From Kocuria soli (GTDB lineage Bacteria; Actinomycetota; Actinomycetes; Actinomycetales; Micrococcaceae): DNA of 64,000 nt. The DNA lies in contig NZ_RKMF01000002.1 of assembly GCF_003797835.1 (NCBI RefSeq), positions 62,001 to 126,000 of the forward strand, in the 5' to 3' direction. Made by a program: the position numbers and the translations under genes. The stretch's first letter is position 1. Every line of letters begins with the position of its first letter. Shown piece after piece: positions 1 to 64,000 of this stretch. The notes beneath the pieces were generated by a model that made no database searches, was not told the DNA's origin, and saw only the letters and a program-made list of their open reading frames with translations.

Positions 1-1218
1 GATCTGCTGCATCGCGCGGATCTGGTGACGCCCAATCTCCCCGAACTCGCAGTGCTTGTAGGGGAGCTGGTGGCGGAGGACTGGTCGACGGCGCTGGAGC
101 AGGGCCGGACCCTGGCCGAGCGCCACAACGTGTTCGTCCTGGTCAAGGGTGGACACCTGGCCGGGGATAGGACCCCGGATGCCCTACTGGCCCCCGGACA
201 GCCCGAACCGGTCTACGAAGCGGCCGGAGCCAAGGTTCGGACCAACAACACGCACGGGACCGGATGCTCGCTGTCATCGGCCGTCGCCGTCCTGGCGGCA
301 CGGACCGGTGACTGGTCGGTTGCCGTGGGAGTCGCTCGCGAGTGGCTCCGTGGCGCCCTGACCCACGCCGACGAACTCGAGGTCGGCCAGGGCAACGGCC
401 CGGTCCACCACGGCCACCATCTCGAAGCGCATCTGGTGCAGCTCCTGACCGATTGGGCGAATGGCATGGGACAGGAAGGTGGTGCCGGTCCGGAAAAGGG
501 CGCGGACTCGTCCTTCACGGAGCAGCTCTGGGCCCGGACAGGGGACATCAGGAGCCAGATCGACGACGGCCGTTTCGTCCCCGCGCTCGGTCAGGGCACG
601 CTGCCCCGGGACGTGTTCCTGGACTATCTGTCGCAGGACCTGATCTATCTCCAGGACTATTCCCGAGCCTTGGCCCAACTCGCGGTGCGGGCACCCACCG
701 AGCAGTGGCGGGCCTTCTTCGCCTCCGGCGCGGCCGGCTGCGCCAGGGAAACCGAGCAACTCCACCGCACGCTCGTCGACGCCGGTGTCCCCGTCACTCC
801 CAGCGCGGTCACCGCCGAGTACACGGAGTTCCTGCTGGCCACCACGCAGACGCGGGACTGGGCCGTTGGTGCGGCGGCGGTGCTGCCGTGCTACTGGCTG
901 TACGCGTGGATCGGCAACCGGCTCCAGGAACACCGCGAGCGGATGGCGGCAGAGAGCGGCGACGGCGGTCGCGACCATCCCTACGGGGCCTGGGTCGATT
1001 CCTACTCCGACCCGGAGTTCACGGCTTCGGCACGCCGGGCCCGCGACGTCGTGGACGTGCTCGCGGGACAGGTCGACCCCGAGGTGCGGGAGGAGATGGC
1101 CCGAGCGTTCCGCCGTGCCTGTGAGCTGGAACTGCGGTTCTTCGAGCACCCGTGCGAACGGACGGGGACCACACATACCGGCACCGCGGAGGGCTCCCGC
1201 GGCGAACGCGGAACGTGA
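1..1218 (+). CDS. thiD: ThiD-TenA fusion: hydroxymethylpyrimidine (phosphate) kinase / thiaminase II, 5' partial
   Basis: The frame is open from base 1, so the gene starts before the window. The first part is the C-terminal half of ThiD (ribokinase fold), which phosphorylates HMP and HMP-P in thiamine synthesis: it shows the VTPN(L/P) segment, VLVKGGH and the anion-hole signature NTHGTGCSLSSA. From about residue 160 of the visible part begins a TenA-like helical domain (SFTEQLWARTGD, then FLDYLSQDLIYLQDYSRAL), which salvages or hydrolyses thiamine breakdown products. Fusion of ThiD to TenA is known in actinobacteria. Stop TGA at 1216-1218. Cytoplasmic metabolic gene, probably the last of a thiamine unit that lies outside the window. 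Confidence 0.9.
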   Translation, partial: DLLHRADLVTPNLPELAVLVGELVAEDWSTALEQGRTLAERHNVFVLVKGGHLAGDRTPDALLAPGQPEPVYEAAGAKVRTNNTHGTGCSLSSAVAVLAARTGDWSVAVGVAREWLRGALTHADELEVGQGNGPVHHGHHLEAHLVQLLTDWANGMGQEGGAGPEKGADSSFTEQLWARTGDIRSQIDDGRFVPALGQGTLPRDVFLDYLSQDLIYLQDYSRALAQLAVRAPTEQWRAFFASGAAGCARETEQLHRTLVDAGVPVTPSAVTAEYTEFLLATTQTRDWAVGAAAVLPCYWLYAWIGNRLQEHRERMAAESGDGGRDHPYGAWVDSYSDPEFTASARRARDVVDVLAGQVDPEVREEMARAFRRACELELRFFEHPCERTGTTHTGTAEGSRGERGT

Positions 1219-1512
1219 GTCTGCTCGCATGCGCGACGCGCTGGGCGCCCAATGCTTGCCCGCCGTTGCAACCATGCCGTATTCTCAATCCCTGGTGCGT
1301 CCACCGGTGAGCCCCTCGACTACCGTCCATAGTTCGAGCGCGGAGCCCGGCACGCACATCGGGTGTAGTTCCTGACCTTTTGTACAAGCGGTCCTGACCA
1401 GCGTCTCCATCCCACTGGCCGGTCAAGACAGGCTTGTGCACGACTCCTTGGTCCGCAGAGGAACGCACTCGCCCAAGACAGTATTTGTTCAGTCGAGAGA
1501 AGTGAGTTCCAA

Positions 1513-1824
1513 GTGGTGTACGCGATTGTCCGCGCTGGCGGCCGCCAGGAGAAGGTTGCAGTTGGAGACCTGGTAACCGTCGACCGTGTCGCCGGTGATG
1601 CAGGCAGCACCATCGAGCTTCCGGCAGTTCTGTTGGTCGACGGTGACAAGGTCACCTCCGATGCCAAGGCCCTGTCCGGCGTGAAGGTCACCGCCGAGGT
1701 GGTCGAGGATCTGCGCGGTCCCAAGATCCGCATCCAGAAGTACAAGAACAAGACCGGCTACAAGAAGCGCCAGGGCTTCCGTGCCGAGCTGACCACCCTG
1801 AAGGTCACCGGCATCGACGCCTGA
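1513..1824 (+). CDS. rplU: 50S ribosomal protein L21
   Basis: A 103-residue protein with the L21 signature: [18 protein letters not shown] at the N-terminus and the [20 protein letters not shown] segment near the C-terminus, which contacts 23S rRNA. It starts with tandem GTG codons at 1513 and 1516; 1513 gives the usual family N-terminus. It begins the conserved rplU-rpmA-obgE cluster. The 294 bases upstream hold no gene; they should contain the promoter and leader of this ribosomal-protein unit, but I could not fix a convincing -35/-10 pair. Confidence 0.97.
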
Positions 1825-1922
1825 GCGGCGTTCGGTCTCATCCCAACCAGCTCGGCCCACTCGCAGCCCTGAACACAGGCACGCGAGGCCCAAGGGCCAC
1901 CTAGCGAAAGCAGGCATCAGAC

Positions 1923-2186
1923 ATGGCACACAAGAAGGGCGCCAGCTCCACCCGCAACGGCCGTGACTCCAACCCGCAGTACCTGGGCGTCAAGCGCTTC
2001 GGTGGCGAGTTCGTCAACGCCGGTTCCATCATCGTCCGCCAGCGCGGCACCAAGTTCCACCCCGGCGCCAACGTCGGCCGTGGCAAGGACGACACCCTGT
2101 ACGCCCTGGCCACCGGCGAGGTTGCCTTCGGCACCAAGCGCGGCCGCAAGGTCGTCAACGTCGTCGAGGCCGTCGCCGCCGAGTGA
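1923..2186 (+). CDS. rpmA: 50S ribosomal protein L27
   Basis: An 87-residue L27 with [17 protein letters not shown] at the N-terminus, which reaches towards the peptidyl-transferase centre, and the conserved [15 protein letters not shown] core. Length is standard. ATG start with purine-rich sequence GAAAGCAGG about ten bases upstream. It lies 98 bases after rplU and is probably co-transcribed with it; a hairpin region separates it from obgE. Confidence 0.97.
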
Positions 2187-2203
2187 CCCCTGACCGGTCA
2201 CCC

Positions 2204-2258
2204 TTCCTCACACCGTGAGGAACCGACCGGTCCCGCGGCGCGCTGGATCCAGCGCGCC
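2204..2258 (+). terminator. Two hairpins after rpmA
   Basis: An 8-bp stem TTCCTCAC/GTGAGGAA with a 3-base loop lies at 2204-2222. It is followed by the perfect 22-base palindrome GGCGCGCTGGATCCAGCGCGCC at 2237-2258. There is no T-run, as is common for actinobacterial terminators. The pair probably ends or attenuates rplU-rpmA transcription before obgE. Confidence 0.5.
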
Positions 2259-2358
2259 ACGCTCACCGCATCAGTAGAGGGTGGGTGCCATGTGCGCCCG
2301 CCCTCTACTCTTGTTTCAAGACATTTTTCCAGGGCATCGAAGTATTCAAGGAGCATCC

Positions 2359-3942
2359 ATGGCAGAGTTCGTCGACCGCGTGGTTCTGCACGCCACGGGC
2401 GGTAACGGCGGCCACGGGTGTGTGTCCGTCAAGCGCGAGAAGTTCAAGCCTTTGGGCGGTCCCGACGGCGCCAACGGCGGAGACGGCGGATCGGTGATCC
2501 TGCGCGTGGACGGGCAGACCACCACGCTGTTGAACTACCACCGCTCGCCGCACCGTTCCGCCCCCAACGGTGGCCCCGGTATGGGCGATCACCGTCAGGG
2601 CTTCGTGGGCGAAGACCTCATCCTGTCTGTCCCTGATGGCACCGTGGTCAAGGACCGCGACGGGAACGTCCTGGCCGACCTGGTGGGCATCGGCGCCGAA
2701 TACGTGGCGGCTTCCGGCGGCCAGGGTGGCCTCGGCAACGCCTCACTCGCGTCACCCAAGCGCAAGGCCCCCGGCTTCGCCCTGCTCGGCCTGCCCGGTG
2801 AGGCACAGGACATCGTCCTGGAACTCAAGTCCCTGGCGGACATCGCCCTGGTGGGCTACCCGTCCGCCGGTAAGTCGTCGCTGATCGCGGCGATCTCGAA
2901 GGCCCGGCCCAAGATCGCTGACTACCCGTTCACCACCCTGGTGCCCAACCTGGGTGTCGTGGAGGCCGGGGACTACCGCTACACGGTCGCGGACGTCCCG
3001 GGACTCATCGCGGGTGCCTCCGAAGGCAAGGGACTAGGTCTGGAGTTCCTGCGCCACGTCGAACGCTGCGCCGCACTGGTGCACGTCCTGGACTGCGCCA
3101 CCCTGGAACCCGGCCGGGATCCCATCTCCGATTTGGAGATCATCGAAGCGGAACTGGCCGCCTACGCCGTCGACGGACGCCTGGACGGTGGCCGCTCCGT
3201 GCCGCTGCTGGAGCGCCCCCGCCTGGTCGTGCTCAACAAGATCGACGTGCCGGAAGCACGAGAGCTGGCCGACTTCGTCCGGCCCATGCTGGAGGAGAAG
3301 GGCTACCGCGTCTTCGAGGTCTCCACGGCTTCCCACGAGGGGTTGAAGCCGCTGACCTTCGCCATGGGCCAGATCGTGGCGGAGGGGCGCGAGCAGGAGC
3401 CCGCCCCCGAGCCCCAGCGCGTGGTGCTGCGGCCCCAGGCCGTGCGGGGCGGTGCCAAGGAGTTCACGATCACCCGCGAGGAACGCTCCCTGGAACCGAT
3501 TTGGCACGTTCGTGGCGACAAGCCAGAGAAGTGGGTCCTGCAGACGGACTTCAACAACGAGGAGGCCATCGGCTACCTGGCCGATCGCTTCGCCAAGCTC
3601 GGCATCGAAGAAGAACTCTTCAAGATGAATGCCCGCCCCGGAGACGCCGTGCTGATCGGCCCGGAGGAGAACGGGGTTGTCTTCGACTGGGAACCCACCA
3701 TGATGGGTGGTGCCGAACTGCTGGCCGCACCCCGCGGAACGGACCCCAGGCTCTCGGAGGACCACCGGCCCACCCGCGAACAGCGGCGGCGGGAGTACTA
3801 CGAGCGCATGGACGCCAAGGCTGCGGCCCGCGACGAACTCGAAGCGGAACGTGTGGCCGGCGTCTGGACGGAGTCCGTGGACGAACGCCGGGCCCGCAAG
3901 GCACAGGCGCCCGAACCGGACGAGGCCGAGCAGCGCGACTGA
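2359..3942 (+). CDS. obgE: Obg family GTPase
   Basis: 527 residues with the three Obg domains in order. A glycine-rich Obg fold fills residues 1-158, the G domain follows, and an OCT-type C-terminal domain lies around 345-425, as in Gram-positive Obg. G motifs visible: P-loop GYPSAGKSS (166-174), switch segment [16 protein letters not shown] (212-215) and NKID (293-296). ATG 2359 is chosen over an in-frame start at 2281 because CAAGGAGCAT precedes it and it gives the family N-terminus MAEFVDRV. The protein binds the 50S subunit and ppGpp and acts in ribosome maturation and stress control; its place after rpmA is the conserved bacterial arrangement. Confidence 0.96.
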
Positions 3943-4017
3943 CAACACCCGCCGCGCCCTGAACACCTGAAGCTCACCACCACTCAAAGCTCACCAGAGG
4001 AAAGGACATCGGAGAGC

Positions 4018-5331
4018 ATGCCCACACGGCTGCAGAAGATCGACGTCGAGACCCTGGAAGGGATCGCCGCCAAATCCACCTCCCAGCTCAGCTCGGAGAA
4101 CCGAGGGAAGAACCGCCGTTCCCCCATCGAGGACCGGAGTCAGATCCCGATGGCCAAGCGCATCGTGGTCAAGGTCGGTTCTTCGTCGCTGACCAGCATC
4201 GAGAACTCGATCGATGAAGCCGCCGTTCAGCGGATCGTGGCGGCACTCGGGGCTTTGAAGGCCTCCGGCAAGGAGGTCGTGTTCGTTTCCTCGGGTGCGA
4301 TCTCTGCGGGGTTGGCGCCCCTCGGGTTCTCGCGACGCCCCAAGGACCTTGCCTCCCAGCAGGCCGCGGCCTCCGTGGGGCAGGGCCTGCTCATGGGCCG
4401 CTACATCGACTCCCTGGCGCGCTACGGCGTGACGGTCGGGCAGGTCCTGGTGACCGCCGAGGACCTCATGAAGCGTCACCACTACAAGAACACGCACCGC
4501 CAGATCGAACGGCTCCTGGACCTGGGCGTCATGCCGATCGTCAACGAGAACGACGCCGTGGCCACCCAGGAGATCAAGTTCGGCGACAACGACCGCATCG
4601 CGGCGTTGACAGCCCACCTGGTCAAGGCCGATGTCTTGTTGCTGCTGTCCGACGTTGACGCCCTCTACACCAAACCGCCGCAGGACGGTGGTGAGCGGAT
4701 CTCCGTCGTCGAGGATCCCGTCAAGGATCTCGAGGGTGTGCAGATCGGTACCGTTGGACGCGCCGGAGTGGGCTCCGGTGGCATGGTGACCAAGGTCCAG
4801 GCCGCCAGGATCGCGGCCTCTTCGGGCATCCCGGCCGTTGTGACCTCGGCACAGAACATCGACTCGGCCTTGGCCGGGCGCGACGTCGGCACCTGGTTCG
4901 CCACCACGGGCGGGCGTCGCAACGCCCGTCTCCTGTGGTTGGCTCACCTGGCGGACATCAAGGGTTCGTTGGTCCTCGACGACGGCGCAGTGCGCGCCGT
5001 GGGTGGCCGTAAGTCCTTGCTGGCCGCCGGGGTGACCGCGGTCAAGGGAGACTTCGAAGCGGGGGATCCGGTGTCGCTGCTGGACCAGAACGGCCGGGAA
5101 GTCGCCCATGGGCTCTGCAACTACGCGGCCGAAGAGATCCCTGAAATGCTGGGCAAGAGCACAGCCGAACTCTCCGAATCCCTGGGCCAGCGCTTCGAAC
5201 GGGAGTTGATCCACGTGGACAACCTGGTCACCATGCGCCCCAAGTCGGCCAAGACCAAGGTTCGCCACGGACGCGCCGCACAGCGGTCGTTCGAGACCCG
5301 TGAGCTCCCCAAGGTCGAACCGGCGCGGTGA
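4018..5331 (+). CDS. proB: Glutamate 5-kinase
   Basis: First enzyme of proline synthesis: ATP-dependent phosphorylation of glutamate, feeding ProA just downstream. The kinase domain starts at AKRIVVKVGSSSLT and carries VFVSSGAISAG, NENDAVAT, FGDNDRIAA and VGSGGMVTKVQAA. A C-terminal PUA domain follows (KGSLVLDDGAV, then GLCNYAAEEI). ATG 4018 has a good ribosome site (CGGAGAG) and gives 437 residues. ATG 4150 would give 393 residues, nearer the usual length. The extra 44 residues have coding-like high GC3, so I keep 4018, but the start is uncertain. Confidence 0.92.
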   Translation: MPTRLQKIDVETLEGIAAKSTSQLSSENRGKNRRSPIEDRSQIPMAKRIVVKVGSSSLTSIENSIDEAAVQRIVAALGALKASGKEVVFVSSGAISAGLAPLGFSRRPKDLASQQAAASVGQGLLMGRYIDSLARYGVTVGQVLVTAEDLMKRHHYKNTHRQIERLLDLGVMPIVNENDAVATQEIKFGDNDRIAALTAHLVKADVLLLLSDVDALYTKPPQDGGERISVVEDPVKDLEGVQIGTVGRAGVGSGGMVTKVQAARIAASSGIPAVVTSAQNIDSALAGRDVGTWFATTGGRRNARLLWLAHLADIKGSLVLDDGAVRAVGGRKSLLAAGVTAVKGDFEAGDPVSLLDQNGREVAHGLCNYAAEEIPEMLGKSTAELSESLGQRFERELIHVDNLVTMRPKSAKTKVRHGRAAQRSFETRELPKVEPAR

Positions 5332-5406
5332 CGCAACGGCCCGGCTCGGGCACACTCGAGAACACTTTGGACAGTGGCACCACCTGAAGGATCAGGAGCA
5401 GGAACC

Positions 5407-6708
5407 ATGACTGAAACCACCACCACGCTGACGCACCAGACCTTCGGCGAGGACCCGCAAGTCGGTGTCGGGCTCATGGCCGACGACGCCCGCACCGCCG
5501 CGCGGACTCTGGCAAAGGCCAACCGTGGCCGGAAGGATGCCGCGCTGTTGCACATCGCGGAGCGCATCGAGGCGCAGGCTGACGCGATTATCGAGGCCAA
5601 CCAGAAGGACCTGACCCGCGGCGAGCAGGACGGAACCTCTAGCGCGCTGTTGGACCGGTTGAAGCTCGACAAGACTCGTATCACGGGACTTGCGGACGCG
5701 CTGCGTGAGCTGGCGGCACTCCCGGATCCGGTGGGAACCGTGGTCCGCGGGCAGACCCTCGCCAACGGGCTGCGGATGCGTCAGATCCGCGTGCCCATGG
5801 GCGTCGTGGGGGCCATCTACGAAGCGCGGCCCAACGTGACCGTGGACATCGCGGGCATCGCCCTGAAGTCCGGTAACGCCGTGCTGTTGCGCGGCGGCTC
5901 GGCGGCACTCGAGTCGAACAAGGCACTGGTCGGCATCATCCGTGACGCGCTGAGCGACCAGAAGTTGCCCGTGGACATCGTGCAGTCCGTCGACGACTAC
6001 GGGCGCGAGGGTGCCAACGCACTGATGGCGGCTCGCGGCAAGGTGGACGTCCTGATTCCCCGCGGGGGGCATGGGCTGATCCAGTCCGTGGTGCAGAACG
6101 CGCAGGTTCCGGTCATCGAGACGGGCGAGGGCAACGTGCACGTGTTCGTGGACGCCTCCGCGCCGGAAAAGATGGCGGTCGACGTCGTCGTGAATGCCAA
6201 GACGCACCGGAACTCCACTTGCAACACCGCCGAGACGCTGATCCTGCACAAGGACGCCGCGGCCGGGCCTGCGGTCCTGGCGGCGCTGGCCAAGGCCGGG
6301 GTCGCCCTGCACGTGGACGACCGTGCGGCGGCCATGCTCCCCGAGGGTACCGAGCACTCGGCCGCCACGGACGAGGACTGGGGCACCGAGTACCTGGACG
6401 CGCAGATGGCCGTGAAGGTCGTGGACAGCCTGGACGAAGCGATCGAGCACATCGAACGCTGGACCACCCGCCACACCGAAGCCATCGTGACCAACGACCT
6501 GGCGAACGCCGAAGCGTTCATCGCCTCGATCGACGCCGCGGCCGTCATGGTCAATGCCTCCACGCGATTCACCGACGGCGGGCAGCTCGGCCTGGGCGCG
6601 GAGATCGGGATCTCCACCCAGAAGATGCACGCCCGCGGCCCCATGGGGCTCGAGGAACTTACCACCACCAAGTGGATCGTCCAGGGCGACGGGCACGTCA
6701 GGAAGTGA
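5407..6708 (+). CDS. proA: Gamma-glutamyl phosphate reductase
   Basis: 433-residue NADPH-dependent aldehyde dehydrogenase family enzyme that reduces glutamyl-5-phosphate to the semialdehyde, the second proline step. The catalytic cysteine is Cys272 in RNSTCNTAE. MGVVGAIYEARPNVTVD, RGGSAALESN and LIPRGGHGLI are family landmarks. ATG 5407 follows CAGGAGCAGGAACC; an in-frame GTG at 5374 has no such site. It lies 75 bases after proB and is probably in the same transcript. Confidence 0.95.
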   Translation: MTETTTTLTHQTFGEDPQVGVGLMADDARTAARTLAKANRGRKDAALLHIAERIEAQADAIIEANQKDLTRGEQDGTSSALLDRLKLDKTRITGLADALRELAALPDPVGTVVRGQTLANGLRMRQIRVPMGVVGAIYEARPNVTVDIAGIALKSGNAVLLRGGSAALESNKALVGIIRDALSDQKLPVDIVQSVDDYGREGANALMAARGKVDVLIPRGGHGLIQSVVQNAQVPVIETGEGNVHVFVDASAPEKMAVDVVVNAKTHRNSTCNTAETLILHKDAAAGPAVLAALAKAGVALHVDDRAAAMLPEGTEHSAATDEDWGTEYLDAQMAVKVVDSLDEAIEHIERWTTRHTEAIVTNDLANAEAFIASIDAAAVMVNASTRFTDGGQLGLGAEIGISTQKMHARGPMGLEELTTTKWIVQGDGHVRK

Positions 6709-6725
6709 ACGACACCCGGTCAACA

Positions 6726-6756
6726 GCAGGGGACGCCGTCGCAGGGCGCCCCCTGC
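6726..6756 (+). terminator. Hairpin terminator after proA
   Basis: Interrupted inverted repeat: GCAGGGG-A-CGCC pairs with GGCG-C-CCCCTGC around a short loop, starting 18 bases after the proA stop. GC-rich stem without a long T-run. Confidence 0.55.
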
Positions 6757-6854
6757 GGTTACCATTGACCTCTAGCCGACCAGCCACGCACCGCGGCTGA
6801 TTCGGTTCCGAACTTCAACACCACGGCACTGGTTCTGCTCACGAAGGGACTCTC

Positions 6855-7103
6855 ATGTTGCAAGCGAATCCGCTGATCCAGGCGGCAGAAGAAGGCGCGC
6901 ACGTCGTCAACGAGCTCCCGGTTGAAGCGCATTGGTTCGGCATCATCGCCTTCGTGCTGTTCACGCTCATGTTCGTGGCGACCATGACCTTCAGCCCGCG
7001 CAGCTCGCTTCCCGACGCAGCGGATCATCACCAGGACCCGTCCGCTCTGCCGTCGGACGAGGCCCACGCCGTCGCCTCCTACGAAGCCAAGCGCAACCGC
7101 TGA
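6855..7103 (+). CDS. Small single-pass membrane protein
   Basis: 82 residues. A hydrophobic helix at about residues 27-47 ([20 protein letters not shown]) follows a short amphipathic N-terminus. The C-terminal tail is polar and acidic-to-basic ([17 protein letters not shown], then KRNR). ATG start preceded by GAAGGGAC. No domain recognised. I recall small membrane proteins in this position, before nadD, in Micrococcales genomes, but no function is known to me. It follows the proA terminator and may share a transcript with nadD, 14 bases downstream. Confidence 0.75.
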
Positions 7104-7117
7104 ACCCCAGCGTTCAC

Positions 7118-7822
7118 GTGAACCCGGCTCACGAGATCAACGTGCCTCCGCGGGTCGCCGGCCGCACCCGTGTGGGTGTCATGGGCGGTACTTTCGATCC
7201 CATTCACCACGGGCACCTGGTGGCCGCCTCAGAGGTCGCCGCGGTCTTCGACCTGGATGAAGTGGTCTTCGTCCCCACGGGGGAGCCGTGGCAGAAGGCC
7301 GGCAAGAAGGTTTCACCGGCGGAGCACCGCTACCTCATGACGGTCATCGCCACGGCGTCCAACCCGCGGTTCAGCGTGTCCCGCGTGGACATCGAGCGCG
7401 GTGGGCCGACCTACACGATCGACACCCTGCGGGACCTGCACGAACAACGCCCGGACTCGGACCTGTTCTTCATCACCGGTGCCGATGTCATGAGCGAGAT
7501 CCTGAGCTGGCACGGGGCCGAACAGATGTGGGATCTGGCCACTTTCGTCGGCGTGACCCGTCCGGGGCACGAGCTGGCCATTCCCGACGGCGCCCGCGGC
7601 GTGACCCTGATGGAGGTTCCCGCCATGGCGATCTCCTCCACGGACTGCCGGGACCGCGTGGTCCAGGGCAAGCCCGTCTGGTACCTGGTGCCGGACGGCG
7701 TGGTCCAGTACATCGGCAAGTACGGCCTGTACCTGGGTGCACGGCGAAACCAGCGCGCCGCCACCGAAGCGACCAGACCTGTGACCGACCCGGTCCAGGA
7801 AACGAAAGAGGCCACAGCATGA
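7118..7822 (+). CDS. nadD: Nicotinate-nucleotide adenylyltransferase
   Basis: NAD synthesis enzyme joining NaMN and ATP to give deamido-NAD. The nucleotidyltransferase signature [12 protein letters not shown] lies near the N-terminus, followed by [27 protein letters not shown] and the [10 protein letters not shown] segment (the ISST-R motif). About 234 residues, as usual for the family. The start is unsure: GTG 7118 is the first start after the upstream stop, while GTG 7142 and ATG 7181 are possible; none has a strong ribosome site. Its stop overlaps the next start as ATGA. Confidence 0.93.
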
Positions 7823-8547
7823 GTCAGGACCGGTACCTGGACCCGGACGGCGCATCGGCGGGGAACGCGGACGCTCCGGAGGAGATCGTCAACATTCCCT
7901 CCGGGGACGCCGAGGCGCTGGACCTGCCCGCCCCGGAGATCGATCTGGGTGGCGCTCCGAGCACTGCGGCCGACAAGCCTTTGGGCCCTCGACGCCTGGC
8001 GCTGCTGCGCGAGCAGATGGAGCAGCACCAGAAGGAACTGGCACAGAACCAGTCCGATGACCCGGAGCACGTGGACCCGGACCTCGCCATGAAGCAGCGG
8101 CGCATGGCGGAGTTGGCTTCCCGTGCCGCCTTGGCCTCCGAGGAGGACCGGGCCGCCGCCGAGCGTGCTTCGGCAGCCGGCGCCAGAACCTCCGACGACG
8201 ATGGAGCTGCGGCGCGGCCCGTGCCGACGCCCGCGCCGGCTGCATCTGATCAGAGTGGCTCTGCGCAGGCTCCCCTGGGGTCGACGGCCACTCATTCAAC
8301 AGCTGATGAGCACGAGCACTCCCAAGCGGTAGCCCCTGTGGCTACCGAAGCGTCTGCCGCCGAATCCGGTACCGAGTCCGATGCTGAGGAACCCGGCAAG
8401 CCCGTCAGCGCCCTGGACGCCGAAGGCCTGGAACTGCTGGAACCGTCCAAGTACCGCGAATCAGGGGGCGGGAAGACCGTCCTGCTGGTGTTGGCCGCCG
8501 TCGTGCTGCTGGCGCTGGCCGTTGTGATCCTGTTGATACTGCTGTGA
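7819..8547 (+). CDS. Proline/alanine/acid-rich protein with C-terminal membrane anchor
   Basis: 242 residues. The body is low-complexity and acidic, rich in Ala, Glu, Asp and Pro, with a charged helical stretch around residues 55-115 ([17 protein letters not shown]). It ends in one hydrophobic helix ([23 protein letters not shown] cut short here: about the last 23 residues), so it is probably a tail-anchored cytoplasmic protein. It starts inside the nadD stop (ATGA) and sits 19 bases before rsfS, so it is translated with them. Function not recognised. Confidence 0.75.
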
Positions 8548-8566
8548 GAAAGGCCCCGACCGCCGC

Positions 8567-9010
8567 ATGACACTTCCCGATACCTCCCTCGCGTACCTCC
8601 GCACCGCCGCACGAGCTGCGGATGAGAAGCAGGCCGAGAACATCGTTGCCCTGGACGTCAGTGAGGCCCTGGGCATCGTGGACTCGTTCCTGGTGGCCTC
8701 GGGCTCCAACGAACGTCTGGTGAGCGCCATCGTCGATGCGATCGAGGACGCGCTGATCGCCGAACACGACCTGCGACCGCTCCGCCGCGAGGGCAAGGGG
8801 GAGGGGCGCTGGGTGCTGCTGGACTACGGCGACGTGGTGGTGCACGTGCAGCACGACGAGGACCGGGCCTTCTATGCCCTTGAGCGGCTGTGGAGCGAAT
8901 CGCCCGTTGTGGACCTGGGGTTGAGTTCGGCCGCTGAGGCGTCGGCGTCTGATTCAGAGTCGACGGGGGCGGACCAGGGCGATTTGCACGGGGCGGCGGA
9001 TCCGTCCTAG
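8567..9010 (+). CDS. rsfS: Ribosomal silencing factor RsfS
   Basis: 147 residues with the RsfS/Iojap fold: ENIVALDVSEALGIVDSFLVASGSNERLV, then RREGKGEGRWVLLDYGDVVVHV and RAFYALERLW. The protein binds L14 on the 50S subunit and blocks subunit joining during starvation. The acidic Ser/Ala tail after about residue 118 is common in actinobacterial homologues. nadD-(membrane protein)-rsfS forms one tight unit that ends just before tRNA-Ala. Confidence 0.93.
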   Translation: MTLPDTSLAYLRTAARAADEKQAENIVALDVSEALGIVDSFLVASGSNERLVSAIVDAIEDALIAEHDLRPLRREGKGEGRWVLLDYGDVVVHVQHDEDRAFYALERLWSESPVVDLGLSSAAEASASDSESTGADQGDLHGAADPS

Positions 9011-9013
9011 TAT

Positions 9014-10870
9014 CTACATCGTTGTCCGGACGGGACGCGAACACGAAAGTGAACGCGACGTGTTCCGCAAACGACACTGAGTGATCCTGCAAGGGTCAGT
9101 CATGGTAGAGTTTCCGGGTCGACGACATGGGGCTGTGGCGCAGCTGGTAGCGCATTTGCATGGCATGCAAAGGGTCAGGGGTTCGAGTCCCCTCAGCTCC
9201 ACGTAAAGTTGAACGTTCGAACCTTGCCCCGCTTGATCGCGGGGCAAGGTTCTTTCGTTGTGTGGCCTGGGGATGGCGTCGAGGATCGTCGCGATCGTCT
9301 GGGCTGGTTCGAGGGCGGCTTGGTCGTCGTCATCGATGGTGATGCGGTCGAACAGTGCCCGGTTGAGCATCCGCCGTTCGGCGGGTTCGGCCTTCGCGTA
9401 CACATCACCGATGTCGGTGAGGAGGCCGAGGATCGCGTCGAGCCCGACCTTCGCGTTGTCGTAGGTCGATGTGAGGGTGTCGAGCCTGCCGGTGATGGCG
9501 TGGAGGCTCGCGCGGATGCGGTCCTGTTCGGTTTTGAGCAGGTCGAGGGGGATCGCGTCGGCGTAGTGGGCTTGGAGGAGCTTGACCTGTTCGGCTTCAA
9601 GCTTGATCTTCTGTCCTTCGAGGAGGGTCCGTTCATCGCTGGTTGACTCGGCGAGGGCGTCGAACACCTGCCCGAGGACGGCCTGGATCTGTCCGGCCTC
9701 GTCCTCGGTGACGGAGACGTGCTGGTAGCGGGTCTCGATGCTCTGCTCGATGCGGTGGACGAGGGCGGCGGTGCGCTGGCAGTCGTTGCGCTTGAACCGG
9801 CGGCCGGTGCAGGTGAAGTAGTCGTAGGCGACGCCCTGGTGGTTGCGAGGCCGTTCGAACATGAGCTTCTTCCCGCAGCCGCAGTAGATCGAGCCTTTGA
9901 GGTAGTGGTCGTACTTCTGCGGCTTGTCGCCGGTGACGTGGTTCTGCTGGAGGATCGTCTGCACCTGCTCGAACGTCTCCGGGGTCACGAGTGGCTGATG
10001 GGTGCCGGGGTAGGTGACCTCGCGAAACGTGACGATGCCCTGGTAGTAGGGGTTCGTGAGGATCTTGTGCAGCCCCGTGGTCGTGACCGGCTTCGCGGGG
10101 AACGTCGGCGTGGGCCGGGTAGCAAGGCCGCGGGTCTCTAGCTCGCGGGCGAGCTTGGAGAGGGACCAGTCGCCGGTGGCGTAGGCGGTGAACGCGAACC
10201 GGATCAGGTCGGCCCGGTGGGGATCGAGTTGCACGTCGCGCACCTCGTGCCCGTTCGCATCGGTGAGGCGGACGTTGAGGTAGCCGATGGGCGCCTTGTG
10301 CGGGGTGCCGCCGATGGACGCTTTCTGCACGAGACCCTTGGTGACCTCTTGGGCGAGGTTCAGGGAGTAGAACTCCGCGATCGAGGCCATGATGCCGTGC
10401 ATGAGCATCCCGGAGGGGGTCTCGTCAATGTTCTCCATCACCGAGACGAGGGTGACGCCTGCTTGGCGGAGTGTGGCGTGGATGATCGCGTCGTCGAGCC
10501 GGTTGCGGGCGATGCGGTCGACCTTGTTGATGATGCAGTACCGGATGGGGTGCTCGGCAAGGTAGTCCAGCATCTCCTGGAGTGCTTTGCGGCGGGCGGT
10601 CTTGCCGGACTCGCCGGGCTCGATGAACTCTGCGACGATGACCGCGCCGAGCTGGTCGGCCTTGCGCTGCGCGGCCTCGCGCTGCGCGGGGATGGACAGG
10701 CCTTCTTCGAGGCCGTTGCGGGTGGCTTGGTCCTTGGTGGAGACCCGCAGGTAGGAGATCGCCGGCACTTTCCCATCGGGAAGGGCGACGTCGAGGGCCT
10801 GGGTCGCGGGGCCGGCGAGGGAACGCAGGGCGCTGAGGTCGAGGCCGGCGGGAAGGTCGAGGAGCGTCAT
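9014..10870 (-). CDS. Large serine recombinase (integrase)
   Basis: About 618 residues. The N-terminal resolvase domain has the nucleophile Ser44 in YLRVSTKDQ and CIINKVDRIARNRLDD. The DEF-helix region (SGMLMHGIMASIAEFYS) and a recombinase domain follow. A zinc-ribbon part (CGCGKKLMFE, then YFTCTGRRF) and a long coiled coil near LKTEQDRIRASLHAITGRL complete it. ATG 10870 is preceded by AAAGGCAG; GTG 10897 is an alternative. The frame continues across the tRNA-Ala antisense strand, so the last 60 or so residues are read from tRNA and chromosomal DNA and would differ in the excised circle. A hairpin (CCCATTCCC/GGGATGGG, 10897-10917) lies just upstream. Likely integrates and excises the ICE. Confidence 0.9.
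   Translation of the reverse strand: MTLLDLPAGLDLSALRSLAGPATQALDVALPDGKVPAISYLRVSTKDQATRNGLEEGLSIPAQREAAQRKADQLGAVIVAEFIEPGESGKTARRKALQEMLDYLAEHPIRYCIINKVDRIARNRLDDAIIHATLRQAGVTLVSVMENIDETPSGMLMHGIMASIAEFYSLNLAQEVTKGLVQKASIGGTPHKAPIGYLNVRLTDANGHEVRDVQLDPHRADLIRFAFTAYATGDWSLSKLARELETRGLATRPTPTFPAKPVTTTGLHKILTNPYYQGIVTFREVTYPGTHQPLVTPETFEQVQTILQQNHVTGDKPQKYDHYLKGSIYCGCGKKLMFERPRNHQGVAYDYFTCTGRRFKRNDCQRTAALVHRIEQSIETRYQHVSVTEDEAGQIQAVLGQVFDALAESTSDERTLLEGQKIKLEAEQVKLLQAHYADAIPLDLLKTEQDRIRASLHAITGRLDTLTSTYDNAKVGLDAILGLLTDIGDVYAKAEPAERRMLNRALFDRITIDDDDQAALEPAQTIATILDAIPRPHNERTLPRDQAGQGSNVQLYVELRGLEPLTLCMPCKCATSCATAPCRRPGNSTMTDPCRITQCRLRNTSRSLSCSRPVRTTM
9129..9201 (+). tRNA. tRNA-Ala(GGC)
   Basis: 73-base cloverleaf. 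The acceptor GGGGCTG pairs with CAGCTCC (one G-U). The anticodon stem TTTGC/GCAAA encloses loop ATGGCAT, anticodon GGC. The T arm is AGGGG-TTCGAGT-CCCCT, with discriminator A73 at 9201. The 3' CCA is not encoded. The 3' end is the insertion point of the mobile element to the right. Confidence 0.96.
9180..9201 (+). other. Probable attL: 3' end of tRNA-Ala
   Basis: Foreign sequence with a large serine recombinase begins directly after the tRNA 3' end, as expected for integration into a tRNA gene. I found no second copy of the tRNA 3' end in the window, so the core length is unknown and attR must lie outside or be degraded. Confidence 0.55.
9220..9251. terminator. Hairpin just inside the element end
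   Basis: Perfect 13-bp stem AACCTTGCCCCGC/GCGGGGCAAGGTT with loop TTGATC, followed by CTTT on the plus strand. It lies 18 bases after the tRNA, so the inserted element supplies a plus-strand terminator for tRNA-Ala. It also lies inside the recombinase coding frame on the other strand. Confidence 0.6.
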
Positions 10871-11034
10871 GGTCGTGACTGCCTTTCGGGCGCTCACCCA
10901 TTCCCAGTCGGGATGGGTGCGGGCGCCGTTGGGCTGTCACGACACAGATGGGGAGGCCTGCCGAACCGCGACGGGTTCGGGCAACAAGGGGTAAGCCGGT
11001 AGCGCCCTGATGGACGTACTACGTACCGGGGATT

Positions 11035-11235
11035 CTACCGCTCGCTGCTCAGCAGCGCCTGGAGTCGGGTGCCGGCCTGCCCGGCCTTGGTGCCCGTGCC
11101 GGCTTCTCGCAGGGCGACGCGGATGAGGACTTCGGCGACCTTCTCCACGTCGATCTGCTCGCGCCGGGTGAAGGTGACTCGCAGGTTCCGGTCGGCGGAG
11201 GGCCGCTGGGTCTTGCGTTGATAGTTCCGCACCAC
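11035..11235 (-). CDS. Small basic conserved protein upstream of the serine recombinase
   Basis: 66 residues, strongly basic at the N-terminus (VRNYQRKTQRPSADRN), then a helical stretch (DVEKVAEVLIRVALREAG). Starts at tandem GTG codons 11235/11232, with GGTAGGTGACGAG upstream overlapping the end of the previous gene. No domain recognised. It sits between the DUF4913 gene and the recombinase. A small DNA-binding or directionality role would fit the position but has no direct support. The 164 bases after it contain repeated GTACGTA/GTACGTC half-sites (11014-11027 region), perhaps a regulatory site for the recombinase. Confidence 0.6.
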   Translation of the reverse strand: MVRNYQRKTQRPSADRNLRVTFTRREQIDVEKVAEVLIRVALREAGTGTKAGQAGTRLQALLSSER

Positions 11236-11245
11236 CGCTCGTCAC

Positions 11246-11842
11246 CTACCCATCGTCTGAGCGCGCGGCGTCATCGAGGCGGGCGAAGACGGCGTCTTCG
11301 GCGGCCTTGCGGCGGGCGACCTGCGTGATCACGAACGCCACGAAGTCCGCGCGTCGTTCGGTGATCGGGGTGTCTTCGACCGGTGGGGCGGGTGGTTCGC
11401 CGGGCCAGGCGGTCTGCCGACTGGGACGGTCGCGGTCCAGGCGGGTGCCGGAGGCGGCGACCCAGTCGCGGAGGCGCTGGCGGGCGGCGGCGAAGTCGCG
11501 GTGCCAGCCGATCGCGGCGGACGCGTTCTGCTCGGGGTCGTAGGCGCCGAGCCAGTGCAGGTGTAGCGCGGACAGCTCCCATTGCAGCTCGGGGTGGCGG
11601 TGCCAGTACGGCGGGATGACCGACGCGGGCAGCGCGTAGGTGTGGCGGAGCCATTCGACCCAGCGGTTGAGGGCGAGCCATTCCTGTTCCAGGTCGTGGG
11701 AGAGCAGCAGGTTCCAGTTCACCGGCCGCGGCGGCCCCGGAATGTCATCGTCAGGGTCGAGTCGCCCGAAGTCCTCCTCCTCCCATTCCTCGGGCTCGGA
11801 GCCCAGGTCGTCGGGTGGGAGCGTGGCGTCGTTGTTCATCAT
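11246..11842 (-). CDS. DUF4913 family protein
   Basis: 198 residues. The centre (NWNLLLSHDLEQEWLALNRW, then VEWLRHTYALP, ASVIPPYWHRHPELQWELSA and GAYDPEQNASAAIGWHRDF) matches the DUF4913 family as I know it from actinobacterial conjugative elements. The N-terminus is acidic. Start chosen at ATG 11842 (tandem ATG at 11839) behind GAGGGGGCGAAGC. It overlaps the 3' end of the SSB-like gene by translation coupling distance. Function unknown; found with coupling-protein and SSB-like genes. Confidence 0.75.
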   Translation of the reverse strand: MMNNDATLPPDDLGSEPEEWEEEDFGRLDPDDDIPGPPRPVNWNLLLSHDLEQEWLALNRWVEWLRHTYALPASVIPPYWHRHPELQWELSALHLHWLGAYDPEQNASAAIGWHRDFAAARQRLRDWVAASGTRLDRDRPSRQTAWPGEPPAPPVEDTPITERRADFVAFVITQVARRKAAEDAVFARLDDAARSDDG

Positions 11843-11855
11843 GCTTCGCCCCCTC

Positions 11856-12335
11856 TCACATGGCCCGTGCGGGCTGCTCATAGTCGGGCTGGTCCTGCAC
11901 GGGCGGCTCGAACGCGACCTGCCGCGCCGGTCGTTGACGGTCCGGGGATTCCATCTGGGAGCGGCGGCGCGGGGTGCCGACCTGGGTGTTCATGCGGGCG
12001 AGGTCGTGTCCGAACCGGCTTGCGATGAACTCCGTCGATTCGACGCCGGTGTTGGGGTTCGTGCTTGTCTGGGTGCGTCCGATCGCGAGGAACCAGTCGC
12101 CCTTGGCGAGTTTCACTTCGCCGCTCTCGGCAGCGCCTCGGAACGCCACCACATCGTGGAAGGTCGTGGGGAGCTTGATCCGGGACCCGTCGGCTGCGAA
12201 GTCGTGGTGCTCTTGCCCGGCCTTGAAGTACAGACGCTTCTTGCCCTCGCTGCCTGACGGCTGCGGATCGGAAGCGACGAACCCGTAGAAGGCTCTATCC
12301 AGTTCCGGGTCCGGGTCGCGTGGCTGCTCGTTCAT
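11856..12335 (-). CDS. SSB-like single-stranded DNA-binding protein
   Basis: 159 residues. The middle has an OB-fold-like pattern similar to SSB: FHDVVAFRGAAESGEVKLAK, GDWFLAIGRTQ, then STEFIASRFGHDLARMN. The C-terminal tail is Gln/Pro-rich. Element-encoded SSB-like proteins are usual beside coupling proteins and protect transferred single strands. ATG 12335 lies behind CAGGAGCAC. It is preceded by the CAGGTGCACC motif and a hairpin, so it probably heads the 12.3-11.0 kb unit. Alternative: a more distant OB-fold protein. Confidence 0.6.
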   Translation of the reverse strand: MNEQPRDPDPELDRAFYGFVASDPQPSGSEGKKRLYFKAGQEHHDFAADGSRIKLPTTFHDVVAFRGAAESGEVKLAKGDWFLAIGRTQTSTNPNTGVESTEFIASRFGHDLARMNTQVGTPRRRSQMESPDRQRPARQVAFEPPVQDQPDYEQPARAM

Positions 12336-12360
12336 CGTGTGCTCCTGACGGTCTGCTCAG

Positions 12361-12384
12361 GCGGCCACCTCTCGTCGGGGCCGC
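12361..12384 (-). promoter_or_regulatory. Leader hairpin before SSB-like gene
   Basis: GCGGCC/GGCCGC 6-bp stem with a 12-base loop, between the CAGGTGCACC motif (12394) and the SSB-like start (12335). Confidence 0.4.
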
Positions 12385-12393
12385 TGGGTCAGG

Positions 12394-12403
12394 CAGGTGC
12401 ACC
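12394..12403 (-). promoter_or_regulatory. ICE leader motif, copy 1
   Basis: CAGGTGCACC on the plus strand (GGTGCACCTG in gene sense), 59 bases upstream of the SSB-like start at 12335. GGTGCACC is itself a palindrome. Confidence 0.5.
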
Positions 12404-12420
12404 CGTCCTCCCGCGGTGGA

Positions 12421-14211
12421 TCAGTCCCCGTGGGGATCGTGGAGGAGGCGTTCGACCTCGGCCCGGTCGGCCTTCAACGTGGTGCCGTCGGGGCGGTTGG
12501 GCCAGGCGCGCAGGTCGGTGATGATCGGCGGCGCGGAGCGGAGTAGGGTGACGGCGGTGCCGAACGGGAGCGTGCGGATTCGGTCTGGTGGGAGGATCGC
12601 GACCCTGCGGACGGAGCGCTGGTTGGAGCGGGAGCCGTAGTCGCCGACTGTCGTGGAGTCGGTCAGTTCGTCGCGTTCCCCGATCAGCGTGGAGAGGTCT
12701 TGCAGGTCGCGGCTGTTGGAGGCGCCTCCGAGGAGGATCTTCACGATCGAGGCGTCCCAGATCGCCCCGGCCTGGTGCTCGTTCCACTTGTCCCGCGCCT
12801 GCGCGAGCGACTGCAACACCGCGAGTGTCGTGATCCCGGTCCCGCCACCCTCGGCCATCAACGTCGGCAGGGACGGCAGAGGCGCGAGGTTCCCGATCTC
12901 GTCCAACGCGAGCAGCATCGGCGGGTCGAGGCGGGCGCCGGCGGAGCGGGCCGCGAGGCGGCGGACGGTCTCGACCAGATCCTCCACCAGCGCCGCCACC
13001 AGGGCGGCACTGTTCCCGGCCCCGGCACCGGTGGCGAGGAGGAACAGGGTGCCCCGCTGTCGGATGAACGCTTCCGGATCGAACTCCTCGCCCTCTCCCG
13101 GGGACACGGCGTCGAGCACCCGGGGGTCTGCGAGGGCTGCGAGTGAGAGGGAGACGCCTTGCCAGATGGAGTCGCGGGTGCGGGGGTCGGCGTCGATCAT
13201 CGAGGCGAGCGAGTCCGCCCACCCGGTCGCCGCATCCGGATGGTTGGTGAGGATCGCGACCGCATCCGCCGCGCTCGTGGGGTCGAGCGTCCACCGGAAC
13301 AGCTCAGTCGGGGTGCGCCGGTCGAGGGCGGCGGCGTGGAGCAGCGCTTGGAGCGCGGCGCGGGTTTTCCCTTCCCAGAAGTCACCGCCTTCGACGCCAC
13401 CCGCGCTGAGGCCGGTGGCCGACGCGAGGCCGGCGGCGCGGATCATCGCGGTCTGCGGCGACTCGCACCCCCGGATCGGCGACCAGCGGAGCCCGGCAGG
13501 GAGACCTTCGGCGAGGTGCTGCGGATCGAACACCGCCACCGGTCCGATGCGCTTCCTCGCGCGCAGGCAGGCGGTGACGTTATCGGGACGCGTGCTGGTC
13601 GTGACCACCGCGCCAGGGGCATCGAGGATCGCCGGGATCACGAGGAACAGGCCCTTGCCGCTCCTCGGGGCGCCGACGAGGAGGATCGAGTCTTCCACGG
13701 AGGCCCAGACCTCGTGTCGGTGCGCGGTGCCGAGCCGGTAACCGACATCACCCGGTACGGGGCTGTCGAGCGTGGGGCGCAGGGTGCTGGCGCGGCGCAT
13801 CAACGCTTTGGTGGAGGCGGTCTGGGCGATCTCGTGCCGGGTCGCGGTGCCCTCCTGCCGGTGCGGATCCAGTGCGGCCTGCCGCATCGTGCGCCGCAGC
13901 AGACCCCACGCCCAGAACCCGGCCGTGACGAGAGCGCCGAGCATGAGAGCGGCGACGACCCAATACACGAACGGGTTCAGGCCGTCCGCGCCGAGCTGCC
14001 CGCCAGGATCACCCGGTTTGAAGAACACCGCGACCCCGCCAGCCGCTCCGGCAGTGGGTTGCGGGGCGCCCGTGAGAAACGCCGCCACGCTACCGGAGGC
14101 GCGGAGGACGAACGCGACCCCGAGGAGGCCGCCGACGGCGATGAGGATCAGGTTGGTGAGCTCGTCACCCATCGCCCCGCTGCCGCCGGGAAGGCCCTGC
14201 GGCCCGATCAC
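12421..14211 (-). CDS. VirD4/TraG-type coupling protein
   Basis: 596 residues. Two N-terminal membrane helices (about 21-48 and 81-103) precede a RecA-like ATPase. Walker A is GAPRSGKG (180-187), Walker B MLLALDEIG (432-440), followed by a TraG/TraM-like C-terminal region with TLMAEGGGTGITTLAVLQSL. It links the relaxase-DNA complex to the type IV channel at the inner membrane. The GTG start at 14211 overlaps the upstream stop as GTGA, indicating coupled translation. ATG 14172 is an alternative that leaves both helices intact. Confidence 0.88.
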   Translation of the reverse strand: MIGPQGLPGGSGAMGDELTNLILIAVGGLLGVAFVLRASGSVAAFLTGAPQPTAGAAGGVAVFFKPGDPGGQLGADGLNPFVYWVVAALMLGALVTAGFWAWGLLRRTMRQAALDPHRQEGTATRHEIAQTASTKALMRRASTLRPTLDSPVPGDVGYRLGTAHRHEVWASVEDSILLVGAPRSGKGLFLVIPAILDAPGAVVTTSTRPDNVTACLRARKRIGPVAVFDPQHLAEGLPAGLRWSPIRGCESPQTAMIRAAGLASATGLSAGGVEGGDFWEGKTRAALQALLHAAALDRRTPTELFRWTLDPTSAADAVAILTNHPDAATGWADSLASMIDADPRTRDSIWQGVSLSLAALADPRVLDAVSPGEGEEFDPEAFIRQRGTLFLLATGAGAGNSAALVAALVEDLVETVRRLAARSAGARLDPPMLLALDEIGNLAPLPSLPTLMAEGGGTGITTLAVLQSLAQARDKWNEHQAGAIWDASIVKILLGGASNSRDLQDLSTLIGERDELTDSTTVGDYGSRSNQRSVRRVAILPPDRIRTLPFGTAVTLLRSAPPIITDLRAWPNRPDGTTLKADRAEVERLLHDPHGD

Positions 14212-14750
14212 GACAAGCTCCGCACAGCGATCGTGCCGGAGACCCGCCCGACCAGCACCACCTCACCCGCCCGCGCCGCCGCGACGACCGCGGGGTCGAG
14301 GAGGGCCCGTGCGCGCCCGTCCGGGGTCGCGTCGGTGTGTGCGGCGATGAGGGCGACGGCGACGTCTTCCCCGGCGATGAACCCGTCGCCGCCGTCCACT
14401 GATATCGGATCAGCACCCCGCTGACGCTTCACCGCCCGCCGCGGCTCCGACTTCTCCTCGGCCACAGGTTCCGGGGCGGGGCGTTTCGCGGCGGGAAGGA
14501 TGTCGGTGAACGTGGTGCCGTCGCTCTCGTGGACGGTCACCCGCACGGCGATGGTCCGGTCGCCCGTGGCGTGGTCGATGATCTGCGCGAACATGGCCCG
14601 CCGCCACGCGCTCACACCGTCGGGCGGGTCGACGGGGCGGGTGTCGAGGGTGGCGGTGAGGGTGCCGTCGTCGTGCACGTCGAGCACGAGATGCGGCACC
14701 GAAACCGGGACAGACGAAGGAACAGCGGCAGAAGCAGGGGCGTGTCTCAT
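14208..14750 (-). CDS. Conserved ICE protein of unknown function
   Basis: 180 residues. An N-terminal beta-rich segment (HLVLDVHDDGTLTATLDTRP) leads to AWRRAMFAQIIDHATGDRTI, a charged linker (PEPVAEEKSEPRRAVKRQRG) and a C-terminal Ala-rich part ending VVLVGRVSGTIAVRS. No domain recognised. ATG 14750 lies 5 bases after the GGTGCACCTGG motif in sense, with GGCGGC in between. Its stop overlaps the coupling-protein start (GTGA). Position between VirB4 and VirD4 suggests a conjugation accessory role. Confidence 0.65.
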   Translation of the reverse strand: MRHAPASAAVPSSVPVSVPHLVLDVHDDGTLTATLDTRPVDPPDGVSAWRRAMFAQIIDHATGDRTIAVRVTVHESDGTTFTDILPAAKRPAPEPVAEEKSEPRRAVKRQRGADPISVDGGDGFIAGEDVAVALIAAHTDATPDGRARALLDPAVVAAARAGEVVLVGRVSGTIAVRSLS

Positions 14751-14754
14751 GCCG

Positions 14755-14766
14755 CCAGGTGCACCC
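14755..14766 (-). promoter_or_regulatory. ICE leader motif, copy 2
   Basis: CCAGGTGCACCC, only 5 bases from the start at 14750. The alternating palindrome GCGCGCGGCCGCGCGC lies just upstream in gene sense (14787-14802). Confidence 0.5.
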
Positions 14767-14779
14767 ACCGCACCCCGGC

Positions 14780-16267
14780 CTATGTGCGCGCGGCCGCGCG
14801 CGAGCTGGTGTCGAAGAGCCGATTTTCGGCGGGATGGAGTTGATGCTGGACCACGTAGGAAGAACCCTTGATCTTCCACAGCCCCTGCCCGACCCCGAGC
14901 GTCGGGAGCAGCCCCTGCTCAGTGCCCGTCAGGCCGAGAGCGGCGGAGGTGGGGCCGAGCTGATCGGACTCCTGCCGGTAGATCACCCGCGTCTCCGCAT
15001 TCGCGAGCAGGCTGTTGGCGAGGCCGCGCATGGCCGATCCCTGATCGCCCACATTGTCGAGATCGCTGATCTTGTGGAAGATCATCGCGTTCGCGATCCC
15101 GTACGCCCGCGCGAGCCGCCAGTGCGCATCCATCCGCCGCAACAGCGCGGGCTGGGACATGAGCCGCCAGGCCTCGTCGTAGATGCACCAGCGCTGGCCA
15201 CCGGCCGGGTCCAGGAGCGCCGCTTCCATCCACGCCGACGAACACGTCATCAGCGCCGAGATCAGCGTGGAATTCTCGGTGACCTGCGACAGATCGAGGG
15301 AGATCATCGGCAACGACGGATCGAACACCTCCGTCGACGGCCCGTCGAAGAGCCCGGCAAGATCGCCGTGCACCAGACGACGCAGCGCATGCCCGACCAT
15401 GCGACCGTCCTCCCGGAGACTGCCGTCGGGGTCGTCGGCGGGATCGAGGAGGTGATCGACGACCATCGGCAGGATCGGCACCGAGTTGTCCCGCATCGTC
15501 ACCGCCAGCGCCGTATCGATCGCGGTGTGCTCCAAAGGGGACATGGGCCGCGCCAGCACCGTCTCCGTGAGCGCGCCGATCAGGTCACGGCGTCGGGAAA
15601 TGACCGTCGCGGTCCACTGCTGATCGCTCATCCCGGCCGGCCGGTACCCCTCATCGAGCGGGTTCAACCGGGTCGGGAGGCCGTGGCCGAGCTTGATCGC
15701 ACGACCCCCAACCGCCTCCGCGACCGCCGTGTGCTCGCCTTTCGGGTCGCCGGGGATGTAGACCCGCCGCTCGAACCCCAACGAGCGGGTGTAGAGCGCT
15801 TTCGCGAGCGACGATTTCCCGCTGCCGACGATGCCCGCCACCACCAGGTTCGGGGCGGTGATGATCCCGTTCGCGTACAGCACCCACGGGTCGTAGACGA
15901 AGCTGCCGCCCGAGTAGAGGTCCTGGCCGATGAACACGCCCTGGGAGCCGAGGCCGCCTTCGGCGAGGAACGGATACGCACCCGCCAACATGGCGCTGGT
16001 GTCCTGGTGCCGCGGCAACCGGAACCGGCCCGGTGACCTGAGCGCGGCGGGGCCGGGTTCGCCGACAGAGGGCAGATACCGGGTCGCCTTCCGCTCCGCA
16101 CGCTCCGCCGTCTTCTTCGCTTTCGCCTCGGCCATCTCGCGCTGGCGCTGTTCGGCGACGAGCCGGGCGGCGGCCCGCCGGCGCTGCGCGCGCAGACGCC
16201 GGCGTTCTTTCGACGGGGCGACAAGGACGGCGGTGTGCAGGCGCTCGGCCTCCGGCTGCCGGGTCAC
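14780..16267 (-). CDS. VirB4-type conjugation ATPase
   Basis: 495 residues. A basic, helical N-terminus (about 1-65, rich in Arg and Ala) leads to the C-terminal VirB4/TraC motor: Walker A AGIVGSGKSSL (144-154), the substrate segment YIPGDPKGEH and Walker B WCIYDEAW (360-367). The RYGxANxMIFHKISD-like helix and the C-terminal VVQHQL segment follow. GTG 16267 overlaps the upstream stop as GTGA and is taken as the start; upstream sequence in this frame is only the shadow of the preceding gene. The usual VirB4 N-terminal half is missing here and is probably supplied by the SCO6880-like protein. Confidence 0.85.
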   Translation of the reverse strand: MTRQPEAERLHTAVLVAPSKERRRLRAQRRRAAARLVAEQRQREMAEAKAKKTAERAERKATRYLPSVGEPGPAALRSPGRFRLPRHQDTSAMLAGAYPFLAEGGLGSQGVFIGQDLYSGGSFVYDPWVLYANGIITAPNLVVAGIVGSGKSSLAKALYTRSLGFERRVYIPGDPKGEHTAVAEAVGGRAIKLGHGLPTRLNPLDEGYRPAGMSDQQWTATVISRRRDLIGALTETVLARPMSPLEHTAIDTALAVTMRDNSVPILPMVVDHLLDPADDPDGSLREDGRMVGHALRRLVHGDLAGLFDGPSTEVFDPSLPMISLDLSQVTENSTLISALMTCSSAWMEAALLDPAGGQRWCIYDEAWRLMSQPALLRRMDAHWRLARAYGIANAMIFHKISDLDNVGDQGSAMRGLANSLLANAETRVIYRQESDQLGPTSAALGLTGTEQGLLPTLGVGQGLWKIKGSSYVVQHQLHPAENRLFDTSSRAAART

Positions 16268-17040
16268 AGCGACAGTCCTCGGTTCTCGGCGACCTCCGCG
16301 ATCACATCCGGCAGGAACCACGACGCCCCCTCCGGACGCTCCGACCCGCGATGCCGCCCCGCACCCGGCCGGGCAGGAGATGCTTCGGCGGTCGGCCTCT
16401 CGGGCTCGGGGTCGGGGGCGTCGATGCGGCGGGACAGGCCGACGTAACCCAGGTCGGGACTGTAGGTGAGGGCGTAATCGCCGTCGGTGACAAGACGATC
16501 CGCGGGAGTCTGCGGGGCGGTCTCGTAGACGTACCCGTTCTCCATCGCAGCGCTCACCGTCTCCGCGCCGTAATCCCAGCCGGCGAGGTATGCGATCGCG
16601 GCATCCGGACCCTGCCGGTCGATGATCTCCATCACCGGCTCCGCCTCGCTCCCTTGGAGGAACACGACGCTCACCCACCGGTACCGCGGGTCCTCCGGCA
16701 GCCAGGCGATCTGCCCGGCCCGGTTCGACGCCCGGTCGAGCACCGTGTCGGCCTGCCCGATGTGCGCCGCCGCTTCGTGGAGCGCGGCGGCGGCCTCGAA
16801 GGTGAGCTGGCTGCCCGCCTCCCGGTCACCGGAATCGGTCATCGCTCGCCCGGTGTGCTGCTGCTGGGCGCGGGCGAGCTGGTCGAGCACCTGCGAGAGA
16901 TTCCGTGTGGTCGCCATGAGTTCGCCGATCACCGGATACAGCACCTCGGGGTTCTCGATGCGCTGGGTGGCGTGGGCGAGCCCGCGGACCGCCTCATATG
17001 CTTCGCGGGCATCGGCGGCAGGGTCGTTGAACGTGGGCAT
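16264..17040 (-). CDS. Conserved ICE protein of unknown function
   Basis: 258 residues. The N-terminal half is helical (DAREAYEAVRGLAHATQRI, ELMATTRNLSQVLDQLARA, then AAAALHEAAAHIGQADTVL), resembling small four-helix proteins. The C-terminal half contains a segment on a dipeptide grid (RYRWVSVVFLQGSEAEPVM, then GPDAAIAYLAGWDYG) and a disordered Pro-rich linker. ATG 17040 is preceded by GAAAGAGACC. It lies directly upstream of the VirB4 gene with GTGA overlap. No function assigned. Confidence 0.65.
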   Translation of the reverse strand: MPTFNDPAADAREAYEAVRGLAHATQRIENPEVLYPVIGELMATTRNLSQVLDQLARAQQQHTGRAMTDSGDREAGSQLTFEAAAALHEAAAHIGQADTVLDRASNRAGQIAWLPEDPRYRWVSVVFLQGSEAEPVMEIIDRQGPDAAIAYLAGWDYGAETVSAAMENGYVYETAPQTPADRLVTDGDYALTYSPDLGYVGLSRRIDAPDPEPERPTAEASPARPGAGRHRGSERPEGASWFLPDVIAEVAENRGLSL

Positions 17041-17080
17041 GATCAGGTCTCTTTCGATACGCGGGATGGGATCGCGGCAA

Positions 17081-17117
17081 CGCCCCGACCCCGCGGAGGT
17101 GAAGAGGGGTCGGGGCG
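17081..17117 (-). promoter_or_regulatory. Strong leader hairpin before 17040 gene
   Basis: Perfect 12-bp stem CGCCCCGACCCC/GGGGTCGGGGCG with a 13-base loop between the CAGGTGCACC motif and the start at 17040. It could be an attenuator or the terminator of the SCO6880-like gene. Confidence 0.55.
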
Positions 17118-17125
17118 CTGTGCTC

Positions 17126-17137
17126 CCAGGTGCACCC
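17126..17137 (-). promoter_or_regulatory. ICE leader motif, copy 3
   Basis: CCAGGTGCACCC, 86 bases upstream of the start at 17040 and immediately before the 12-bp-stem hairpin in gene sense. Confidence 0.5.
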
Positions 17138-17157
17138 ACCGGCGCACGAACCGCCGG

Positions 17158-18621
17158 TCAGATGCGGCGTGCCAACGGGAGTGCCGCGGCAGTGAACGCG
17201 ACGGCCTGCTGACCGGCCAACAGCCGGGTTTCGCAGGAGGCCTGGATCGCGGCCTGCTCGATCGCGGCGACCGCCGTATCCAGCTCCTCCACCGTCGGGG
17301 CGGTGACCGCGATCAGGCCGGTGTAACGGAGCACGCCGTGACCGGCGGTGAGGTCGGCTTCCTGGCGGAGCACGTCTTCGTACTCGGCGGTTTGGGAGGC
17401 GTCCTGGATCTGCCCGATCCGCCGCCGCTGGGCCTGGTCGGAGATGTGCTCGACTTTCCTCTTGCGGATGTCGCGCACCGCCTGGTCGGTGCGCAGCGGG
17501 GTGCAGATCAGCGAGATCGACCGCTGAATCCCCGTCGACAGCGCCACCGGGGCAAGGAATCCTGGGTACACCATGGACCGCGGCCACTCGCTGATCCAGA
17601 GGACGGCGTGGTGGCCGGAGTCGGTGCGCAGCCGACCCCACGTCTCGGTCACCGCGACGGGGCCTGCGGTTGCGAGGTCCTGCCCGAGCTGGCCGTGGCG
17701 TTCCAGGGTGGGGCCGATCGCGGGGTCGTAGGCCGTGCGCAGCATCACCGCGATCTCACCCGTCGTCAGCCATCCCGACGGGGTGAGGTCCGCGGCCCGG
17801 AGCGCGGCGAGCAGGGTTGCCATCTCCTGCCGGAGCACGTTCGCCGCGCCTTTCAGACCGCCGCCGGCGGTGCGGATCTGCCGGGCCGCCGCCCGCATAT
17901 CCAGCGAGAGTGACAGCGTGGTGGCGTGGCGTTCCCCGGCGGGGCCGGCCCGCTCGATGAGTTCGGCGTAGGTGGTCGAGGCCCAGGAGCCGTCGTGAGT
18001 GCCGTGCTCGGCCCACCACTCCGCCAGCCCCTGCCCGGAATCGGGCAGCGTGCGCTCCAACACCTGGAGAGCGCTGATCCGTCCGGAGCGGCAGATCGTG
18101 GCAAGCACCCGGCCCCAGGCGGTGACGCGGCGGTTCTGTTCGGACGGATCCAGGAGCACGAACGCCGGATGCGTGACCCGAACCACGACCGTCAAGGTGT
18201 TGCCGGTCGGGTCGTGGATCATGCCCGCCCCGGTCTCCGGGTCCGCGTACTCGCGGAGCCGGGCCATGTCACCGGGCAGGGCGAGGGTGCCCGCCGGCCT
18301 GGGGGCGACGATTCGTCGCCGGTACAGGAGTTGTCCGCCGGTGGTGCGCCACAGCCACCAGGAGCAGATCGGGAGCCATTCGATCAGTGCTCGCCCGCCG
18401 ATCCTCACCCAGACGAGGGTGATGGCAAGCAGCCAGATCGGGGCGGAGTAGAGGACGAGGATGCCGCCGCCGGCGTAGAGCGCCCCGACCAGGGACGCCC
18501 CGCCGATGCCGAGAGCGATCACCTGCGACAGCGACAGGCCCAGGATGAGGCCACGGCGGGTGAGCCGGGAGAACTTCACCGGGACCAACTCAGCCCCCGT
18601 GGTGGTGTCGGTGCGAGACAT
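17158..18621 (-). CDS. SCO6880-like type IV secretion membrane protein
   Basis: 487 residues. Two membrane helices near the N-terminus (about 28-48 and 53-73: LILGLSLSQVIALGIGG, then GILVLYSAPIWLLAITLVWV) are followed by a large cytoplasmic domain with PFVLLDPSEQNRR-like and ERHATTLSLSLDMRAAARQI segments. This pattern is the SCO6880 family of actinobacterial conjugation clusters; it resembles a VirB3 fused to the VirB4 N-terminal half. ATG 18621 follows GGAAGGAG, which overlaps the end of the TrbL-like gene. It works with the VirB4 motor encoded next. Confidence 0.8.
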   Translation of the reverse strand: MSRTDTTTGAELVPVKFSRLTRRGLILGLSLSQVIALGIGGASLVGALYAGGGILVLYSAPIWLLAITLVWVRIGGRALIEWLPICSWWLWRTTGGQLLYRRRIVAPRPAGTLALPGDMARLREYADPETGAGMIHDPTGNTLTVVVRVTHPAFVLLDPSEQNRRVTAWGRVLATICRSGRISALQVLERTLPDSGQGLAEWWAEHGTHDGSWASTTYAELIERAGPAGERHATTLSLSLDMRAAARQIRTAGGGLKGAANVLRQEMATLLAALRAADLTPSGWLTTGEIAVMLRTAYDPAIGPTLERHGQLGQDLATAGPVAVTETWGRLRTDSGHHAVLWISEWPRSMVYPGFLAPVALSTGIQRSISLICTPLRTDQAVRDIRKRKVEHISDQAQRRRIGQIQDASQTAEYEDVLRQEADLTAGHGVLRYTGLIAVTAPTVEELDTAVAAIEQAAIQASCETRLLAGQQAVAFTAAALPLARRI

Positions 18622-18624
18622 GAG

Positions 18625-19971
18625 CTACTCCTTCCCTCCGGTGGGCGGGGCCGGGTTCGGGTCGGGCGGGGTGTTCGGCACCGGAGGCGACGGCGGAGGC
18701 GGTGCCCCACGCGAACCTCCGTCGCGGGGGTTGCTGTCACCGGGTGCGGTGGTGCCGGCGTTCTGTGCGCCGCTGGCGGCGGCATCGGCCTGCTGCCCGA
18801 CCTCGGCGCCGGCCTCCGACCCTGCTTCGGCGGCTTCCTTGACGACGACCGCGCCGACCACGACCGGGGCAGCGGGACCCGCCCCGGCTGCGGCCTCCGT
18901 TCCCGCCTCCGCGCCGGCGGCCTCAGTCCCCGCGGGCGGTGGCGTGGTCGGCGGCGTCCCACCGCCACCGCCACCGCCGCCGGAGTCACCGTCGTCGCCT
19001 GCGCCGTCGAGGATCTTCTGGGTGCCGTCGGTGTTCGGCTTGGACGGGATCGGGAGAGGCCGGTTCATCGCACTCTTCGCGTCCTGCTCGGCACCCATCG
19101 AGTTGTAGAGGTCGAAGCCGATGAAGCTGATCAGCCGGTAAACCATGTACGGCGCAAACGCCGCGATCCCGAGCAGCACGATGCCGGCGATCGGTTCGGT
19201 CACCGCGGTCAGTCCCGAGTCAATCGGTGTCGCGACCTGCGTAATCGCCACCAGGAACACCACGACCAGCACGAGCTTGGAGACGATGAGCGCGATCAGG
19301 AACGTCGCCCATTTCCCGATCCACCCCTTCGTGACATCCCAAGAGGCACCGGAGAGGGCGAGCGGGGCGAGGACGACGGTGACGAGGATCAAGGCCTTCC
19401 GGATCAACAGGGAGAACCAGACGATCCCGATCGCGGCGATCATGAGACCGGCGAGGAAGATCGACACGATCGCACCCACCCCTGGGGCAGCGATGTTCAG
19501 CCCGGCCAGCGCCTGGCTGAGGAGCAGGAGTTGGTTGCCCATCGACTCGGTGGTCTCGCCTGCGGCTTGGATGAGGCCGATGCAGAGCTGGTCGACGATC
19601 TCCAGCAACACCGTCGTCAGCGTGATGACCACGAACGATCCGAGGATCGACTTTCCCGCCCCGAGCGCGGCGCGGGACAGGGCGGTCGGGTCGCGGTGGA
19701 TCATCCCGGTGATGAGCTGGAGGAAGAAGAAGATCGCCACGATGAACAAGGCGATCCCGAACAGCAGGTTGTAGACGGACACGAACCCGGGCTGGGTTAG
19801 GTCGACCAGGGTGGTGGTGTCGAAGACGGTCCACATGGTCTCCATCAGCCAGGCCGCCGCCCCGGCCATCGAGGAGGCGAGCCAGTCGAACGGGGCGGCG
19901 ATCAGGGACGCGGTGCCCTCGCCGACCGCATCGCACACGTTGGAGATGACGGGGATGTCGCACACGCTCAC
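18625..19971 (-). CDS. TrbL/VirB6-like polytopic channel protein
   Basis: 448 residues. About six membrane helices lie between residues 55 and 290, for example SVYNLLFGIALFIVAIFFFL, ALILVTVVLAPLALSG and FLIALIVSKLVLVVVFLVAI. A long low-complexity tail follows (about 310-448) rich in Gly, Pro, Ala and Thr. Topology and position match TrbL/VirB6 inner-membrane channel components. The GTG start at 19971 follows AAAGGAGGGG, one of the best ribosome sites in the cluster. An N-terminal Cys pair (CDIPVISNVC) is notable. Confidence 0.8.
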   Translation of the reverse strand: MSVCDIPVISNVCDAVGEGTASLIAAPFDWLASSMAGAAAWLMETMWTVFDTTTLVDLTQPGFVSVYNLLFGIALFIVAIFFFLQLITGMIHRDPTALSRAALGAGKSILGSFVVITLTTVLLEIVDQLCIGLIQAAGETTESMGNQLLLLSQALAGLNIAAPGVGAIVSIFLAGLMIAAIGIVWFSLLIRKALILVTVVLAPLALSGASWDVTKGWIGKWATFLIALIVSKLVLVVVFLVAITQVATPIDSGLTAVTEPIAGIVLLGIAAFAPYMVYRLISFIGFDLYNSMGAEQDAKSAMNRPLPIPSKPNTDGTQKILDGAGDDGDSGGGGGGGGTPPTTPPPAGTEAAGAEAGTEAAAGAGPAAPVVVGAVVVKEAAEAGSEAGAEVGQQADAAASGAQNAGTTAPGDSNPRDGGSRGAPPPPSPPVPNTPPDPNPAPPTGGKE

Positions 19972-20002
19972 GGCAGACCCCTCCTTTCACACGCAGAAGA
20001 GA

Positions 20003-20272
20003 TCAGACCTGCTGGCCGACGCCCCAGAAGAAGTTGATGAGCGCGACCGATCCGCCGCAGATGATCGCTGCGCCGCAGGAGATCAGCAGGCCGGTCTTCC
20101 CCTTCCCCGCGAGGTGAGGGTTGCTGCTGTTGGAGCCGTAGGCCCAGATGATCGCGGAGATGATCAGCGCGAGGACGGACAGGATGAGGCCGACGGTCAT
20201 CACGGCGCCGACGATCGTGCGCAGCTGCTCGATGCCCGGAAGCCCGGAGGAGTTGGGGTCGATGTCAATCAC
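20003..20272 (-). CDS. DUF6112-type small membrane protein (pilin-like), copy 1
   Basis: 89 residues with two hydrophobic helices (about 22-45 and 60-80) around a short basic loop (HLAGKGKTG), the layout of VirB2/TrbC-type pilin subunits. It resembles the DUF6112 family common in actinobacterial T4SS clusters. GTG 20272 lies behind GAAAGGGCAC. A related copy lies just upstream at 20411-20677 (shared layout ending in ...LINFFWGVG versus ...WLNWLVTIG), so the two arose by duplication. Confidence 0.7.
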   Translation of the reverse strand: MIDIDPNSSGLPGIEQLRTIVGAVMTVGLILSVLALIISAIIWAYGSNSSNPHLAGKGKTGLLISCGAAIICGGSVALINFFWGVGQQV

Positions 20273-20312
20273 GATGAGTGCCCTTTCAGAAGACGGAAGA
20301 CAGTTCCGACCG

Positions 20313-20324
20313 CCAGGTGCACCC
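20313..20324 (-). promoter_or_regulatory. ICE leader motif, copy 4
   Basis: CCAGGTGCACCC, 41 bases upstream of the start at 20272. Confidence 0.5.
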
Positions 20325-20410
20325 CGCCCCCATCGGGCACAAAAAGAAGGCCCGCCCCGGGATGCCGAAGCACCCGTGACGAGCCCCGCCGAGCCGCCGC
20401 GCGCAGGCCG

Positions 20411-20677
20411 TTAGAGTTGTCCGCCGATGGTGACGAGCCAGTTCAGCCAGGCGACCCCGGCTCCTGCGAGGACCGCGCCGCCGAGGGCGACGAACACGCC
20501 GATGCGGCCCTTTGTCGCGACCTGGTAGTTGCCGTTCGCCGCACCGATGGCCCAGCAGATCGCGGACACGATCAGCATCAGCACCGCCACCACGAGCACG
20601 AACATGAGCAGCGCGCCGGCGACCTCACGCAGCTCGCTGATGCCGGAGAGACCGTCGAAATCCGGGAACACGTCCAT
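20411..20677 (-). CDS. DUF6112-type small membrane protein (pilin-like), copy 2
   Basis: 88 residues with two membrane helices (about 22-45 and 62-82) and the linking loop NGNYQVATKGRIG. Same family and layout as the copy at 20003-20272. ATG 20677 is preferred over GTG 20680 because GGTGAGG lies 4 bases upstream of it. Likely a structural subunit of the conjugation apparatus in the membrane. Confidence 0.7.
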   Translation of the reverse strand: MDVFPDFDGLSGISELREVAGALLMFVLVVAVLMLIVSAICWAIGAANGNYQVATKGRIGVFVALGGAVLAGAGVAWLNWLVTIGGQL

Positions 20678-20720
20678 CACGCCTCACCTACCGGCAGGGT
20701 CCGATGATGGAGATGACGGA

Positions 20721-20750
20721 ATAGCCCCGGCCAGGACTGGCCGGGGCTAT
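20721..20750 (-). promoter_or_regulatory. Leader hairpin before DUF6112 copy 2 (possible terminator for ars operon)
   Basis: Perfect 14-bp stem ATAGCCCCGGCCAG/CTGGCCGGGGCTAT with a 2-base loop. It fits the backbone pattern motif-hairpin-start, so it probably predates the ars insertion, but it could also stop arsC transcripts. Confidence 0.6.
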
Positions 20751-20778
20751 GTGTGAAGAGGGAGAGGTCCATGCCCGG

Positions 20779-20788
20779 CAGGTGCGCC
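20779..20788 (-). promoter_or_regulatory. ICE leader motif, variant copy 5
   Basis: CAGGTGCGCC, one base off the consensus, 102 bases upstream of the start at 20677. It marks the last backbone sequence before the arsenic cassette, 13 bases before the arsC stop. Confidence 0.4.
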
Positions 20789-20801
20789 GGGCGGCCCAGG
20801 G

Positions 20802-21206
20802 TCAGGTCAGTTCAGCGACGAGGGCGCGGACGCGGTTCTCGATGTCGTCGCGGATCGTGCGCACGGCGTCGAGTCCTTGCCCGGCAGGATCGTCGAGCTG
20901 CCAGTCCTCGTAGCGCTTGCCGGGGAAGATCGGGCAGGTATCCCCGCACCCCATCGTGATCACCACATCCGAGGTCTTCACCGCGTCGGGGGTGAGCAGC
21001 TTCGGGCGTTCGGCGGTGATGTTGATCCCGACCTCGCGCATAGCTTCGACTACGGCGGGGTTGAGCTGGTCGGCGGGTTCGGAGCCGGCGGAACGGACCT
21101 CGATGCGACCCGCCGCCATGCGATTGAGGTAGGCGGCGGCCATCTGCGATCGTCCGGCGTTGTGGACGCAGACGAACAAGACCATCGGGAGCTGCGGGGT
21201 GGTCAT
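20802..21206 (-). CDS. arsC: Arsenate reductase (thioredoxin-type, LMW-phosphatase fold)
   Basis: 134 residues. The P-loop CVHNAGRS (Cys-X5-Arg) near residue 13 is the nucleophile site of the low-molecular-weight phosphatase-like ArsC family, and GCGDTCPIFPGKRYEDW carries the resolving cysteines and the Asp loop. It reduces arsenate to arsenite, the substrate of Acr3 and ArsM next door. ATG 21206 overlaps the acr3 stop as ATGA. Last gene of the ars operon. Confidence 0.93.
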   Translation of the reverse strand: MTTPQLPMVLFVCVHNAGRSQMAAAYLNRMAAGRIEVRSAGSEPADQLNPAVVEAMREVGINITAERPKLLTPDAVKTSDVVITMGCGDTCPIFPGKRYEDWQLDDPAGQGLDAVRTIRDDIENRVRALVAELT

Positions 21207-22318
21207 GATGCCTCGGTTTCTGTCTGGTAGGGGTTGGTGTGGAACCAGCTTCTGGCGGTCCAGAGGGAGACGTAGACGAGGCCGACGAGGACGGGCACCT
21301 CGATCAGCGGGCCGACGACCCCGGCGAGGGCTTGGCCGCTGGTGGCGCCGAAGGTGCCGATGGCGACGGCGATGGCGAGCTCGAAGTTGTTGCCTGCCGC
21401 GGTGAACGCCAGCGTGGTCGAGCGGGCGTAGCCGAGGCCCAGTGCCTTGCCGAGCAGGAGGCCCGCGAACCACATGAGCGCGAAGTAGACCAGCAGCGGC
21501 AGAGCGATCCGGGCGACGTCGAGCGGGTTGGAGGTGATGGCGTCGCCTTGGAGGGCGAACAGCAGCACGATCGTGAACAGCAGCCCATACAGCGCCCACG
21601 GCCCGATCTTCGGGATGAAGCGCTCTTCGTACCAGGCCCGGCCGCGGCGTTTCTCGCCGATCCAGCGGGTCGCGAACCCCGCGACCAGGGGCACGCCGAG
21701 GAAGACGAGGACGTTGAGGGCGATCTGCCCGACCGAGACGTCCAGGCCTTGGGTGTCGAGGCCGAGCCAGCCGGGGAGGATGGTGAGGTAGAACCAGCCG
21801 AGCACCGAGAACATCACGACTTGGAATACGGAGTTGATCGCGACCAGCACGGCGGTGGCTTCCCGGTCGCCGCATGCGAGGTCGTTCCAGATCACGACCA
21901 TCGCGATGCAGCGGGCCAGGCCGACGATGATGAGGCCCGTGCGGTATTCGGGCAGGTCCGGTAGGAAGAGCCAGGCGAGGGCGAACATGACCGCCGGGCC
22001 GAGCAGCCAATTCAGCAGCAGAGACGAGACGAGGAGGCGCTTGTCTCCGGTGACGGCGGCGATCTTGTCGTAGCGGACTTTCGCCAGCACCGGGTACATC
22101 ATCACCAGCAGTCCCAGGCCGATCGGCACCGAGATCCCGCCGACCTCCATCCGAGCAAGCAGGTCCGAGAGGGCGGGCACGAACCGGCCCAGGAGGAGAC
22201 CCGCGATCATGGCCAGGCCGATCCAGGCCGGCAGCCACTTGTCCAACGTGGACAGGCGCTTCGCGGCCGGGGCCTGCGTCGGGGTCGCGATGCTGGTGAT
22301 GTTCTGGGGTGCGGGCAT
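21203..22318 (-). CDS. acr3: Arsenite efflux transporter Acr3
   Basis: 371 residues, about ten membrane helices, with family landmarks GLLVMMYPVLAKVRYDK, RCIAMVVIWNDLACGD (conserved Cys) and FTAAGNNFELAIAVAIGTFG. Exports arsenite across the inner membrane using the proton gradient. ATG 22318 is the likely start: GAGGAGA lies upstream, and earlier in-frame sequence only mirrors arsM. Between arsM and arsC in one minus-strand operon. Confidence 0.93.
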   Translation of the reverse strand: MPAPQNITSIATPTQAPAAKRLSTLDKWLPAWIGLAMIAGLLLGRFVPALSDLLARMEVGGISVPIGLGLLVMMYPVLAKVRYDKIAAVTGDKRLLVSSLLLNWLLGPAVMFALAWLFLPDLPEYRTGLIIVGLARCIAMVVIWNDLACGDREATAVLVAINSVFQVVMFSVLGWFYLTILPGWLGLDTQGLDVSVGQIALNVLVFLGVPLVAGFATRWIGEKRRGRAWYEERFIPKIGPWALYGLLFTIVLLFALQGDAITSNPLDVARIALPLLVYFALMWFAGLLLGKALGLGYARSTTLAFTAAGNNFELAIAVAIGTFGATSGQALAGVVGPLIEVPVLVGLVYVSLWTARSWFHTNPYQTETEAS

Positions 22319-22349
22319 CGTGCTGCTCAGTCTCCTCGTCAGCTCGGGA

Positions 22350-23168
22350 TCAGTTGGCAGGCTTGGTGGCGCGGACGATCGCGGCGTGCATCCCGTCGGC
22401 GGCCTCGTGGGTGAACTCCACGCTCGCATCCGCGAAACCACCCTTGGCGAGCCCGTCGAGGTACTCGGTCTTGGAGAGGGCTCCGGCGATGCAGCCGACG
22501 TAGGAGCCGCGCTCGGCCCGCTGCTCGGGGGTGAGGCGGTCTTCGGCGACGACATCGGAGACCCCGATCCGCCCACCGGGGGTGAGGACGCGGAACATCT
22601 CGGCGAGCACCGCCGGCTTGTCGGTGGACAGGTTGATGACGCAGTTGGAGATCACCACATCCACCGACCCATCGGGCAGCGGCACGTCCTCGATGGTGCC
22701 CTTGAGGAACTCGACGTTCTCCGCCCCGGCTTCGGTCTTGTTCTTCTCGGCCAACGCGAGCATCTCGTCGGTCATGTCCACGCCGTAGGCGAACCCGGTC
22801 GGGCCGACCCTGCGGGCCGACAAGAGGACGTCGATGCCGCCGCCGGAGCCGAGGTCGAGCACCCGCTCACCCTCATGCAGCTCAGCGACCGCGGTCGGGT
22901 TGCCGCAGCCGAGGCTCGCCTCGATCGCTTCGAGGGGCAGGCCGGCGGCGGTCGCCTCGTCATAGAGGCCCGCGCCGAAGCTGCGCTCGGTCGGAGCACA
23001 ACACGAACCCGAATCGGCCTCCTCCACGGCGGGCGTGCTGGTGCAGCACGAGCCCGCGGGGGTCTCCTCAGCCAGCAAGTCGGCGTTGCGGGTGCCGCGG
23101 GTCACGGCGGTCGCGGCCTGCGCGTAGCGGGCGCGGACCTGCTCGCGCAGCTCGGTGTTCTCACTCAT
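22350..23168 (-). CDS. arsM: Arsenite S-adenosylmethionine methyltransferase
   Basis: 272 residues, class I methyltransferase. The SAM site is [17 protein letters not shown], followed by [15 protein letters not shown] and [20 protein letters not shown]. Arsenite-binding cysteines are expected at [17 protein letters not shown] and the N-terminal GCGNPTAV, all visible. The N-terminal segment has extra CC pairs (GSCCTS, GSCCAP). It methylates As(III). ATG 23168 is divergent from arsR and is the first gene of arsM-acr3-arsC. Confidence 0.92.
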
Positions 23169-23208
23169 GGCGCGCTCCATTCGGTCGGGTGGACTCGTCA
23201 TCTACGTA

Positions 23209-23240
23209 TTGATGTTCGTCGATGCATCGACAGTTGTCAA
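23209..23240. promoter_or_regulatory. Probable ArsR operator between arsM and arsR
   Basis: The perfect 14-base palindrome GTCGATGCATCGAC (23218-23231) sits inside a longer imperfect dyad from TTGATG to TTGTCAA. It is centred in the 94-base divergent region, as expected for an ArsR-family operator controlling both directions. Confidence 0.6.
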
Positions 23241-23262
23241 TGCGTGGCGTAGGATCAGGGCC

Positions 23263-23646
23263 ATGACGACTTCGCTGCCACTGATCGCCGCCGATGCGGG
23301 TGGGTGCTGTGCTCCGGTCACGGGCGGGGTGCTCGCGGTCGAGGATGCCCAGCGGTTGGCGCGGATGTTCAAGGCGCTCGGTGACCCGACCCGGGTCCGG
23401 TTGTTGTCGATGATCGCGGCGCAGTCCGGCGGGGAGGCGTGCGTGTGCGACCTGACCGAACCGGTCGGGCTCTCCCAGCCCACGGTCTCGCATCACATGA
23501 AGCAGCTCGTCGACGCCGGCCTGGTCACCCGCGAGCAGCGCGGCAAGTGGGCCTATTACGCAATCGTGCCCGAGATCCTGTCCATGCTCAGCAGCGCCCT
23601 CGACCCGCAGGCCCTGACCGACGGTGGCCCTGCCTCGTCGTGCTGA
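23263..23646 (+). CDS. arsR: ArsR-type arsenic-responsive repressor
   Basis: 127 residues with a winged-helix fold (ALGDPTRVRLLSMIAAQ, recognition helix SQPTVSHHMKQLVDAG). The As(III)-binding pair is Cys60/Cys62 in ACVCDL, the classical alpha-3 site. Cys15/Cys16 near the N-terminus may add a ligand. ATG 23263 lies behind GGATCAGGG. Divergent from arsM across the palindromic operator; its stop is 8 bases from the convergent zinc-ribbon gene. Confidence 0.93.
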   Translation: MTTSLPLIAADAGGCCAPVTGGVLAVEDAQRLARMFKALGDPTRVRLLSMIAAQSGGEACVCDLTEPVGLSQPTVSHHMKQLVDAGLVTREQRGKWAYYAIVPEILSMLSSALDPQALTDGGPASSC

Positions 23647-23653
23647 GACGGGT

Positions 23654-25318
23654 TCAGCGCGGCAGGGTCGCGTAACGGTTCCAGGAGGCTCCGGCGAGAC
23701 CGGCCCAGCGGGTCGCGGTGCCGATGCTGACGCCGATCAGTGAGGCGAACACCGCCGGTGGTGTGGTCGAGGCCAGATGCAGCAGGGCGGTGTTCCGGCT
23801 TGCTCTGGAAGTCACCCCGAGCTGGTGCATCCGGCGTAGGAGCGAGGCGGGATGCAAGTGGGTGCCGGCGTTCTTGCCGGTGAACAGCCACCGGGAATCA
23901 GCCAGCCTGCTCGCCGCCCCGAATGGCTTGGCGACCGGCAAGGCGGTCACCAGCGCATCCAGCGGCGGGATGAGCAACACCGGCTCGGAGCCCAGACGCA
24001 GGTAGGTTTCACCATCGCGGACCTCGATGTCACTGGTGATCAGGGCGGTGATCTTCGCGACCGGCTGGGCGTAGAGCAGGATCAGACAGGCTGCGGCACG
24101 GTCTTCGATGCTGGCGCTACCGGGCTCGTGTAGCAGCCGGCGAACCAGGGCGAGCTGTTCTTCGGGGTCGACGTCGTGGGCCGGGTCTTTCGCCGGAACC
24201 GGCTCAGGGAGCCAGACGTGCCGGAGGTAGCCGCCTCGTTTGAGCCAGCGGACGAACCCGAGGCGGCGGCTCCGGTCGGTGGTAATCCAGGCGTCAAGGT
24301 GGTCTTGCGGACAGTCATCGAGGTCGTAGCCGCTGGAGCTGAGATGGTCGAGGAACGCGCGGGCAGTGTCGATGTCGCCCCGGCAGCGGGCGGCCGCGTT
24401 CGGCGCGATCCGGTCGTGCCGGTCGGTCTTGGCGCGGCCGACGACGTGCCAGCGGGCGTAGCGGGTGAGCACGCCGCGCATCTCGGGATCGCTCACCTCG
24501 GCGACGACGTCTGCGGCGTATCGGTGCAGTCGGGCGGCGTTCTCATCACGAGGCGGCAGGGTGCCCGCGGCGACGAGCATCGCGCGCAGATAGGTCACCG
24601 AGAACATCTGTGGCCGCGCATCGAGCGCGTCGTGACTGAGGTCGACCTGGCCGCGGGCGATCGAGGTCAGCAGACGCAAGGATGCCAGATCGTGCCAGTT
24701 GGTCAGCAGCGATCGGGGTCGTTCGAGCTCGGTGAGGGCGTCGCGGACGGGTTTCAGTTCTGGCCGGATCACCCCGTCCGGGCCGGTGAGAGCGGCGTCG
24801 ATCTGCTGGGCTGCTTGGCAAGCGAAACAGCGTGGTCGGCCGTGATTCGTCGTGCGTCGCCCGAGAGCCTGCTGCCCGCAGATAGAGCAGTCGATCACGG
24901 GCGCTTGGTAGCAGGTCGGGCAGACGTCCGGGCTGGTCGCGGTGGCTTTCAAGGCGACTCGTTTGAGCCTGCCGCAGACGCCGCAGACCCGGCACGGGTT
25001 CCGATAGCAGCGACCGCAGAGGTTCGCCGCGCCGGGTCGCTTCCCGCCAGCTCTGGTCGCCAGCGGGCCGATCATGCCGCACTCGTCGCAGGCATCCTCA
25101 GGGTGATGGTCGCGGGCATAGCAGGTCACGCAGACCGCGCCGCCGTCGTCGGTGCGGGCGTTGACCCTGCGCTGGCGTCCGCATCCGGTGCAGGTCTCGA
25201 TCGGTGACCGGTGAGCGCGGCAGGCGCGGCACTCACCCCGATCCAGCGTGTGGTTCCAGCGCAGAGACTTCAGCCGGCCGCAGCGAAAGCAGATGCCCTG
25301 GACGATCGTGTTCGCCAC
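23654..25318 (-). CDS. Zinc-ribbon array protein with degenerate tyrosine-recombinase domain (module 1, gene C)
   Basis: 554 residues. The first 175 residues hold about ten CxxC pairs (CFRC, CRAC, CTGC, CVTC, CDEC, CGRC, CPTC, CSIC, CFAC), consistent with tandem zinc ribbons. The rest is helical: LTRYARWHVVGR and a SAM-like segment, then a C-terminal part that lines up with the tyrosine-recombinase catalytic fold (ACLILLYAQPVAKITAL for box I, SRNTALLHL for box II, SIGTATRWAG for the end). It lacks the Arg, His-x-x-Arg and Tyr residues. GTG 25318 follows the HTH gene by 9 bases. Probably a DNA-binding partner of the recombinase; not recognised as a named family. A longer relative lies at 46858-49452. 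Confidence 0.65.
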   Translation of the reverse strand: MANTIVQGICFRCGRLKSLRWNHTLDRGECRACRAHRSPIETCTGCGRQRRVNARTDDGGAVCVTCYARDHHPEDACDECGMIGPLATRAGGKRPGAANLCGRCYRNPCRVCGVCGRLKRVALKATATSPDVCPTCYQAPVIDCSICGQQALGRRTTNHGRPRCFACQAAQQIDAALTGPDGVIRPELKPVRDALTELERPRSLLTNWHDLASLRLLTSIARGQVDLSHDALDARPQMFSVTYLRAMLVAAGTLPPRDENAARLHRYAADVVAEVSDPEMRGVLTRYARWHVVGRAKTDRHDRIAPNAAARCRGDIDTARAFLDHLSSSGYDLDDCPQDHLDAWITTDRSRRLGFVRWLKRGGYLRHVWLPEPVPAKDPAHDVDPEEQLALVRRLLHEPGSASIEDRAAACLILLYAQPVAKITALITSDIEVRDGETYLRLGSEPVLLIPPLDALVTALPVAKPFGAASRLADSRWLFTGKNAGTHLHPASLLRRMHQLGVTSRASRNTALLHLASTTPPAVFASLIGVSIGTATRWAGLAGASWNRYATLPR

Positions 25319-25327
25319 CGGCGCCGG

Positions 25328-25672
25328 TCATTCGTCCGCAGGGGTGATGACCGCTCGGGTCGGGCGGTTCTTGCTCCCGCCCGTCGGCGGTTTGACCGCA
25401 CCCGCGGTGCCGGTCTTGCGGCCCCGCCGCGACGCCGACTCGACGTAGGGCTCGATCAGGTCGGCCGGTGTGCAGCCGAATATGTCGCAGAGCGCGGCGA
25501 GGAACTGCATGTTCAGCCGCCCGGGTTGGCCGACCACGATCCGGTAGACCTGGGTGGAGGTCATCACCACGCCCCGGTCGGCCAGCAGCGGCACCAGATC
25601 GGTCGTGACCTGCATGCCGTGTTCGTTCATCACCTTGCGTAGGTGCCAGTGATAGGCGACGGTCTTCGTCAT
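25328..25672 (-). CDS. Small XRE-type HTH protein (module 1, gene B)
   Basis: 114 residues. An N-terminal Cro/CI-like HTH (WHLRKVMNEHGMQVTTDLVP, STQVYRIVVGQPGRLNMQFL, then AALCDIFGCTPADLI) leads to a basic disordered tail (SRRGRKTG). ATG 25672 overlaps the recombinase stop as ATGA. Closely parallel to the protein at 46509-46865 (same HTH layout with STSQVYRLAAEKPERMNMQ). May regulate the module or assist recombination. Confidence 0.8.
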   Translation of the reverse strand: MTKTVAYHWHLRKVMNEHGMQVTTDLVPLLADRGVVMTSTQVYRIVVGQPGRLNMQFLAALCDIFGCTPADLIEPYVESASRRGRKTGTAGAVKPPTGGSKNRPTRAVITPADE

Positions 25673-26793
25673 CGTGATCCTCCCTCGATCGCTGTCGGTG
25701 GGGTGAACGCGCCGTCGAGAGCGCGGCGCAGGGTGCGGTTGCGGTAGTCACCGGAGACCCCGGTGTAGAGGGCGGTGGTCGAGCCCCAGCGGTGCCCGAC
25801 CTGCTGCTGGACGAACAACGGGTCGTAGCCGTCCTCGATCAGATGCGTCACATACGAGTGCCGCAAGCAGTGCGGGTGCAGCAACGGGTCCAGGCCGAGA
25901 TCATCGCGCCACTCGGCGAACCGGTCGTCGATGTGCTTGAGCCGGATGCGCCCTTGTCGCTCGGTCGGCCACAGGATCGTCTTGTCGGCAAGGTCGAACC
26001 GAGGCCGAACCTCGCTCACGTACTCCTCGATCACCGGCCGGGTCCACCCGAACACGGCCAGCACCGCCCGGCGGCGCGGCTGCGAGCCGCGCATCGCTTT
26101 GCCCCAGCGGACGTTGCAGACCCCGAACCGGCCGAACTCCCAGCCCTGCGGGTTGCGGGTGAAGTCCGGCAGATCGAGCATCGCTGCCTCGCGCCGACGC
26201 AACCCGAACGCATAGATCATCTTGAACAGCGTGGCGTCGCGGAACAGCGTCAGCCATCCCTTGCGCTTGGAGGAGCGGGCCTGATCCACCAGGTCATCGG
26301 CGTAGTCGAAGAACATCTGCAGCTCATCCCGCGAGAGCGGTCGCACGTCCGGCCGTGCCTCGTGGTCGCTGGTATGGATGACCGTGTTCCACTCGTGGCA
26401 GACCTGCACCGGATGCGTGTCGAACAGATCGACGCAGCGATCGACCCAGCCGTAGCGGTGATCGACCAGGTAGTCGCAGAACAGCGCCACGGAGTTCTGA
26501 TAGGCCCGCACCGTCGACACAGACAGCGGCCGCGGTCCGGAGACGAGCGAGGTTGTCCATTCCTCCACGTCAGCCGGTGACCACTCCCACGGCGGGGCGT
26601 TGCAGAAGTCCGCGAACCGGCGTACCTGCGAGGCCCTGGTCTTGATGGTTTGCACCGCGAGCATCCGCGAGGTCTGCTGTGCCGACCAGCCCGCCACCAT
26701 CTCATCGAAGAACTGCTCCGCCGGCCGCAAAAGCGACACGTTGCCAGACGACAAGACCCCCGTGCCGGGTACCTGATCGTCTGAGAACACCAT
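25669..26793 (-). CDS. Tyrosine recombinase (module 1, gene A)
   Basis: 374 residues. A core-binding SAM-like domain (about 20-120) is followed by the catalytic domain with all key residues: Arg199 in YAFGLRRRE, His308 and Arg311 in HCLRHSY, His334 in VGHRW and Tyr343 in ALYTGV. It shares the segment HPVQVCHEWNT and much of its sequence with the recombinase at 45394. ATG 26793. The next 170 bases upstream hold several TTACAT palindromes that may be its binding sites or operators. Likely catalyses movement of the arsenic element. Confidence 0.9.
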   Translation of the reverse strand: MVFSDDQVPGTGVLSSGNVSLLRPAEQFFDEMVAGWSAQQTSRMLAVQTIKTRASQVRRFADFCNAPPWEWSPADVEEWTTSLVSGPRPLSVSTVRAYQNSVALFCDYLVDHRYGWVDRCVDLFDTHPVQVCHEWNTVIHTSDHEARPDVRPLSRDELQMFFDYADDLVDQARSSKRKGWLTLFRDATLFKMIYAFGLRRREAAMLDLPDFTRNPQGWEFGRFGVCNVRWGKAMRGSQPRRRAVLAVFGWTRPVIEEYVSEVRPRFDLADKTILWPTERQGRIRLKHIDDRFAEWRDDLGLDPLLHPHCLRHSYVTHLIEDGYDPLFVQQQVGHRWGSTTALYTGVSGDYRNRTLRRALDGAFTPPTAIEGGSR

Positions 26794-26801
26794 GCCACGA
26801 C

Positions 26802-26818
26802 CTTACATTAAATGTAAG
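26802..26818. repeat. Perfect palindrome CTTACATT-A-AATGTAAG
   Basis: 8-bp arms around one base, 9 bases upstream of the recombinase start. AT-rich against a GC-rich surrounding. Candidate recombinase core site or operator for the HTH protein. Confidence 0.65.
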
Positions 26819-26824
26819 AATCAT

Positions 26825-26958
26825 GCATCAGATGTAAGATGAGTAGCGAAACCCCTGGTCAGGCGGCGGTGACGCTGCTAGGTTGGAGACGGCTTTGGTT
26901 CCGCGGAACAGCGTGATTCCGGCTTACATCTAAGGTACGAATCTTACATTAGATGTAA
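26825..26958. repeat. Further copies of the CATCAGATG/TTACAT motif at the element end
   Basis: GCATCAGATG at 26825-26834 (running into TAAG), CTTACATCTAAG at 26923-26934 and TTACATTAGATGTAA at 26944-26958. With the palindrome at 26802 this makes four related sites between the recombinase start and the M23 gene stop. The same cores occur before the second recombinase (45241-45251 and 45347-45357). Confidence 0.6.
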
Positions 26959-26967
26959 CTTCGGACC

Positions 26968-28614
26968 TTACGCTTTCACGGTGATGTGGAGGTGGTCGTA
27001 GTGGCCGCCGGTGACATCGGTAGGGTCGTGCATCCCGCCGCCGGTGTAGTCGCGCCATCCCTCGTCGGCGCGGGCGAGGGACCAGATCTTGCCCTGCCAG
27101 ATCAGGTACTCCACCCCCAGCACCTCGGCGTGGTCTTTCAGCCAGTTCGTGACCTGCCACCCGTACTCGCGCTGCCCGGGGGTCGGATGCTGGCCGATCG
27201 CGTTCCCGAACGCCACATCACACGCGCGACCGATCGGATGCTCCGACTTCGAGCCGGGCCGGGGCGAGTAGCACGCCCACGTCGACTCCGGAAACCCCGT
27301 AGAGGTCTGTTCGTAGACGCTGAGCATCCGCACCGTGATCTGCCCATCCGACGTCGGATCGTCCACCAGCTCATCCGGGTCGCCCTCCACCGGCACCGGA
27401 TCACCCGGCGCCCCAGTTCCGGTGTCACAGTCTTCGGACCCGGCCGGCGGCACGTCGGCTTCGGGGAGGTCGGCGGCGTCATGGTCGTTGAGCCACTTCG
27501 CGGGGTCGATGTACTCGCCGTCGGTGCCACCCTGACGGACCTCGAAATGCAGATGCGGCCCCGTCGACATGCCGCTGGAGCCGACGTCGGCGATGTGCTG
27601 CCCGGCCCGCACCTGGTCGCCGGCCTGGACATGGATACCGTCCTCCCACGAATGCGCATACGCCGTCGCGACCGTCTGCCCGCCGAGCTGGTGTTCGATG
27701 ACGATGAGGCCGCCGTACCCACCGGAAAACTCCGACACCGTCACCGTGCCGTCGGCGGCGGCCAGGATCGGCGTCCCATCGGGCGCTGAAAAATCCGCGC
27801 CCGTGTGGAAGGACTCTTCCTCGCCGGTGATCGGGTGCGTGCGCGGTCCGAACGGGCTGGTGGCCACCCAGGTTCCCTCGGGCAGCGGGAACACCACCCG
27901 CGACGACTCTGTCACCGGCCCCGCGGCGAGCACCGGTATCGGGTCGGCTGTCACAGGGCCGCCCGCGCCAGTGCTGGTGAGGGTGGTGAGGATCTGTTCG
28001 GCGACGGGTTCGTAGTTGTCGTACCGCTCCGGATACGCGCTCACTTCCACGGCCTGGGCGGCTTCGCCCTTGCCCATCTGCTCCCACCCCGGAATATCCA
28101 GCAGCCCGCGCGGCGAGCCCTGATTCGGGCCGCCGGGACCGCCGTAGAACGCGGCGGCTTGGTAGTCGGGGTCCATGAGTTCGGCGACCGTGCCCCACCC
28201 CGCCTGCGGGCGCATCTGGAACAACCCCAGGCTGTCGTTGTCCGACCCGTTGCCGTCGTTGGGATAGTCACCGCTCTCGGGATAGACGCTCGTGTTGGCG
28301 AGCATCCGCATGCGCGACTCCGTGAGCGCGGCCATCAGCGCGACCAGGATGCCGTCGCGCCCCACCCCCTCGATGCCCGATCCGGTCTCGATGATCGTCG
28401 CCGCGTGGGTGAGCTCGGCACGGCCGAGCGTGATCGTCTCCCCATTCCACGTCGTCGCCGTCAACTCCTCCGGCACATTCCCGACCTGGAACCCGCCGGC
28501 GGGGGCGGCGCAGGAGACGGTGGCCGGGTTCATGAGCAGCCCGACCGACACCAGCCCGACCAAAGGGGCCAGCAGGACGAGGGCGGCGACTGCCGCGATG
28601 ACCTTCCGCATCAT
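26968..28614 (-). CDS. Conjugation cell-wall hydrolase: transglycosylase-like plus M23 peptidase
   Basis: 548 residues. An N-terminal signal anchor (VIAAVAALVLLAPLVGLVSVG) precedes a lysozyme-like region (MAALTESRMRML, then NDSLGLFQMRPQAGWG), as in VirB1-type enzymes. An M23 endopeptidase domain follows, with HTGADFSAPDGTPI and HLHFEVR carrying zinc ligands and the GxH. A C-terminal domain has IGRACDVAFGN and YDHLHITV. It is exported and opens the cell wall for the transfer channel. ATG 28614 (tandem ATG). Its stop is now 10 bases from the arsenic element; originally it would have faced the DUF6112 genes. Confidence 0.85.
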   Translation of the reverse strand: MMRKVIAAVAALVLLAPLVGLVSVGLLMNPATVSCAAPAGGFQVGNVPEELTATTWNGETITLGRAELTHAATIIETGSGIEGVGRDGILVALMAALTESRMRMLANTSVYPESGDYPNDGNGSDNDSLGLFQMRPQAGWGTVAELMDPDYQAAAFYGGPGGPNQGSPRGLLDIPGWEQMGKGEAAQAVEVSAYPERYDNYEPVAEQILTTLTSTGAGGPVTADPIPVLAAGPVTESSRVVFPLPEGTWVATSPFGPRTHPITGEEESFHTGADFSAPDGTPILAAADGTVTVSEFSGGYGGLIVIEHQLGGQTVATAYAHSWEDGIHVQAGDQVRAGQHIADVGSSGMSTGPHLHFEVRQGGTDGEYIDPAKWLNDHDAADLPEADVPPAGSEDCDTGTGAPGDPVPVEGDPDELVDDPTSDGQITVRMLSVYEQTSTGFPESTWACYSPRPGSKSEHPIGRACDVAFGNAIGQHPTPGQREYGWQVTNWLKDHAEVLGVEYLIWQGKIWSLARADEGWRDYTGGGMHDPTDVTGGHYDHLHITVKA

Positions 28615-28624
28615 GGCCTGCCCG

Positions 28625-29293
28625 TTAGCGGAGGGGCTGGTCGAGGATCGACAGCCGCAGCAGGTGGCAGGGGTCGCCGTCGGGCGGGCAGGTCAGGAAG
28701 ATCGTGAACGCCACCTCATGCGCGCTCGTCGTGGGTTCGTCGTTCCAGACCCCGGCGCGGTGGCGGATGCCCTCGATCGTGTACGCGGTCGTGCCCGGCT
28801 GCAGCTGCCCCGGCTGCGCCTGCTCCACGGCGTCCGCCCACGCCTCGGGCACGAACACTCCTGTGATCTCCAGATGCTGGGTCGTGCCGTATTTGCGGAG
28901 TTCGGTCCAGGTGTCGCGGGTCGGGAGGTAGCCGGCGATATCGGAGGCGAGGCCGGCCTGCTCGATCCCGGTCGGGTCTGCGACCTCCAGCAGCACGCTC
29001 GTGTAGTCCAACGGCATCAACCCGCTGGCGGTATCCCACGCGAACAGGGCCGTCGCGACGGAGCGGGCGAACTCCTCCGGATCATCCGTCTCCAGGATCG
29101 GGGCCAGCTCGCGCGGGTCGCCGCCGGGAGTGACCGGCGCGGATGGCGACGGCGTGGCGGGCGGTGGGTCGGGAGTGCGGGGGCCGGTGACCAGGCCGTA
29201 GACGCCGACACCGACGAGGATCAGCACGAGGGCGGCGGCCGTGACGATCACGACCAGGCGGCGACGGGAACGAGAAGCATCTGTCGGGTTCAT
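28625..29293 (-). CDS. Single-pass membrane protein, possibly VirB8/TcpC-like
   Basis: 222 residues: a basic N-terminus (SRSRRR), one helix at about 13-34, a Pro/Thr-rich stalk and an extracytoplasmic domain of about 160 residues with LMPLDYTSVLLEVADP and VAFTIFLTCPPDGDPCHLL (two Cys). The layout matches VirB8/TcpC-type scaffold proteins, but I recognise no sequence signature. ATG 29293 lies 5 bases after the GGTGCACCTGG motif. It is followed within 11 bases by the M23 gene, so the two are probably co-transcribed. Confidence 0.65.
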   Translation of the reverse strand: MNPTDASRSRRRLVVIVTAAALVLILVGVGVYGLVTGPRTPDPPPATPSPSAPVTPGGDPRELAPILETDDPEEFARSVATALFAWDTASGLMPLDYTSVLLEVADPTGIEQAGLASDIAGYLPTRDTWTELRKYGTTQHLEITGVFVPEAWADAVEQAQPGQLQPGTTAYTIEGIRHRAGVWNDEPTTSAHEVAFTIFLTCPPDGDPCHLLRLSILDQPLR

Positions 29294-29297
29294 GCCA

Positions 29298-29308
29298 CCA
29301 GGTGCACC
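29298..29308 (-). promoter_or_regulatory. ICE leader motif, copy 6
   Basis: CCAGGTGCACC, 5 bases from the start at 29293. An imperfect hairpin (CCGCCCCG-ACACCC with GGGT-CCGGGGCGG) lies upstream in gene sense at 29319-29350. Confidence 0.5.
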
Positions 29309-29366
29309 AGACACACCTCCGCCCCGACACCCACGAAGGGTCCGGGGCGGCGAACAACCAGAGAGG

Positions 29367-30389
29367 TCAGAGGGCGCGTAGGTGTCGCACCTCGCCCTCC
29401 CCATCCGCAACTTCGGCGGGATCGGCATCATCGCTGGGCTCGGTGCTCCGCGCCGTGGAGAGAGCGGCGGCGAACGCGGTCGTGCCGGCGGCGATCGTCA
29501 AGAACATCTCGATCTGCTCATCGGTGAGCTCTCGTGCGAGCTGGGTGGGGTCGTAGTGCGTCCACCAGTCGGTGAGTTCGCCCCAGATCACCAGGAACGA
29601 CCGGGTGGTCCACACCGTCGGCCCCGCCACCGGAGCCGGTGCGGTCTTGCGGCGCTGCGGCTTGGACTTGGCGCGGGCGATCGCGGCTTTCGCCAGCTCG
29701 TCCAACTGCGCATCCCGCGACGCCCCCGGGTCACCGATCAGGCTCCGGACTTCTTCGAAGATCGGGTGCACCGGTGCGCCCGTCTCGATCCGTGCGAGCG
29801 CGTCCGAGACCTGGCTGCGGGTGTCGTCGGGGAGGTCGTCGCGGGCGGCGGCCTGCTGGACGTACTCGATCTTGTCCAACGTCCGGTACGACGCGGCGCC
29901 GGGGATCATCGCCGCCGCCTGCTGCCTCGCCTCACCCGCAGGTGACGAGGACGGTGCCGGAAAATTTCCGCCACCGTCCCCTTCCTCCTCGGGCTGGCGG
30001 TCGGTAGAGAACCGCGAGGCTTCCTGCCGGCGTGCGGCGTCCTCGGCGAGGAGGGCTTTGAGTTCGCGGTAGAGGGCGGCGGCTTCCAGCGGGGTGAGGT
30101 CTTTGTGGAGCAGGTTGTCGTCCTGCTCCGCGAGGAGATGCCCGAGCCGGGTCGAGATCCCTTGCCGCACCCAGACGTTCACCACTCGCCAGTTCAGCTT
30201 CTGGATCGCGGCGAGCCTGCGCCTGCCGCAGACGAGTACCCCGTCCGGGGTGATCGTCGGGGGCTGGAGCAGTCCGTCGCGGTCGATGGACGCGGCCAGG
30301 GCGTCGATGTCGCCCAGGTCGGTGCGGTGCCGGGTGCCGATGATGATCGAGGACACCGCCCGCTCAAACTCGATATGCCCGCCAGTCAT
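29367..30389 (-). CDS. ParB N-domain protein
   Basis: 340 residues. The N-terminal 100 residues match the ParB/Srx-like fold: TDLGDIDALAASIDRDGLLQ, PPTITPDGVLVCGRRRLAAI and DLTPLEAAALYRELKALL. The GRRR-type catalytic/CTP-binding motif is seen as CGRRRLAA. A disordered middle is followed by helical segments and a C-terminal region (FLVIWGELTDWWTHYDPTQL). ATG 30389 overlaps the upstream stop as ATGA. Likely a partition or DNA-binding function for the element; no ParA was seen beside it. Confidence 0.8.
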   Translation of the reverse strand: MTGGHIEFERAVSSIIIGTRHRTDLGDIDALAASIDRDGLLQPPTITPDGVLVCGRRRLAAIQKLNWRVVNVWVRQGISTRLGHLLAEQDDNLLHKDLTPLEAAALYRELKALLAEDAARRQEASRFSTDRQPEEEGDGGGNFPAPSSSPAGEARQQAAAMIPGAASYRTLDKIEYVQQAAARDDLPDDTRSQVSDALARIETGAPVHPIFEEVRSLIGDPGASRDAQLDELAKAAIARAKSKPQRRKTAPAPVAGPTVWTTRSFLVIWGELTDWWTHYDPTQLARELTDEQIEMFLTIAAGTTAFAAALSTARSTEPSDDADPAEVADGEGEVRHLRAL

Positions 30390-31264
30390 CGCCCACCACC
30401 GTGTTTCGGGGCCGCCAACGAAACGGTGAGCACGAGGTCGTCGTCGTGCAGCAGCACCGGCAACGTCTCACCGATCAGCAGGCGCAGCAGGATGCCCCGA
30501 CCCGCGCTCGTCACGGACACTCCCGGGGCGGGGTTGCCGAGCAGGACCCGCAGCAACGCGGTCCATGAGGTGCCGGGGAGGTCGAGCAGGGCGCGGGAGT
30601 GCTGGTCGCGGCGCAGCACCTCGAACGCCGACTGCCGCGACCCCGCCCGAGCCAGCGCCTGGCAGACGTGCTCGACCGCTGCGCGGGCAGTCTGCGGCGG
30701 CCACCCCAGCACGGTGATGAACGCGATCGCATCCTCCACCGCACTCAACGCCGAAGGCCGCACCCCGGTCGGCTCCGCCGCCTCCGGCCGCGACTCCTCG
30801 TCATCGTTTCCGGGGTCGGGGTCGGGGTCGGTGGTGTGGAACGCGGGATGGTAGTCATCGAGGGGGTTCTCGCGGTCGGAGAGGCGTTCGGCGTCGTGGA
30901 AGACCGAGTAGTGCGGGCGGCGGGCCTGATGCGTCGAGCACAGCAGGCCTTGGCCGCGTTCCTCGGCGATGCAGGTGATCCGCACCGCGTGCGTGACCAC
31001 CGCCCACGGGTCCTCCGCCTCCCGCGCCGAGCGGGTGCGCATCACATCGAACGCCGCAGACGCCGCCTCCCACGGATCCAGCCCATGCTTCCTCGCCAGA
31101 GCCGCGTACTTGTCGGCCGCGTAGGTCATGAGCCGTGCGGCGGTCGGGTCGGTGCGCCACGCGCCCGGCCCGTCCTTGTGCAGCCGGCCCAGCAGAGCGC
31201 GGAGCCCTTCACCGGTCGTGTAGTCCTCGCCGCCCGGATCGGCGGTCATCGTGTGCGGAATCAT
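30386..31264 (-). CDS. Conserved ICE protein, sigma-like helical segment
   Basis: 292 residues. The segment LARKHGLDPWEAASAAFDVM, then AREAEDPWAVVTHAVRITCI, recalls the helices of sigma-factor region 2, but the similarity is only by eye. A disordered acidic middle (DPDPDPGNDDEESRPEAAE) separates it from a helical C-terminal domain (VEHVCQALARAGSRQSAFEV). ATG 31264 is favoured, with CCAGGAGGTGCC upstream; GTG 31267 is possible. Coupled to the ParB-like gene by ATGA overlap. Function unknown. Confidence 0.6.
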   Translation of the reverse strand: MIPHTMTADPGGEDYTTGEGLRALLGRLHKDGPGAWRTDPTAARLMTYAADKYAALARKHGLDPWEAASAAFDVMRTRSAREAEDPWAVVTHAVRITCIAEERGQGLLCSTHQARRPHYSVFHDAERLSDRENPLDDYHPAFHTTDPDPDPGNDDEESRPEAAEPTGVRPSALSAVEDAIAFITVLGWPPQTARAAVEHVCQALARAGSRQSAFEVLRRDQHSRALLDLPGTSWTALLRVLLGNPAPGVSVTSAGRGILLRLLIGETLPVLLHDDDLVLTVSLAAPKHGGGR

Positions 31265-31284
31265 CACGGCACCTCCTGGCAGAC

Positions 31285-31294
31285 AGATGCACCG
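31285..31294 (-). promoter_or_regulatory. ICE leader motif, variant copy 7
   Basis: CAGATGCACC, one base off the consensus, 21 bases upstream of the start at 31264. A weak hairpin lies just upstream in gene sense. Confidence 0.4.
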
Positions 31295-31363
31295 CGCCTC
31301 CCACGACAGGGTGGGCGGTCAGGGAAAGCACCTCGGATCGTGTGCATGATCGATCACCCCTCC

Positions 31364-31750
31364 TCATTCCCGGCTCAGGCTTCGCGTCTCGACCGCGGGC
31401 TCTTCCCGGCCGAACGCGGACAGCGGCGGCAACCGCTTCGCGGACGCGACGAGGTGCTTGGCACCTGCGGCGATACCGGCCCGGGCGCGGTGGGAGAGGT
31501 CGGCTTGGAGATCGATCCCGCGCCGCGACAGGGCGCCGCCGGCGCGCGACATCAGTTCCGAGGGGCGCACCCAGTCGACCCCACGGGTCGGCTTCTCCGT
31601 GTCGAGCTCGGCTTGCTGGTCGCGGTCGACGTCGGCGGCCTGGATCGCCTCCGGAGCCATCCCCGCCGACGTCTCGGGCCGCTCCGGCGTCGGGGACGGA
31701 TCCGGCGGCCGCTGCTGGTGCGGGTCGTGCGGATGCTGTTCGGCGTTCAT
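31364..31750 (-). CDS. Small hydrophilic ICE protein
   Basis: 128 residues, disordered and Pro/Glu/Gln-rich in the first third, then a conserved-looking segment (DWVRPSELMSRAGGALSRRG) and a basic helix (SHRARAGIAAGAKHLVASAK). ATG 31750 overlaps the stop of the DUF2637 gene (ATGA). No domain recognised. Third gene of the primase-DUF2637 unit. Confidence 0.6.
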   Translation of the reverse strand: MNAEQHPHDPHQQRPPDPSPTPERPETSAGMAPEAIQAADVDRDQQAELDTEKPTRGVDWVRPSELMSRAGGALSRRGIDLQADLSHRARAGIAAGAKHLVASAKRLPPLSAFGREEPAVETRSLSRE

Positions 31751-32589
31751 GATGATTCCTCCTCGGAGCGATCGGATGGGATGCCGACCCCTGTCGGGTC
31801 GGACGACTCAGACGACCCCTGCGAATCGGGGTCGAGTTCGGGGTCAGGTGGGCGCGGCAGCCACCGGCCCACGGTCGAGGGATGCACGCCCATGGCGCGG
31901 GGGATCTGCTTGTTCGACCACCCCTCACCCCGCAACCGCGCCGCACGCTCACGCCGCCCCACACCGACCTCCACCGCCGGCGGCGCATCGGCCTCGGATA
32001 GCTCGGGAGCGACCGGCTCAGACGGAACAGAATCAGGCGCGACAGAGGCGGCGAGCTCCTCCGTCTCCGGTGGCTCCAGCAGCGTCAGCGCTTCCGGAGT
32101 CGACAGGTGGGGAGCCTCGTCCTCGGAACTGGTCGCCCGGAGCAGCACCGGTGCCGACTGTTCGGCGGTCGATGTCTCGGCCATACGGGTGGAGCGGATC
32201 AGGACGACCGTGAGGTGGGTGGATGCCAGGAGCACCAGGGGTGGGACTGCGGCGACCGTCGCGGCGAGGACGCCGGGCACGGTCGCCTCGGCGGTGACGA
32301 GGGCGTGGGCGGCGTTCGCGGTCACCGACACCATGGCTCCGGCGATCAGCAGCGCCCAGGGATACCAGGCCGTCCGGTGTCCGTCGAGGGCGACGACGGC
32401 GACCGTGGCGACCACGATCAGCCCGTCCACCAGCAGCGGCCAGATCCACGCCTGCCTGGCCGCGATGCCCGACCACATGGCGAGATCGGCCAGCGCGGTG
32501 AAGCTCAACCAGAACGCCCCCGCACCGATGAGCACGGTGCCCGACGCGGCCGTGACCACCGCCCACCCGCGACGCTGCACCGGGTTCAT
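31747..32589 (-). CDS. DUF2637 (SpdB-like) membrane protein with C-terminal HTH
   Basis: 280 residues. Four membrane helices in the first 130 residues include WIWPLLVDGLIVVATVAVVA, the core of DUF2637, a family linked to spread proteins of Streptomyces plasmids. The C-terminus carries an HTH (ARLRGEGWSNKQIPRAMGVH, then PSTVGRWL). ATG 32589 overlaps the upstream stop as ATGA. Likely acts in spreading of the element within mycelium or cell groups, or in the membrane part of transfer; this role is inferred from family membership. Confidence 0.75.
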   Translation of the reverse strand: MNPVQRRGWAVVTAASGTVLIGAGAFWLSFTALADLAMWSGIAARQAWIWPLLVDGLIVVATVAVVALDGHRTAWYPWALLIAGAMVSVTANAAHALVTAEATVPGVLAATVAAVPPLVLLASTHLTVVLIRSTRMAETSTAEQSAPVLLRATSSEDEAPHLSTPEALTLLEPPETEELAASVAPDSVPSEPVAPELSEADAPPAVEVGVGRRERAARLRGEGWSNKQIPRAMGVHPSTVGRWLPRPPDPELDPDSQGSSESSDPTGVGIPSDRSEEESS

Positions 32590-33511
32590 CGCAGCCCCCT
32601 CGACGGGACACGACCCTCAGGCGCCACATCGAGATCACGGGCGGGACCGGCTCGTGCCGCGTCGGCTCCTCTGGGGCGGGGTGTGTCGCCGTGGATGCGT
32701 TTGTAGCCGGAGGTGACGGTGCGGGCGATCTCGTGCTGCCCGAAGTCGGGCTGGGAGACGGTGAGCATCGCATCGAGCGCATCCCGGTAGGGCACGCCCT
32801 CCTCGGCGAGCACGCAGGACGCCCAGAACAACTTGTGATTGCGATCCGTGCGCTCCTCGCCCAGCCACTGCGCCAGCTTCATCGGATCAGTCCGCCCCGG
32901 CGAGTGGCCCCGCTCGGGAAGCTGGCGCGGCGGACGCGGCGGGTTAAGAAACGTCCGCAGCGCTGACGCATCCAATGCCCGGCCTGGTGTCGGACTCAGC
33001 GACGCCAGGCGATACAGGCTCGTCTCGCCGTCGATGATGCGGCGTGAGGGCGGCACGATATGTACCCGCGATCCCCACGGAAGTCGATCCCCGCACGCCC
33101 GGCCTGCCACGACGGCTGCTCACTGCCACCGGCCGGGTAGTAGACGTGCAGGCCACCGGTCGGTGAGCGCACTAGCGCCTCCCACCCATTCACCAGCCCG
33201 GCCCGGCGCGCTTGGCGGAAGGCATCGTAGCCGTTGACGCCGTGCACATCGACGTCCACGACCACCACGCCGGAGGCGACACCGGTGGGCATTCCGATGT
33301 TCGCTGCCGGGAACCGTCGCCACCACGACTCCACCTGCCCGAGGCTCGTGGTGGCGTCGTGGAAGCCATGCGCGGTGATCGGCTGCTTGCCGCCCGGCGC
33401 GCACGGGAACACCGGCACCCCCGCCTGGGCGAACAGGCGCGCAGCCACCGGCAACGACGCGTCCTCACCGAACCCGGCGAGGGCGGTGGTGAACGCGGTC
33501 CGGGCAGCCAT
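32586..33511 (-). pseudogene. Bifunctional primase-polymerase, frameshifted
   Basis: The N-terminal Prim-Pol domain is clear: PVFPCAPGGKQPITAHGFHD, WWRRFPAANIGMPTG and VVVVDVDVHGVNGYD with the catalytic acids, up to GIDFRGDRGY. After about 33,060 the protein continues in another frame as IVPPSRRIIDGETSLYRLAS and TDPMKLAQWLGEERTDRNHK to a stop at 32586. The simplest repair is one added base in TACATATCGTGCC (33,055-33,063), giving GYIIVPPSRR. So the gene is broken by a small deletion, or sequencing error. Start ATG 33511 overlaps the ArdC-like stop (TGATG). Confidence 0.75.
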
Positions 33512-34590
33512 CACAGCCCCCGTGCACGCGCCGGCTCCGGGGCTCGGCTGTGCTCTGGTTCGGCCACGGTCGCGGCGGTGCGATCCTTCGATCGCGCAGG
33601 CCGTGGCGCATCACGGTCAAGGCCCGGCGGAGTGCCGTCGGGCACCTGAGCGGTGTCGAGCTGGTCGAGGATCCCCGCGGCGGTCTTTCGCACCCGCTCG
33701 CCGGTGGCTTTGACGACCTCGACGGGTTCCTTGCCGTCGACGTTCGCCGCCCACCCGGCCACGTACGGGATCGTGTACCCGGTGGTGTCCATTCCGTGGG
33801 CGGCGCCGATCATCAGCGCGACGGACTCGGCTTCGACCTCGCCGATCCCGCGATGCTGGCGGGCATCCTCCTGGTCGGGGTCGTGCATCAGCACATGCGC
33901 AAGCTCATGAGCGAGGGTTTTGACCTGGGCGGCGGGGTCCATGTTCTCCCGCACCGCGACCGTCTTCGCCTCGAAATCAGTCAGACCGTTCGCGCCGTGG
34001 ATCATGCCCTCATGCGGCACTCGCATCAGCTCGTACCCTGCCGCCCGTACCTGCTGCGCGAGCCCGTCCCAGAGCCCGTCGGGTGCATCGCCCGCCAGCA
34101 GCACCGGAGACGGCGGTTCCGGGATCGGCTCCCCGGCGGTCTGGGAGACGTCCCAGACGTAGGCGGGGCGCACGCCGACCATCCGCGAGCGCACCACCTC
34201 GCCCGGCTTCGGCTTCTCACCCCGATTCAGCCCGTACCAGGACGCCGGGTCCGAGGGGTTCGCGGACGCGAACCTCCCCGTGACGGGGGCGAGGATCTGA
34301 TATCCGGGCTGGCCTTTCTCGACCTGCCGGCCGAGCTGCTGCCACTGCTTGTACCCGGCGACATAGGTCGGGAACGGCTCGGGCACCCGGCCCTGCTCGA
34401 ACGCCGCCTGATGCTGCTCCCAGATCAGCAGGACGTTGTTGAACGAGCGAGACCGGAACCGGGCGGCGAAACGCAACGCGTCAGCCCAGTCCTCACCCGT
34501 GACGAGCCGCTCGACCGCACCGGTCAGCTTCTCGTGCAGCTCGTCGAGCTTCTCTTCCCGCTTCTGGCGGGCCTCTTCCCTCGTCGCCAT
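33511..34590 (-). CDS. ArdC-like antirestriction protein with zinc metallopeptidase motif
   Basis: 359 residues. The N-terminal ArdC-like ssDNA-binding region (LRFAARFRSRSFNNVLLIWE, then GYKQWQQLGRQVEKGQPGYQ) is followed by a metallopeptidase-like domain with TLAHELAHVLMH (HExxH) and GEVEAESVALMIGAAHG. ArdC-type proteins protect incoming single strands from host restriction. ATG 34590 follows GGGAGGAGGCC; sequence upstream in frame is not conserved-looking. Preceded by motif copy 8 and an 11-bp-stem hairpin. Heads the ArdC-primase-DUF2637 unit. Confidence 0.8.
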   Translation of the reverse strand: MATREEARQKREEKLDELHEKLTGAVERLVTGEDWADALRFAARFRSRSFNNVLLIWEQHQAAFEQGRVPEPFPTYVAGYKQWQQLGRQVEKGQPGYQILAPVTGRFASANPSDPASWYGLNRGEKPKPGEVVRSRMVGVRPAYVWDVSQTAGEPIPEPPSPVLLAGDAPDGLWDGLAQQVRAAGYELMRVPHEGMIHGANGLTDFEAKTVAVRENMDPAAQVKTLAHELAHVLMHDPDQEDARQHRGIGEVEAESVALMIGAAHGMDTTGYTIPYVAGWAANVDGKEPVEVVKATGERVRKTAAGILDQLDTAQVPDGTPPGLDRDAPRPARSKDRTAATVAEPEHSRAPEPARARGL

Positions 34591-34610
34591 GGTCTGGCCT
34601 CCTCCCGGTA

Positions 34611-34641
34611 GACCAGCCACCCGGGGTGTTGGTGGCTGGTC
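34611..34641 (-). promoter_or_regulatory. Leader hairpin before ArdC-like gene
   Basis: Perfect 11-bp stem GACCAGCCACC/GGTGGCTGGTC, between motif copy 8 and the ribosome site of the 34590 start. Confidence 0.55.
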
Positions 34642-34659
34642 CTGCACCTGCGAGGTGAG

Positions 34660-34671
34660 CCAGGTGCATCC
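34660..34671 (-). promoter_or_regulatory. ICE leader motif, copy 8
   Basis: CCAGGTGCATCC, 70 bases upstream of the ArdC-like start; a second half-site CCTGCACCTG lies at 34641-34650. Confidence 0.45.
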
Positions 34672-34803
34672 GGAGAGTGTCGAGACGGTCAGCGAACAGT
34701 GGAGCGGTAAGTTGGCCGACAGGAACGCGGAGGCACCTGACGTAGAACAACGGCCTACCAGCAAACCCGCGCCCGCGGGCGCGTCGCCCCGGGATGGAGT
34801 CGT

Positions 34804-35733
34804 TTAGGTGAGCACCGATGTCTCATTCGTGTGCATGCTGCTGCCCGCTGAGCGCATCGCTCGGTACCGGCTCGGCGTGATCCCGACGCACTCGCGAAAC
34901 GCCGCCGACGCACGGTTGCGAGAGCGCCACCCGACCCGTCGCCCAGCTTGCGCGATCGTCAGATCTGTCTCGCGCAGCAGACGGGCCATCTCCTCGACCC
35001 GCAGCATAGTCAGATACGTCAACGGCGTTTTCCCGTAGGCATCCACGAACACTCGACCGAGTTGCTTCGTCGACAGATGCACCATCCTAGACAACTCCGG
35101 CAGCTCCCAGCACCGTGCGATGTCACTGCGCAGGACATCGCGAACCTGCCTGGCTTCGGCCCGCAGCGGCGCAAACCGCCGATAACGGGGCAGGGTCGGT
35201 CTGACCCGTGCACGCTGGTTCGGCGAGGTCCGACACGGCGAGATACGTATGAACGGGGCAACCTGGTCGATGACTGCATGCCACAACGCCTGCATCCGAT
35301 GGAACCGATCCCGGTAGGCACCATCGACGCTGAGCGCGACGAGCTCATCCAACCAGGGCAACAACAACCCTGAGCGGTCTTCCCCGAGGTGTAGCACCTG
35401 GGCGGGTTCGGTGTAGATCGTGTCGGCGAATCCCTGGGCGTCGAAACGATCGCGGAGCACATCGGCGTATTGCCAGAACAACTGGTCCAGCAGGAAGTCG
35501 GTGTCAGCGTAGAGCGTCGTGATGGTGATATGCCCCTCGGGCTCGCTGCCGCACAGCACGTTGGCTCCGAGGAGAATGACGTCGCCGGACTTGACGGGCT
35601 GCTCGCCAAACTCACTGAACAGGATGGCTGACCCGGAGCGGACAACGATGAGCTTCACGCAGTCGTATGCGAGCGGGCCAATTGGGTGATGGATCGTGCG
35701 TGTCCGGGCGATCAAGGGGTCGTAAAACGCCAT
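34804..35733 (-). CDS. AraC family transcriptional regulator
   Basis: 309 residues from ATG 35733. An N-terminal cupin-like sensing domain (LAYDCVKLIVVRSGSAILFS, then PVKSGDVILLGANVLCGSEP) leads to a C-terminal double HTH: CWELPELSRMVHLSTKQLGR, VFVDAYGKTPLTYLTMLRVE and ASAAFRECVGITPSRYRAMR. The ribosome site is weak; the frame is open up to 35883. Its target is not evident. Homologues of this kind are common in actinobacterial ICEs. The 228 bases between it and lspA hold no gene I can support. Confidence 0.8.
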   Translation of the reverse strand: MAFYDPLIARTRTIHHPIGPLAYDCVKLIVVRSGSAILFSEFGEQPVKSGDVILLGANVLCGSEPEGHITITTLYADTDFLLDQLFWQYADVLRDRFDAQGFADTIYTEPAQVLHLGEDRSGLLLPWLDELVALSVDGAYRDRFHRMQALWHAVIDQVAPFIRISPCRTSPNQRARVRPTLPRYRRFAPLRAEARQVRDVLRSDIARCWELPELSRMVHLSTKQLGRVFVDAYGKTPLTYLTMLRVEEMARLLRETDLTIAQAGRRVGWRSRNRASAAFRECVGITPSRYRAMRSAGSSMHTNETSVLT

Positions 35734-35961
35734 ATCGGCCCCAGCGATCTTGTGCGGCCTGGAGCGGGGGCAGCACCGACGGCTATCGGCGACTCTCGGT
35801 TTGAGGAGACCGGGGCGGAGGTTCCGTGCTCCCGCGTGCGCCTGGTCGATGGAAGTATGGAACCGTATACCGTTCGGCGGCATTGGCGTAACGGTCGGGG
35901 TCGAACAGCGGTCGTCGGGATCAGTGCCGGATACCGCAGTGTGATCTCCACGATGGTCCTC

Positions 35962-36486
35962 TCAGCTCTCGTTGCCACGGATCATCAGAAGTGCTCCGGC
36001 GATCGCGGCGGTGACGATGACGATGTCTGCGAGGTTTCCGATGAACCAGGTGCCGTAGGCGAGGAAGTCCACGACGTGCCCCCGGGCGAATCCTGGTGCG
36101 CGGAAGAGCCTGTCGCCGGCGTGTGAGGCGGCAGCCCCGCCGAGCGCACCGATCACGATCGCCCACCCAGGGCCTCGGACGCGGAACGCGAACACGATCG
36201 CGGTTACGGTGGCAGCTACGGCGACCAACGCGAACACCCAGGTGGAACCCTCGCCTAAGGAGAACGCCGCGCCGGGGTTGTAGGCGAGTTGCAGGCCCAG
36301 CAGGTTGCCTACCAACGGGATGCGCTCGTGCTCCGCCAGGGTGGCCTCGGCCCATACTTTCGTTCCCTGATCAATCAGGACGACGACCACGGCGATCAGG
36401 AACGCCCAGCCCGTGAGCCGCCAGCGCACTCTCTTCAGCCGCTCTCCCGACGCCGGCTCAACGTCGGTAGCCGCATCCGGGGTCAT
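35962..36486 (-). CDS. lspA: Signal peptidase II homologue in cadmium cassette
   Basis: 174 residues with four membrane helices and the LspA landmarks: LIDQGTKVWAE, QLAYNPGAAFSLGEG, AGDRLFR with Asp125 and GNLADIVI with Asp154, the expected catalytic aspartates. It would cleave lipoprotein signal peptides at the membrane. The usual GNxxDR is replaced by SHAGDR. ATG 36486 overlaps the cadD stop (ATGA). An lspA-like gene inside a cadmium/lead cassette recalls pbrB/C-type arrangements; it may be a dedicated copy. Confidence 0.88.
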   Translation of the reverse strand: MTPDAATDVEPASGERLKRVRWRLTGWAFLIAVVVVLIDQGTKVWAEATLAEHERIPLVGNLLGLQLAYNPGAAFSLGEGSTWVFALVAVAATVTAIVFAFRVRGPGWAIVIGALGGAAASHAGDRLFRAPGFARGHVVDFLAYGTWFIGNLADIVIVTAAIAGALLMIRGNES

Positions 36487-37082
36487 GCGAGGACCTCGAA
36501 CAGGCGGACAATCACGCCGGACTCGATCAGGATGAACAGGCCCAGGCCGATGAACACAACCGGGACGAGCCAGTGCTCGACGCGTTCGAGCATCTCGGTG
36601 ACGGCCTTGTGCGTTCCGATCAGGCGTCCGGCCGCGCACCACACGGCAACGAGGATCAGGAAAACGACGATCATGATCGTGACGTCGCCGGGGGTGCTAG
36701 TGCGGAAGATCGGCGTGTAGAGGGAGATATTGTCGGCCCCGTTGGCGATCGTGATTCCCGCCACGCCCCACAGTCCCACTGCGGTGATCTGGTCGTCATC
36801 GTCGCCGTTGCGGCGCAAACCGCGAATGAGCGTCCAGATGCCAATGCCGAGAGGGATCAGGCCGAGGAAGCCCACCCACTCGTCCGGGACGACCGTCAGG
36901 CCGAGCGCGGCGATCACGCTGATCACAACGAGAGTGATGAATCCGAGGTACTGGCCCCCGACGATCTGCCAGGGCCGCGGCTTCCCCCGGCTGGAGGCGA
37001 GGAACAGCACGGTGAGCACGACGATGTCGTCGATGTTGGTCGCAGCGAACAGTCCGATCGCTGACCCGATGGTCGCAAGCAT
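36483..37082 (-). CDS. cadD: CadD family cadmium resistance transporter
   Basis: 199 residues with about five membrane helices. Starts LFAATNIDDIVVLTVLFL and contains GGQYLGFITLVVISV and ANGADNISLYTPIF, the CadD family signatures with acidic residues in helices. It confers cadmium export or sequestration at the membrane. ATG 37082 overlaps the ATPase stop (TGATG). In Gram-positives CadD pairs with CadA or a CadX/CmtR-like regulator, as here. Confidence 0.88.
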   Translation of the reverse strand: MLATIGSAIGLFAATNIDDIVVLTVLFLASSRGKPRPWQIVGGQYLGFITLVVISVIAALGLTVVPDEWVGFLGLIPLGIGIWTLIRGLRRNGDDDDQITAVGLWGVAGITIANGADNISLYTPIFRTSTPGDVTIMIVVFLILVAVWCAAGRLIGTHKAVTEMLERVEHWLVPVVFIGLGLFILIESGVIVRLFEVLA

Positions 37083-38998
37083 CAGCTCTCCAACCGTGGC
37101 GTGCGAGTACGGGCGGCGCGGAGTCCATTGAGAATCACGATGACCTCCGCGACCTCGTGAACCAGGACGACGGCGGCGAGTCCCAGTACCCCGAACAGAG
37201 CGAGCGGGAGCAGCGCGATGATGATCAGCAACGACAGAACGATGTTCTGGTTGATGATCCGTCGCCCTCGGCGGGCATGGTCGAACGCCCGCGGGATGAG
37301 GCGCAGATCGTGACCGGTGAACGCGACATCCGCGGACTCGATCGCTGCATCGGAGCCGGTCGCTCCCATCGCGATCCCGATGTCCGCGGCCGCAAGAGCC
37401 GGGGCGTCGTTGATGCCGTCACCGATCATCGCAACCGATCCCGCCTGGGACAGCTCGCCGATCGCCGTCGATTTGTCCGCAGGGCGCAGCTCGGCTCGCA
37501 CATCGCCGATGCCAGCCTGCGCGGCAAGGGCGCGCGCGGTGCGGGCGTTGTCTCCGGTCAGCATCGTCATGCCGATACCCTGCGCCGCCAGGGTACGCAC
37601 GACCTCGGGGACCTCCGGGCGCAGCTCGTCGCGGACGCCGATCGCGGCGACCGGTGACCCGTCACGGTGAACGATCACGACGGTCATGCCCTGCTCCTCC
37701 AGACCCGCAACCCGGTCGCCGAGCCTGCCGGGGTCGAGCCAACGGGGGCTGCCGACGGTGATTCCCACCCCGTCGACGGTGCCGTCAACACCATGTCCGG
37801 CCTGCTCCGTCACGCCCGCAGCTGCGGGAACACCCGGCGCGGCGGCAGTGATCGCCGCAGCGAGGGGATGCGTGCTGTGCTGCTCCAGCGCCGCCGCCCA
37901 TGCCAGCGCCTGAACCTCCGTCACGCCGTCCGCTGTGAGAACCGCGGTGACCGCCGGCTCGTTGCGTGTCAGGGTGCCGGTCTTGTCAACGGCGACATGC
38001 CGGACCGTACCGAAGCGCTCGAACACCGCACCGGACTTGATGATCACGCCGAACTTGCTGGCCGCGCCGATCGCAGCGACGACCGTCAGCGGCACCGAGA
38101 TCGCCAGCGCGCAGGGTGAGGCCGCGACGAGCACGACCAAAGCGCGGGTGATCCACAGCTCAGGGTCCCCGAACAGCGAGCCGATGAGAGCGACCAGCGC
38201 GGCGAGGACCAGCACGCCCGGAACCAGCGGGCGGGCGATCCGGTCCGCGAGACGTGCCCGCTCGCCCTTCTCCGTCTGCGCCTGCTCGACCAACTCGACG
38301 ATCGTGGTCAGTGAGTTGTCCGTGCCCGCCGCGGTCGTCTCGACCTCCAGCGCCCCGGCAGTGTTGATCGCACCGGCTGACACCGCATCCCCCGGTTCGA
38401 CCTCGACCGGAATCGACTCACCGGTGATCGCGGAGGTGTCCAGGCTGGATCGGCCCGAGCGCACGATCCCGTCCGTCGCGATCCGCTCACCGGGGCGGAC
38501 GAGCATGATCTGGCCAACGGCGAGATCCTTCGCCCCGATCTCGACCGACACCCCGTCGCGACGGATCGTCGCCGTCTCCGGGACCAACTTCAGCAGCGCG
38601 CGCAGGCCGCCGCGGGCCCGGTCCATCGCCTTGTCCTCCAACGCCTCGGCGATCGAGTACAGGAACGCCAGCGCGGCCGCCTCCTCAACATAGCCGAGGA
38701 TCACCGCGCCGACCGCGCTGATCGTCATCAGCAGCCCAATACCGAGCTTGCCCTTGAACAGCTTCCGGATCGCGCCCGGGGTGAACGTCGACGCACCCAG
38801 CAGCAGACCGATCCAGAACAGCACCAGCGCTGGGACATCAAGGTTGGACCATTCAAGAACCAGACCGGTGAGGAAGGCGGCACCAGAGAAGACCGGGACC
38901 ATGATCCCGCGATCCCGCCACCACGGACGTTCCGCCTCCTCGGACTCCTCATCTACCCTGGTCACCGGCTCGTGCTCGCAACCGCACGCCGCGCTCAC
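37082..38998 (-). CDS. cadA: Cadmium/zinc/lead P1B-type ATPase
   Basis: 638 residues. The P-type motifs are in order: TGES (192-195), SPC metal site (294-296), DKTGT with phosphorylated Asp338, THPLAAAI (the HP motif), TGDN and GDGINDAPAL. Eight membrane helices are expected. There is no full HMA domain; the N-terminus has only CGCEHE as a possible ligand cluster. SPC plus HP indicates soft divalent ions. GTG 38998 overlaps the cmtR stop (GTGA). Confidence 0.92.
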   Translation of the reverse strand: MSAACGCEHEPVTRVDEESEEAERPWWRDRGIMVPVFSGAAFLTGLVLEWSNLDVPALVLFWIGLLLGASTFTPGAIRKLFKGKLGIGLLMTISAVGAVILGYVEEAAALAFLYSIAEALEDKAMDRARGGLRALLKLVPETATIRRDGVSVEIGAKDLAVGQIMLVRPGERIATDGIVRSGRSSLDTSAITGESIPVEVEPGDAVSAGAINTAGALEVETTAAGTDNSLTTIVELVEQAQTEKGERARLADRIARPLVPGVLVLAALVALIGSLFGDPELWITRALVVLVAASPCALAISVPLTVVAAIGAASKFGVIIKSGAVFERFGTVRHVAVDKTGTLTRNEPAVTAVLTADGVTEVQALAWAAALEQHSTHPLAAAITAAAPGVPAAAGVTEQAGHGVDGTVDGVGITVGSPRWLDPGRLGDRVAGLEEQGMTVVIVHRDGSPVAAIGVRDELRPEVPEVVRTLAAQGIGMTMLTGDNARTARALAAQAGIGDVRAELRPADKSTAIGELSQAGSVAMIGDGINDAPALAAADIGIAMGATGSDAAIESADVAFTGHDLRLIPRAFDHARRGRRIINQNIVLSLLIIIALLPLALFGVLGLAAVVLVHEVAEVIVILNGLRAARTRTPRLES

Positions 38999-39354
38999 GC
39001 GTCAGCCCCAGTTCCGCAGCAGCCAGGGACCGTGCACGCCGAGTCCACGCACGGCGCGTGCTCGTCGACGGCCAGCGTCATGTCCACCAGCGCGACGAGA
39101 GCGGCAGCGAGGTGCGGGTCAGCGATCTCGTAGCGCGTCTGCCGCCCCTCGGGCTCGGCCACCACGATTCCGCAATCGCGGAGGCACGTCAGATGGTTCG
39201 ACACGTTCGAGCGGGTCAGCTCCAGTTGGCGCGAGAGCACGGCCGGATAGCTCGGAGCGTCCAGCAGGGTCATCAGGATACGGGAGCGCGTCGGATCTGC
39301 CATGGCCCGGCCGAGCCGGTTCATGACGTCGAGGCGCGAGGCAATGGTCAGCAT
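38995..39354 (-). CDS. cmtR: CmtR-type cadmium/lead-responsive repressor
   Basis: 119 residues, ArsR family fold (MADPTRSRILMTLLDAP, recognition helix TRSNVSNHLTCLRDCG). Cys57, Cys61 and Cys102 fall exactly at the ligand positions known for CmtR of Mycobacterium tuberculosis. Extra C-terminal cysteines (CTVPGCC) are present. First gene of cmtR-cadA-cadD-lspA, all overlapping by 4-5 bases, so the repressor autoregulates the whole cassette. Confidence 0.92.
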   Translation of the reverse strand: MLTIASRLDVMNRLGRAMADPTRSRILMTLLDAPSYPAVLSRQLELTRSNVSNHLTCLRDCGIVVAEPEGRQTRYEIADPHLAAALVALVDMTLAVDEHAPCVDSACTVPGCCGTGADA

Positions 39355-39372
39355 GCACTGAACTATACAGTA
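39355..39372 (-). promoter_or_regulatory. cmtR promoter, probably leaderless
   Basis: In gene sense TATAGT (39367-39362) lies 7 bases before the cmtR ATG. A start of transcription at or next to the ATG would give a leaderless mRNA. The surrounding ACTATACAGTAT is a partial dyad that could bind CmtR. The rest of the 224-base gap to the methyltransferase gene shows nothing I can support. Confidence 0.5.
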
Positions 39373-39578
39373 TGGGCTGACCGATCACCGTGAGGTCGGT
39401 ATCCCCCTCGAACGAAGCAGCAACCGGCATCTGACGAACACGCGGCGCTAGGAGCACAAACGCATTGAATCCGCCTGAACGCCTGGACTACTTGCTGCAA
39501 CCCCAGCGATATACCCCAGGGGTAGTCCATTCGAGTTGAGCCTGGCAGCGCACTCACTCCTCCAGCACCCCTCGCGGA

Positions 39579-40727
39579 TCAACAGCCTTGGTCACCCCGG
39601 TCGCTCCGGGCCGTAGTCTCCATCTCGGTGAGAGCGAGCATCGCTTGGAGCGGGAGGACTCCGTTGCCGAGAGCGGTGCTCATCTGGTTCTGGGTGAGCC
39701 CGTGCGCGGGGTCGGTGACCCAACCGGGTTCGAGGCCCATTTGCCATTCGATGAACGCGGGCGCCGGTCGTGGCCCGGTCTGGTCGTTCAGGAGGGCTGG
39801 GGCGGGCGCTTCTCGTCCGGTGATGTGTTCCCAGCGGGCGATGGCGTCGGCGTAGCGTCCCCATCGGCGAACATGCTCTCGACCAGGCTGAACAGCGTCT
39901 CCGCGTCGTTCCGCCTGGTCGGTGAGCCAGTCGGCCCGTGCAGGGTGAAGTCGATGATCTGATGCGACAGTGCGATCGTGCCCCGCCGGGCTCGCACCTG
40001 GTCCAGGGTCTCGCCGCCCCGAGAGGCGTCCGTCGCCAGCGGTGTTCGGAACAGGGTCTTGGCGGTGGGCGATGATGAAGATGCGGAAGCGATGGTGGGG
40101 AGCGCCGACGAGGGATGCCGGTAGGCCGATCCATCGTGCATGGAGCCGGAGGTCGGCCAGATCTCCGAGAACGGCGCCGAGTGCCCGAAGAGGTCGAGCT
40201 GACTCGTCTCCCAAACCCCAAAGGTCGGGTTCCAGATCGCGAACGGTTGCGGTCGCGTGGATTGCATCACCGAGGGTTGCGGGGTGGGGGTCGCGTTCAT
40301 CATGGGTTGCTCCTGGCTTCTCGGGGCGGACAGCAGGTGCCGAGAGCAGCCCGCGCACGTTCTCGATCACCACGTACCGGGGTTGCAGTGCCTCGATCGC
40401 TGCGACCATGTAGGACCACAGGCCTGAGCGGGTCCCGGGTGCGAGGCCGGCTTGCTTGCCGACGGTGCTCACGTCTTGGCATGGGAACCCTCCGCAGAGG
40501 ATGTCGACTGGCGGCACCGTGCTCCAGTCGATGGTGCTTATGTCGCCGAGGTTCGGGGCGTCGGGCCAGTGGTGGGAGAAGACGCGGGCGACGTGTTCGT
40601 TGAGTTCGGGGTACCAGATGGTCTCTGCGTTGAAGTGGTGTTCGACGGCGAGGTCGAGGCCGCCGTAGCCGCTGAATAGCGAGCCGACCCTGAGCGGGCG
40701 GTCGCCAGGAGAAGGGATGTCGTGCAT
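39579..40727 (-). CDS. DNA (cytosine-5-)-methyltransferase
   Basis: 382 residues. Motifs in order: I SLFSGYGGLDLA, IV GGFPCQDVS with nucleophile Cys83, VI ENVRGL, VIII GAPHHRFRIF and X ALGNGVLPLQAM. Between VIII and X the target-recognition region is long and Arg/Asp-rich. No restriction nuclease gene is adjacent, so it is a solitary methyltransferase, probably protecting the element on transfer to new hosts. ATG 40727. Motif copy 9 lies upstream. Confidence 0.9.
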   Translation of the reverse strand: MHDIPSPGDRPLRVGSLFSGYGGLDLAVEHHFNAETIWYPELNEHVARVFSHHWPDAPNLGDISTIDWSTVPPVDILCGGFPCQDVSTVGKQAGLAPGTRSGLWSYMVAAIEALQPRYVVIENVRGLLSAPAVRPEKPGATHDERDPHPATLGDAIHATATVRDLEPDLWGLGDESARPLRALGAVLGDLADLRLHARWIGLPASLVGAPHHRFRIFIIAHRQDPVPNTAGDGRLSGRRDPGPGASPAGHDRTVASDHRLHPARADWLTDQAERRGDAVQPGREHVRRWGRYADAIARWEHITGREAPAPALLNDQTGPRPAPAFIEWQMGLEPGWVTDPAHGLTQNQMSTALGNGVLPLQAMLALTEMETTARSDRGDQGC

Positions 40728-40739
40728 GAGGGCTCCGGC

Positions 40740-41004
40740 AGGTCGGTGAACCCGGTCCCGAACCCCTCTCGGAGTCCTACGCCGGGCGGATCACCTGCCA
40801 GGTGCACGACCACCGGCACCACCAGCATCCAACCTGGACGACCCTCCCAGGATCGCCGCTGATCAGACGACCGCCATCCGCAGACCGCGCCCGGATCTGT
40901 GCCCGTCTCCGACCGTCTCATGAGCCGCCACACGTCTTTCAAGAGAGGCCTGCCGCGTCAACCTAAGTTGACACGTCGGGGATCGTCCGCGTCACCGATG
41001 CGAG
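40740..41004. other. Candidate oriT region
   Basis: The divergent gap between the methyltransferase and relaxase genes. It holds the inverted repeat CGCGTCAAC-CTAA-GTTGACACG (core arms GTCAAC/GTTGAC at 40957-40972) 33 bases before the relaxase start. MobF relaxases usually nick next to a short inverted repeat close to their own gene. Inference from position; no known nic sequence matched. Confidence 0.4.
40798..40808 (-). promoter_or_regulatory. ICE leader motif, copy 9
   Basis: CCAGGTGCACG, 71 bases upstream of the methyltransferase start, followed in gene sense by an inverted repeat GGCAGGTGA/TCACC-G-ACCTGCC. Confidence 0.45.
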
Positions 41005-44000
41005 ATGCCGACGGTTCACCTGGCCTACATGACGGTTTCCCTGCGTGTGATGTCGGCCGGCGACGGCTACCAGTACCTCCTGCGCACGGTCGCCGCGGGC
41101 GATGGCGACCGCTCGCTGTCCACGCCGTTGACGAGGTACTACACGGAAGAGGGAACTCCTCCCGGCTCTTGGATGGGCTCGGGCCTGCCATACCTCGGTA
41201 CTGGCGAGCTCGCCGAGGGCGGGCAGGTGTCCGAGGCGCAGCTTCAGCTCCTGGTCGGCATGGGCCGCGATCCGATCACGGGCGAGGCCTTGGGTGAGGC
41301 GTACCGGCAGTACGCGAGTGTGCAGGAGCGCGTCGACAAGCGCGTCGCCGGCCTTGACCCCGAGCTGGGGCCGGTCTCGCGTGCACAGCAGGTCGCGGCG
41401 ATCGAGGCGGAGGAGGCCGAGCGCGGCACCCGCCGGGCGGTCGCCGGCTATGACTTGACGTTCTCGGTGCCGAAGTCTCTGTCGGCGCTGTGGGGAGTTG
41501 CGGACGCGGGCACGCAATCCCTGATTGCGGACGCGCATCATCAGGCGGTTGCAGAGGTGATCGCGTTCCTCGAACGAGAGGTCGCGACCACCCGCGTGGG
41601 TGCCGCAGGCCCCGAGGGGGCGGTCGCCCATGTCGATGTCGCCGGTGTCCTCGCAACCGCGTTCGACCACTACGACTCGCGCAGGGCAGACCCGCAGTTG
41701 CATACGCACGTGGTTGTGAGCAACAAGGTGCTGACGGTGCAGGACCAGAAGTGGCGCACTCTCGCCGGGCGGCCCGTGCATGCCTCGGTCGTCGCTCTGT
41801 CCGAGCTGTACAACGCGACCCTTGCCGACCGGATCACCGGCACGTTCGGCATCGAATGGGAAGCCCGGGAACGCGGCCGCGACCGCAACCCGGCATGGGA
41901 GCTCGCCCCTGTGCCGGAGGAGCTGGTGACGGAGTTCTCCTCACGGACCCGGCAGATCGAGGAGGAGAAGACCCGACTGATCGACGCCTACGTCGAGAAG
42001 CACGGCCGGGAGCCGTCGGCGACGACCGTGGTGAAGTTGCGGGCGCAAGCGACGCTCGCCACCCGCCCGGAGAAGCAGGCGCATTCCCTCGCCGACCTCA
42101 CCTCCGAATGGCGGAACCGTGCCAGTGCCCTGCTCGGTGAGGATGCGACCGGCTGGGCGCGCACGATCACCGCGATCGGGGAGCCGGCGGCCTTGTTGCG
42201 TGCCGACGACGTGCCATTGGACACGATCGCCGATCTCGGCCGCTCGGTCGTCGCGATGGCGGGTGAGAAGCGTTCGACGTGGCGGAGATGGAACCTGCAC
42301 GCCGAGACTTCCCGGCAGCTCATGGGTGTCCGGTTCGCGTCCGCGGAGGATCGGGAGGCGATCACCGCGATGGTGACCGACGCCGCCGAGAATGCGTCGC
42401 TGCGGCTGACCCCGCCGGAGCTGGCGTCGAGCCCGCTGTTGTTCCGCCGCCCGGACGGGTCGAGCCGGTTCCGTCACTCGGGGGCGGTGCTGTATTCGAC
42501 GGAGGAGCTGCTGGCGGCAGAAGACCGTCTCCTCGACCGCTCTCACACGACGACTGGACCGACCGTCGACCTCGCGACAGTGGAGCGGAGCACGAGCAGA
42601 CCCGACATGGAGGGCCGCCGCCTCGGGGCGGATCAGGCCGAGGCGTTGCAGCGCATCTGCGTCTCGGGTCGGGTCGTGGACGTGTTGGTCGGGCCGGCAG
42701 GTGCGGGCAAGACGACGGCGATGAGCGCGTTGAAGCGGTCGTGGGAGAAGCAGCACGGCCGCGGCTCTGTGGTGGGGCTTGCTCCGTCGGAGAACGCGGC
42801 GCAGGTGCTCGGTGAGGAGTTGGGCATCGAGACCGACAACACGGCCGGTTGGTGGCAGATGCATCTCTTCCAGGGACGCACGTTCGAACGGGGGCAGCTT
42901 GTGATCCTCGATGAGGCATCGCTGGCGGGCACCGGCTCGCTCGACCGCATCACCGGCCTCGCCGAACAAGCCGGCGCGAAGGTGCTGCTCGTGGGCGATT
43001 GGTCGCAGTTGCAGGCGGTCGACGCCGGCGGCGCGTTCGGGATGCTCGTGCACGACCGCGATGACGCCCCGGAGCTCACCGACGTGCATCGGTTCTCCGC
43101 CCGGTGGGAGAAGACGAACTCCCTGAGCCTGCGCCACGGCCGCACGAGCGCGATCGACACCCTCATCGAGCACCAGCGCGTGCGCGGCGGGGACCTGGAG
43201 GAGATGGTCGACGCCGCCTACGCCGCCTGGCGGCACGACACCCAGAGCGGTCGGGCGTCGATCCTGCTGGCCGAATCGCGGGAGACGGTCACGCAGCTGA
43301 AAGAGCGTGCCCGCGCCGACCTCATCATGGAGGGCGCGATCACGCCGGGCCGGGAGGTCGACCTGCACGATGGCACGGCCGCCTCGCCAGGGGATCGGGT
43401 TATCACCCGCGAGAACAACCGGCGTCTGCGCTCTAAGAACGGGAGAGCCTGGGTGCGCAACGGCGACCGGTGGACGATCACCGCCGTGGGCGAGGACGGG
43501 TCGATCACCGTCCGCCCGGAGGGGCGACGCTTCGGCGGGTCGATGGTGCTCCCCGCTGCGTATGTGGCCGAGCAGGTCGAGTTGGGGTACGCGATCACCG
43601 GGCACCGTGCCCAGGGCGTGACGGTCGACACCTCGCACGTGGTCACCACGGCGACGACGACGCGGGAGAACTTCTACGTCGCGATGACACGCGGCCGGCA
43701 CGGGAACTTCGCCTACGTCGCCACCGACACCACAGACGACGCGCATGTCGCCCCGCACCCCTCCGACAACCCCGACGCGACCGCCCGCAGCGTCCTGTAC
43801 GGGGTGCTGCAGCACGTCGGCGCGGAGCTGTCCGCGCACGAGACCATCACCGCCGAGCAGGAACGGTGGGGGTCGATCGGACAGCTCGCCGCGGAGTACG
43901 AGACCATCGCGCAAGCCGGCCAGCACGACCGCTGGGCAACCCTCCTCGAAGTCTCCGGCCTCACCGAGGGGCAGGTCGACGTGGTGCTCGGCTCCGACGC

Positions 44001-44592
44001 CTACGGTGCCCTGTCTGCCGAGCTGCGCCGGGCCGAGGCGAACCATCACGACCTCGACGAGCTGTTCCCCAGGTTGGTGCGGGCGCGGGGATTCTCCGAT
44101 GCCGACGACATCGCCTCCGTCCTGCACCACCGGCTCACCCGCGCTACCGCCCGGCCCGCCGGCTCCGGGCGCACCCGGCAGGCACCGCGGCTCATCGCCG
44201 GGCTGATCCCGTATGCCTCCGGCGTCACCGACCCCGAGATGCACCGCACCCTCGTGGAGCGGCAGGACCTGATCGAGCGGCGTGCGGTCGCGGTCTTCGA
44301 CCGGGACACGAACGAGGGCGCACCGTGGACGGCCACGCTCGGAACGAAGCCAGTAGACGCGCGGACGGCGCAGCGGTGGCGCCGGGCCGGGCAGGTCGTC
44401 GCGGCCTACCGCGACCGCTACCAGATCACCGACGACCAGCCCCTTGGTGCAGGGGGAGGGTCGGATGCGCAGAAGATCGACGCCGCCCGCGCCGCCGCCG
44501 CCCTCAACCGGGCGAAGCAGCTCAGCCAGCAGGCCCCGGACACCGAGCAGCCGGACCTCACGGTGGAGGCCCGGCAGGGACGCACGCTCTAA
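41005..44592 (+). CDS. MobF/TrwC-type relaxase-helicase
   Basis: 1195 residues. The N-terminal relaxase has candidate nucleophile tyrosines in the first 60 residues and the HUH pair His233/His235 in DPQLHTHVVV, with YDLTFSVPKSLSALWG before it. A RecD/TraA-type helicase follows: Walker A GPAGAGKTT at about residue 564, Walker B LVILDEAS, and late motifs GYAITGHRAQGVTVD and YVAMTRGR. The C-terminal 300 residues are helical. It nicks oriT and unwinds the transferred strand. Start ATG 41005 or ATG 41029; neither has a strong ribosome site. It is the only backbone gene on the plus strand. Confidence 0.9.
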   Translation: MPTVHLAYMTVSLRVMSAGDGYQYLLRTVAAGDGDRSLSTPLTRYYTEEGTPPGSWMGSGLPYLGTGELAEGGQVSEAQLQLLVGMGRDPITGEALGEAYRQYASVQERVDKRVAGLDPELGPVSRAQQVAAIEAEEAERGTRRAVAGYDLTFSVPKSLSALWGVADAGTQSLIADAHHQAVAEVIAFLEREVATTRVGAAGPEGAVAHVDVAGVLATAFDHYDSRRADPQLHTHVVVSNKVLTVQDQKWRTLAGRPVHASVVALSELYNATLADRITGTFGIEWEARERGRDRNPAWELAPVPEELVTEFSSRTRQIEEEKTRLIDAYVEKHGREPSATTVVKLRAQATLATRPEKQAHSLADLTSEWRNRASALLGEDATGWARTITAIGEPAALLRADDVPLDTIADLGRSVVAMAGEKRSTWRRWNLHAETSRQLMGVRFASAEDREAITAMVTDAAENASLRLTPPELASSPLLFRRPDGSSRFRHSGAVLYSTEELLAAEDRLLDRSHTTTGPTVDLATVERSTSRPDMEGRRLGADQAEALQRICVSGRVVDVLVGPAGAGKTTAMSALKRSWEKQHGRGSVVGLAPSENAAQVLGEELGIETDNTAGWWQMHLFQGRTFERGQLVILDEASLAGTGSLDRITGLAEQAGAKVLLVGDWSQLQAVDAGGAFGMLVHDRDDAPELTDVHRFSARWEKTNSLSLRHGRTSAIDTLIEHQRVRGGDLEEMVDAAYAAWRHDTQSGRASILLAESRETVTQLKERARADLIMEGAITPGREVDLHDGTAASPGDRVITRENNRRLRSKNGRAWVRNGDRWTITAVGEDGSITVRPEGRRFGGSMVLPAAYVAEQVELGYAITGHRAQGVTVDTSHVVTTATTTRENFYVAMTRGRHGNFAYVATDTTDDAHVAPHPSDNPDATARSVLYGVLQHVGAELSAHETITAEQERWGSIGQLAAEYETIAQAGQHDRWATLLEVSGLTEGQVDVVLGSDAYGALSAELRRAEANHHDLDELFPRLVRARGFSDADDIASVLHHRLTRATARPAGSGRTRQAPRLIAGLIPYASGVTDPEMHRTLVERQDLIERRAVAVFDRDTNEGAPWTATLGTKPVDARTAQRWRRAGQVVAAYRDRYQITDDQPLGAGGGSDAQKIDAARAAAALNRAKQLSQQAPDTEQPDLTVEARQGRTL

Positions 44593-44608
44593 TCAGCGAA
44601 CCTCGGCA

Positions 44609-45244
44609 TTAGAGGGAACGGCCGGGCCGCTCCTGATCGAGGGCATCGAGGTCCTGCCCGGTGCCAAGACCCTGAGTTCGTGCCGGAGCCTGCTGCCGGC
44701 CGGTCCTGAGGGCGGCGAGGTCGTGGGAGCCGGTGACGAGGGTAGCGGTGCCCTCGCGCAGGAGCAGATGCGTGCCGGTGCTCGCCGCGGACGTGATCGG
44801 GCCTGGCACCGCCCCGACGCCACGGCCGAGCGCGTGTGCTTCGCGGGCGACGTTCAGCGCGCCGGATCGTGCCCCGGCTTCCACGATCACCGTCGCCGAG
44901 GACAGCGCCGCGAGGAGTCGGCCGCGGGCGATAAACCGGTGCCGGGTCGGGGTCGATCCCGGTGGCATCTCGCTCATCAGCAGCCCCAGATCGGACACCC
45001 GTTCGAGCATGTCGCGATGCCCCGCAGGGTAGAGGCGGTCCGGGCCGCTGGCCATCACCGCGATCGTGTCACCATCGGCTGCCAGCGCCCCATGATGTGC
45101 GGCGCCGTCGATGCCGTAGGCACCGCCGGAGACGACGATCTGCTCGGCTATCGACGCATCCGCGGCGAGCTCACCGGCGACATGATCCCCATAGGCGGTC
45201 GCGGCCCGAGACCCGGTGATCGTGACTTCCCCGCGGTATTGCAT
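44609..45244 (-). pseudogene. dprA: DprA-like gene, 3' fragment (split by transposon 2)
   Basis: Codes for the DprA Rossmann core: VTITGSRAATAYGDHV, VVSGGAYGIDGAAHHGAL and PTRHRFIARGRLLAALSSAT, then GHALGRGVGAVPGP-like and TGTHLLLREGTATLV. The normal N-terminal part is absent. The apparent ATG at 45244 comes from the inserted element's end. The missing N-terminal part lies at 54125-54517 on the same strand, so one gene was cut by an 8.9-kb insertion. DprA loads RecA on single-stranded DNA, which would suit an ICE near the relaxase. Confidence 0.85.
45232..45241 (+). repeat. Left terminal inverted repeat of transposon 2
   Basis: CGCGGTATTG, matched by CAATACCGCG at 54129-54138. It lies exactly where dprA coding similarity breaks. 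Confidence 0.7.
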
Positions 45245-45251
45245 CAGATGC
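45241..45251. repeat. Motif GCATCAGATGC at left end
   Basis: Palindrome with 5-bp arms, overlapping the terminal repeat. GCATCAGATG also occurs at 26825 beside the other recombinase gene. Confidence 0.55.
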
Positions 45252-45280
45252 GAGATCCGAACGGGCGTCTGCGTCAGAAA

Positions 45281-45303
45281 GGCTATCGGTCGTTTCGATA
45301 GCC
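45281..45303. repeat. Hairpin GGCTATCG/CGATAGCC
   Basis: 8-bp stem with 7-base loop between the element end and the recombinase gene. Possible recombinase accessory site, or block to transcription entering from dprA. Confidence 0.4.
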
Positions 45304-45346
45304 CCGCGATTTTCCGCGCGACGAGGTCTGACGGGCTGATAGATTC

Positions 45347-45357
45347 GCATCTAATGC
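45347..45357. repeat. Motif GCATCTAATGC before recombinase A2
   Basis: Its core CATCTAATG is in the same orientation to the gene as the core in TTACATTAGATGTAA (26944-26958) before the other recombinase. Likely shared binding site. Confidence 0.5.
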
Positions 45358-45393
45358 ACGATTAGCGCGTTATGTGGATGGATTGGGTGGTTG

Positions 45394-46512
45394 ATGGGAC
45401 GAGTTCCACACGGTGCGTCGTCACTGTATCTTGCGGGCGGGGTGTCGTTCCTCAACGCTCATGAGGCCGTGTTTGAGGCGATGATCGAGGGCTGGCGGAT
45501 GCAGCAGATCGGTGGCCGACATCTCAAGGAGGATTCGGTGTCGCGCGCTTTGGGCGTGGTCCGGAGGTTCGAGTCGTACGCGGGCAAGAAGCCGTGGGAG
45601 TGGTCCGCGGGCGACTTTGACGAGTGGATGGCGCTGCTGGTGTCGCAACGGAAGGTCGAAGCGTCGACGATCCGGTCGTACCAGGGGGCGGTGCGCGCGT
45701 TCTGCGATTACATCTGCTCGCCGCACTACGGCTGGGTTGACGAGTGCATGGAGCGTTTCGGGACGCACCCGGTTCAGGTCTGCCATGAATGGAACACGCT
45801 CGCGCACCTGCAGGATTACGAGGGCAAGCCGGGGCGACGCCCGTTGACGCGGTCGGAGCTGCAGCGCTTGCTGGATCATGCTGACGCCGAGGTGACGCGG
45901 TTGCTGGACGAGCGCCGCAAGGGTGCTCTGCCTGCGTTCCGGGACGCGACGCTGTTCAAGGTCGTCTACGCATGGGGGATGCGGGCGAGCGAGGCGGTTG
46001 GGCTTGATGTGACCGACTTCTACAGGAATTCGAAGGCTCCACAGTTCGGGGAGTTCGGTGTGATGCAGATCCGGCACGGGAAGTCGTCGCGGGGCGGGCC
46101 GCCGAAACGGCGGGCGGTCGTGTCGTTGTTCGGCTGGGCGGTTGAGGCTCTTCAGGAGTATGTCGAGCAGGTGCGTCCGTTGATGGTCCGGGACGGGTCG
46201 CCGGCGCTCTGGGTCTCGGAACGCGGGACGAGGCTGCGCACGCGGGAGCTGGCGTCGAGGTTCGCCGTCTACCGGACGGCGCTGGGGCTGGATGAGGTGT
46301 TGACGCCGCACGCGCTGCGTCATTCCTACGTGACCCACCTGATCGAGTCCGGGGTCGATCCCGCGTTCGTGCAACGTCAGGTCGGGCACCTGCACCAGTC
46401 GACGACGGCGATCTATACGGGCGTGAGCGCGGACTACATGAACACGATGATGAGTCAGGCGATCGAGAAGACGCGGCACAGGCCGCGCGATGAGGAAGAG
46501 AGCGGGCGATGA
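45394..46512 (+). CDS. Tyrosine recombinase (module 2, gene A)
   Basis: 372 residues. All catalytic residues are present: Arg197 in YAWGMRASE, His306 and Arg309 in HALRHSY, His332 in VGHLH and Tyr341 in AIYTGV. Shares FGTHPVQVCHEWNT, RDATLFKVVYAWG-type and RHSYVTHLIE segments with the recombinase at 25669-26793. ATG 45394 is preferred over TTG 45391, with GGGTGG upstream. It lies 150 bases inside the left inverted repeat and is the likely transposase. Its stop overlaps gene B (ATGA). Confidence 0.9.
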   Translation: MGRVPHGASSLYLAGGVSFLNAHEAVFEAMIEGWRMQQIGGRHLKEDSVSRALGVVRRFESYAGKKPWEWSAGDFDEWMALLVSQRKVEASTIRSYQGAVRAFCDYICSPHYGWVDECMERFGTHPVQVCHEWNTLAHLQDYEGKPGRRPLTRSELQRLLDHADAEVTRLLDERRKGALPAFRDATLFKVVYAWGMRASEAVGLDVTDFYRNSKAPQFGEFGVMQIRHGKSSRGGPPKRRAVVSLFGWAVEALQEYVEQVRPLMVRDGSPALWVSERGTRLRTRELASRFAVYRTALGLDEVLTPHALRHSYVTHLIESGVDPAFVQRQVGHLHQSTTAIYTGVSADYMNTMMSQAIEKTRHRPRDEEESGR

Positions 46513-46865
46513 GACTGATCGGGTTTGAGTGGCGGCTTCGGGAGGTGATGGCGGCGGCGGGAATGTTCTCCACGACGAAGCTGGTCCCGCTGCTGGAAGA
46601 GCGGGGCGTCTACTTGTCGACGAGCCAGGTATATCGGCTCGCCGCGGAGAAGCCGGAGCGGATGAACATGCAGGCGCTGGTCGCGCTGCTGGACATCTTC
46701 GATTGCACGTTCGAGGAGCTCGCGCCGCGGGTGGTCCTCGGCAGCGCGGTCGCAGCGACCGGGACGACCGATCCTGGGCCGGAGCGGGGCGATTCGGCGA
46801 CGAACCGACTCCGGGAGTCGGGCCTGAAGCCGCGTAGGGCGCAGATTCTCCCGCCGGATGCTTGA
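46509..46865 (+). CDS. Small XRE-type HTH protein (module 2, gene B)
   Basis: 118 residues. The HTH (EWRLREVMAAAGMFSTTKLV, STSQVYRLAAEKPERMNMQA, then VALLDIFDCTFEELAPR) is followed by a Thr/Gly/Arg-rich tail. Paralogue of the 25328-25672 protein. Overlaps gene A by 4 bases and gene C by 8 bases, so the three are translated together. Confidence 0.8.
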   Translation: MRLIGFEWRLREVMAAAGMFSTTKLVPLLEERGVYLSTSQVYRLAAEKPERMNMQALVALLDIFDCTFEELAPRVVLGSAVAATGTTDPGPERGDSATNRLRESGLKPRRAQILPPDA

Positions 46866-49452
46866 CCCGGTCTTCGCCGCGCTGACCACGCAGATCGCCG
46901 CCGTCGAGCAGGCTCTTCCGCGTGAGCGGATCGCCGAGATCGTGAACGGCTCGTTCCGGCAGCTGCCGGTTGCCCGCCGGACGCTCGACCTGGTCACGCA
47001 GGCACCCGGGCTGCTCACCGCGGCGGATCCGCAGACCACGCCGGCTCTGGCAAGTCTGTTGCTTCGCCTCCACGAGGCTGGAGCGCGGACTGTCCGACCG
47101 CCGCGTTGCGCACACTGCGGCGGGCTGCGGAAGCTGCTGCAGCGCACGCCGACCGGGCGGATCTGCGCTCCATGCGGTCGCCGTCTCGCTTCCAGGAGCG
47201 GACTCTGTGATCGTTGCGGGCACACCCGCCGCGTGCAGACAGGGCCCGGTGAGAGCGCGTACTGCAAACGATGCTGGGTCGACATGAAACCCGAAGCGGC
47301 CGAGCGCATCGTCGAGCAAGTCCGCCGCCATCGCCGTGTCGCGACCGCGACCATCCTTCGAGCGGTGGAGCAGATGGCGGCGGACGGGAGGGACCGCCGA
47401 GTGCGGCTGATGCTCGAGCTGCAGGCCCACGGCGCGGAGTGGTTCTCCGACCCGGCCGCGGGCTCTGTGCTGTTCGGCACGTTCTACGACCTTCTCCACG
47501 CGGACGGCGCGCGTCTGCCCGAACGACGCTGCGGAGGCTGCGGCACCACGCGCACGCTCACCGAACGCGTCGAGGGACGAGTGAGCTGCCGACGCTGCTA
47601 CCGGATCGCGCACCATGCCCCCTGCGATGGCTGCGACGACGTCACCAACCTGGAGCGGGTGCTCTCCGACGGGCGGCGACTCTGCCAACGCTGCACGAAC
47701 AAGCTCCCCGACGAGAACGCCGTCTGCGTGAGCTGCGGCAACCATCGACTGATCGCCTACCGCAGCCCGGAGGGCCCGCTGTGTTCAACGTGTCGGAGCT
47801 CCTCCCGGCTGGACACCTGCACGGACTGCGGGGAGCTTGCGCCCTGTTTGTTCCACGGCAGCGAGAAAGCGATCTGCAAACCCTGCTCCGACAAGGCCAG
47901 CGTCGACACCTGCACGATCTGCGGGAACGAGCGGCAATGCCGCTGGCCGGGAACCGCGCGCGCCGCCTGCGAGCAGTGCTCCAACCCTCGCCAGCCCTGC
48001 GTGAGCTGCGGGGAGGTCCGGCTGCGCCACAAGCGCACCGAAGACGGCTCCGGCTATCTCTGCTGGGCCTGCGTTCCGCCGATCATCGAGACCTGCACAA
48101 GCTGCGGAGACGCTCGGATAGTGAACGGCCGGATCGAGGGCCGGCCGTTCTGCCCGCTCTGCTATCCCCGCCAACCGGAGTCGTTCCGCCCCTGCACCAG
48201 CTGCGGGACCATCACACGGCTGATCGCGAAGCTCTGCCCCCGTTGCCGAGCCGATCAGATGATCCGGGAGATGGTGCCCGACGAGCTCGCCGCCTCCGAT
48301 GCACGCATCGCGCATCTGCGAGAGCGGTGGTTCCAGGGTGCTCCGTCGAAGATCGTCTACGCCTTCGAACGCGGCACCGTCGCCTGCACGCTGATCACCC
48401 GAGTGCTCACCGCCCCATCCCTGCGCACTCACGCCTACCTCGACCAGGCCGGCTCGGAGTATCAGACCCGAGCGGTTCGGTCCGTGCTCATCGACCACGG
48501 GCTGCTCCCACCGCGGGACGAGCTGCTCGCCCGGTTCGAGCTCTGGCTCGACAGCGCACTTGCCGAGATCCCCGACCCGGGTGAACAGCGCACCGTCACC
48601 CAATACGCGCGATGGCGACACCTGCGCGCACTGCGCCGCAACACGATGCCGTCCCGATCAGGCCAGCTGTCCTGGCGGCGGCTCGAGATCGCGGGGATCA
48701 TCGAACTGCTGGAATGGATCCATACCCGCGGAGGTTCTCTCGTGTCCCTCACCCAGGCGGATGTCGATGAATGGCTCACCGGCGGCCGACGCCCGTTCCT
48801 GCACCACTTCCTGACCTGGACCGCACGGGCCGGCGCATCCCGACCGCTCACCGCTCCACGCCCGCCATCAGGAGCCTTGAGCCCGCAAGCCATGAGCGAC
48901 GAGGAACGCTGGCGGCTGCTCGCCGATGTCACCTCCGACCCGTCCATCAACCCGCACACGAAGCTCGCCGCGGGGCTGATGCTCATGTTCGGCGTCCGGG
49001 CGGCGAAGATCGTCCAGTTGCGCGCGGAAGACGTCACCGTCACGGACCAGGCCGTGGTCGTCCGCCTCGGCCAGGAACCTCTCGTGCTCCCCGCCGAGCT
49101 CGCGCCGGCGGCCGCGGGAGCCGCCAGCAACCGCACCGCGCCTCGCATGTTCGTGGAGAGCATCGAACAGGAGTGGGTCTATCCCGGAACCCGGGCCGGG
49201 CATCACATGGCCCCCGACACGCTGAATACCCGGCTCCGCGCTGCCGGCATCCCGCCGCGACTTGCCCGCACCGGCGCGCTGATAGCGCTCGCGCAGGAAC
49301 TCCCACCCGTCGTTCTCAGCCGGCTGACTGGCCTGGACATCTCCTCCGCGATCGCCTGGTCCAACGCGATCGGCGCGAACAGCACCGCCTACGCCGCGCG
49401 GTCGTCGAGCGCGTCGGCATGCCCCTCCCAGTCGTCCTGCACTGAAATCTGA
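46858..49452 (+). CDS. Zinc-ribbon array protein with degenerate tyrosine-recombinase domain (module 2, gene C)
   Basis: 864 residues. An N-terminal helical lead is followed, from about residue 80 to 470, by some twenty CxxC pairs (CAHC, CAPC, CDRC, CKRC, CGGC, CRRC, CDGC, CVSC, CTDC, CTIC, CTSC and others), consistent with ten zinc ribbons in tandem. The C-terminal 350 residues resemble a tyrosine recombinase: LMLMFGVRAAKIVQLRAEDV keeps the box I Arg, but box II reads RLARTGALIALAQ and the Tyr region ISSAIAWSNAIG lacks the nucleophile. Roughly 300 residues longer than the copy at 23654, mainly by more ribbons. Probably a non-catalytic DNA-binding partner. Confidence 0.65.
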   Translation: MLDPVFAALTTQIAAVEQALPRERIAEIVNGSFRQLPVARRTLDLVTQAPGLLTAADPQTTPALASLLLRLHEAGARTVRPPRCAHCGGLRKLLQRTPTGRICAPCGRRLASRSGLCDRCGHTRRVQTGPGESAYCKRCWVDMKPEAAERIVEQVRRHRRVATATILRAVEQMAADGRDRRVRLMLELQAHGAEWFSDPAAGSVLFGTFYDLLHADGARLPERRCGGCGTTRTLTERVEGRVSCRRCYRIAHHAPCDGCDDVTNLERVLSDGRRLCQRCTNKLPDENAVCVSCGNHRLIAYRSPEGPLCSTCRSSSRLDTCTDCGELAPCLFHGSEKAICKPCSDKASVDTCTICGNERQCRWPGTARAACEQCSNPRQPCVSCGEVRLRHKRTEDGSGYLCWACVPPIIETCTSCGDARIVNGRIEGRPFCPLCYPRQPESFRPCTSCGTITRLIAKLCPRCRADQMIREMVPDELAASDARIAHLRERWFQGAPSKIVYAFERGTVACTLITRVLTAPSLRTHAYLDQAGSEYQTRAVRSVLIDHGLLPPRDELLARFELWLDSALAEIPDPGEQRTVTQYARWRHLRALRRNTMPSRSGQLSWRRLEIAGIIELLEWIHTRGGSLVSLTQADVDEWLTGGRRPFLHHFLTWTARAGASRPLTAPRPPSGALSPQAMSDEERWRLLADVTSDPSINPHTKLAAGLMLMFGVRAAKIVQLRAEDVTVTDQAVVVRLGQEPLVLPAELAPAAAGAASNRTAPRMFVESIEQEWVYPGTRAGHHMAPDTLNTRLRAAGIPPRLARTGALIALAQELPPVVLSRLTGLDISSAIAWSNAIGANSTAYAARSSSASACPSQSSCTEI

Positions 49453-49670
49453 CGATGACGTTTCCAGGGATGTCACGTCGTGAGAATCGGGCGGCACCGA
49501 TTCTGCTCGGCGGTCAACTCGTCCTGATCGTGGCCGCGCTCTCCTTCGACATAGGCCACGAACAACACCCACGCCGTGTCCGATGATCGGCGTCGGGTGG
49601 GAGGGCGTCTGGTGTCCGAGTTCGTCGTTCCGGTCAACCACGTCGTATGACCTTGACGTGCAGGAGCCGC

Positions 49671-50591
49671 TCAATGCCGCTCGGTCGGCACGCTCGGCCG
49701 GTCCCCGGGAGAGTGCGTCGACTGAGGGTCGCAGCAGTCCTCCTCGGTCCTCCGTCCGGAGTTCCGACGGCGTTGATGAAGGAATCCGCTTAGTAGCACG
49801 ATGAGCACCACGGTGGTAGACAGGCCGGCGATGACGCCGGTGTTGCTTTGGAGCCAGTTCGATATCGTCGCCGAGACAGCGGCGACGTCGGTGCGCCCTG
49901 CGGAAGGGGCATCGCCGACGACAACTGGAAACCAGTACCAAGCCAGGTAGACGCCGGTGAGGATCAGGACGGCGGCGGTGACCTTGGGAACGAATCGTGT
50001 CAGTGCGGCGATCCGCCTGGACAGCACAGAACCGGCTACGGCGGCGACCACGGCGACAAGCAGCAGGACGGTGGCGGAGCCGGCGGCATAGATGGCGAAG
50101 ACGAGGAGCAGCCCGACGAAACTGGCTGTCGCCTGGGCCTGGGCGATGACCGCGAGGAGTACGCCGAAGGTGCACGACAGCGAGGCCGCGGCGTAGCCGA
50201 CGCCGAAGACGACCATGCGCACGGCGCTGGGCAGCCGTTCGATTGCGCGGCCGGGTATGCCGGGAAGCCGGAGGGACATAGAGCGTCCGGCTAGCATCGC
50301 CCCGCCGAGCAGCACCAACAGGATCCCGACGGCGAGGCCGAGGGCTGGGGCGGCCTGGATCAGGCCCCGTGCGCCGGCGCTTACCGCGACGCCAGCCAAG
50401 GCGAGCGTGCCCGCAAACCCGATCGTCAGCGCGAGGCCAGCCCGTAGGGCGCGCAGCAGGCGCACCGGGGCTGAGGAAGAGGCGGCGTCGCCCAGCGCAT
50501 GGGTGATCCAGGCCGGGAGCAGCGCGAAGCCGCAGGGATTGACGGGGGCGATCATCCCGGCGGCGAAGGCAAGGGCGAGGAGTCCGCCCAT
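49671..50591 (-). CDS. CcdA/DsbD-like membrane protein in mer operon
   Basis: 306 residues, about seven membrane helices. The CcdA-type pair of conserved segments is visible: APVNPCGFALLPAW and AAASLSCTFGVLLAV, each with a Cys that would form the redox pair. The cytoplasmic tail has EEDCCDPQS. CcdA/DsbD proteins carry reducing power across the membrane. Last gene of the mer operon, 3 bases after the TlpA-like gene. Either a redox partner of that lipoprotein or a mercury transporter; the redox role is favoured by context. Confidence 0.8.
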   Translation of the reverse strand: MGGLLALAFAAGMIAPVNPCGFALLPAWITHALGDAASSSAPVRLLRALRAGLALTIGFAGTLALAGVAVSAGARGLIQAAPALGLAVGILLVLLGGAMLAGRSMSLRLPGIPGRAIERLPSAVRMVVFGVGYAAASLSCTFGVLLAVIAQAQATASFVGLLLVFAIYAAGSATVLLLVAVVAAVAGSVLSRRIAALTRFVPKVTAAVLILTGVYLAWYWFPVVVGDAPSAGRTDVAAVSATISNWLQSNTGVIAGLSTTVVLIVLLSGFLHQRRRNSGRRTEEDCCDPQSTHSPGDRPSVPTERH

Positions 50592-50594
50592 CGC

Positions 50595-51113
50595 TCAGGC
50601 CCCGGCCTTGTGGAGCGCGGAGACGATCGTATCGGCGTCGGGGTCGGTGGCGCGGAAGGTCACCTGTCCGTCACTGTCGACGATGATCAGTGTAGACAGC
50701 GCGGCGACCCCGAAGCGCTGGGACAGCGCCGCGCCCTCGTCGATGGCGGCGGGGACATGCACGGCGTCGACGTACTCCATGAACCTCTGAATGGTCTCGG
50801 TAGGTTCGCGCGGATCCATGTCGACGGCGAGGAACTGGGCATCGATGCCGGCCTCCTCGGCCGCGGCTGCCGCCTGACCGAGGGATCGGACTCCGCCGAC
50901 GCATTCGCCGCAGCCGACGGAGAAGAAGAACACCGCGGTGGGCTTCCCGGCGGCGGGCAGGCTGATCCGCTGAGCGTCGATGCTGGTCACCGTCGCGGCG
51001 GTGGCAGTCTCGGCAGAGACGGGATCCTTATCAACGGTGCCGCAGGCGGTCAGGATGAGCGAGCCTGCGAGCAGGAGGGTGGCGAGCGAACGACGGGCGC
51101 GGGAGCTGATCAT
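50595..51113 (-). CDS. TlpA-like thioredoxin-fold lipoprotein
   Basis: 172 residues. The lipoprotein signal ends LILTACG (lipobox, Cys24). The thioredoxin-like domain has the active site VGCGECVGG (CxxC) and the cis-Pro-like region VAALSTLIIVDSDG. Outside the membrane it could reduce thiols or bind Hg(II). ATG 51113 overlaps the MerT-like gene by 4 bases. Co-operonic with a CcdA-like protein, the usual partner of such thioredoxins. Confidence 0.82.
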   Translation of the reverse strand: MISSRARRSLATLLLAGSLILTACGTVDKDPVSAETATAATVTSIDAQRISLPAAGKPTAVFFFSVGCGECVGGVRSLGQAAAAAEEAGIDAQFLAVDMDPREPTETIQRFMEYVDAVHVPAAIDEGAALSQRFGVAALSTLIIVDSDGQVTFRATDPDADTIVSALHKAGA

Positions 51114-51409
51114 TGGTTCTGTTCGCCCTTCGGGTCGGTGCGGTGAGCGGATTCGGTGGGCGGGCAGCAGTCAGGTTCGACACGGCCGCGGCGGGTTCGG
51201 CGGCGGACGACGACGAGCAGCACGATCGCGAGGAGCGCAATGCCCACGCCGATCACCCACGGGTTGCCGAGAAGGAGCCCGCCGATGCCAGTAAGCATTC
51301 CGCCGGCGATGAGCACGGGCAGCGCGCAGCAGATCGTCATGAGGAGCACGGCACCGGCTCCCAGGAGTAGGCCACCGCCTCGCGTTCGGTCGTCGTGTTT
51401 GGAGGTCAT
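51110..51409 (-). CDS. Small cysteine-rich membrane protein, MerT/MerE-like
   Basis: 99 residues with two membrane helices. The first carries a vicinal pair (MTICCALPVLIAGG), as in MerT/MerF/MerE mercury importers, and the C-terminal tail has a second pair (PDCCPP). ATG 51409 chosen; the frame is open to 51442. Between merB and the TlpA-like gene. Mercury uptake to the cytoplasmic reductase is the likely role; exact family not certain. Confidence 0.7.
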   Translation of the reverse strand: MTSKHDDRTRGGGLLLGAGAVLLMTICCALPVLIAGGMLTGIGGLLLGNPWVIGVGIALLAIVLLVVVRRRTRRGRVEPDCCPPTESAHRTDPKGEQNQ

Positions 51410-51438
51410 AGCGTTCTCGAATCCTTCTGTGTCGCGGG

Positions 51439-52089
51439 TCAACAGCAGCGGGGACAGTCGTCGGCCACCGGGGTGTCGTCCTGAAGCAGGTCGAGCAGGC
51501 TCGTTGTGAGCTCGTTGCCGATCCGGTAGGCCTCGGCCACCGACACCACCTCGGCACCGGGATGCTCAGAGAGCCACCCGGTGGCGTCGTCGACGGAGGC
51601 GAAATAGTGCACCTGGTTGCAGAAGGCCGAGCGGATCGAGGTGATCTGCTCCAGGTTCACCAGCGACACCACGGCGCTCGGGGGTGTGACGCCGGTGACA
51701 CCGGCAACCGGATCGATGGTGACGCGGATCGTCTCTCCGCTGGCCGGGGAGACGGACTCCACGCGCGCTGGGCGATCGAGGAGGGCCGGGAAGATGAGGG
51801 TGTCCAGGGCGCACCAGGTGTAGAGCTCCTCACCGTCGACGGTGAACCGGTGCGGTGTAGGGCGCAGCGTGAGGCCCTGGCCGACGATTCGGCCCTGGTC
51901 GTCGTACTCGGTGTCCAGCATCGCGGCCAGTCCGAGCCGTACCTCGTCGATCGTGCGGCCCGCAGCCACGGACAGCTGTTGGACGGTGACGGGGTCACCG
52001 TCGGCGAGCAGCCGCAGCAGCGGGATGAGCAGGCCGGTCTCTCCCAGTCGGCTGAGCCGCTCGGGCAGTTGCATGCTGAGGTCAGACAT
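51439..52089 (-). CDS. merB: Organomercurial lyase
   Basis: 216 residues. The catalytic triad of MerB is present: Cys93 and Asp96 in YTWCALDTLIFP and Cys157 in SAFCNQVHYF. An N-terminal winged-helix segment (PLLRLLADGDPVTVQQLSVA) precedes. Cleaves carbon-mercury bonds and passes Hg(II) to MerA. The C-terminus adds DCPRCC. ATG 52089 lies behind GGAGGAACC. Confidence 0.93.
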   Translation of the reverse strand: MSDLSMQLPERLSRLGETGLLIPLLRLLADGDPVTVQQLSVAAGRTIDEVRLGLAAMLDTEYDDQGRIVGQGLTLRPTPHRFTVDGEELYTWCALDTLIFPALLDRPARVESVSPASGETIRVTIDPVAGVTGVTPPSAVVSLVNLEQITSIRSAFCNQVHYFASVDDATGWLSEHPGAEVVSVAEAYRIGNELTTSLLDLLQDDTPVADDCPRCC

Positions 52090-52109
52090 CGTGGGTTCCT
52101 CCAGTTCGT

Positions 52110-53534
52110 TCACGCGCAGCACGACAGGAGCGACGGGTCGGTGGTGAAGGCCTTGGCGGCGATCCGGATGCCCTCGGCCATGGTCAGGTAGGGGGCCCAG
52201 GCGTCGGCGACCTCGGCGACCGTCTTGCCGAGCACGTGGACCCCGGCGGCGGCGAGCTCGCCGGCGTCCTTGGCGACGGCGGTGATGCCGAGGATCTTCC
52301 CGGTGTCGGCGTCCACGACGATCTTGACGAAGCCGCGGGTGTCGCGGTTGACCAGTGCGCGGGGCACGTGGTGCAGGGGCAGGACGCGGCAGTCGCAGCG
52401 GATCCCGGCGGCGACGACGTCCTTCTCGGTCATCCCGACCGCGCCGATCGCCGGGCCGGTGAACGTCACCCTCGGCAGTCGGGCGTAGTCCACGGCCCGA
52501 TCGGCGTCGGCGAACGCGTTCTCGGCGACGAGGGTGCCGTGGTGGGCGGCGACGTAGACGAACTCGGGGTGGCCGGTCACGTCGCCCGCGGCCCAGATCC
52601 GCGGGTGGGAGGACTGCATCCGGTCGGAGACGACCACCTCGCCGAGGTCCCCGGTCTTGACCCCGACCCTGTCGAGGCCGAGCCCATCGGTGGCCGGTCG
52701 TCGTCCGAGGGCGACGAGCACCTGGTCGGCGCGGAACTCCTCCCGGCCGCCGGCGACGTCCGCGGTGACGACGGCCTGCCCGGTCGCGGCGTCGCGGGAC
52801 ACCCGCGTCGGCAGCGCGCGGCGGACCACCCGGATGCCCTCGTCGGCGAACACCTCCTGCAGCGTCCTGGACACCTCCGGCTCCTCCTTCGACGCGAGCC
52901 GGGACCGGACCAGCACGGTGACCTGGGAGCCGAGCCGGGCGAACAGCTGCGCCTGCTCCAGGGCGACGTAGCCGCCGCCGAGCACGAGCAGGGACTCAGG
53001 GAGTTCGGTCAGCTCCATCGCCGTGGTCGAGGTCAGGTACCCGGTCTGGTCCAGGCCGTCGATCGGCGGGGCCCACGGCCGAGAGCCGGTCGCGACCAGG
53101 TAGTGCCCGGCCTCGATCGTCTCGGTGCTCCCGTCGTCCCCGGCGACCTGGAGGACCGGTGCGTCGGGGGTGCCGGCGAACGCGGCATCGCCGCGGCGGA
53201 CGGCCCAACCGTAGGAGTCGGCGACGTCGGCGTACTTCTCGCCCCGCAGCGACTCGACCAGCGCCTGCTTCCCGGCGATCAGGGCGGGCATGTCCACTGG
53301 CCCCGCCGTCGTCGCGATCCCCGGGAACCGGTCGGCGGTGTCGGCCGCGGAGTGCCGTGCGTCGGCCGCGGCGATCAGGGCCTTCGACGGCACGCAGCCG
53401 GTGTTCACGCAGGTGCCACCGAGCGTCCCGCGCTCGATCATCACCACCGACTTGCCGAGCGTGGTCGCGCGGATCGCGGCGGCGAACGCACCACCGCCCG
53501 ATCCGATGATGGCGAGGTCGTACTTCGTGGGCAT
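52110..53534 (-). CDS. merA: Mercuric reductase
   Basis: 474-residue flavoprotein. FAD site IIGSGGGAFAAAIRA, active disulfide GTCVNTGCVPSK (Cys42/Cys47), NAD site VLGGGYVALEQAQLFARLGS and the C-terminal vicinal Cys472/Cys473 (LSCCA) that hand over Hg(II). No N-terminal NmerA domain. Reduces Hg(II) to volatile Hg(0). ATG 53534 follows GGGAGC; GTG 53549 is an alternative. First gene of the mer operon, divergent from merR. Confidence 0.95.
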   Translation of the reverse strand: MPTKYDLAIIGSGGGAFAAAIRATTLGKSVVMIERGTLGGTCVNTGCVPSKALIAAADARHSAADTADRFPGIATTAGPVDMPALIAGKQALVESLRGEKYADVADSYGWAVRRGDAAFAGTPDAPVLQVAGDDGSTETIEAGHYLVATGSRPWAPPIDGLDQTGYLTSTTAMELTELPESLLVLGGGYVALEQAQLFARLGSQVTVLVRSRLASKEEPEVSRTLQEVFADEGIRVVRRALPTRVSRDAATGQAVVTADVAGGREEFRADQVLVALGRRPATDGLGLDRVGVKTGDLGEVVVSDRMQSSHPRIWAAGDVTGHPEFVYVAAHHGTLVAENAFADADRAVDYARLPRVTFTGPAIGAVGMTEKDVVAAGIRCDCRVLPLHHVPRALVNRDTRGFVKIVVDADTGKILGITAVAKDAGELAAAGVHVLGKTVAEVADAWAPYLTMAEGIRIAAKAFTTDPSLLSCCA

Positions 53535-53573
53535 CGCAGCTCCCGTCACTTGGGTTTCTCTTCTTTCTCGGTC

Positions 53574-53605
53574 ATACTGGACCTTCCAGTGCAGGGGAAG
53601 GTCAA
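53574..53605 (-). promoter_or_regulatory. MerR-type operator-promoter of mer operon
   Basis: Dyad GACCTTCC-N8-GGAAGGTC (53580-53603) between a -35 TTGACC (53605-53600, gene sense) and a -10 CAGTAT (53579-53574), spacer 20 bases. The overlong spacer with a dyad inside is the hallmark of MerR-family activation by DNA untwisting. Confidence 0.8.
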
Positions 53606-53638
53606 GAAGGCTTCTGCCGAAAGAAAAGGGGGCCTGCG

Positions 53639-54028
53639 ATGCGCATCGGGGAACTCGCCGAGCGGGCGGGAACGACGGCGAAGACGCTGCGGTTCTACGA
53701 GGAGCAGGGCCTGCTGCCCCCGGCCGAGCGCACGCCGTCCGGATACCGCGACTACGCGCCCGAGACGGCCGCCCGGATCGACTTCGTCCACCGCGGCCAG
53801 GCCGCGGGCCTCACCCTCGCCCAGATCCGCCAGATCCTCGACATCCGCGACGGCGGCGCTGCTCCCTGCGAGCACGTGCGCGATCTCCTCGACGCGCGCC
53901 TCGCCGAGATCGAGCAGCAGATCGCCCAGCTCACAGCGCTCCGAGACACCATCGCCGAGCTCAGGCACGACGCCGCGCAGCCCGACCCCGACTCGTGCAG
54001 CGCGGACCAGGTCTGCCGGTACCTGTAG
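53639..54028 (+). CDS. merR: MerR family mercury-responsive regulator
   Basis: 129 residues. N-terminal HTH (MRIGELAERAGTTAKTLRFY, then EEQGLLPPAERTPSGYRDY), dimerisation helix and metal-site cysteines: Cys77 (APCEHVRDLL) and the C-terminal SCSADQVC pair. Divergent from merA over the dyad promoter. ATG 53639. The 100 bases to the right inverted repeat hold no gene. Confidence 0.88.
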   Translation: MRIGELAERAGTTAKTLRFYEEQGLLPPAERTPSGYRDYAPETAARIDFVHRGQAAGLTLAQIRQILDIRDGGAAPCEHVRDLLDARLAEIEQQIAQLTALRDTIAELRHDAAQPDPDSCSADQVCRYL

Positions 54029-54124
54029 CTCACGGAAAATCCTCTCGGCTCTCCCAAGCGACGAGAACGGAAAGTCGTGCAGAATCCCCCGTCCGCCAAA
54101 TAGCGCCAAATCAAATAACGCGCA

Positions 54125-54517
54125 CTACCAATACCGCGTCTCCTGCCGGGTCGCGAGGAGCGAGGTCGCTCCCTTCGTCCACAGCACGTACGGGGCACGA
54201 TCGCCCAGCGCGTCCACCGAGACCGGCCAATGCGCATCGCCAGGGATCAGCGGCGCATACGACCCGTCCAGCACCCCCGCCAGATCATCGCCGAGGCTGC
54301 CCCGTGAAGCGAACTGCTGCGCGGTGTGGTGCAGGATCGACGCTTCCTCAGCCCGGACGCCGGGCATCGATCCGCCCACGTCGAGGAGCCGGAGGGTCTC
54401 GACGGCGCCTTCGCGGAGCAGTAGGCGACCGACGGTCCGGTCGGCAGGCTCGATCATCATCGAGAGCACCACGCGGGCCGTCCGCTCATCAGAGGCATAG
54501 TCAGTCAGAGCAACCAT
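54125..54517 (-). pseudogene. dprA: DprA-like gene, 5' fragment (split by transposon 2)
   Basis: 130 residues matching the DprA N-terminal region before the Rossmann core: a helical SAM-like part (MIEPADRTVGRLLLREGAVE), then IPGDAHWPVSVDALGDRAPY and VLWTKGATSLLATRQE. The last codons TYW-stop region are read from the transposon end. ATG 54517 has GGAAGGA upstream. Joined to the 44609 fragment the coding would run ATRQE...VTITGSRA. Motif copy 10 precedes it, confirming backbone origin. Confidence 0.85.
54129..54138 (+). repeat. Right terminal inverted repeat of transposon 2
   Basis: CAATACCGCG, reverse complement of 45232-45241, at the point where the dprA N-terminal half stops. Confidence 0.7.
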
Positions 54518-54552
54518 GACCGGGTCCTTCCACTCACCAGGCACTACCAGCG

Positions 54553-54563
54553 CAGGTGCACCC
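54553..54563 (-). promoter_or_regulatory. ICE leader motif, copy 10
   Basis: CAGGTGCACCC, 36 bases upstream of the dprA start at 54517. Confidence 0.5.
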
Positions 54564-54725
54564 GGCACCACGACGAGACCTTCCCCTTTCTCCCGACCCG
54601 CGCATAAACTAGGAGGTGAAGCGCAGGCATTCCATCTGCAGGGTCCTTCGGGATCGCCCCCTCCGGGGCCACCACCAACACGCCGCTTCTCGATCATTCG
54701 AACCGTGTTGAATGGAGGCCCACCG

Positions 54726-55133
54726 ATGTTCCTCAGCGACCGCGTCCGACGCCGCTGGCGCCAGAGCGAGAACACCGCCCAGAACCTGGAACCGGCCCGC
54801 CGGCTCTTCCCGACGAACCGCATCCGCGATGCCGTGCACACCCGCCGCGGACTCAAATGGGGCATTCCCGCGATGCTGCTCGCCGCCCCCTACATCGCAG
54901 CCGCCAAGCTCCTGACCGACCACATCGAGCAAGGCGGCCCCGGCTGGCCCCACCTGGTCGCCCTGCTGTGCGCATGGAACGCGCTCAAGATGCTCTGGCT
55001 CGGCCCGATGAGCCTCATCGCCCTCGCCCGCGTCCGCTACCGCGAACACATCCAGCGCCGCAACGCCCGCCGCGAAGCCGAGTCGCACGGTACGCCAGGC
55101 GAGGCTCTGGCCATGGCCGGAGGTGCGTCATGA
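54726..55133 (+). CDS. Small two-helix membrane protein
   Basis: 135 residues: a basic N-terminus (DRVRRRWRQSE), two hydrophobic stretches (about 45-65 and 78-100, GLKWGIPAMLLAAPYIAAAK and LVALLCAWNALKMLWLGPMS), and a basic C-terminus. ATG 54726 with GGAGGCCCACCG upstream. Its stop overlaps the resolvase-like start (ATGA). No family recognised. Confidence 0.65.
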   Translation: MFLSDRVRRRWRQSENTAQNLEPARRLFPTNRIRDAVHTRRGLKWGIPAMLLAAPYIAAAKLLTDHIEQGGPGWPHLVALLCAWNALKMLWLGPMSLIALARVRYREHIQRRNARREAESHGTPGEALAMAGGAS

Positions 55134-55526
55134 AGGCCGTCACCTACCGGCGCAGCGTGACAGAGAACCCGGACTGGCTGAACCGGCAGGAATCCGACTG
55201 CCGCCGATACGCCGACGAGCACGGCCTGACCATCACCGAGGTCTTCACCGACATCGGGCGCCCCAGCGACGGTCTGCGTGGCGTTCTCGATGCCGTCGCG
55301 CGGGAGGACGTGACGGGGCTCATCGTCACCGATCTCGCTCGGCGCCAAGTACGCCGATCACGTCGCCGTCGTCCAGCAGCTCCACGACGCCGACGTAGAC
55401 ATCCACGTCACCAAAGACCGCACGACACGCTCCGTCGAGGAGAACCTGATCGCCGTCAAGCAGGCGCACCTCGATGCCCAGGCCCCGCGGTTGTTCCCCT
55501 CCGGCGGTAGCGACTCCACGGACTGA
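55130..55526 (+). pseudogene. Resolvase-like serine recombinase N-domain, frameshifted
   Basis: Starts KAVTYRRSVTENPDWLNRQE and EVFTDIGRPSDGLRGVLDAV, typical of the resolvase catalytic domain, to GLIVTDLAR. It then continues in another frame as LGAKYADHVAVVQQLHDADV and RTTRSVEENLIAVKQAHLD to a stop at 55526. Loss of one 5-base unit from a CTCGG tandem repeat near 55336-55346 explains the shift (DLARLGAKY restored). About 130 residues when repaired; it lacks a DNA-binding domain. Confidence 0.65.
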
Positions 55527-55710
55527 CCCGCTCGCCGCCTGTCCGAGGGCTCCCTGCGTGTCGGCCCCGCGTGCGAGGGCAAACGTGAGATCCTGAACGG
55601 AAAACTTGGGTCATCGGATGCTTATGTGCGCTTCGCGCACCGCCCCGACGGCGGGCGAGCTCGCGCAGGTCTCACAGAACCGCCTTCGCAGCTGAACGTG
55701 AGGAGGCGTG

Positions 55711-57717
55711 ATGTCCACGATCGAGGACCTTCGCGGTCGCCTCTGGTCCGATGAGCCGTCGAAAGTGGACTTCCTCGCGGCGCGGGCCATCGCGGAAACG
55801 GTCTCCGACGCCGTGCTCGATGACGCGCTCGATCCGCTGGCGATCGGACTGTCCGGCCCATGGGGCAGTGGCAAGACCACCGTCCTTGAACTCATCAAGG
55901 CTGATCTTGACTCCCGCAGCGATCCTGAGAACGCCAAGATCATCACCGTCCGCACCGACCCCTGGCGTTATGACCCTGCCGTGGGCGCGAAGGAAAGCCT
56001 GATCGGAGAGGTCCTCGACGCCATCGCGGCCGAACTCACGGAACGCCTCAAGGACGTCGAGGAGTCCAAGGGTGAGAAGATCAAGAAGCTCCTCAAGAGG
56101 CTCTCTGATCGCGTCGACTGGGCCAAGGCGGTCAAGCTCGCCGCCAAGTCATCACTCACCTTGCAGATCCCCGGTGTCAACGACGTGCTGGATCTCATTC
56201 GAGAACCGGCGTCCGAGGGCACTGACGCGGGGGACCAGCCGCGGGGCCTGGCTGGCTTTAAGGCCGAGTTCGCTGAGCTGTTGGGGGCCGAGGAGATGGC
56301 TCACGTGCGACGCGTCGCGGTGCTGGTCGACGACCTCGACCGGTGTCTGGTCGACACCGTCGTGGAGACCCTGGAAGCGATCCGTCTCTTCCTGAGTGTC
56401 GAGGGCATGGCATTCGTCATCGCGGCAGACGAGGACCGGGTCGCCGACGCGATTCGCACACGCCTGCCGGAGTCGAGCATGCCCACGGAGCGTCCCGAGG
56501 ACGAAGACGCTCTCCCGGCAGAACCCCCGTCCAAGCTCTACCTGCACAAGATCGTCCAGACCACCGTTCCACTGCCGGCTCTGGGTGCCTTCGACACTGA
56601 GTCGTATGTGCTCTTGCTGCAGCTGCAGAATCGCGTTGACCAGCGTCTCACCGATGAGCAGCTCGAAAAGGTCATCACCGAATGCCACCGGCTCCGCATG
56701 GCCGGCGCTCTCGACGACCTGCAAGCGCCTGACGGTCTCGACGTCCAGCGAGAGCTGTCTTTCGCGCGTCGGCTCACCACGATCCTCTACGAGAAACTGC
56801 GGGGCAACCCGCGGCGCATCAAGCGATTCCTTAACGACCTGAACATCCGTCGATCCATCGCCGCGCGGCGGGGCATCGAGCTCGACTTCGACGTCGTCGC
56901 CAAGCTCATGGTTCTTGAAGTCCTCCTGCCGGATCAGTTCCAGTCCGTGCTGTCATGGCTGCGAACCGGTGAGCTTCGAGATCGACTGGAGTCGCTGGAA
57001 GCGCAAGCCAACCGGCCGAAAGAATCTCCCGTCCCCGCTCCGCCAGCTGACTTCGGCGACCATGCACCGGATAAGCCCGCCCAGACTGCCGCGGAGGCGA
57101 CCGGAGCGGAACCGCCCGGCACAGCCGAAGACGCGCGACCACCCGAAGCGGAGGAAGCGCAGGCCCAAGCGGCGTCAACAGCCGCGGTCGCCCCGCACTT
57201 CGCCGAGGACATGATTCGGTGGGCCAAGCTCCCACCGGATCTTCATGACCTCGACCTGAGCCCGTACCTGCACCTGGCGGCATCCTTCCGCGGCGACCTC
57301 CTGGTTAGTGCAGAGCTTCCACAACATCTCCGCGATCTGGCCGCGCAGCTGGCCTCGACCCGGACGGTGGACAGGCGGCAGCTCACCGACGAGAGCCTGC
57401 GAGCGCTCACGACCGACGATGTCGATCAGCTGCTGCGGCACCTGGGGCTGCGCGCACGAGACCGTGTCCAGGAGCAACGCGGCGCGGTCTCCGGAATCGT
57501 CAGACTCGCCACCGCACATGTCGCCGTGCAACCGGCCGCGCTTGACGCATTCCGCCGGCTCCCGGCCTCCGATCTGCAGCCCGGCACCGCCGTCATCCTC
57601 GCCGGGGTCGAGATCCCCGGGATGAAGGACGTCATCAACGCGTTGGCCGCGCAGCTCCCAGACGGCAACATCAAAAAGGCGCTCACCACGCCGCCACCGA
57701 AGGGCAGTAAGCGCTGA
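55711..57717 (+). CDS. qatA: QatA: KAP-type P-loop NTPase of Qat defence system
   Basis: 668 residues. Walker A GPWGSGKTT (49-57) and Walker B VAVLVDDLDRC (about 203-213) with the KAP-family layout: two Asp-rich motifs and a long helical insert. A Pro/Ala/Glu-rich linker lies around residues 430-480, before a C-terminal domain. First gene of a four-gene operon whose other members are QatB-, QatC- and QatD-like. Qat systems give anti-phage protection; the mechanism is not settled. ATG 55711 behind GAGGAGG. The 184-base upstream gap has one small hairpin (GTGCGC/GCGCAC, 55626-55640). Confidence 0.85.
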   Translation: MSTIEDLRGRLWSDEPSKVDFLAARAIAETVSDAVLDDALDPLAIGLSGPWGSGKTTVLELIKADLDSRSDPENAKIITVRTDPWRYDPAVGAKESLIGEVLDAIAAELTERLKDVEESKGEKIKKLLKRLSDRVDWAKAVKLAAKSSLTLQIPGVNDVLDLIREPASEGTDAGDQPRGLAGFKAEFAELLGAEEMAHVRRVAVLVDDLDRCLVDTVVETLEAIRLFLSVEGMAFVIAADEDRVADAIRTRLPESSMPTERPEDEDALPAEPPSKLYLHKIVQTTVPLPALGAFDTESYVLLLQLQNRVDQRLTDEQLEKVITECHRLRMAGALDDLQAPDGLDVQRELSFARRLTTILYEKLRGNPRRIKRFLNDLNIRRSIAARRGIELDFDVVAKLMVLEVLLPDQFQSVLSWLRTGELRDRLESLEAQANRPKESPVPAPPADFGDHAPDKPAQTAAEATGAEPPGTAEDARPPEAEEAQAQAASTAAVAPHFAEDMIRWAKLPPDLHDLDLSPYLHLAASFRGDLLVSAELPQHLRDLAAQLASTRTVDRRQLTDESLRALTTDDVDQLLRHLGLRARDRVQEQRGAVSGIVRLATAHVAVQPAALDAFRRLPASDLQPGTAVILAGVEIPGMKDVINALAAQLPDGNIKKALTTPPPKGSKR

Positions 57718-58505
57718 TGGGAACAAAAGGCTCCTACTCCGGCAGCGCCGCCGGTGGTGACCTGCGCGACGGACTCGACGACTGGCTGGCCAACCTCCCC
57801 GGGGCTGACGGCCAGGCCCCGCCACCCTCAGGCAACCAGTCCTCGCTTCTATCCCCGCTGAAGCCGTCCCCGAACTCACCAGCCGGCAGGGTGCTGCCCA
57901 CGGCCGCGCTCTTCCGTTCCTCCCGCGGCGGAGGGGGAAGGGGCGGGGGTGGTGGCCGCCGGAGCAGCGAGAGCCTCACTCGATCGACGGCAGCCTCCGC
58001 GCGTTCCGCCGGCCGTGGGGCCGCAGCGGCATACGCGTACCGCAGCGGCGACGCGCAGACTCTGCGCGATCTCGGCCTGGACTACGACGCACTGCGAGCC
58101 AACCCGAACATCTTCGACGTCGCCCACCAGATCGCACAGAAAGTCTGTGAGGATCTCCCCGCGGGAACGATCGAAACTGCGGAGCAGATGGAGGTCGTCG
58201 GCAGGCTCGCCGAATGGCTCGTCGAGAGCGACAGCACGGGAACGGACGTGTCGCTCGGGCAGATCGCGGAGGAAGCGGTCGCCCTGATCCTGGCCGAGGC
58301 ATACCTTGTGGAGACCGCATCCAGTCTTAACACCAAGGACATGTCAGGGGCCGAACGCGCGGCGTTCGAGGACGGGATTCGTCAGGCCGCGGAAGAGCTT
58401 GCCGCGCACGCGGACCTCTCGCCCAGCGGGCCCAGCGCCGAGGAGTTCACGCGCGCGATCGAAGACGGACTGGAATATCTCAGAACCATCCACGAGGCGG
58501 ATTGA
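57717..58505 (+). CDS. qatB: QatB of Qat defence system
   Basis: 262 residues. A Gly/Ser-rich disordered N-terminus (GTKGSYSGSAAGGDLRDGLD, later RGGGGRGGGGGRRSSESL) is followed by a helical domain (RDLGLDYDALRANPNIFDVA, then AGTIETAEQMEVVGRLAEWL). The Gly-rich start with GSYGG-like text is typical of QatB. ATG overlaps the qatA stop (TGATG). Known only as an essential partner in the system. Confidence 0.8.
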   Translation: MGTKGSYSGSAAGGDLRDGLDDWLANLPGADGQAPPPSGNQSSLLSPLKPSPNSPAGRVLPTAALFRSSRGGGGRGGGGGRRSSESLTRSTAASARSAGRGAAAAYAYRSGDAQTLRDLGLDYDALRANPNIFDVAHQIAQKVCEDLPAGTIETAEQMEVVGRLAEWLVESDSTGTDVSLGQIAEEAVALILAEAYLVETASSLNTKDMSGAERAAFEDGIRQAAEELAAHADLSPSGPSAEEFTRAIEDGLEYLRTIHEAD

Positions 58506-58506
58506 G

Positions 58507-59793
58507 ATGGCACAGTTCGACCTTCGTTTCCACGTCCCATCGGCGCTCACTCCCGAATCCGCCGAGCGCACGTTCTACTGGCCCACCGCTGGGGCCGGCA
58601 CCTTCAACACCTCCCTGGGACCCCGGCTGGGCAAGCTCGGCCCGGTTCGACGCGAGAACATCGAACTGTTCCGCCTCGCCGCGATGGTCTACGCCGCAGA
58701 CCGCTCCGTCCCGCGCCGGGCTGGCCGCGTCAACTGGACCCAACGCCACATTGCCCTGAGCGTCCCCGTCCACAACCCGGCACCCTGGAACGCAATCACG
58801 ATACAGCTGCAGCAGCTCCTCGACTTCTTGTCGGGTGACCGATGGACGCTCACCTTCCGTGCAGCACGCATCCCTCGCGAGGACATCGCGCCCAACGGGT
58901 ATCCCGACGTGCAGCGGGTGGTGCTCATGAGCGGCGGCGCCGACTCCGCCACCGGCGCATTTTTCGCACGCACCCGGCCCGAATCGCACCTGCTCGTATC
59001 TCACGTCGGGGCGACATCGATCTCACCCATCCAGCAGGACGTCGCCGAACGCATCCGAGACCTCTGCCCCAATGGCGGCACGCAGCAGCACGCGCAGATC
59101 CGCTTCACCCGACGCCAGACGCAGCCCGGAGGCCACCGGTTCAAGAACGAGAACACCACGCGAACCCGATCGTTCCTCTTCCTCGCGCTCGGCCTCGCCC
59201 TCGCCTCGGTCAACGAGGTGGAGCTCTGGATCCCCGAGAACGGGTTCGCGTCACTGAACCCACCCCTGGGCCCTGACCAGCTCGGCAGTCTGTCCACCCG
59301 CACCACCCACCCGTGGTTCCTCACCGAACTCTCCCGACTCGTCTCCGTCGCCGGCGCATGGGGAACCCTGTCCAATCCATTCGCAGCACAGACGAAGGGC
59401 GAGATGTTCCGGTGGCTGGCGGACCAGGTCGGCGATGACCCCGCCTCGGACCTGCTCAGCGCCACCAACTCGTGCGCGTTCACCAACCGACGATGGCTCG
59501 GCGTGACAGCGACCGACCATTGCGGAACGTGCTTCGGATGCCTGGTGCGCAGGGCATCGTTCGCGGCCGCGGAACTCACCGACCGCAGCACCTACGTGAT
59601 CGACGCCCCTCCCAGCGAGGCCGCGAGATCCCAACTCGAAAAGGCGTCAATCCTTCCCAGCATCCGCGGATTCGTGGCCCGCGGAATCCGGGTCAGCGAC
59701 ATCGCAGCGATGCGCCTGCCCGACGGGTACTCCGCAACCGACGCCCGTGACCTTTGCGTCCGCGGCGCGCGCGAGCTGGAAACGCTGACATGA
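58507..59793 (+). CDS. qatC: QatC: QueC-like PP-loop enzyme of Qat system
   Basis: 428 residues. The PP-loop SGGADS (142-147) matches QueC-type ATP pyrophosphatases. A zinc cluster near the C-terminus (Cys in NSCAFTN, then DHCGTCFGC) is also as in QueC. An N-terminal extension of about 130 residues is beta-rich. QueC makes a deazaguanine nitrile; QatC may modify DNA, nucleotide or protein substrates. ATG 58507, one base after the qatB stop. Confidence 0.85.
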   Translation: MAQFDLRFHVPSALTPESAERTFYWPTAGAGTFNTSLGPRLGKLGPVRRENIELFRLAAMVYAADRSVPRRAGRVNWTQRHIALSVPVHNPAPWNAITIQLQQLLDFLSGDRWTLTFRAARIPREDIAPNGYPDVQRVVLMSGGADSATGAFFARTRPESHLLVSHVGATSISPIQQDVAERIRDLCPNGGTQQHAQIRFTRRQTQPGGHRFKNENTTRTRSFLFLALGLALASVNEVELWIPENGFASLNPPLGPDQLGSLSTRTTHPWFLTELSRLVSVAGAWGTLSNPFAAQTKGEMFRWLADQVGDDPASDLLSATNSCAFTNRRWLGVTATDHCGTCFGCLVRRASFAAAELTDRSTYVIDAPPSEAARSQLEKASILPSIRGFVARGIRVSDIAAMRLPDGYSATDARDLCVRGARELETLT

Positions 59794-60563
59794 CCAACTT
59801 CCCGGCCGTTGACCTCCACGCCCACATCGACCCGACGATCACCCCTCGGGACCTGCTGAACCTCCGAGCCGTGATCTTCGCGGCAAGCCGAAGCCTCGCC
59901 GAGTCGCGTGTCGCCCTCGATCGCCAGCACCATGACCTGCTCACGATCTGGGGCGTCGGCGTTCACCCAGGAGCGAAGACCGCACTCGATGGCTACGACC
60001 CCGAGGAGTTCGAGCGTCTCATCGCCCGCACCCCCTACGTCGGCGAAATCGGACTCGACGCAAAAGTCCCATCCCGCCTCGCCAAACAGCACGAGGTGTT
60101 CGCCGCGCTGCTCACGCAACTCCAAGCGAAGCCCCGACTCACGTCGATCCACAGCTACCGGGCAACCAACGAAGTCGTGGAGCATCTCGAACACACCCCG
60201 ATCACCGGCGCGATCCTGCACTGGTGGCTCGGCGACCGAGCCACGACAAGGCGCGCAGTTGAACTCGGGGCCTACTTCTCGATCAACACCGCCACCATGC
60301 GCCGAAGCGACGCCATCGACCTCATCCCCACGGACCGTCTCCTCCTAGAAACAGACCACCCCGATGGGAACCGCAGCGGAGCCCGCCCGCATCAACCTGG
60401 CAACGTCCGCGACGTCGAAGCAGCTCTCGCCAAGCAGCGCGGAGTCACCACCGCTCAGATCCGCGCCCACGCCTGGCGCAACCTCGCCACGCTTGTGAAC
60501 ACCACTGGTACGAAGTCTCTGCTGCCACCCCGAGTCGCAGCAATCCTCGGGGCTATCGAGTAA
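59790..60563 (+). CDS. qatD: QatD: TatD-like nuclease of Qat system
   Basis: 257 residues, TIM-barrel TatD fold. Metal ligands visible: HAH in DLHAHIDP, Glu in GEIGLD, His in SIHSYRA and LHWWLG, Asp in LETDHPDG. A DNase activity is expected. ATG 59790 overlaps the qatC stop (ATGA), so the four genes are fully coupled. The operon ends 24 bases before the convergent HTH gene. Confidence 0.85.
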   Translation: MTNFPAVDLHAHIDPTITPRDLLNLRAVIFAASRSLAESRVALDRQHHDLLTIWGVGVHPGAKTALDGYDPEEFERLIARTPYVGEIGLDAKVPSRLAKQHEVFAALLTQLQAKPRLTSIHSYRATNEVVEHLEHTPITGAILHWWLGDRATTRRAVELGAYFSINTATMRRSDAIDLIPTDRLLLETDHPDGNRSGARPHQPGNVRDVEAALAKQRGVTTAQIRAHAWRNLATLVNTTGTKSLLPPRVAAILGAIE

Positions 60564-60586
60564 CACCCCGACAGGGGCGTCGAGAC

Positions 60587-61024
60587 TCACCGCACTCGCC
60601 CATGAGTGTCCCGAAGCTTCACACCCGCAGCGAGGAGCGCGACACGCACGGAACTGGGGTTGAATCCAAGGCGCGCGCCCACTCTCGCCAACGACTCACC
60701 CTGTTCGTACCGGCGGCACATTTCAAGCACCAGCGCAGGAGCGGGCTTCTCTCGCCGGAGCCGGACCCCTCGCTTGCGCAAATGACTTGAGAGGCGTTCA
60801 CGACTCACGCCCAAATCCTTCGCGATGGTCCGCAGGATCTCCCCACCCCGATACCTCCGCTCGGCCTCAAGCAGCATCGTTTCCGTCAAGCGCGTCACCG
60901 GGCGCGGCAGCTGCTCCAAAGACTCCTGGCGAACCAACGAGTCCCGACGCCGAATCGCGTGATGCGACGACACGGCCCGCGTCAGCGCCGGGGCAAGGTT
61001 CGAACACTGTCGCGCTACCTCCAC
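60587..61024 (-). CDS. Protein with two HTH motifs
   Basis: 145 residues. Two HTH_Hin/resolvase-type motifs: RYRGGEILRTIAKDLGVSRE with RLSSHLRKRG, and RYEQGESLARVGARLGFNPS with SVRVALLAAG. Resembles the DNA-binding part of small resolvases or invertases without the catalytic domain. GTG 61024 is the longest start; no clear ribosome site. It lies between the Qat operon and the second serine recombinase. Possibly the regulator or detached DNA-binding module of the decayed resolvase at 55.1 kb. Confidence 0.65.
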   Translation of the reverse strand: MEVARQCSNLAPALTRAVSSHHAIRRRDSLVRQESLEQLPRPVTRLTETMLLEAERRYRGGEILRTIAKDLGVSRERLSSHLRKRGVRLRREKPAPALVLEMCRRYEQGESLARVGARLGFNPSSVRVALLAAGVKLRDTHGRVR

Positions 61025-61060
61025 CCAGTTGCTCTTATCAAAAGTGCATCCGACGCTTGC

Positions 61061-61086
61061 TGAGGCCGCCCGACAGGGCGGCCTCA
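61061..61086 (-). terminator. Hairpin at end of second serine recombinase
   Basis: Perfect 11-bp stem TGAGGCCGCCC/GGGCGGCCTCA with loop GACA; the recombinase stop codon lies inside the stem. Confidence 0.65.
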
Positions 61087-62621
61087 GTCGTTGTTCGGCC
61101 TGGCGATGCTGGCGAAGGGTTCGTTGAGTTCGGCGCGGATCTGATCGGGATCGGGGCCGAGGAAGATCCCGGCGAAGATGGCGCGGTTGAGTTGCTTGCG
61201 CACTGTGACCGGCGCGTTCGAGTAGGTGTCGTGGACGTCTTGGAGCAGGTCGAGGGCGTCACGGACGCGTTGCTGGATCTCGGTGTTCTCCGACTCCAGC
61301 TTCGCCCTCTCCCGGCCGAGGTTCGCCAGTTCGGTGTTGAGCCGTCGCTGGTGGGTGAGGAACGCCTCACGGTCGATAGCGTCGGCATAGTGGGCCTCGA
61401 GCAGCTTGGCCTGGTTCGCCTCAACCGTGTGGGCCTCGACGGCGATCGCTGCGAGCCGCTGATCGTTGACTGCCTGTTGTCGGTGGAGTTTGGCCAGCAC
61501 GGTCAGCTCGATGCGTTCGCGCCGGTCGGGGTTCATCTCGATCGTGCGGTAGAGGTCCTCGACCTGCTGCTCGACCTGGGCGATCGGCAGGGCTTTGCGT
61601 TGCTGCAGGTGGTGTCGCGGCGTCGGTGGCAGACGAAGTAGTCGTAGACGCGGCCGGTCTTGGTGCGGGTGTGCTGCACGATCAGCCGCCTGCCGCACTC
61701 GACGCAGAACACCGTCCCCTTGAGGTAATGATCGTGAGCCCGCGAGCGTTCCCCGTTGCGGCGGCTGGTCAAGATGTCCTGCACGGTCGCCCAGGTGACC
61801 GGGTCGATGAGCGGCTCGTGCCGGCCTGGATGCTCGATGCCGTTGTGGACGACGATGCCCTTGTAATACGGGCGCCGCAGAAGCCGGTGCAGCCCGTTCA
61901 CGGTCAACGGCCCGGCAGGGGTGTTCGGCCCCGACCTGGTCGTCAGGCCACGGGCCTCTAGCTCCGCGGCGAGGCGGGTGACGCTCCAGCCGCCGGTGGC
62001 ATAGGCGTGGAACGCCCAGATGACGTGCTCGGCGCGTTCCGGGTCGATCGTGATGGTGCGGACCTCGCGGCCGTCGTCGAACCGACGCTCGTTGAGGTAG
62101 CCGAGCGGTGCCCGCCCCGGCGTTCCCCCGTGAATGGCTTTCTGTCGCATTCCCTTCGTCACCTCGGTGGCGAGGTTCTGGGAGTAGAACTCCGCGATGG
62201 AAGCCATGATCCCATGCAGCAGTCTCCCGCTCGGGGTCGTGCTGATCGCCTCCGTCGTGGACACCAGGTAGGCGCCGGTGTTCTGGATGGTCCTGGTGAT
62301 CGCGGCGTCGTCGGCGCGGTTGCGGGCGAGGCGGTCGATCTTGTGTACGATCACGAAGTCCACCGGCCGGTCCTGGATGTACTCCAGCATCCGCCGCAGT
62401 TCCGGGCGTTCCAGCGACCTGCCCGAGCGGCCACGTTCGACGAACTCCGCGACCACGAGAGCGCCCATGTCCAACGCTCGCCGCCGGTTCGCCTCCCGCT
62501 GCGCTGGGATCGACAACCCCTCCGGCTCAGAGCCGCGGCGGGCCTGATCGAGGGTGGAGACACGGACATAGGACACGGCCCGAAGCGGAGACAACGGACT
62601 CTCTGTGGTTGTAGTAGTCAC
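61084..62621 (-). pseudogene. Second large serine recombinase, frameshifted
   Basis: The N-terminal part has nucleophile Ser22 in YVRVSTLDQ, VIVHKIDRLARNRADD, RLLHGIMASIAEFYS, a recombinase domain and the zinc ribbon (CVECGRRLIV, YDYFVCHRRRDTTC). At about 61,601-61,612 the frame changes and the coiled coil continues as LQQRKALPIAQVEQQVEDLY to SIARPNND at 61084. Loss of a CTGC repeat unit or a single-base change would explain it. The break separates the zinc ribbon from the coiled coil, so the enzyme is probably inactive. GTG 62621 start (GTG 62648 possible). Similar to, but clearly distinct from, the recombinase at 9-10.9 kb. Confidence 0.8.
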
Positions 62622-62676
62622 GCCTCCAACGCTTCGGGACGCGGACACGGACGCGCGCTATATGCGAGGCTGGGTG

Positions 62677-63522
62677 TCACCGTGGCTGAACACGGGGGTC
62701 AAGGTAGGAGGCCACCAGCGCTATCTGCTGGTCGAGGTCCGCTTCAGAGACCGCCTCCAGCCGCTCCTTGCGACGCCAGGCCGCCCACTTGGCCTGACCG
62801 ACCTGCCCATAGCCGACCACGTGCGGTGCGACGGGTTCGAGGGCGACGCCGCGGTAGCGGGCCACTGCTCACGCGGAGCGGAGCAGTTCATCGGCGTCGA
62901 TGCCTTGTCGGGCGAGTTGGACGATGTCGACGTAGTCGCGCCACCGGGTGCTGGTGATTCCCCGCTCCAGGATGGTGACGCCCTTCTCGGCGATCGTGGT
63001 CTCGGGCGCGTAGCCGAGCAGCAGGATCGGGTCGCCCAGGATACGGTCGATGCGCACGCGGCGAGGCGCGGGCACGATCGGATCTCCGGTGGAGACATCC
63101 CACGCGGTGGTGCCCTTCCACGGCCCGATCGACACGCCGACTCGAACCCGGGATCCTGGGTAGTCGGCTTGCTCGCGGATCTCCTGCACGCTGATCGAGC
63201 CGAGATCGAACACCACCCCGTCATCGATCTCGACGGCGGCGATGTCGTGAACCACTGCGATGAGGTGATCGGTTGTGACGTCGGTTCCGACGGGGTTAGC
63301 ATCGGCGTCTTTCGTCGGGCGCCGCACGCCGTAGGCGGCCAGCAGGATCCCGCCCTTGAGGACGAAGTCCTCGGCATGGGCGGTGCGGGTGAGCCGATCC
63401 AGGAACGACTCCAGCGTGTGCCGGATCAGATACTCCTGCGTCGGCGCACCCGTCCCGGTATTCGCGGCTGCCGAGCGTGCCGCAGACTGGATGCGGCGGA
63501 ACACCTCATCGCACACGCTCAC
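62677..63522 (-). pseudogene. AbiEii-like nucleotidyltransferase with in-frame stop
   Basis: From GTG 63522 (GTGA overlap with the preceding stop) the frame encodes VCDEVFRRIQSAARS, FVLKGGILLAAYGVRRPTKD (the KGGxxL nucleotidyltransferase motif with Asp ligands) and WRDYVDIVQLARQ, to LLRSA. A TGA at 62871-62869 then interrupts. The same frame continues AVARYRGVALEPVAPHVVGY and GQAKWAAWRRKERLE to 62677, which completes the usual C-terminus of AbiEii-like proteins. A single nonsense mutation is the simplest reading. Confidence 0.75.
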
Positions 63523-64000
63523 GCCAGCGCCTCCAACGCCTGCAGGACCGGGGACTTCGCCCGAGGGAGACGAGAGGCGATCTCCATCAACCGAGCAGGC
63601 TTCCCGCCGCGGCGCAGCCACTCCTTCAACGACTCCCGCGCCAGCTCGTACCCGACCTCGCCACGCAACCGGAACGCGTCGGCGATCGAGCGTTCGGGCG
63701 AGTAGATCCCGATGGTCTGATCCGTGCCCGGAATCGGGATCTCCTCACGGCCGATGTCAAACGTGGCCCGGTCGAACTGATGCCAAGCGATAGCGCCATC
63801 GCTCGCCGGTGTGCGCGACCCGCGCGGGATCGCGACATCCAACGCGGCGGGGATCACATCAGTCAGATCCTGATGAGCGAGCGCCGACGTCAAACAGATC
63901 GTCGCATCCGGGCGACGAGTCGCGGCCTCGATCCAGTCCCAGTCCGCCGCATCCGCATCCGCCGGCAGGTATATGCCCCGCGCGACCCGCTCCAGCCGCC
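63519..64000 (-). CDS. AbiEi-like antitoxin/regulator, 5' end outside window
   Basis: At least 160 residues; the frame is open to the window edge. LERVARGIYLPADADAADWD, ATICLTSALAHQDLTDVIPA and IYSPERSIADAFRLRGEVGY are characteristic of AbiEi-type proteins (wing plus C-terminal AbiEi_4 region), which repress and neutralise the AbiEii toxin. Its stop overlaps the toxin start as GTGA, the usual antitoxin-first order. With the toxin broken, only the antitoxin may remain functional. Confidence 0.8.
   Translation of the reverse strand, partial: RLERVARGIYLPADADAADWDWIEAATRRPDATICLTSALAHQDLTDVIPAALDVAIPRGSRTPASDGAIAWHQFDRATFDIGREEIPIPGTDQTIGIYSPERSIADAFRLRGEVGYELARESLKEWLRRGGKPARLMEIASRLPRAKSPVLQALEALA

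Follow-up and report, generated by a model that had tools for sequence, protein, structure and literature searches.

Two complete transposons in the window

The question raised by this locus is why two blocks of resistance genes, one of the arsenic (ars) and one of the mercury (mer) type, each stand beside a copy of the same three-gene recombinase module within one window (the whole 64,000-nucleotide stretch of DNA that was analyzed). A preliminary description of the sequence had recognized two module copies, in which genes A, B, and C overlap or nearly abut and are followed by cargo, and had taken them for one transposition system that picks up different metal cargo. The two copies are indeed present, with A, B, and C pairwise similar between them and the close spacing borne out by the coordinates in both. 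The analysis confirmed and sharpened the overall reading, in that the ars and mer gene blocks are two discrete, complete transposons of one actinobacterial family. Very probably, both are site-selective transposons in which A is the sole catalytic enzyme, C an inactive partner, and B a DNA-binding protein, and whose cargo is exchangeable.

The ars transposon occupies positions 20689..26970 on the minus strand (6,282 bp from the left core to the right end, its site having been compared with uninterrupted junctions), and the mer transposon occupies 45227..54133 on the plus strand (8,907 bp). These ends replace the block limits of 20790 and 54138 given earlier. The operon A, B, C followed by cargo is common to both, as had been described, but the two copies do not share a strand: copy 1 is on the minus strand of the window and copy 2 on the plus strand. 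Unlike an ICE, which has its own conjugation genes, neither element showed a relaxase or transfer gene among the Pfam matches of the ORFs scanned inside it. A TrwC relaxase is encoded in the region surrounding the elements.

The cargo lies between C and the right arm. In the ars transposon it comprises genes for an ArsR family regulator (23155..23646, plus strand), a methyltransferase that we take to be ArsM-like (22350..23201, minus strand), and a protein with a C-terminal LMWPc/arsenate-reductase-type domain whose NCBIfam scores are under the curated cut-offs (20802..22238, minus strand). The mer transposon carries a membrane protein without a Pfam match (presumably CcdA-like), a redoxin, and a small ORF without a match (49671..51442), the organomercurial lyase MerB (51439..52122), and the mercuric reductase MerA (52110..53549), all on the minus strand, followed by a 129-aa ORF (53639..54028, plus strand) that probably encodes a MerR family regulator, as the same stretch is a MerR family gene in locus L009. 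Across the family, cargo has been exchanged and ranges from none through ars, mer, Cd, Cu, and Te genes to efflux genes. Of the earlier proposal, the single transposition system stands, on the evidence of exact ends, empty sites, an element found at multiple sites, cargo exchange, and co-variation, while the restriction to metal cargo does not, since SMR pumps with TetR, MFS-type transporters, and elements without any cargo also occur.

The A, B, and C proteins

Protein A (25669..26793, minus strand, and 45391..46512, plus strand, in copies 1 and 2, respectively) is a tyrosine recombinase with a complete set of catalytic residues, six of six in copy 1. Protein B (25328..25672, minus strand, and 46509..46865, plus strand) is a Cro/C1-type HTH protein, and protein C (23654..25318, minus strand, and 46858..49452, plus strand) combines zinc ribbons, variable in number among C proteins, with a catalytically dead recombinase region. 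Between the copies, the A proteins are 50% identical over 346 aa (E value, 7e-125), the B proteins 39%, and the C proteins 27% (E value, 2e-39). Pfam identified Phage_integrase in A and HTH_26 in B of both copies; C of copy 2 gave sub-threshold matches to DZR_2 and Phage_integrase, and C of copy 1 gave no match in the Pfam scan.

The catalytic tyrosine and the histidine of the HxxR motif are absent from C in all 30 alignment rows. The predicted structure supports the earlier reading of C as a dead recombinase, in that C is modeled with the fold of a tyrosine-recombinase catalytic domain, lacking the catalytic tyrosine. A search of solved structures with C returned nothing significant (XerD at an E value of 0.073). 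Full-length C could not be matched to A at the profile level, whereas its C-terminal half gave a collinear alignment with A at an E value of 0.28.

The three genes were found together in 55 of the 64 loci retrieved with A, and A, B, and C co-vary across loci, which answers in the affirmative the earlier question of whether their homologues keep company. Among the nine loci without a full module, the sequence ends shortly past A in three (L029, L030, and L065), A is interrupted with B and C present in L027, parts of the module are absent or broken in L038, L061, L066, and L067, and no A is detected by profile in L069. C occurs in 33 of the 248 genomes sampled from the order (a count that includes the genome under study and partial matches) and in 230 plasmid records; in the 40 of these that were listed, it frequently bears the label "hypothetical protein" or "site-specific integrase." Elements of the family are also present in Curtobacterium and in Rhodococcus (L101 and L102).

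Could A be sufficient alone, with B limited to repression and C, as a zinc protein of cargo-like or regulatory nature, staying outside recombination? The complete catalytic residues of A would allow this, and the structural matches of C include the phage regulators SroF (titled a repressor) and MrpR (a master regulator). It nevertheless seems to us rather unlikely: C co-varies with A and is retained even in cargo-less elements of 3.2 to 3.9 kb, and GInts, according to passages of PMC5385486, need all four of their genes, the recombinase-like ginC included.

Ends, cores, and relation to known elements

In the ars transposon, read on the minus strand, the 6-bp left core TAAGGT (26965..26970), which doubles as the source of a stop codon for the interrupted M23 gene, adjoins the left arm CCGAAGTT (26957..26964), followed by the palindrome ACATCTAATGTA; a second palindromic pair, TTACATCTGATG / TTACATTTAATG (26799..26842), directly precedes A. 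The right arm (20701..20708), an inverted match to the left arm at 6 of 8 positions, stands 12 nt before the end, and the target core beyond it, GGTGAG (20683..20688), is ICE sequence. In the mer transposon, on the plus strand, the corresponding features are the 6-bp left core TTCCCC (45227..45232), the left arm GCGGTATT (45233..45240) with the palindrome GCATCAGATGC, a second palindromic site before A (45345..45363), the right arm AATAACGC (54114..54121; inverted match at 7 of 8 positions, again 12 nt before the end), and the target core CCGCGT (54134..54139), which is dprA sequence. The end motif matches the window seven times against 0.06 expected, palindromes being counted on both strands.

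The 6-bp left core is constant within a subfamily, while the 6 bp at the right end are the target's own. TTCCCC is at the left of six out of six mer copies, whose right cores are target sequence; the exception to the rule is the Arthrobacter locus L073, with an identical 6 bp at both ends. The left and right arms change in step between subfamilies. A donor footprint at the right, in the style of SEs or Tn554, was not seen in the mer copies. A blastn comparison of the ars left end with plasmids gave no match, and a scan for right ends by the arms alone yielded mostly chance matches, recovering the known Arthrobacter end and missing the mer end.

In its way of working the family resembles Tn554, SEs, and GInts, yet it fits none of their definitions, being set apart by its gene content and core rule. 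The likeness to Tn554 and RIT elements noted in the preliminary description holds for style and not for the definition of either. Tn554 likewise has a three-gene recombinase module, site selectivity, and resistance cargo, but both its TnpA and TnpB carry the catalytic motif (stated in a legend of PMC10214605), whereas only A is active here, and its third protein, the DUF6262-like TnpC, is a different small protein from B, which is HTH_26 in both window copies. RIT elements also have three genes in a row, all encoding recombinases, whereas here the catalytic residues are in A alone, B is an HTH protein, and C is dead. SEs, reported in Gammaproteobacteria only, share a 6-bp spacer between imperfect inverted repeats, a left-end operon, a dead protein of the tyrosine-recombinase fold (Tfp), and target specificity. 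Their operon, however, is IntA, Tfp, IntB, and Srap instead of A-B-C with its one active recombinase, XRE-type protein, and zinc ribbons, and their carried 6 bp come to lie at the new right end, whereas the family described here keeps its core at the left. GInts, as far as passages of PMC5385486 describe them, have cargo that varies, an operon of recombinase genes at one end, a short far end, proposed 6-nt staggered cuts, and an attL overlapping a gene end; their ginABCD operon, absent here, encodes three integrase-like proteins plus a small HLH-like protein, and those passages mention no zinc-ribbon or XRE protein.

The shared style (6-bp core, inverted arms, a recombinase operon at one end with cargo after it, and a dead recombinase-fold protein such as Tfp or GinC) might suggest a divergent offshoot of Tn554, the SEs, or the GInts. 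We consider this very unlikely in view of the single active recombinase, the core kept at the left without a right-hand footprint, and a Kutzneria element of 3,238 bp that has room for A, B, and C only.

The family is not wholly new: Romaniuk et al. (2018; PMC6305408) described three of its members, carried by plasmids of Antarctic Arthrobacter, under the name "XER modules." These have the same core of a tyrosine recombinase, an XRE protein, and a second recombinase-like protein, there called recombinase XerC, plus a variable passenger region, all of which we find here. The members on pA2H2, pA40H2, and pA8H1 correspond to our loci L072, L073, and L100 and lie between umuD and umuC. Section 19 and further text passages of that article make no mention of the ends, the core, the junction, a broader family, or the catalytic inactivity of the third protein.

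Targets, empty sites, and movement

Targets of the family include dprA, umuC, the end of umuD, and the end of the ICE M23 gene. In the window, the mer transposon splits dprA into a 3' part (44609..45226) and a 5' part (54134..54865), both on the minus strand. Empty sites, which the preliminary description had proposed to look for, were found, and they reveal clean insertion without duplication or loss. That A-B-C is a fixed part of the ICE backbone or an integration-hotspot module, alongside which metal genes were swapped by homologous recombination, would suit the many loci among L006 to L027 whose ars-type module occupies one shared position behind the M23 gene, as well as the 8-kb patch in which the window and L008 are 94% identical inside flanks of 73 to 79%. 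It is nevertheless highly improbable, given that the M23 junction of the ars transposon is uninterrupted in two genomes and that the same site is occupied by subfamilies with different cores and ends. In addition, the mer element recurs, 99.9% identical, at different genes and sites in Microbacterium and Nesterenkonia, which refutes a backbone role for this element, and a single Curtobacterium strain has one A-B-C-SMR block on two of its plasmids (98.9% identity over 4,874 bp).

Proposed mechanism of transposition

As site-selective transposons, the elements would most likely move through a double-stranded circle, formed when A recombines both ends. Its junction would read right arm, 12 nt, 6-bp core, and left arm, the predicted mer junction being ...CGCACTACCAATA-TTCCCC-GCGGTATTGCATC. 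A would then recombine this junction with the target, which would put the circle's core at the left end and leave the 6 bp native to the target at the right end; nothing would thereby be duplicated or lost, and the private core would be retained. C may occupy part of the asymmetric site, whose right side bears the additional inverted arm, and may determine the direction of the reaction or the choice of target. The CATCWGATG-like palindromes, which stand at the left end and again in front of A, are the probable binding sites of B, which would serve as a repressor, a direction factor, or both. The recombination may also be strand biased.

A subfamily inserted in recombinase genes

One subfamily is inserted 3 nt behind the catalytic-tyrosine codon in the genes of other recombinases, and several elements of the family lie inside Tn554-like tnpA genes. 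The sequence at the insertion reads TAYNNN, then the core AACCCT or similar, then CGGGAATTGCATC. We tentatively suggest, as a possibility somewhat short of an even chance, that this subfamily preys on other mobile elements, recognizing tyrosine-box DNA and inserting 3 nt past the tyrosine codon of unrelated recombinases, among them one from its own family, and so rides the invaded element. The left end would supply an in-frame replacement C terminus, and therefore the host recombinase would keep its nucleophile and might stay active. Pairwise differences in the in-frame tail number 62, 124, and 129 at codon positions 1, 2, and 3, respectively; since this is no clear third-position excess, selection on the tail is unsupported. 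The left-end pattern of the subfamily was found in none of 396 genomes of the phylum, a result that says little, the pattern being strict and the sample broad.

Implications

If such targeting is real, the subfamily would represent an unusual form of parasitism, in which one element exploits another through the catalytic motif of its recombinase. The family as a whole joins SEs and GInts as a system that pairs a tyrosine recombinase with a dead protein of the same fold, and since it has a single enzyme, the role of dead partners should be easier to test in it. With the exact ends known, the cargo, targets, and movements of the family can be read in any genome.

Two homologous modules and their wider family

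The preliminary description named six genes, and all of them are present in the window: a tyrosine recombinase (A), a Cro/C1 helix-turn-helix protein (B), and a protein with zinc ribbons and a dead tyrosine-recombinase fold (C), each twice. The order of the genes is the same in both modules as claimed, but their strand is not, copy 1 (ars element) lying on the minus and copy 2 (mer element) on the plus strand. With 50% (A), 39% (B), and 27% (C) identity, the pairs are homologous. The assignments of A and B come from domain matches; C of copy 2 gave sub-threshold zinc-ribbon and Phage_integrase matches in Pfam, and a Pfam scan of C of copy 1 gave zero matches. The mobile region around the elements also holds a TrwC relaxase (window 41005-44592), and a C5-cytosine methylase-like ORF is found at window 39579-40727, with a match covering only 116 of 324 profile positions.

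The proposed co-occurrence of the three genes was borne out at 55 of 64 loci on genome contigs, found with A, where A, B, and C stand in order. In the reverse search, which covered 248 genomes from the order, 33 carried C; among 30 fetched C loci, the window's own included, B adjoined C in 25 and A lay within the short fetched stretch in 21, several of the loci devoid of such neighbors being C fragments or standing at contig or locus edges. A plasmid search gave 230 records matching C. The distances of A, B, and C correlated (0.84, 0.85, and 0.77; 27 elements). A large Arthrobacter element bears at its far end a second, inward-facing A-B pair (L100:16740-18238) with no annotated C adjoining. 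An ars-type element with an 86% identical A (L010) occurs in a MAG labelled Trueperaceae, reflecting either wide transfer or a binning error.

Borders, cores, and arms of the elements

Borders were derived from pairs of near-identical elements standing at different places, which set the ars element at window 20689-26970 and the mer element at window 45227-54133. The latter is 99.91 to 99.93% identical over 8,908 bp to elements of Microbacterium (L042, L044), Nesterenkonia (L043), and a related locus of Enemella (L045), and matches a further Nesterenkonia locus (L047) in two pieces at 99.6 to 99.9% identity. Outside the element, L043, L044, and L047 had no detectable sequence in common with L045, and L042 shared with it diverged sequence only; the copies in the window and in L045 probably represent a single insertion. 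In Kutzneria (L033), a 3,238-bp element carrying only A, B, and C stands in tandem copies. At L033:9702-19872 of Kutzneria sp. 744 there are three cargo-free 3.24-kb copies, the middle one cut short by 7 nt at its end, and a partial copy of 465 bp. Read as for mer, the right end of the ars-type group is ...GGACCCTGCCGGT, and its left end, TAA..., gives the M23 gene its stop codon.

The 6-bp left core is TTCCCC in all six mer copies read, and the corresponding right bases vary, being derived from the target. Diverged relatives have CTCTCG (L050) or TTCTCG (L076), ars-type elements TAAGGT, TAACCT, TAATCT, or TAATGT, the L014-L025 group AACTAG, and its relative L058 AATTCG; Arthrobacter, with AACTAG at both ends, is the exception to the core rule. 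An 8-nt arm directly adjoins the left core and recurs inverted 12 nt before the right core, where a mean of 6.5 of 8 positions matched (12 elements) versus 0.8 to 2.9 at the 19 other offsets; arms paired across different subfamilies gave 4.0 of 8. The Kutzneria match is weak (4/8), and some elements have a further inverted copy at offset 27 (mer, 7/8; Kutzneria and Arthrobacter, 6/8). CATCWGATG-type palindromes occur at the left end and a second time directly before A.

Targets and empty sites

The elements occupy dprA (window, L042, and, by annotation and flank, Pseudonocardia L110), umuC (L043, L047, and L076 by reading frame, L041 by flank), the 3' ends of umuD (Arthrobacter) and of an ICE M23 gene, and, in tandem arrangements, the left ends of other elements (L011, L018, L024, L033). 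At the M23 site, L022 and L023:13682-18043 have two right ends per locus, that is, nested or tandem elements.

Empty sites in relatives, which the preliminary description had called for, were found. The M23 site was uninterrupted in 2 of 394 class genomes, the junction with the next gene reading CCAAGCC/GGCGGT/GCGTRATGG; when occupied, in L012, it reads CCAAGCC/TAATCT/CGGAAG... at the left and ...GCCGGTA/GGCGGT/GCGTAATGG at the right. A search of 30 genomes from the genus of L043 for the umuC site gave six long matches besides L043; in five (L153-L156, L158) the two flanks abut, the projected ends lying 0 bases apart; the site of L157 is occupied. The reading frame of the window's dprA runs on across both flanks with the linker length of its homologue L078, umuD and umuC are joined in an Arthrobacter plasmid (L099) where three other plasmids carry an element, and L147 has an intact Tn554-like tnpA matching the occupied tnpA genes. 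Insertion thus neither duplicates nor removes bases, with a one-nucleotide uncertainty in some groups.

One subfamily targets recombinase genes. At 13 loci (L074, L075, L103, L107, L108, L110, L143, L145, L146, L148, L149, L150, and L151) the core starts 3 nt after a tyrosine codon, which in 12 of the 13 is that of the GH...T...Y box of a recombinase frame (11 boxes found by a search expression, that of L150 by eye; L149 is ambiguous). Most of these loci were chosen by element similarity; L146 came from a tnpA search and is not independent of the target. The element's left end extends the host reading frame by at least 16 codons in 13/13 loci, and codon-position counts over them gave no sign of selection on it. 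Eight of 12 plasmid records with a left-end match were read, the other four being repeat places in those records or near-duplicates; among five further plasmid loci, the pattern was seen in L143 and L145 and was absent in L141, L142, and L144. The target in L110 is A of another family member: at L110:6428-12008 of Pseudonocardia, a dprA-inserted member is split by a second one directly behind the catalytic tyrosine of its A. At L075:14183-15307, PLSDB labels as bleomycin resistance an ATP-binding protein adjoining TnsA-like and TniQ-like genes, probably a mislabel.

Cargo

The cargo is interchangeable, as had been suggested, and differs between elements (ars, mer, Cd, Cu, Te, efflux, or none). 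The window's ars element carries ars, L009, L010, and L027 MerA, L012 a CopA-type ATPase plus MerA, L007 a Cd-type ATPase, L050 CDF plus a weak ACR3 match, and L056 an MFS-type protein scoring under the curated cut-off. By annotation, SMR pumps with TetR are found in Curtobacterium, TerC in Arthrobacter, and MFS with MerR in Mycolicibacterium; Kutzneria and L021 have none. The window's mer cargo and the cargo of L009 share 1,931 nt at 97.5% identity. L009 is of the ars type, and its A has 48% identity to A of copy 2; cargo thus moves between subfamilies.

Proposed mechanism

In searches of the open-access literature, the sole direct predecessor was the description of three members as "XER modules" by Romaniuk et al. 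2018 (PMC6305408), and no paper on the ends, core, or recombinase-gene target of this family came up. The comparison with SE elements draws on passages of PMC10214605; passages of PMC5385486 and PMC8138268 were also consulted. A circle and a strand bias are inferred, and the best reading is that A would form the circle and then reintegrate it, the 6-bp core staying at the left end. As a non-catalytic partner, C may act at the right end, which is asymmetric; B may be a regulator or direction factor.
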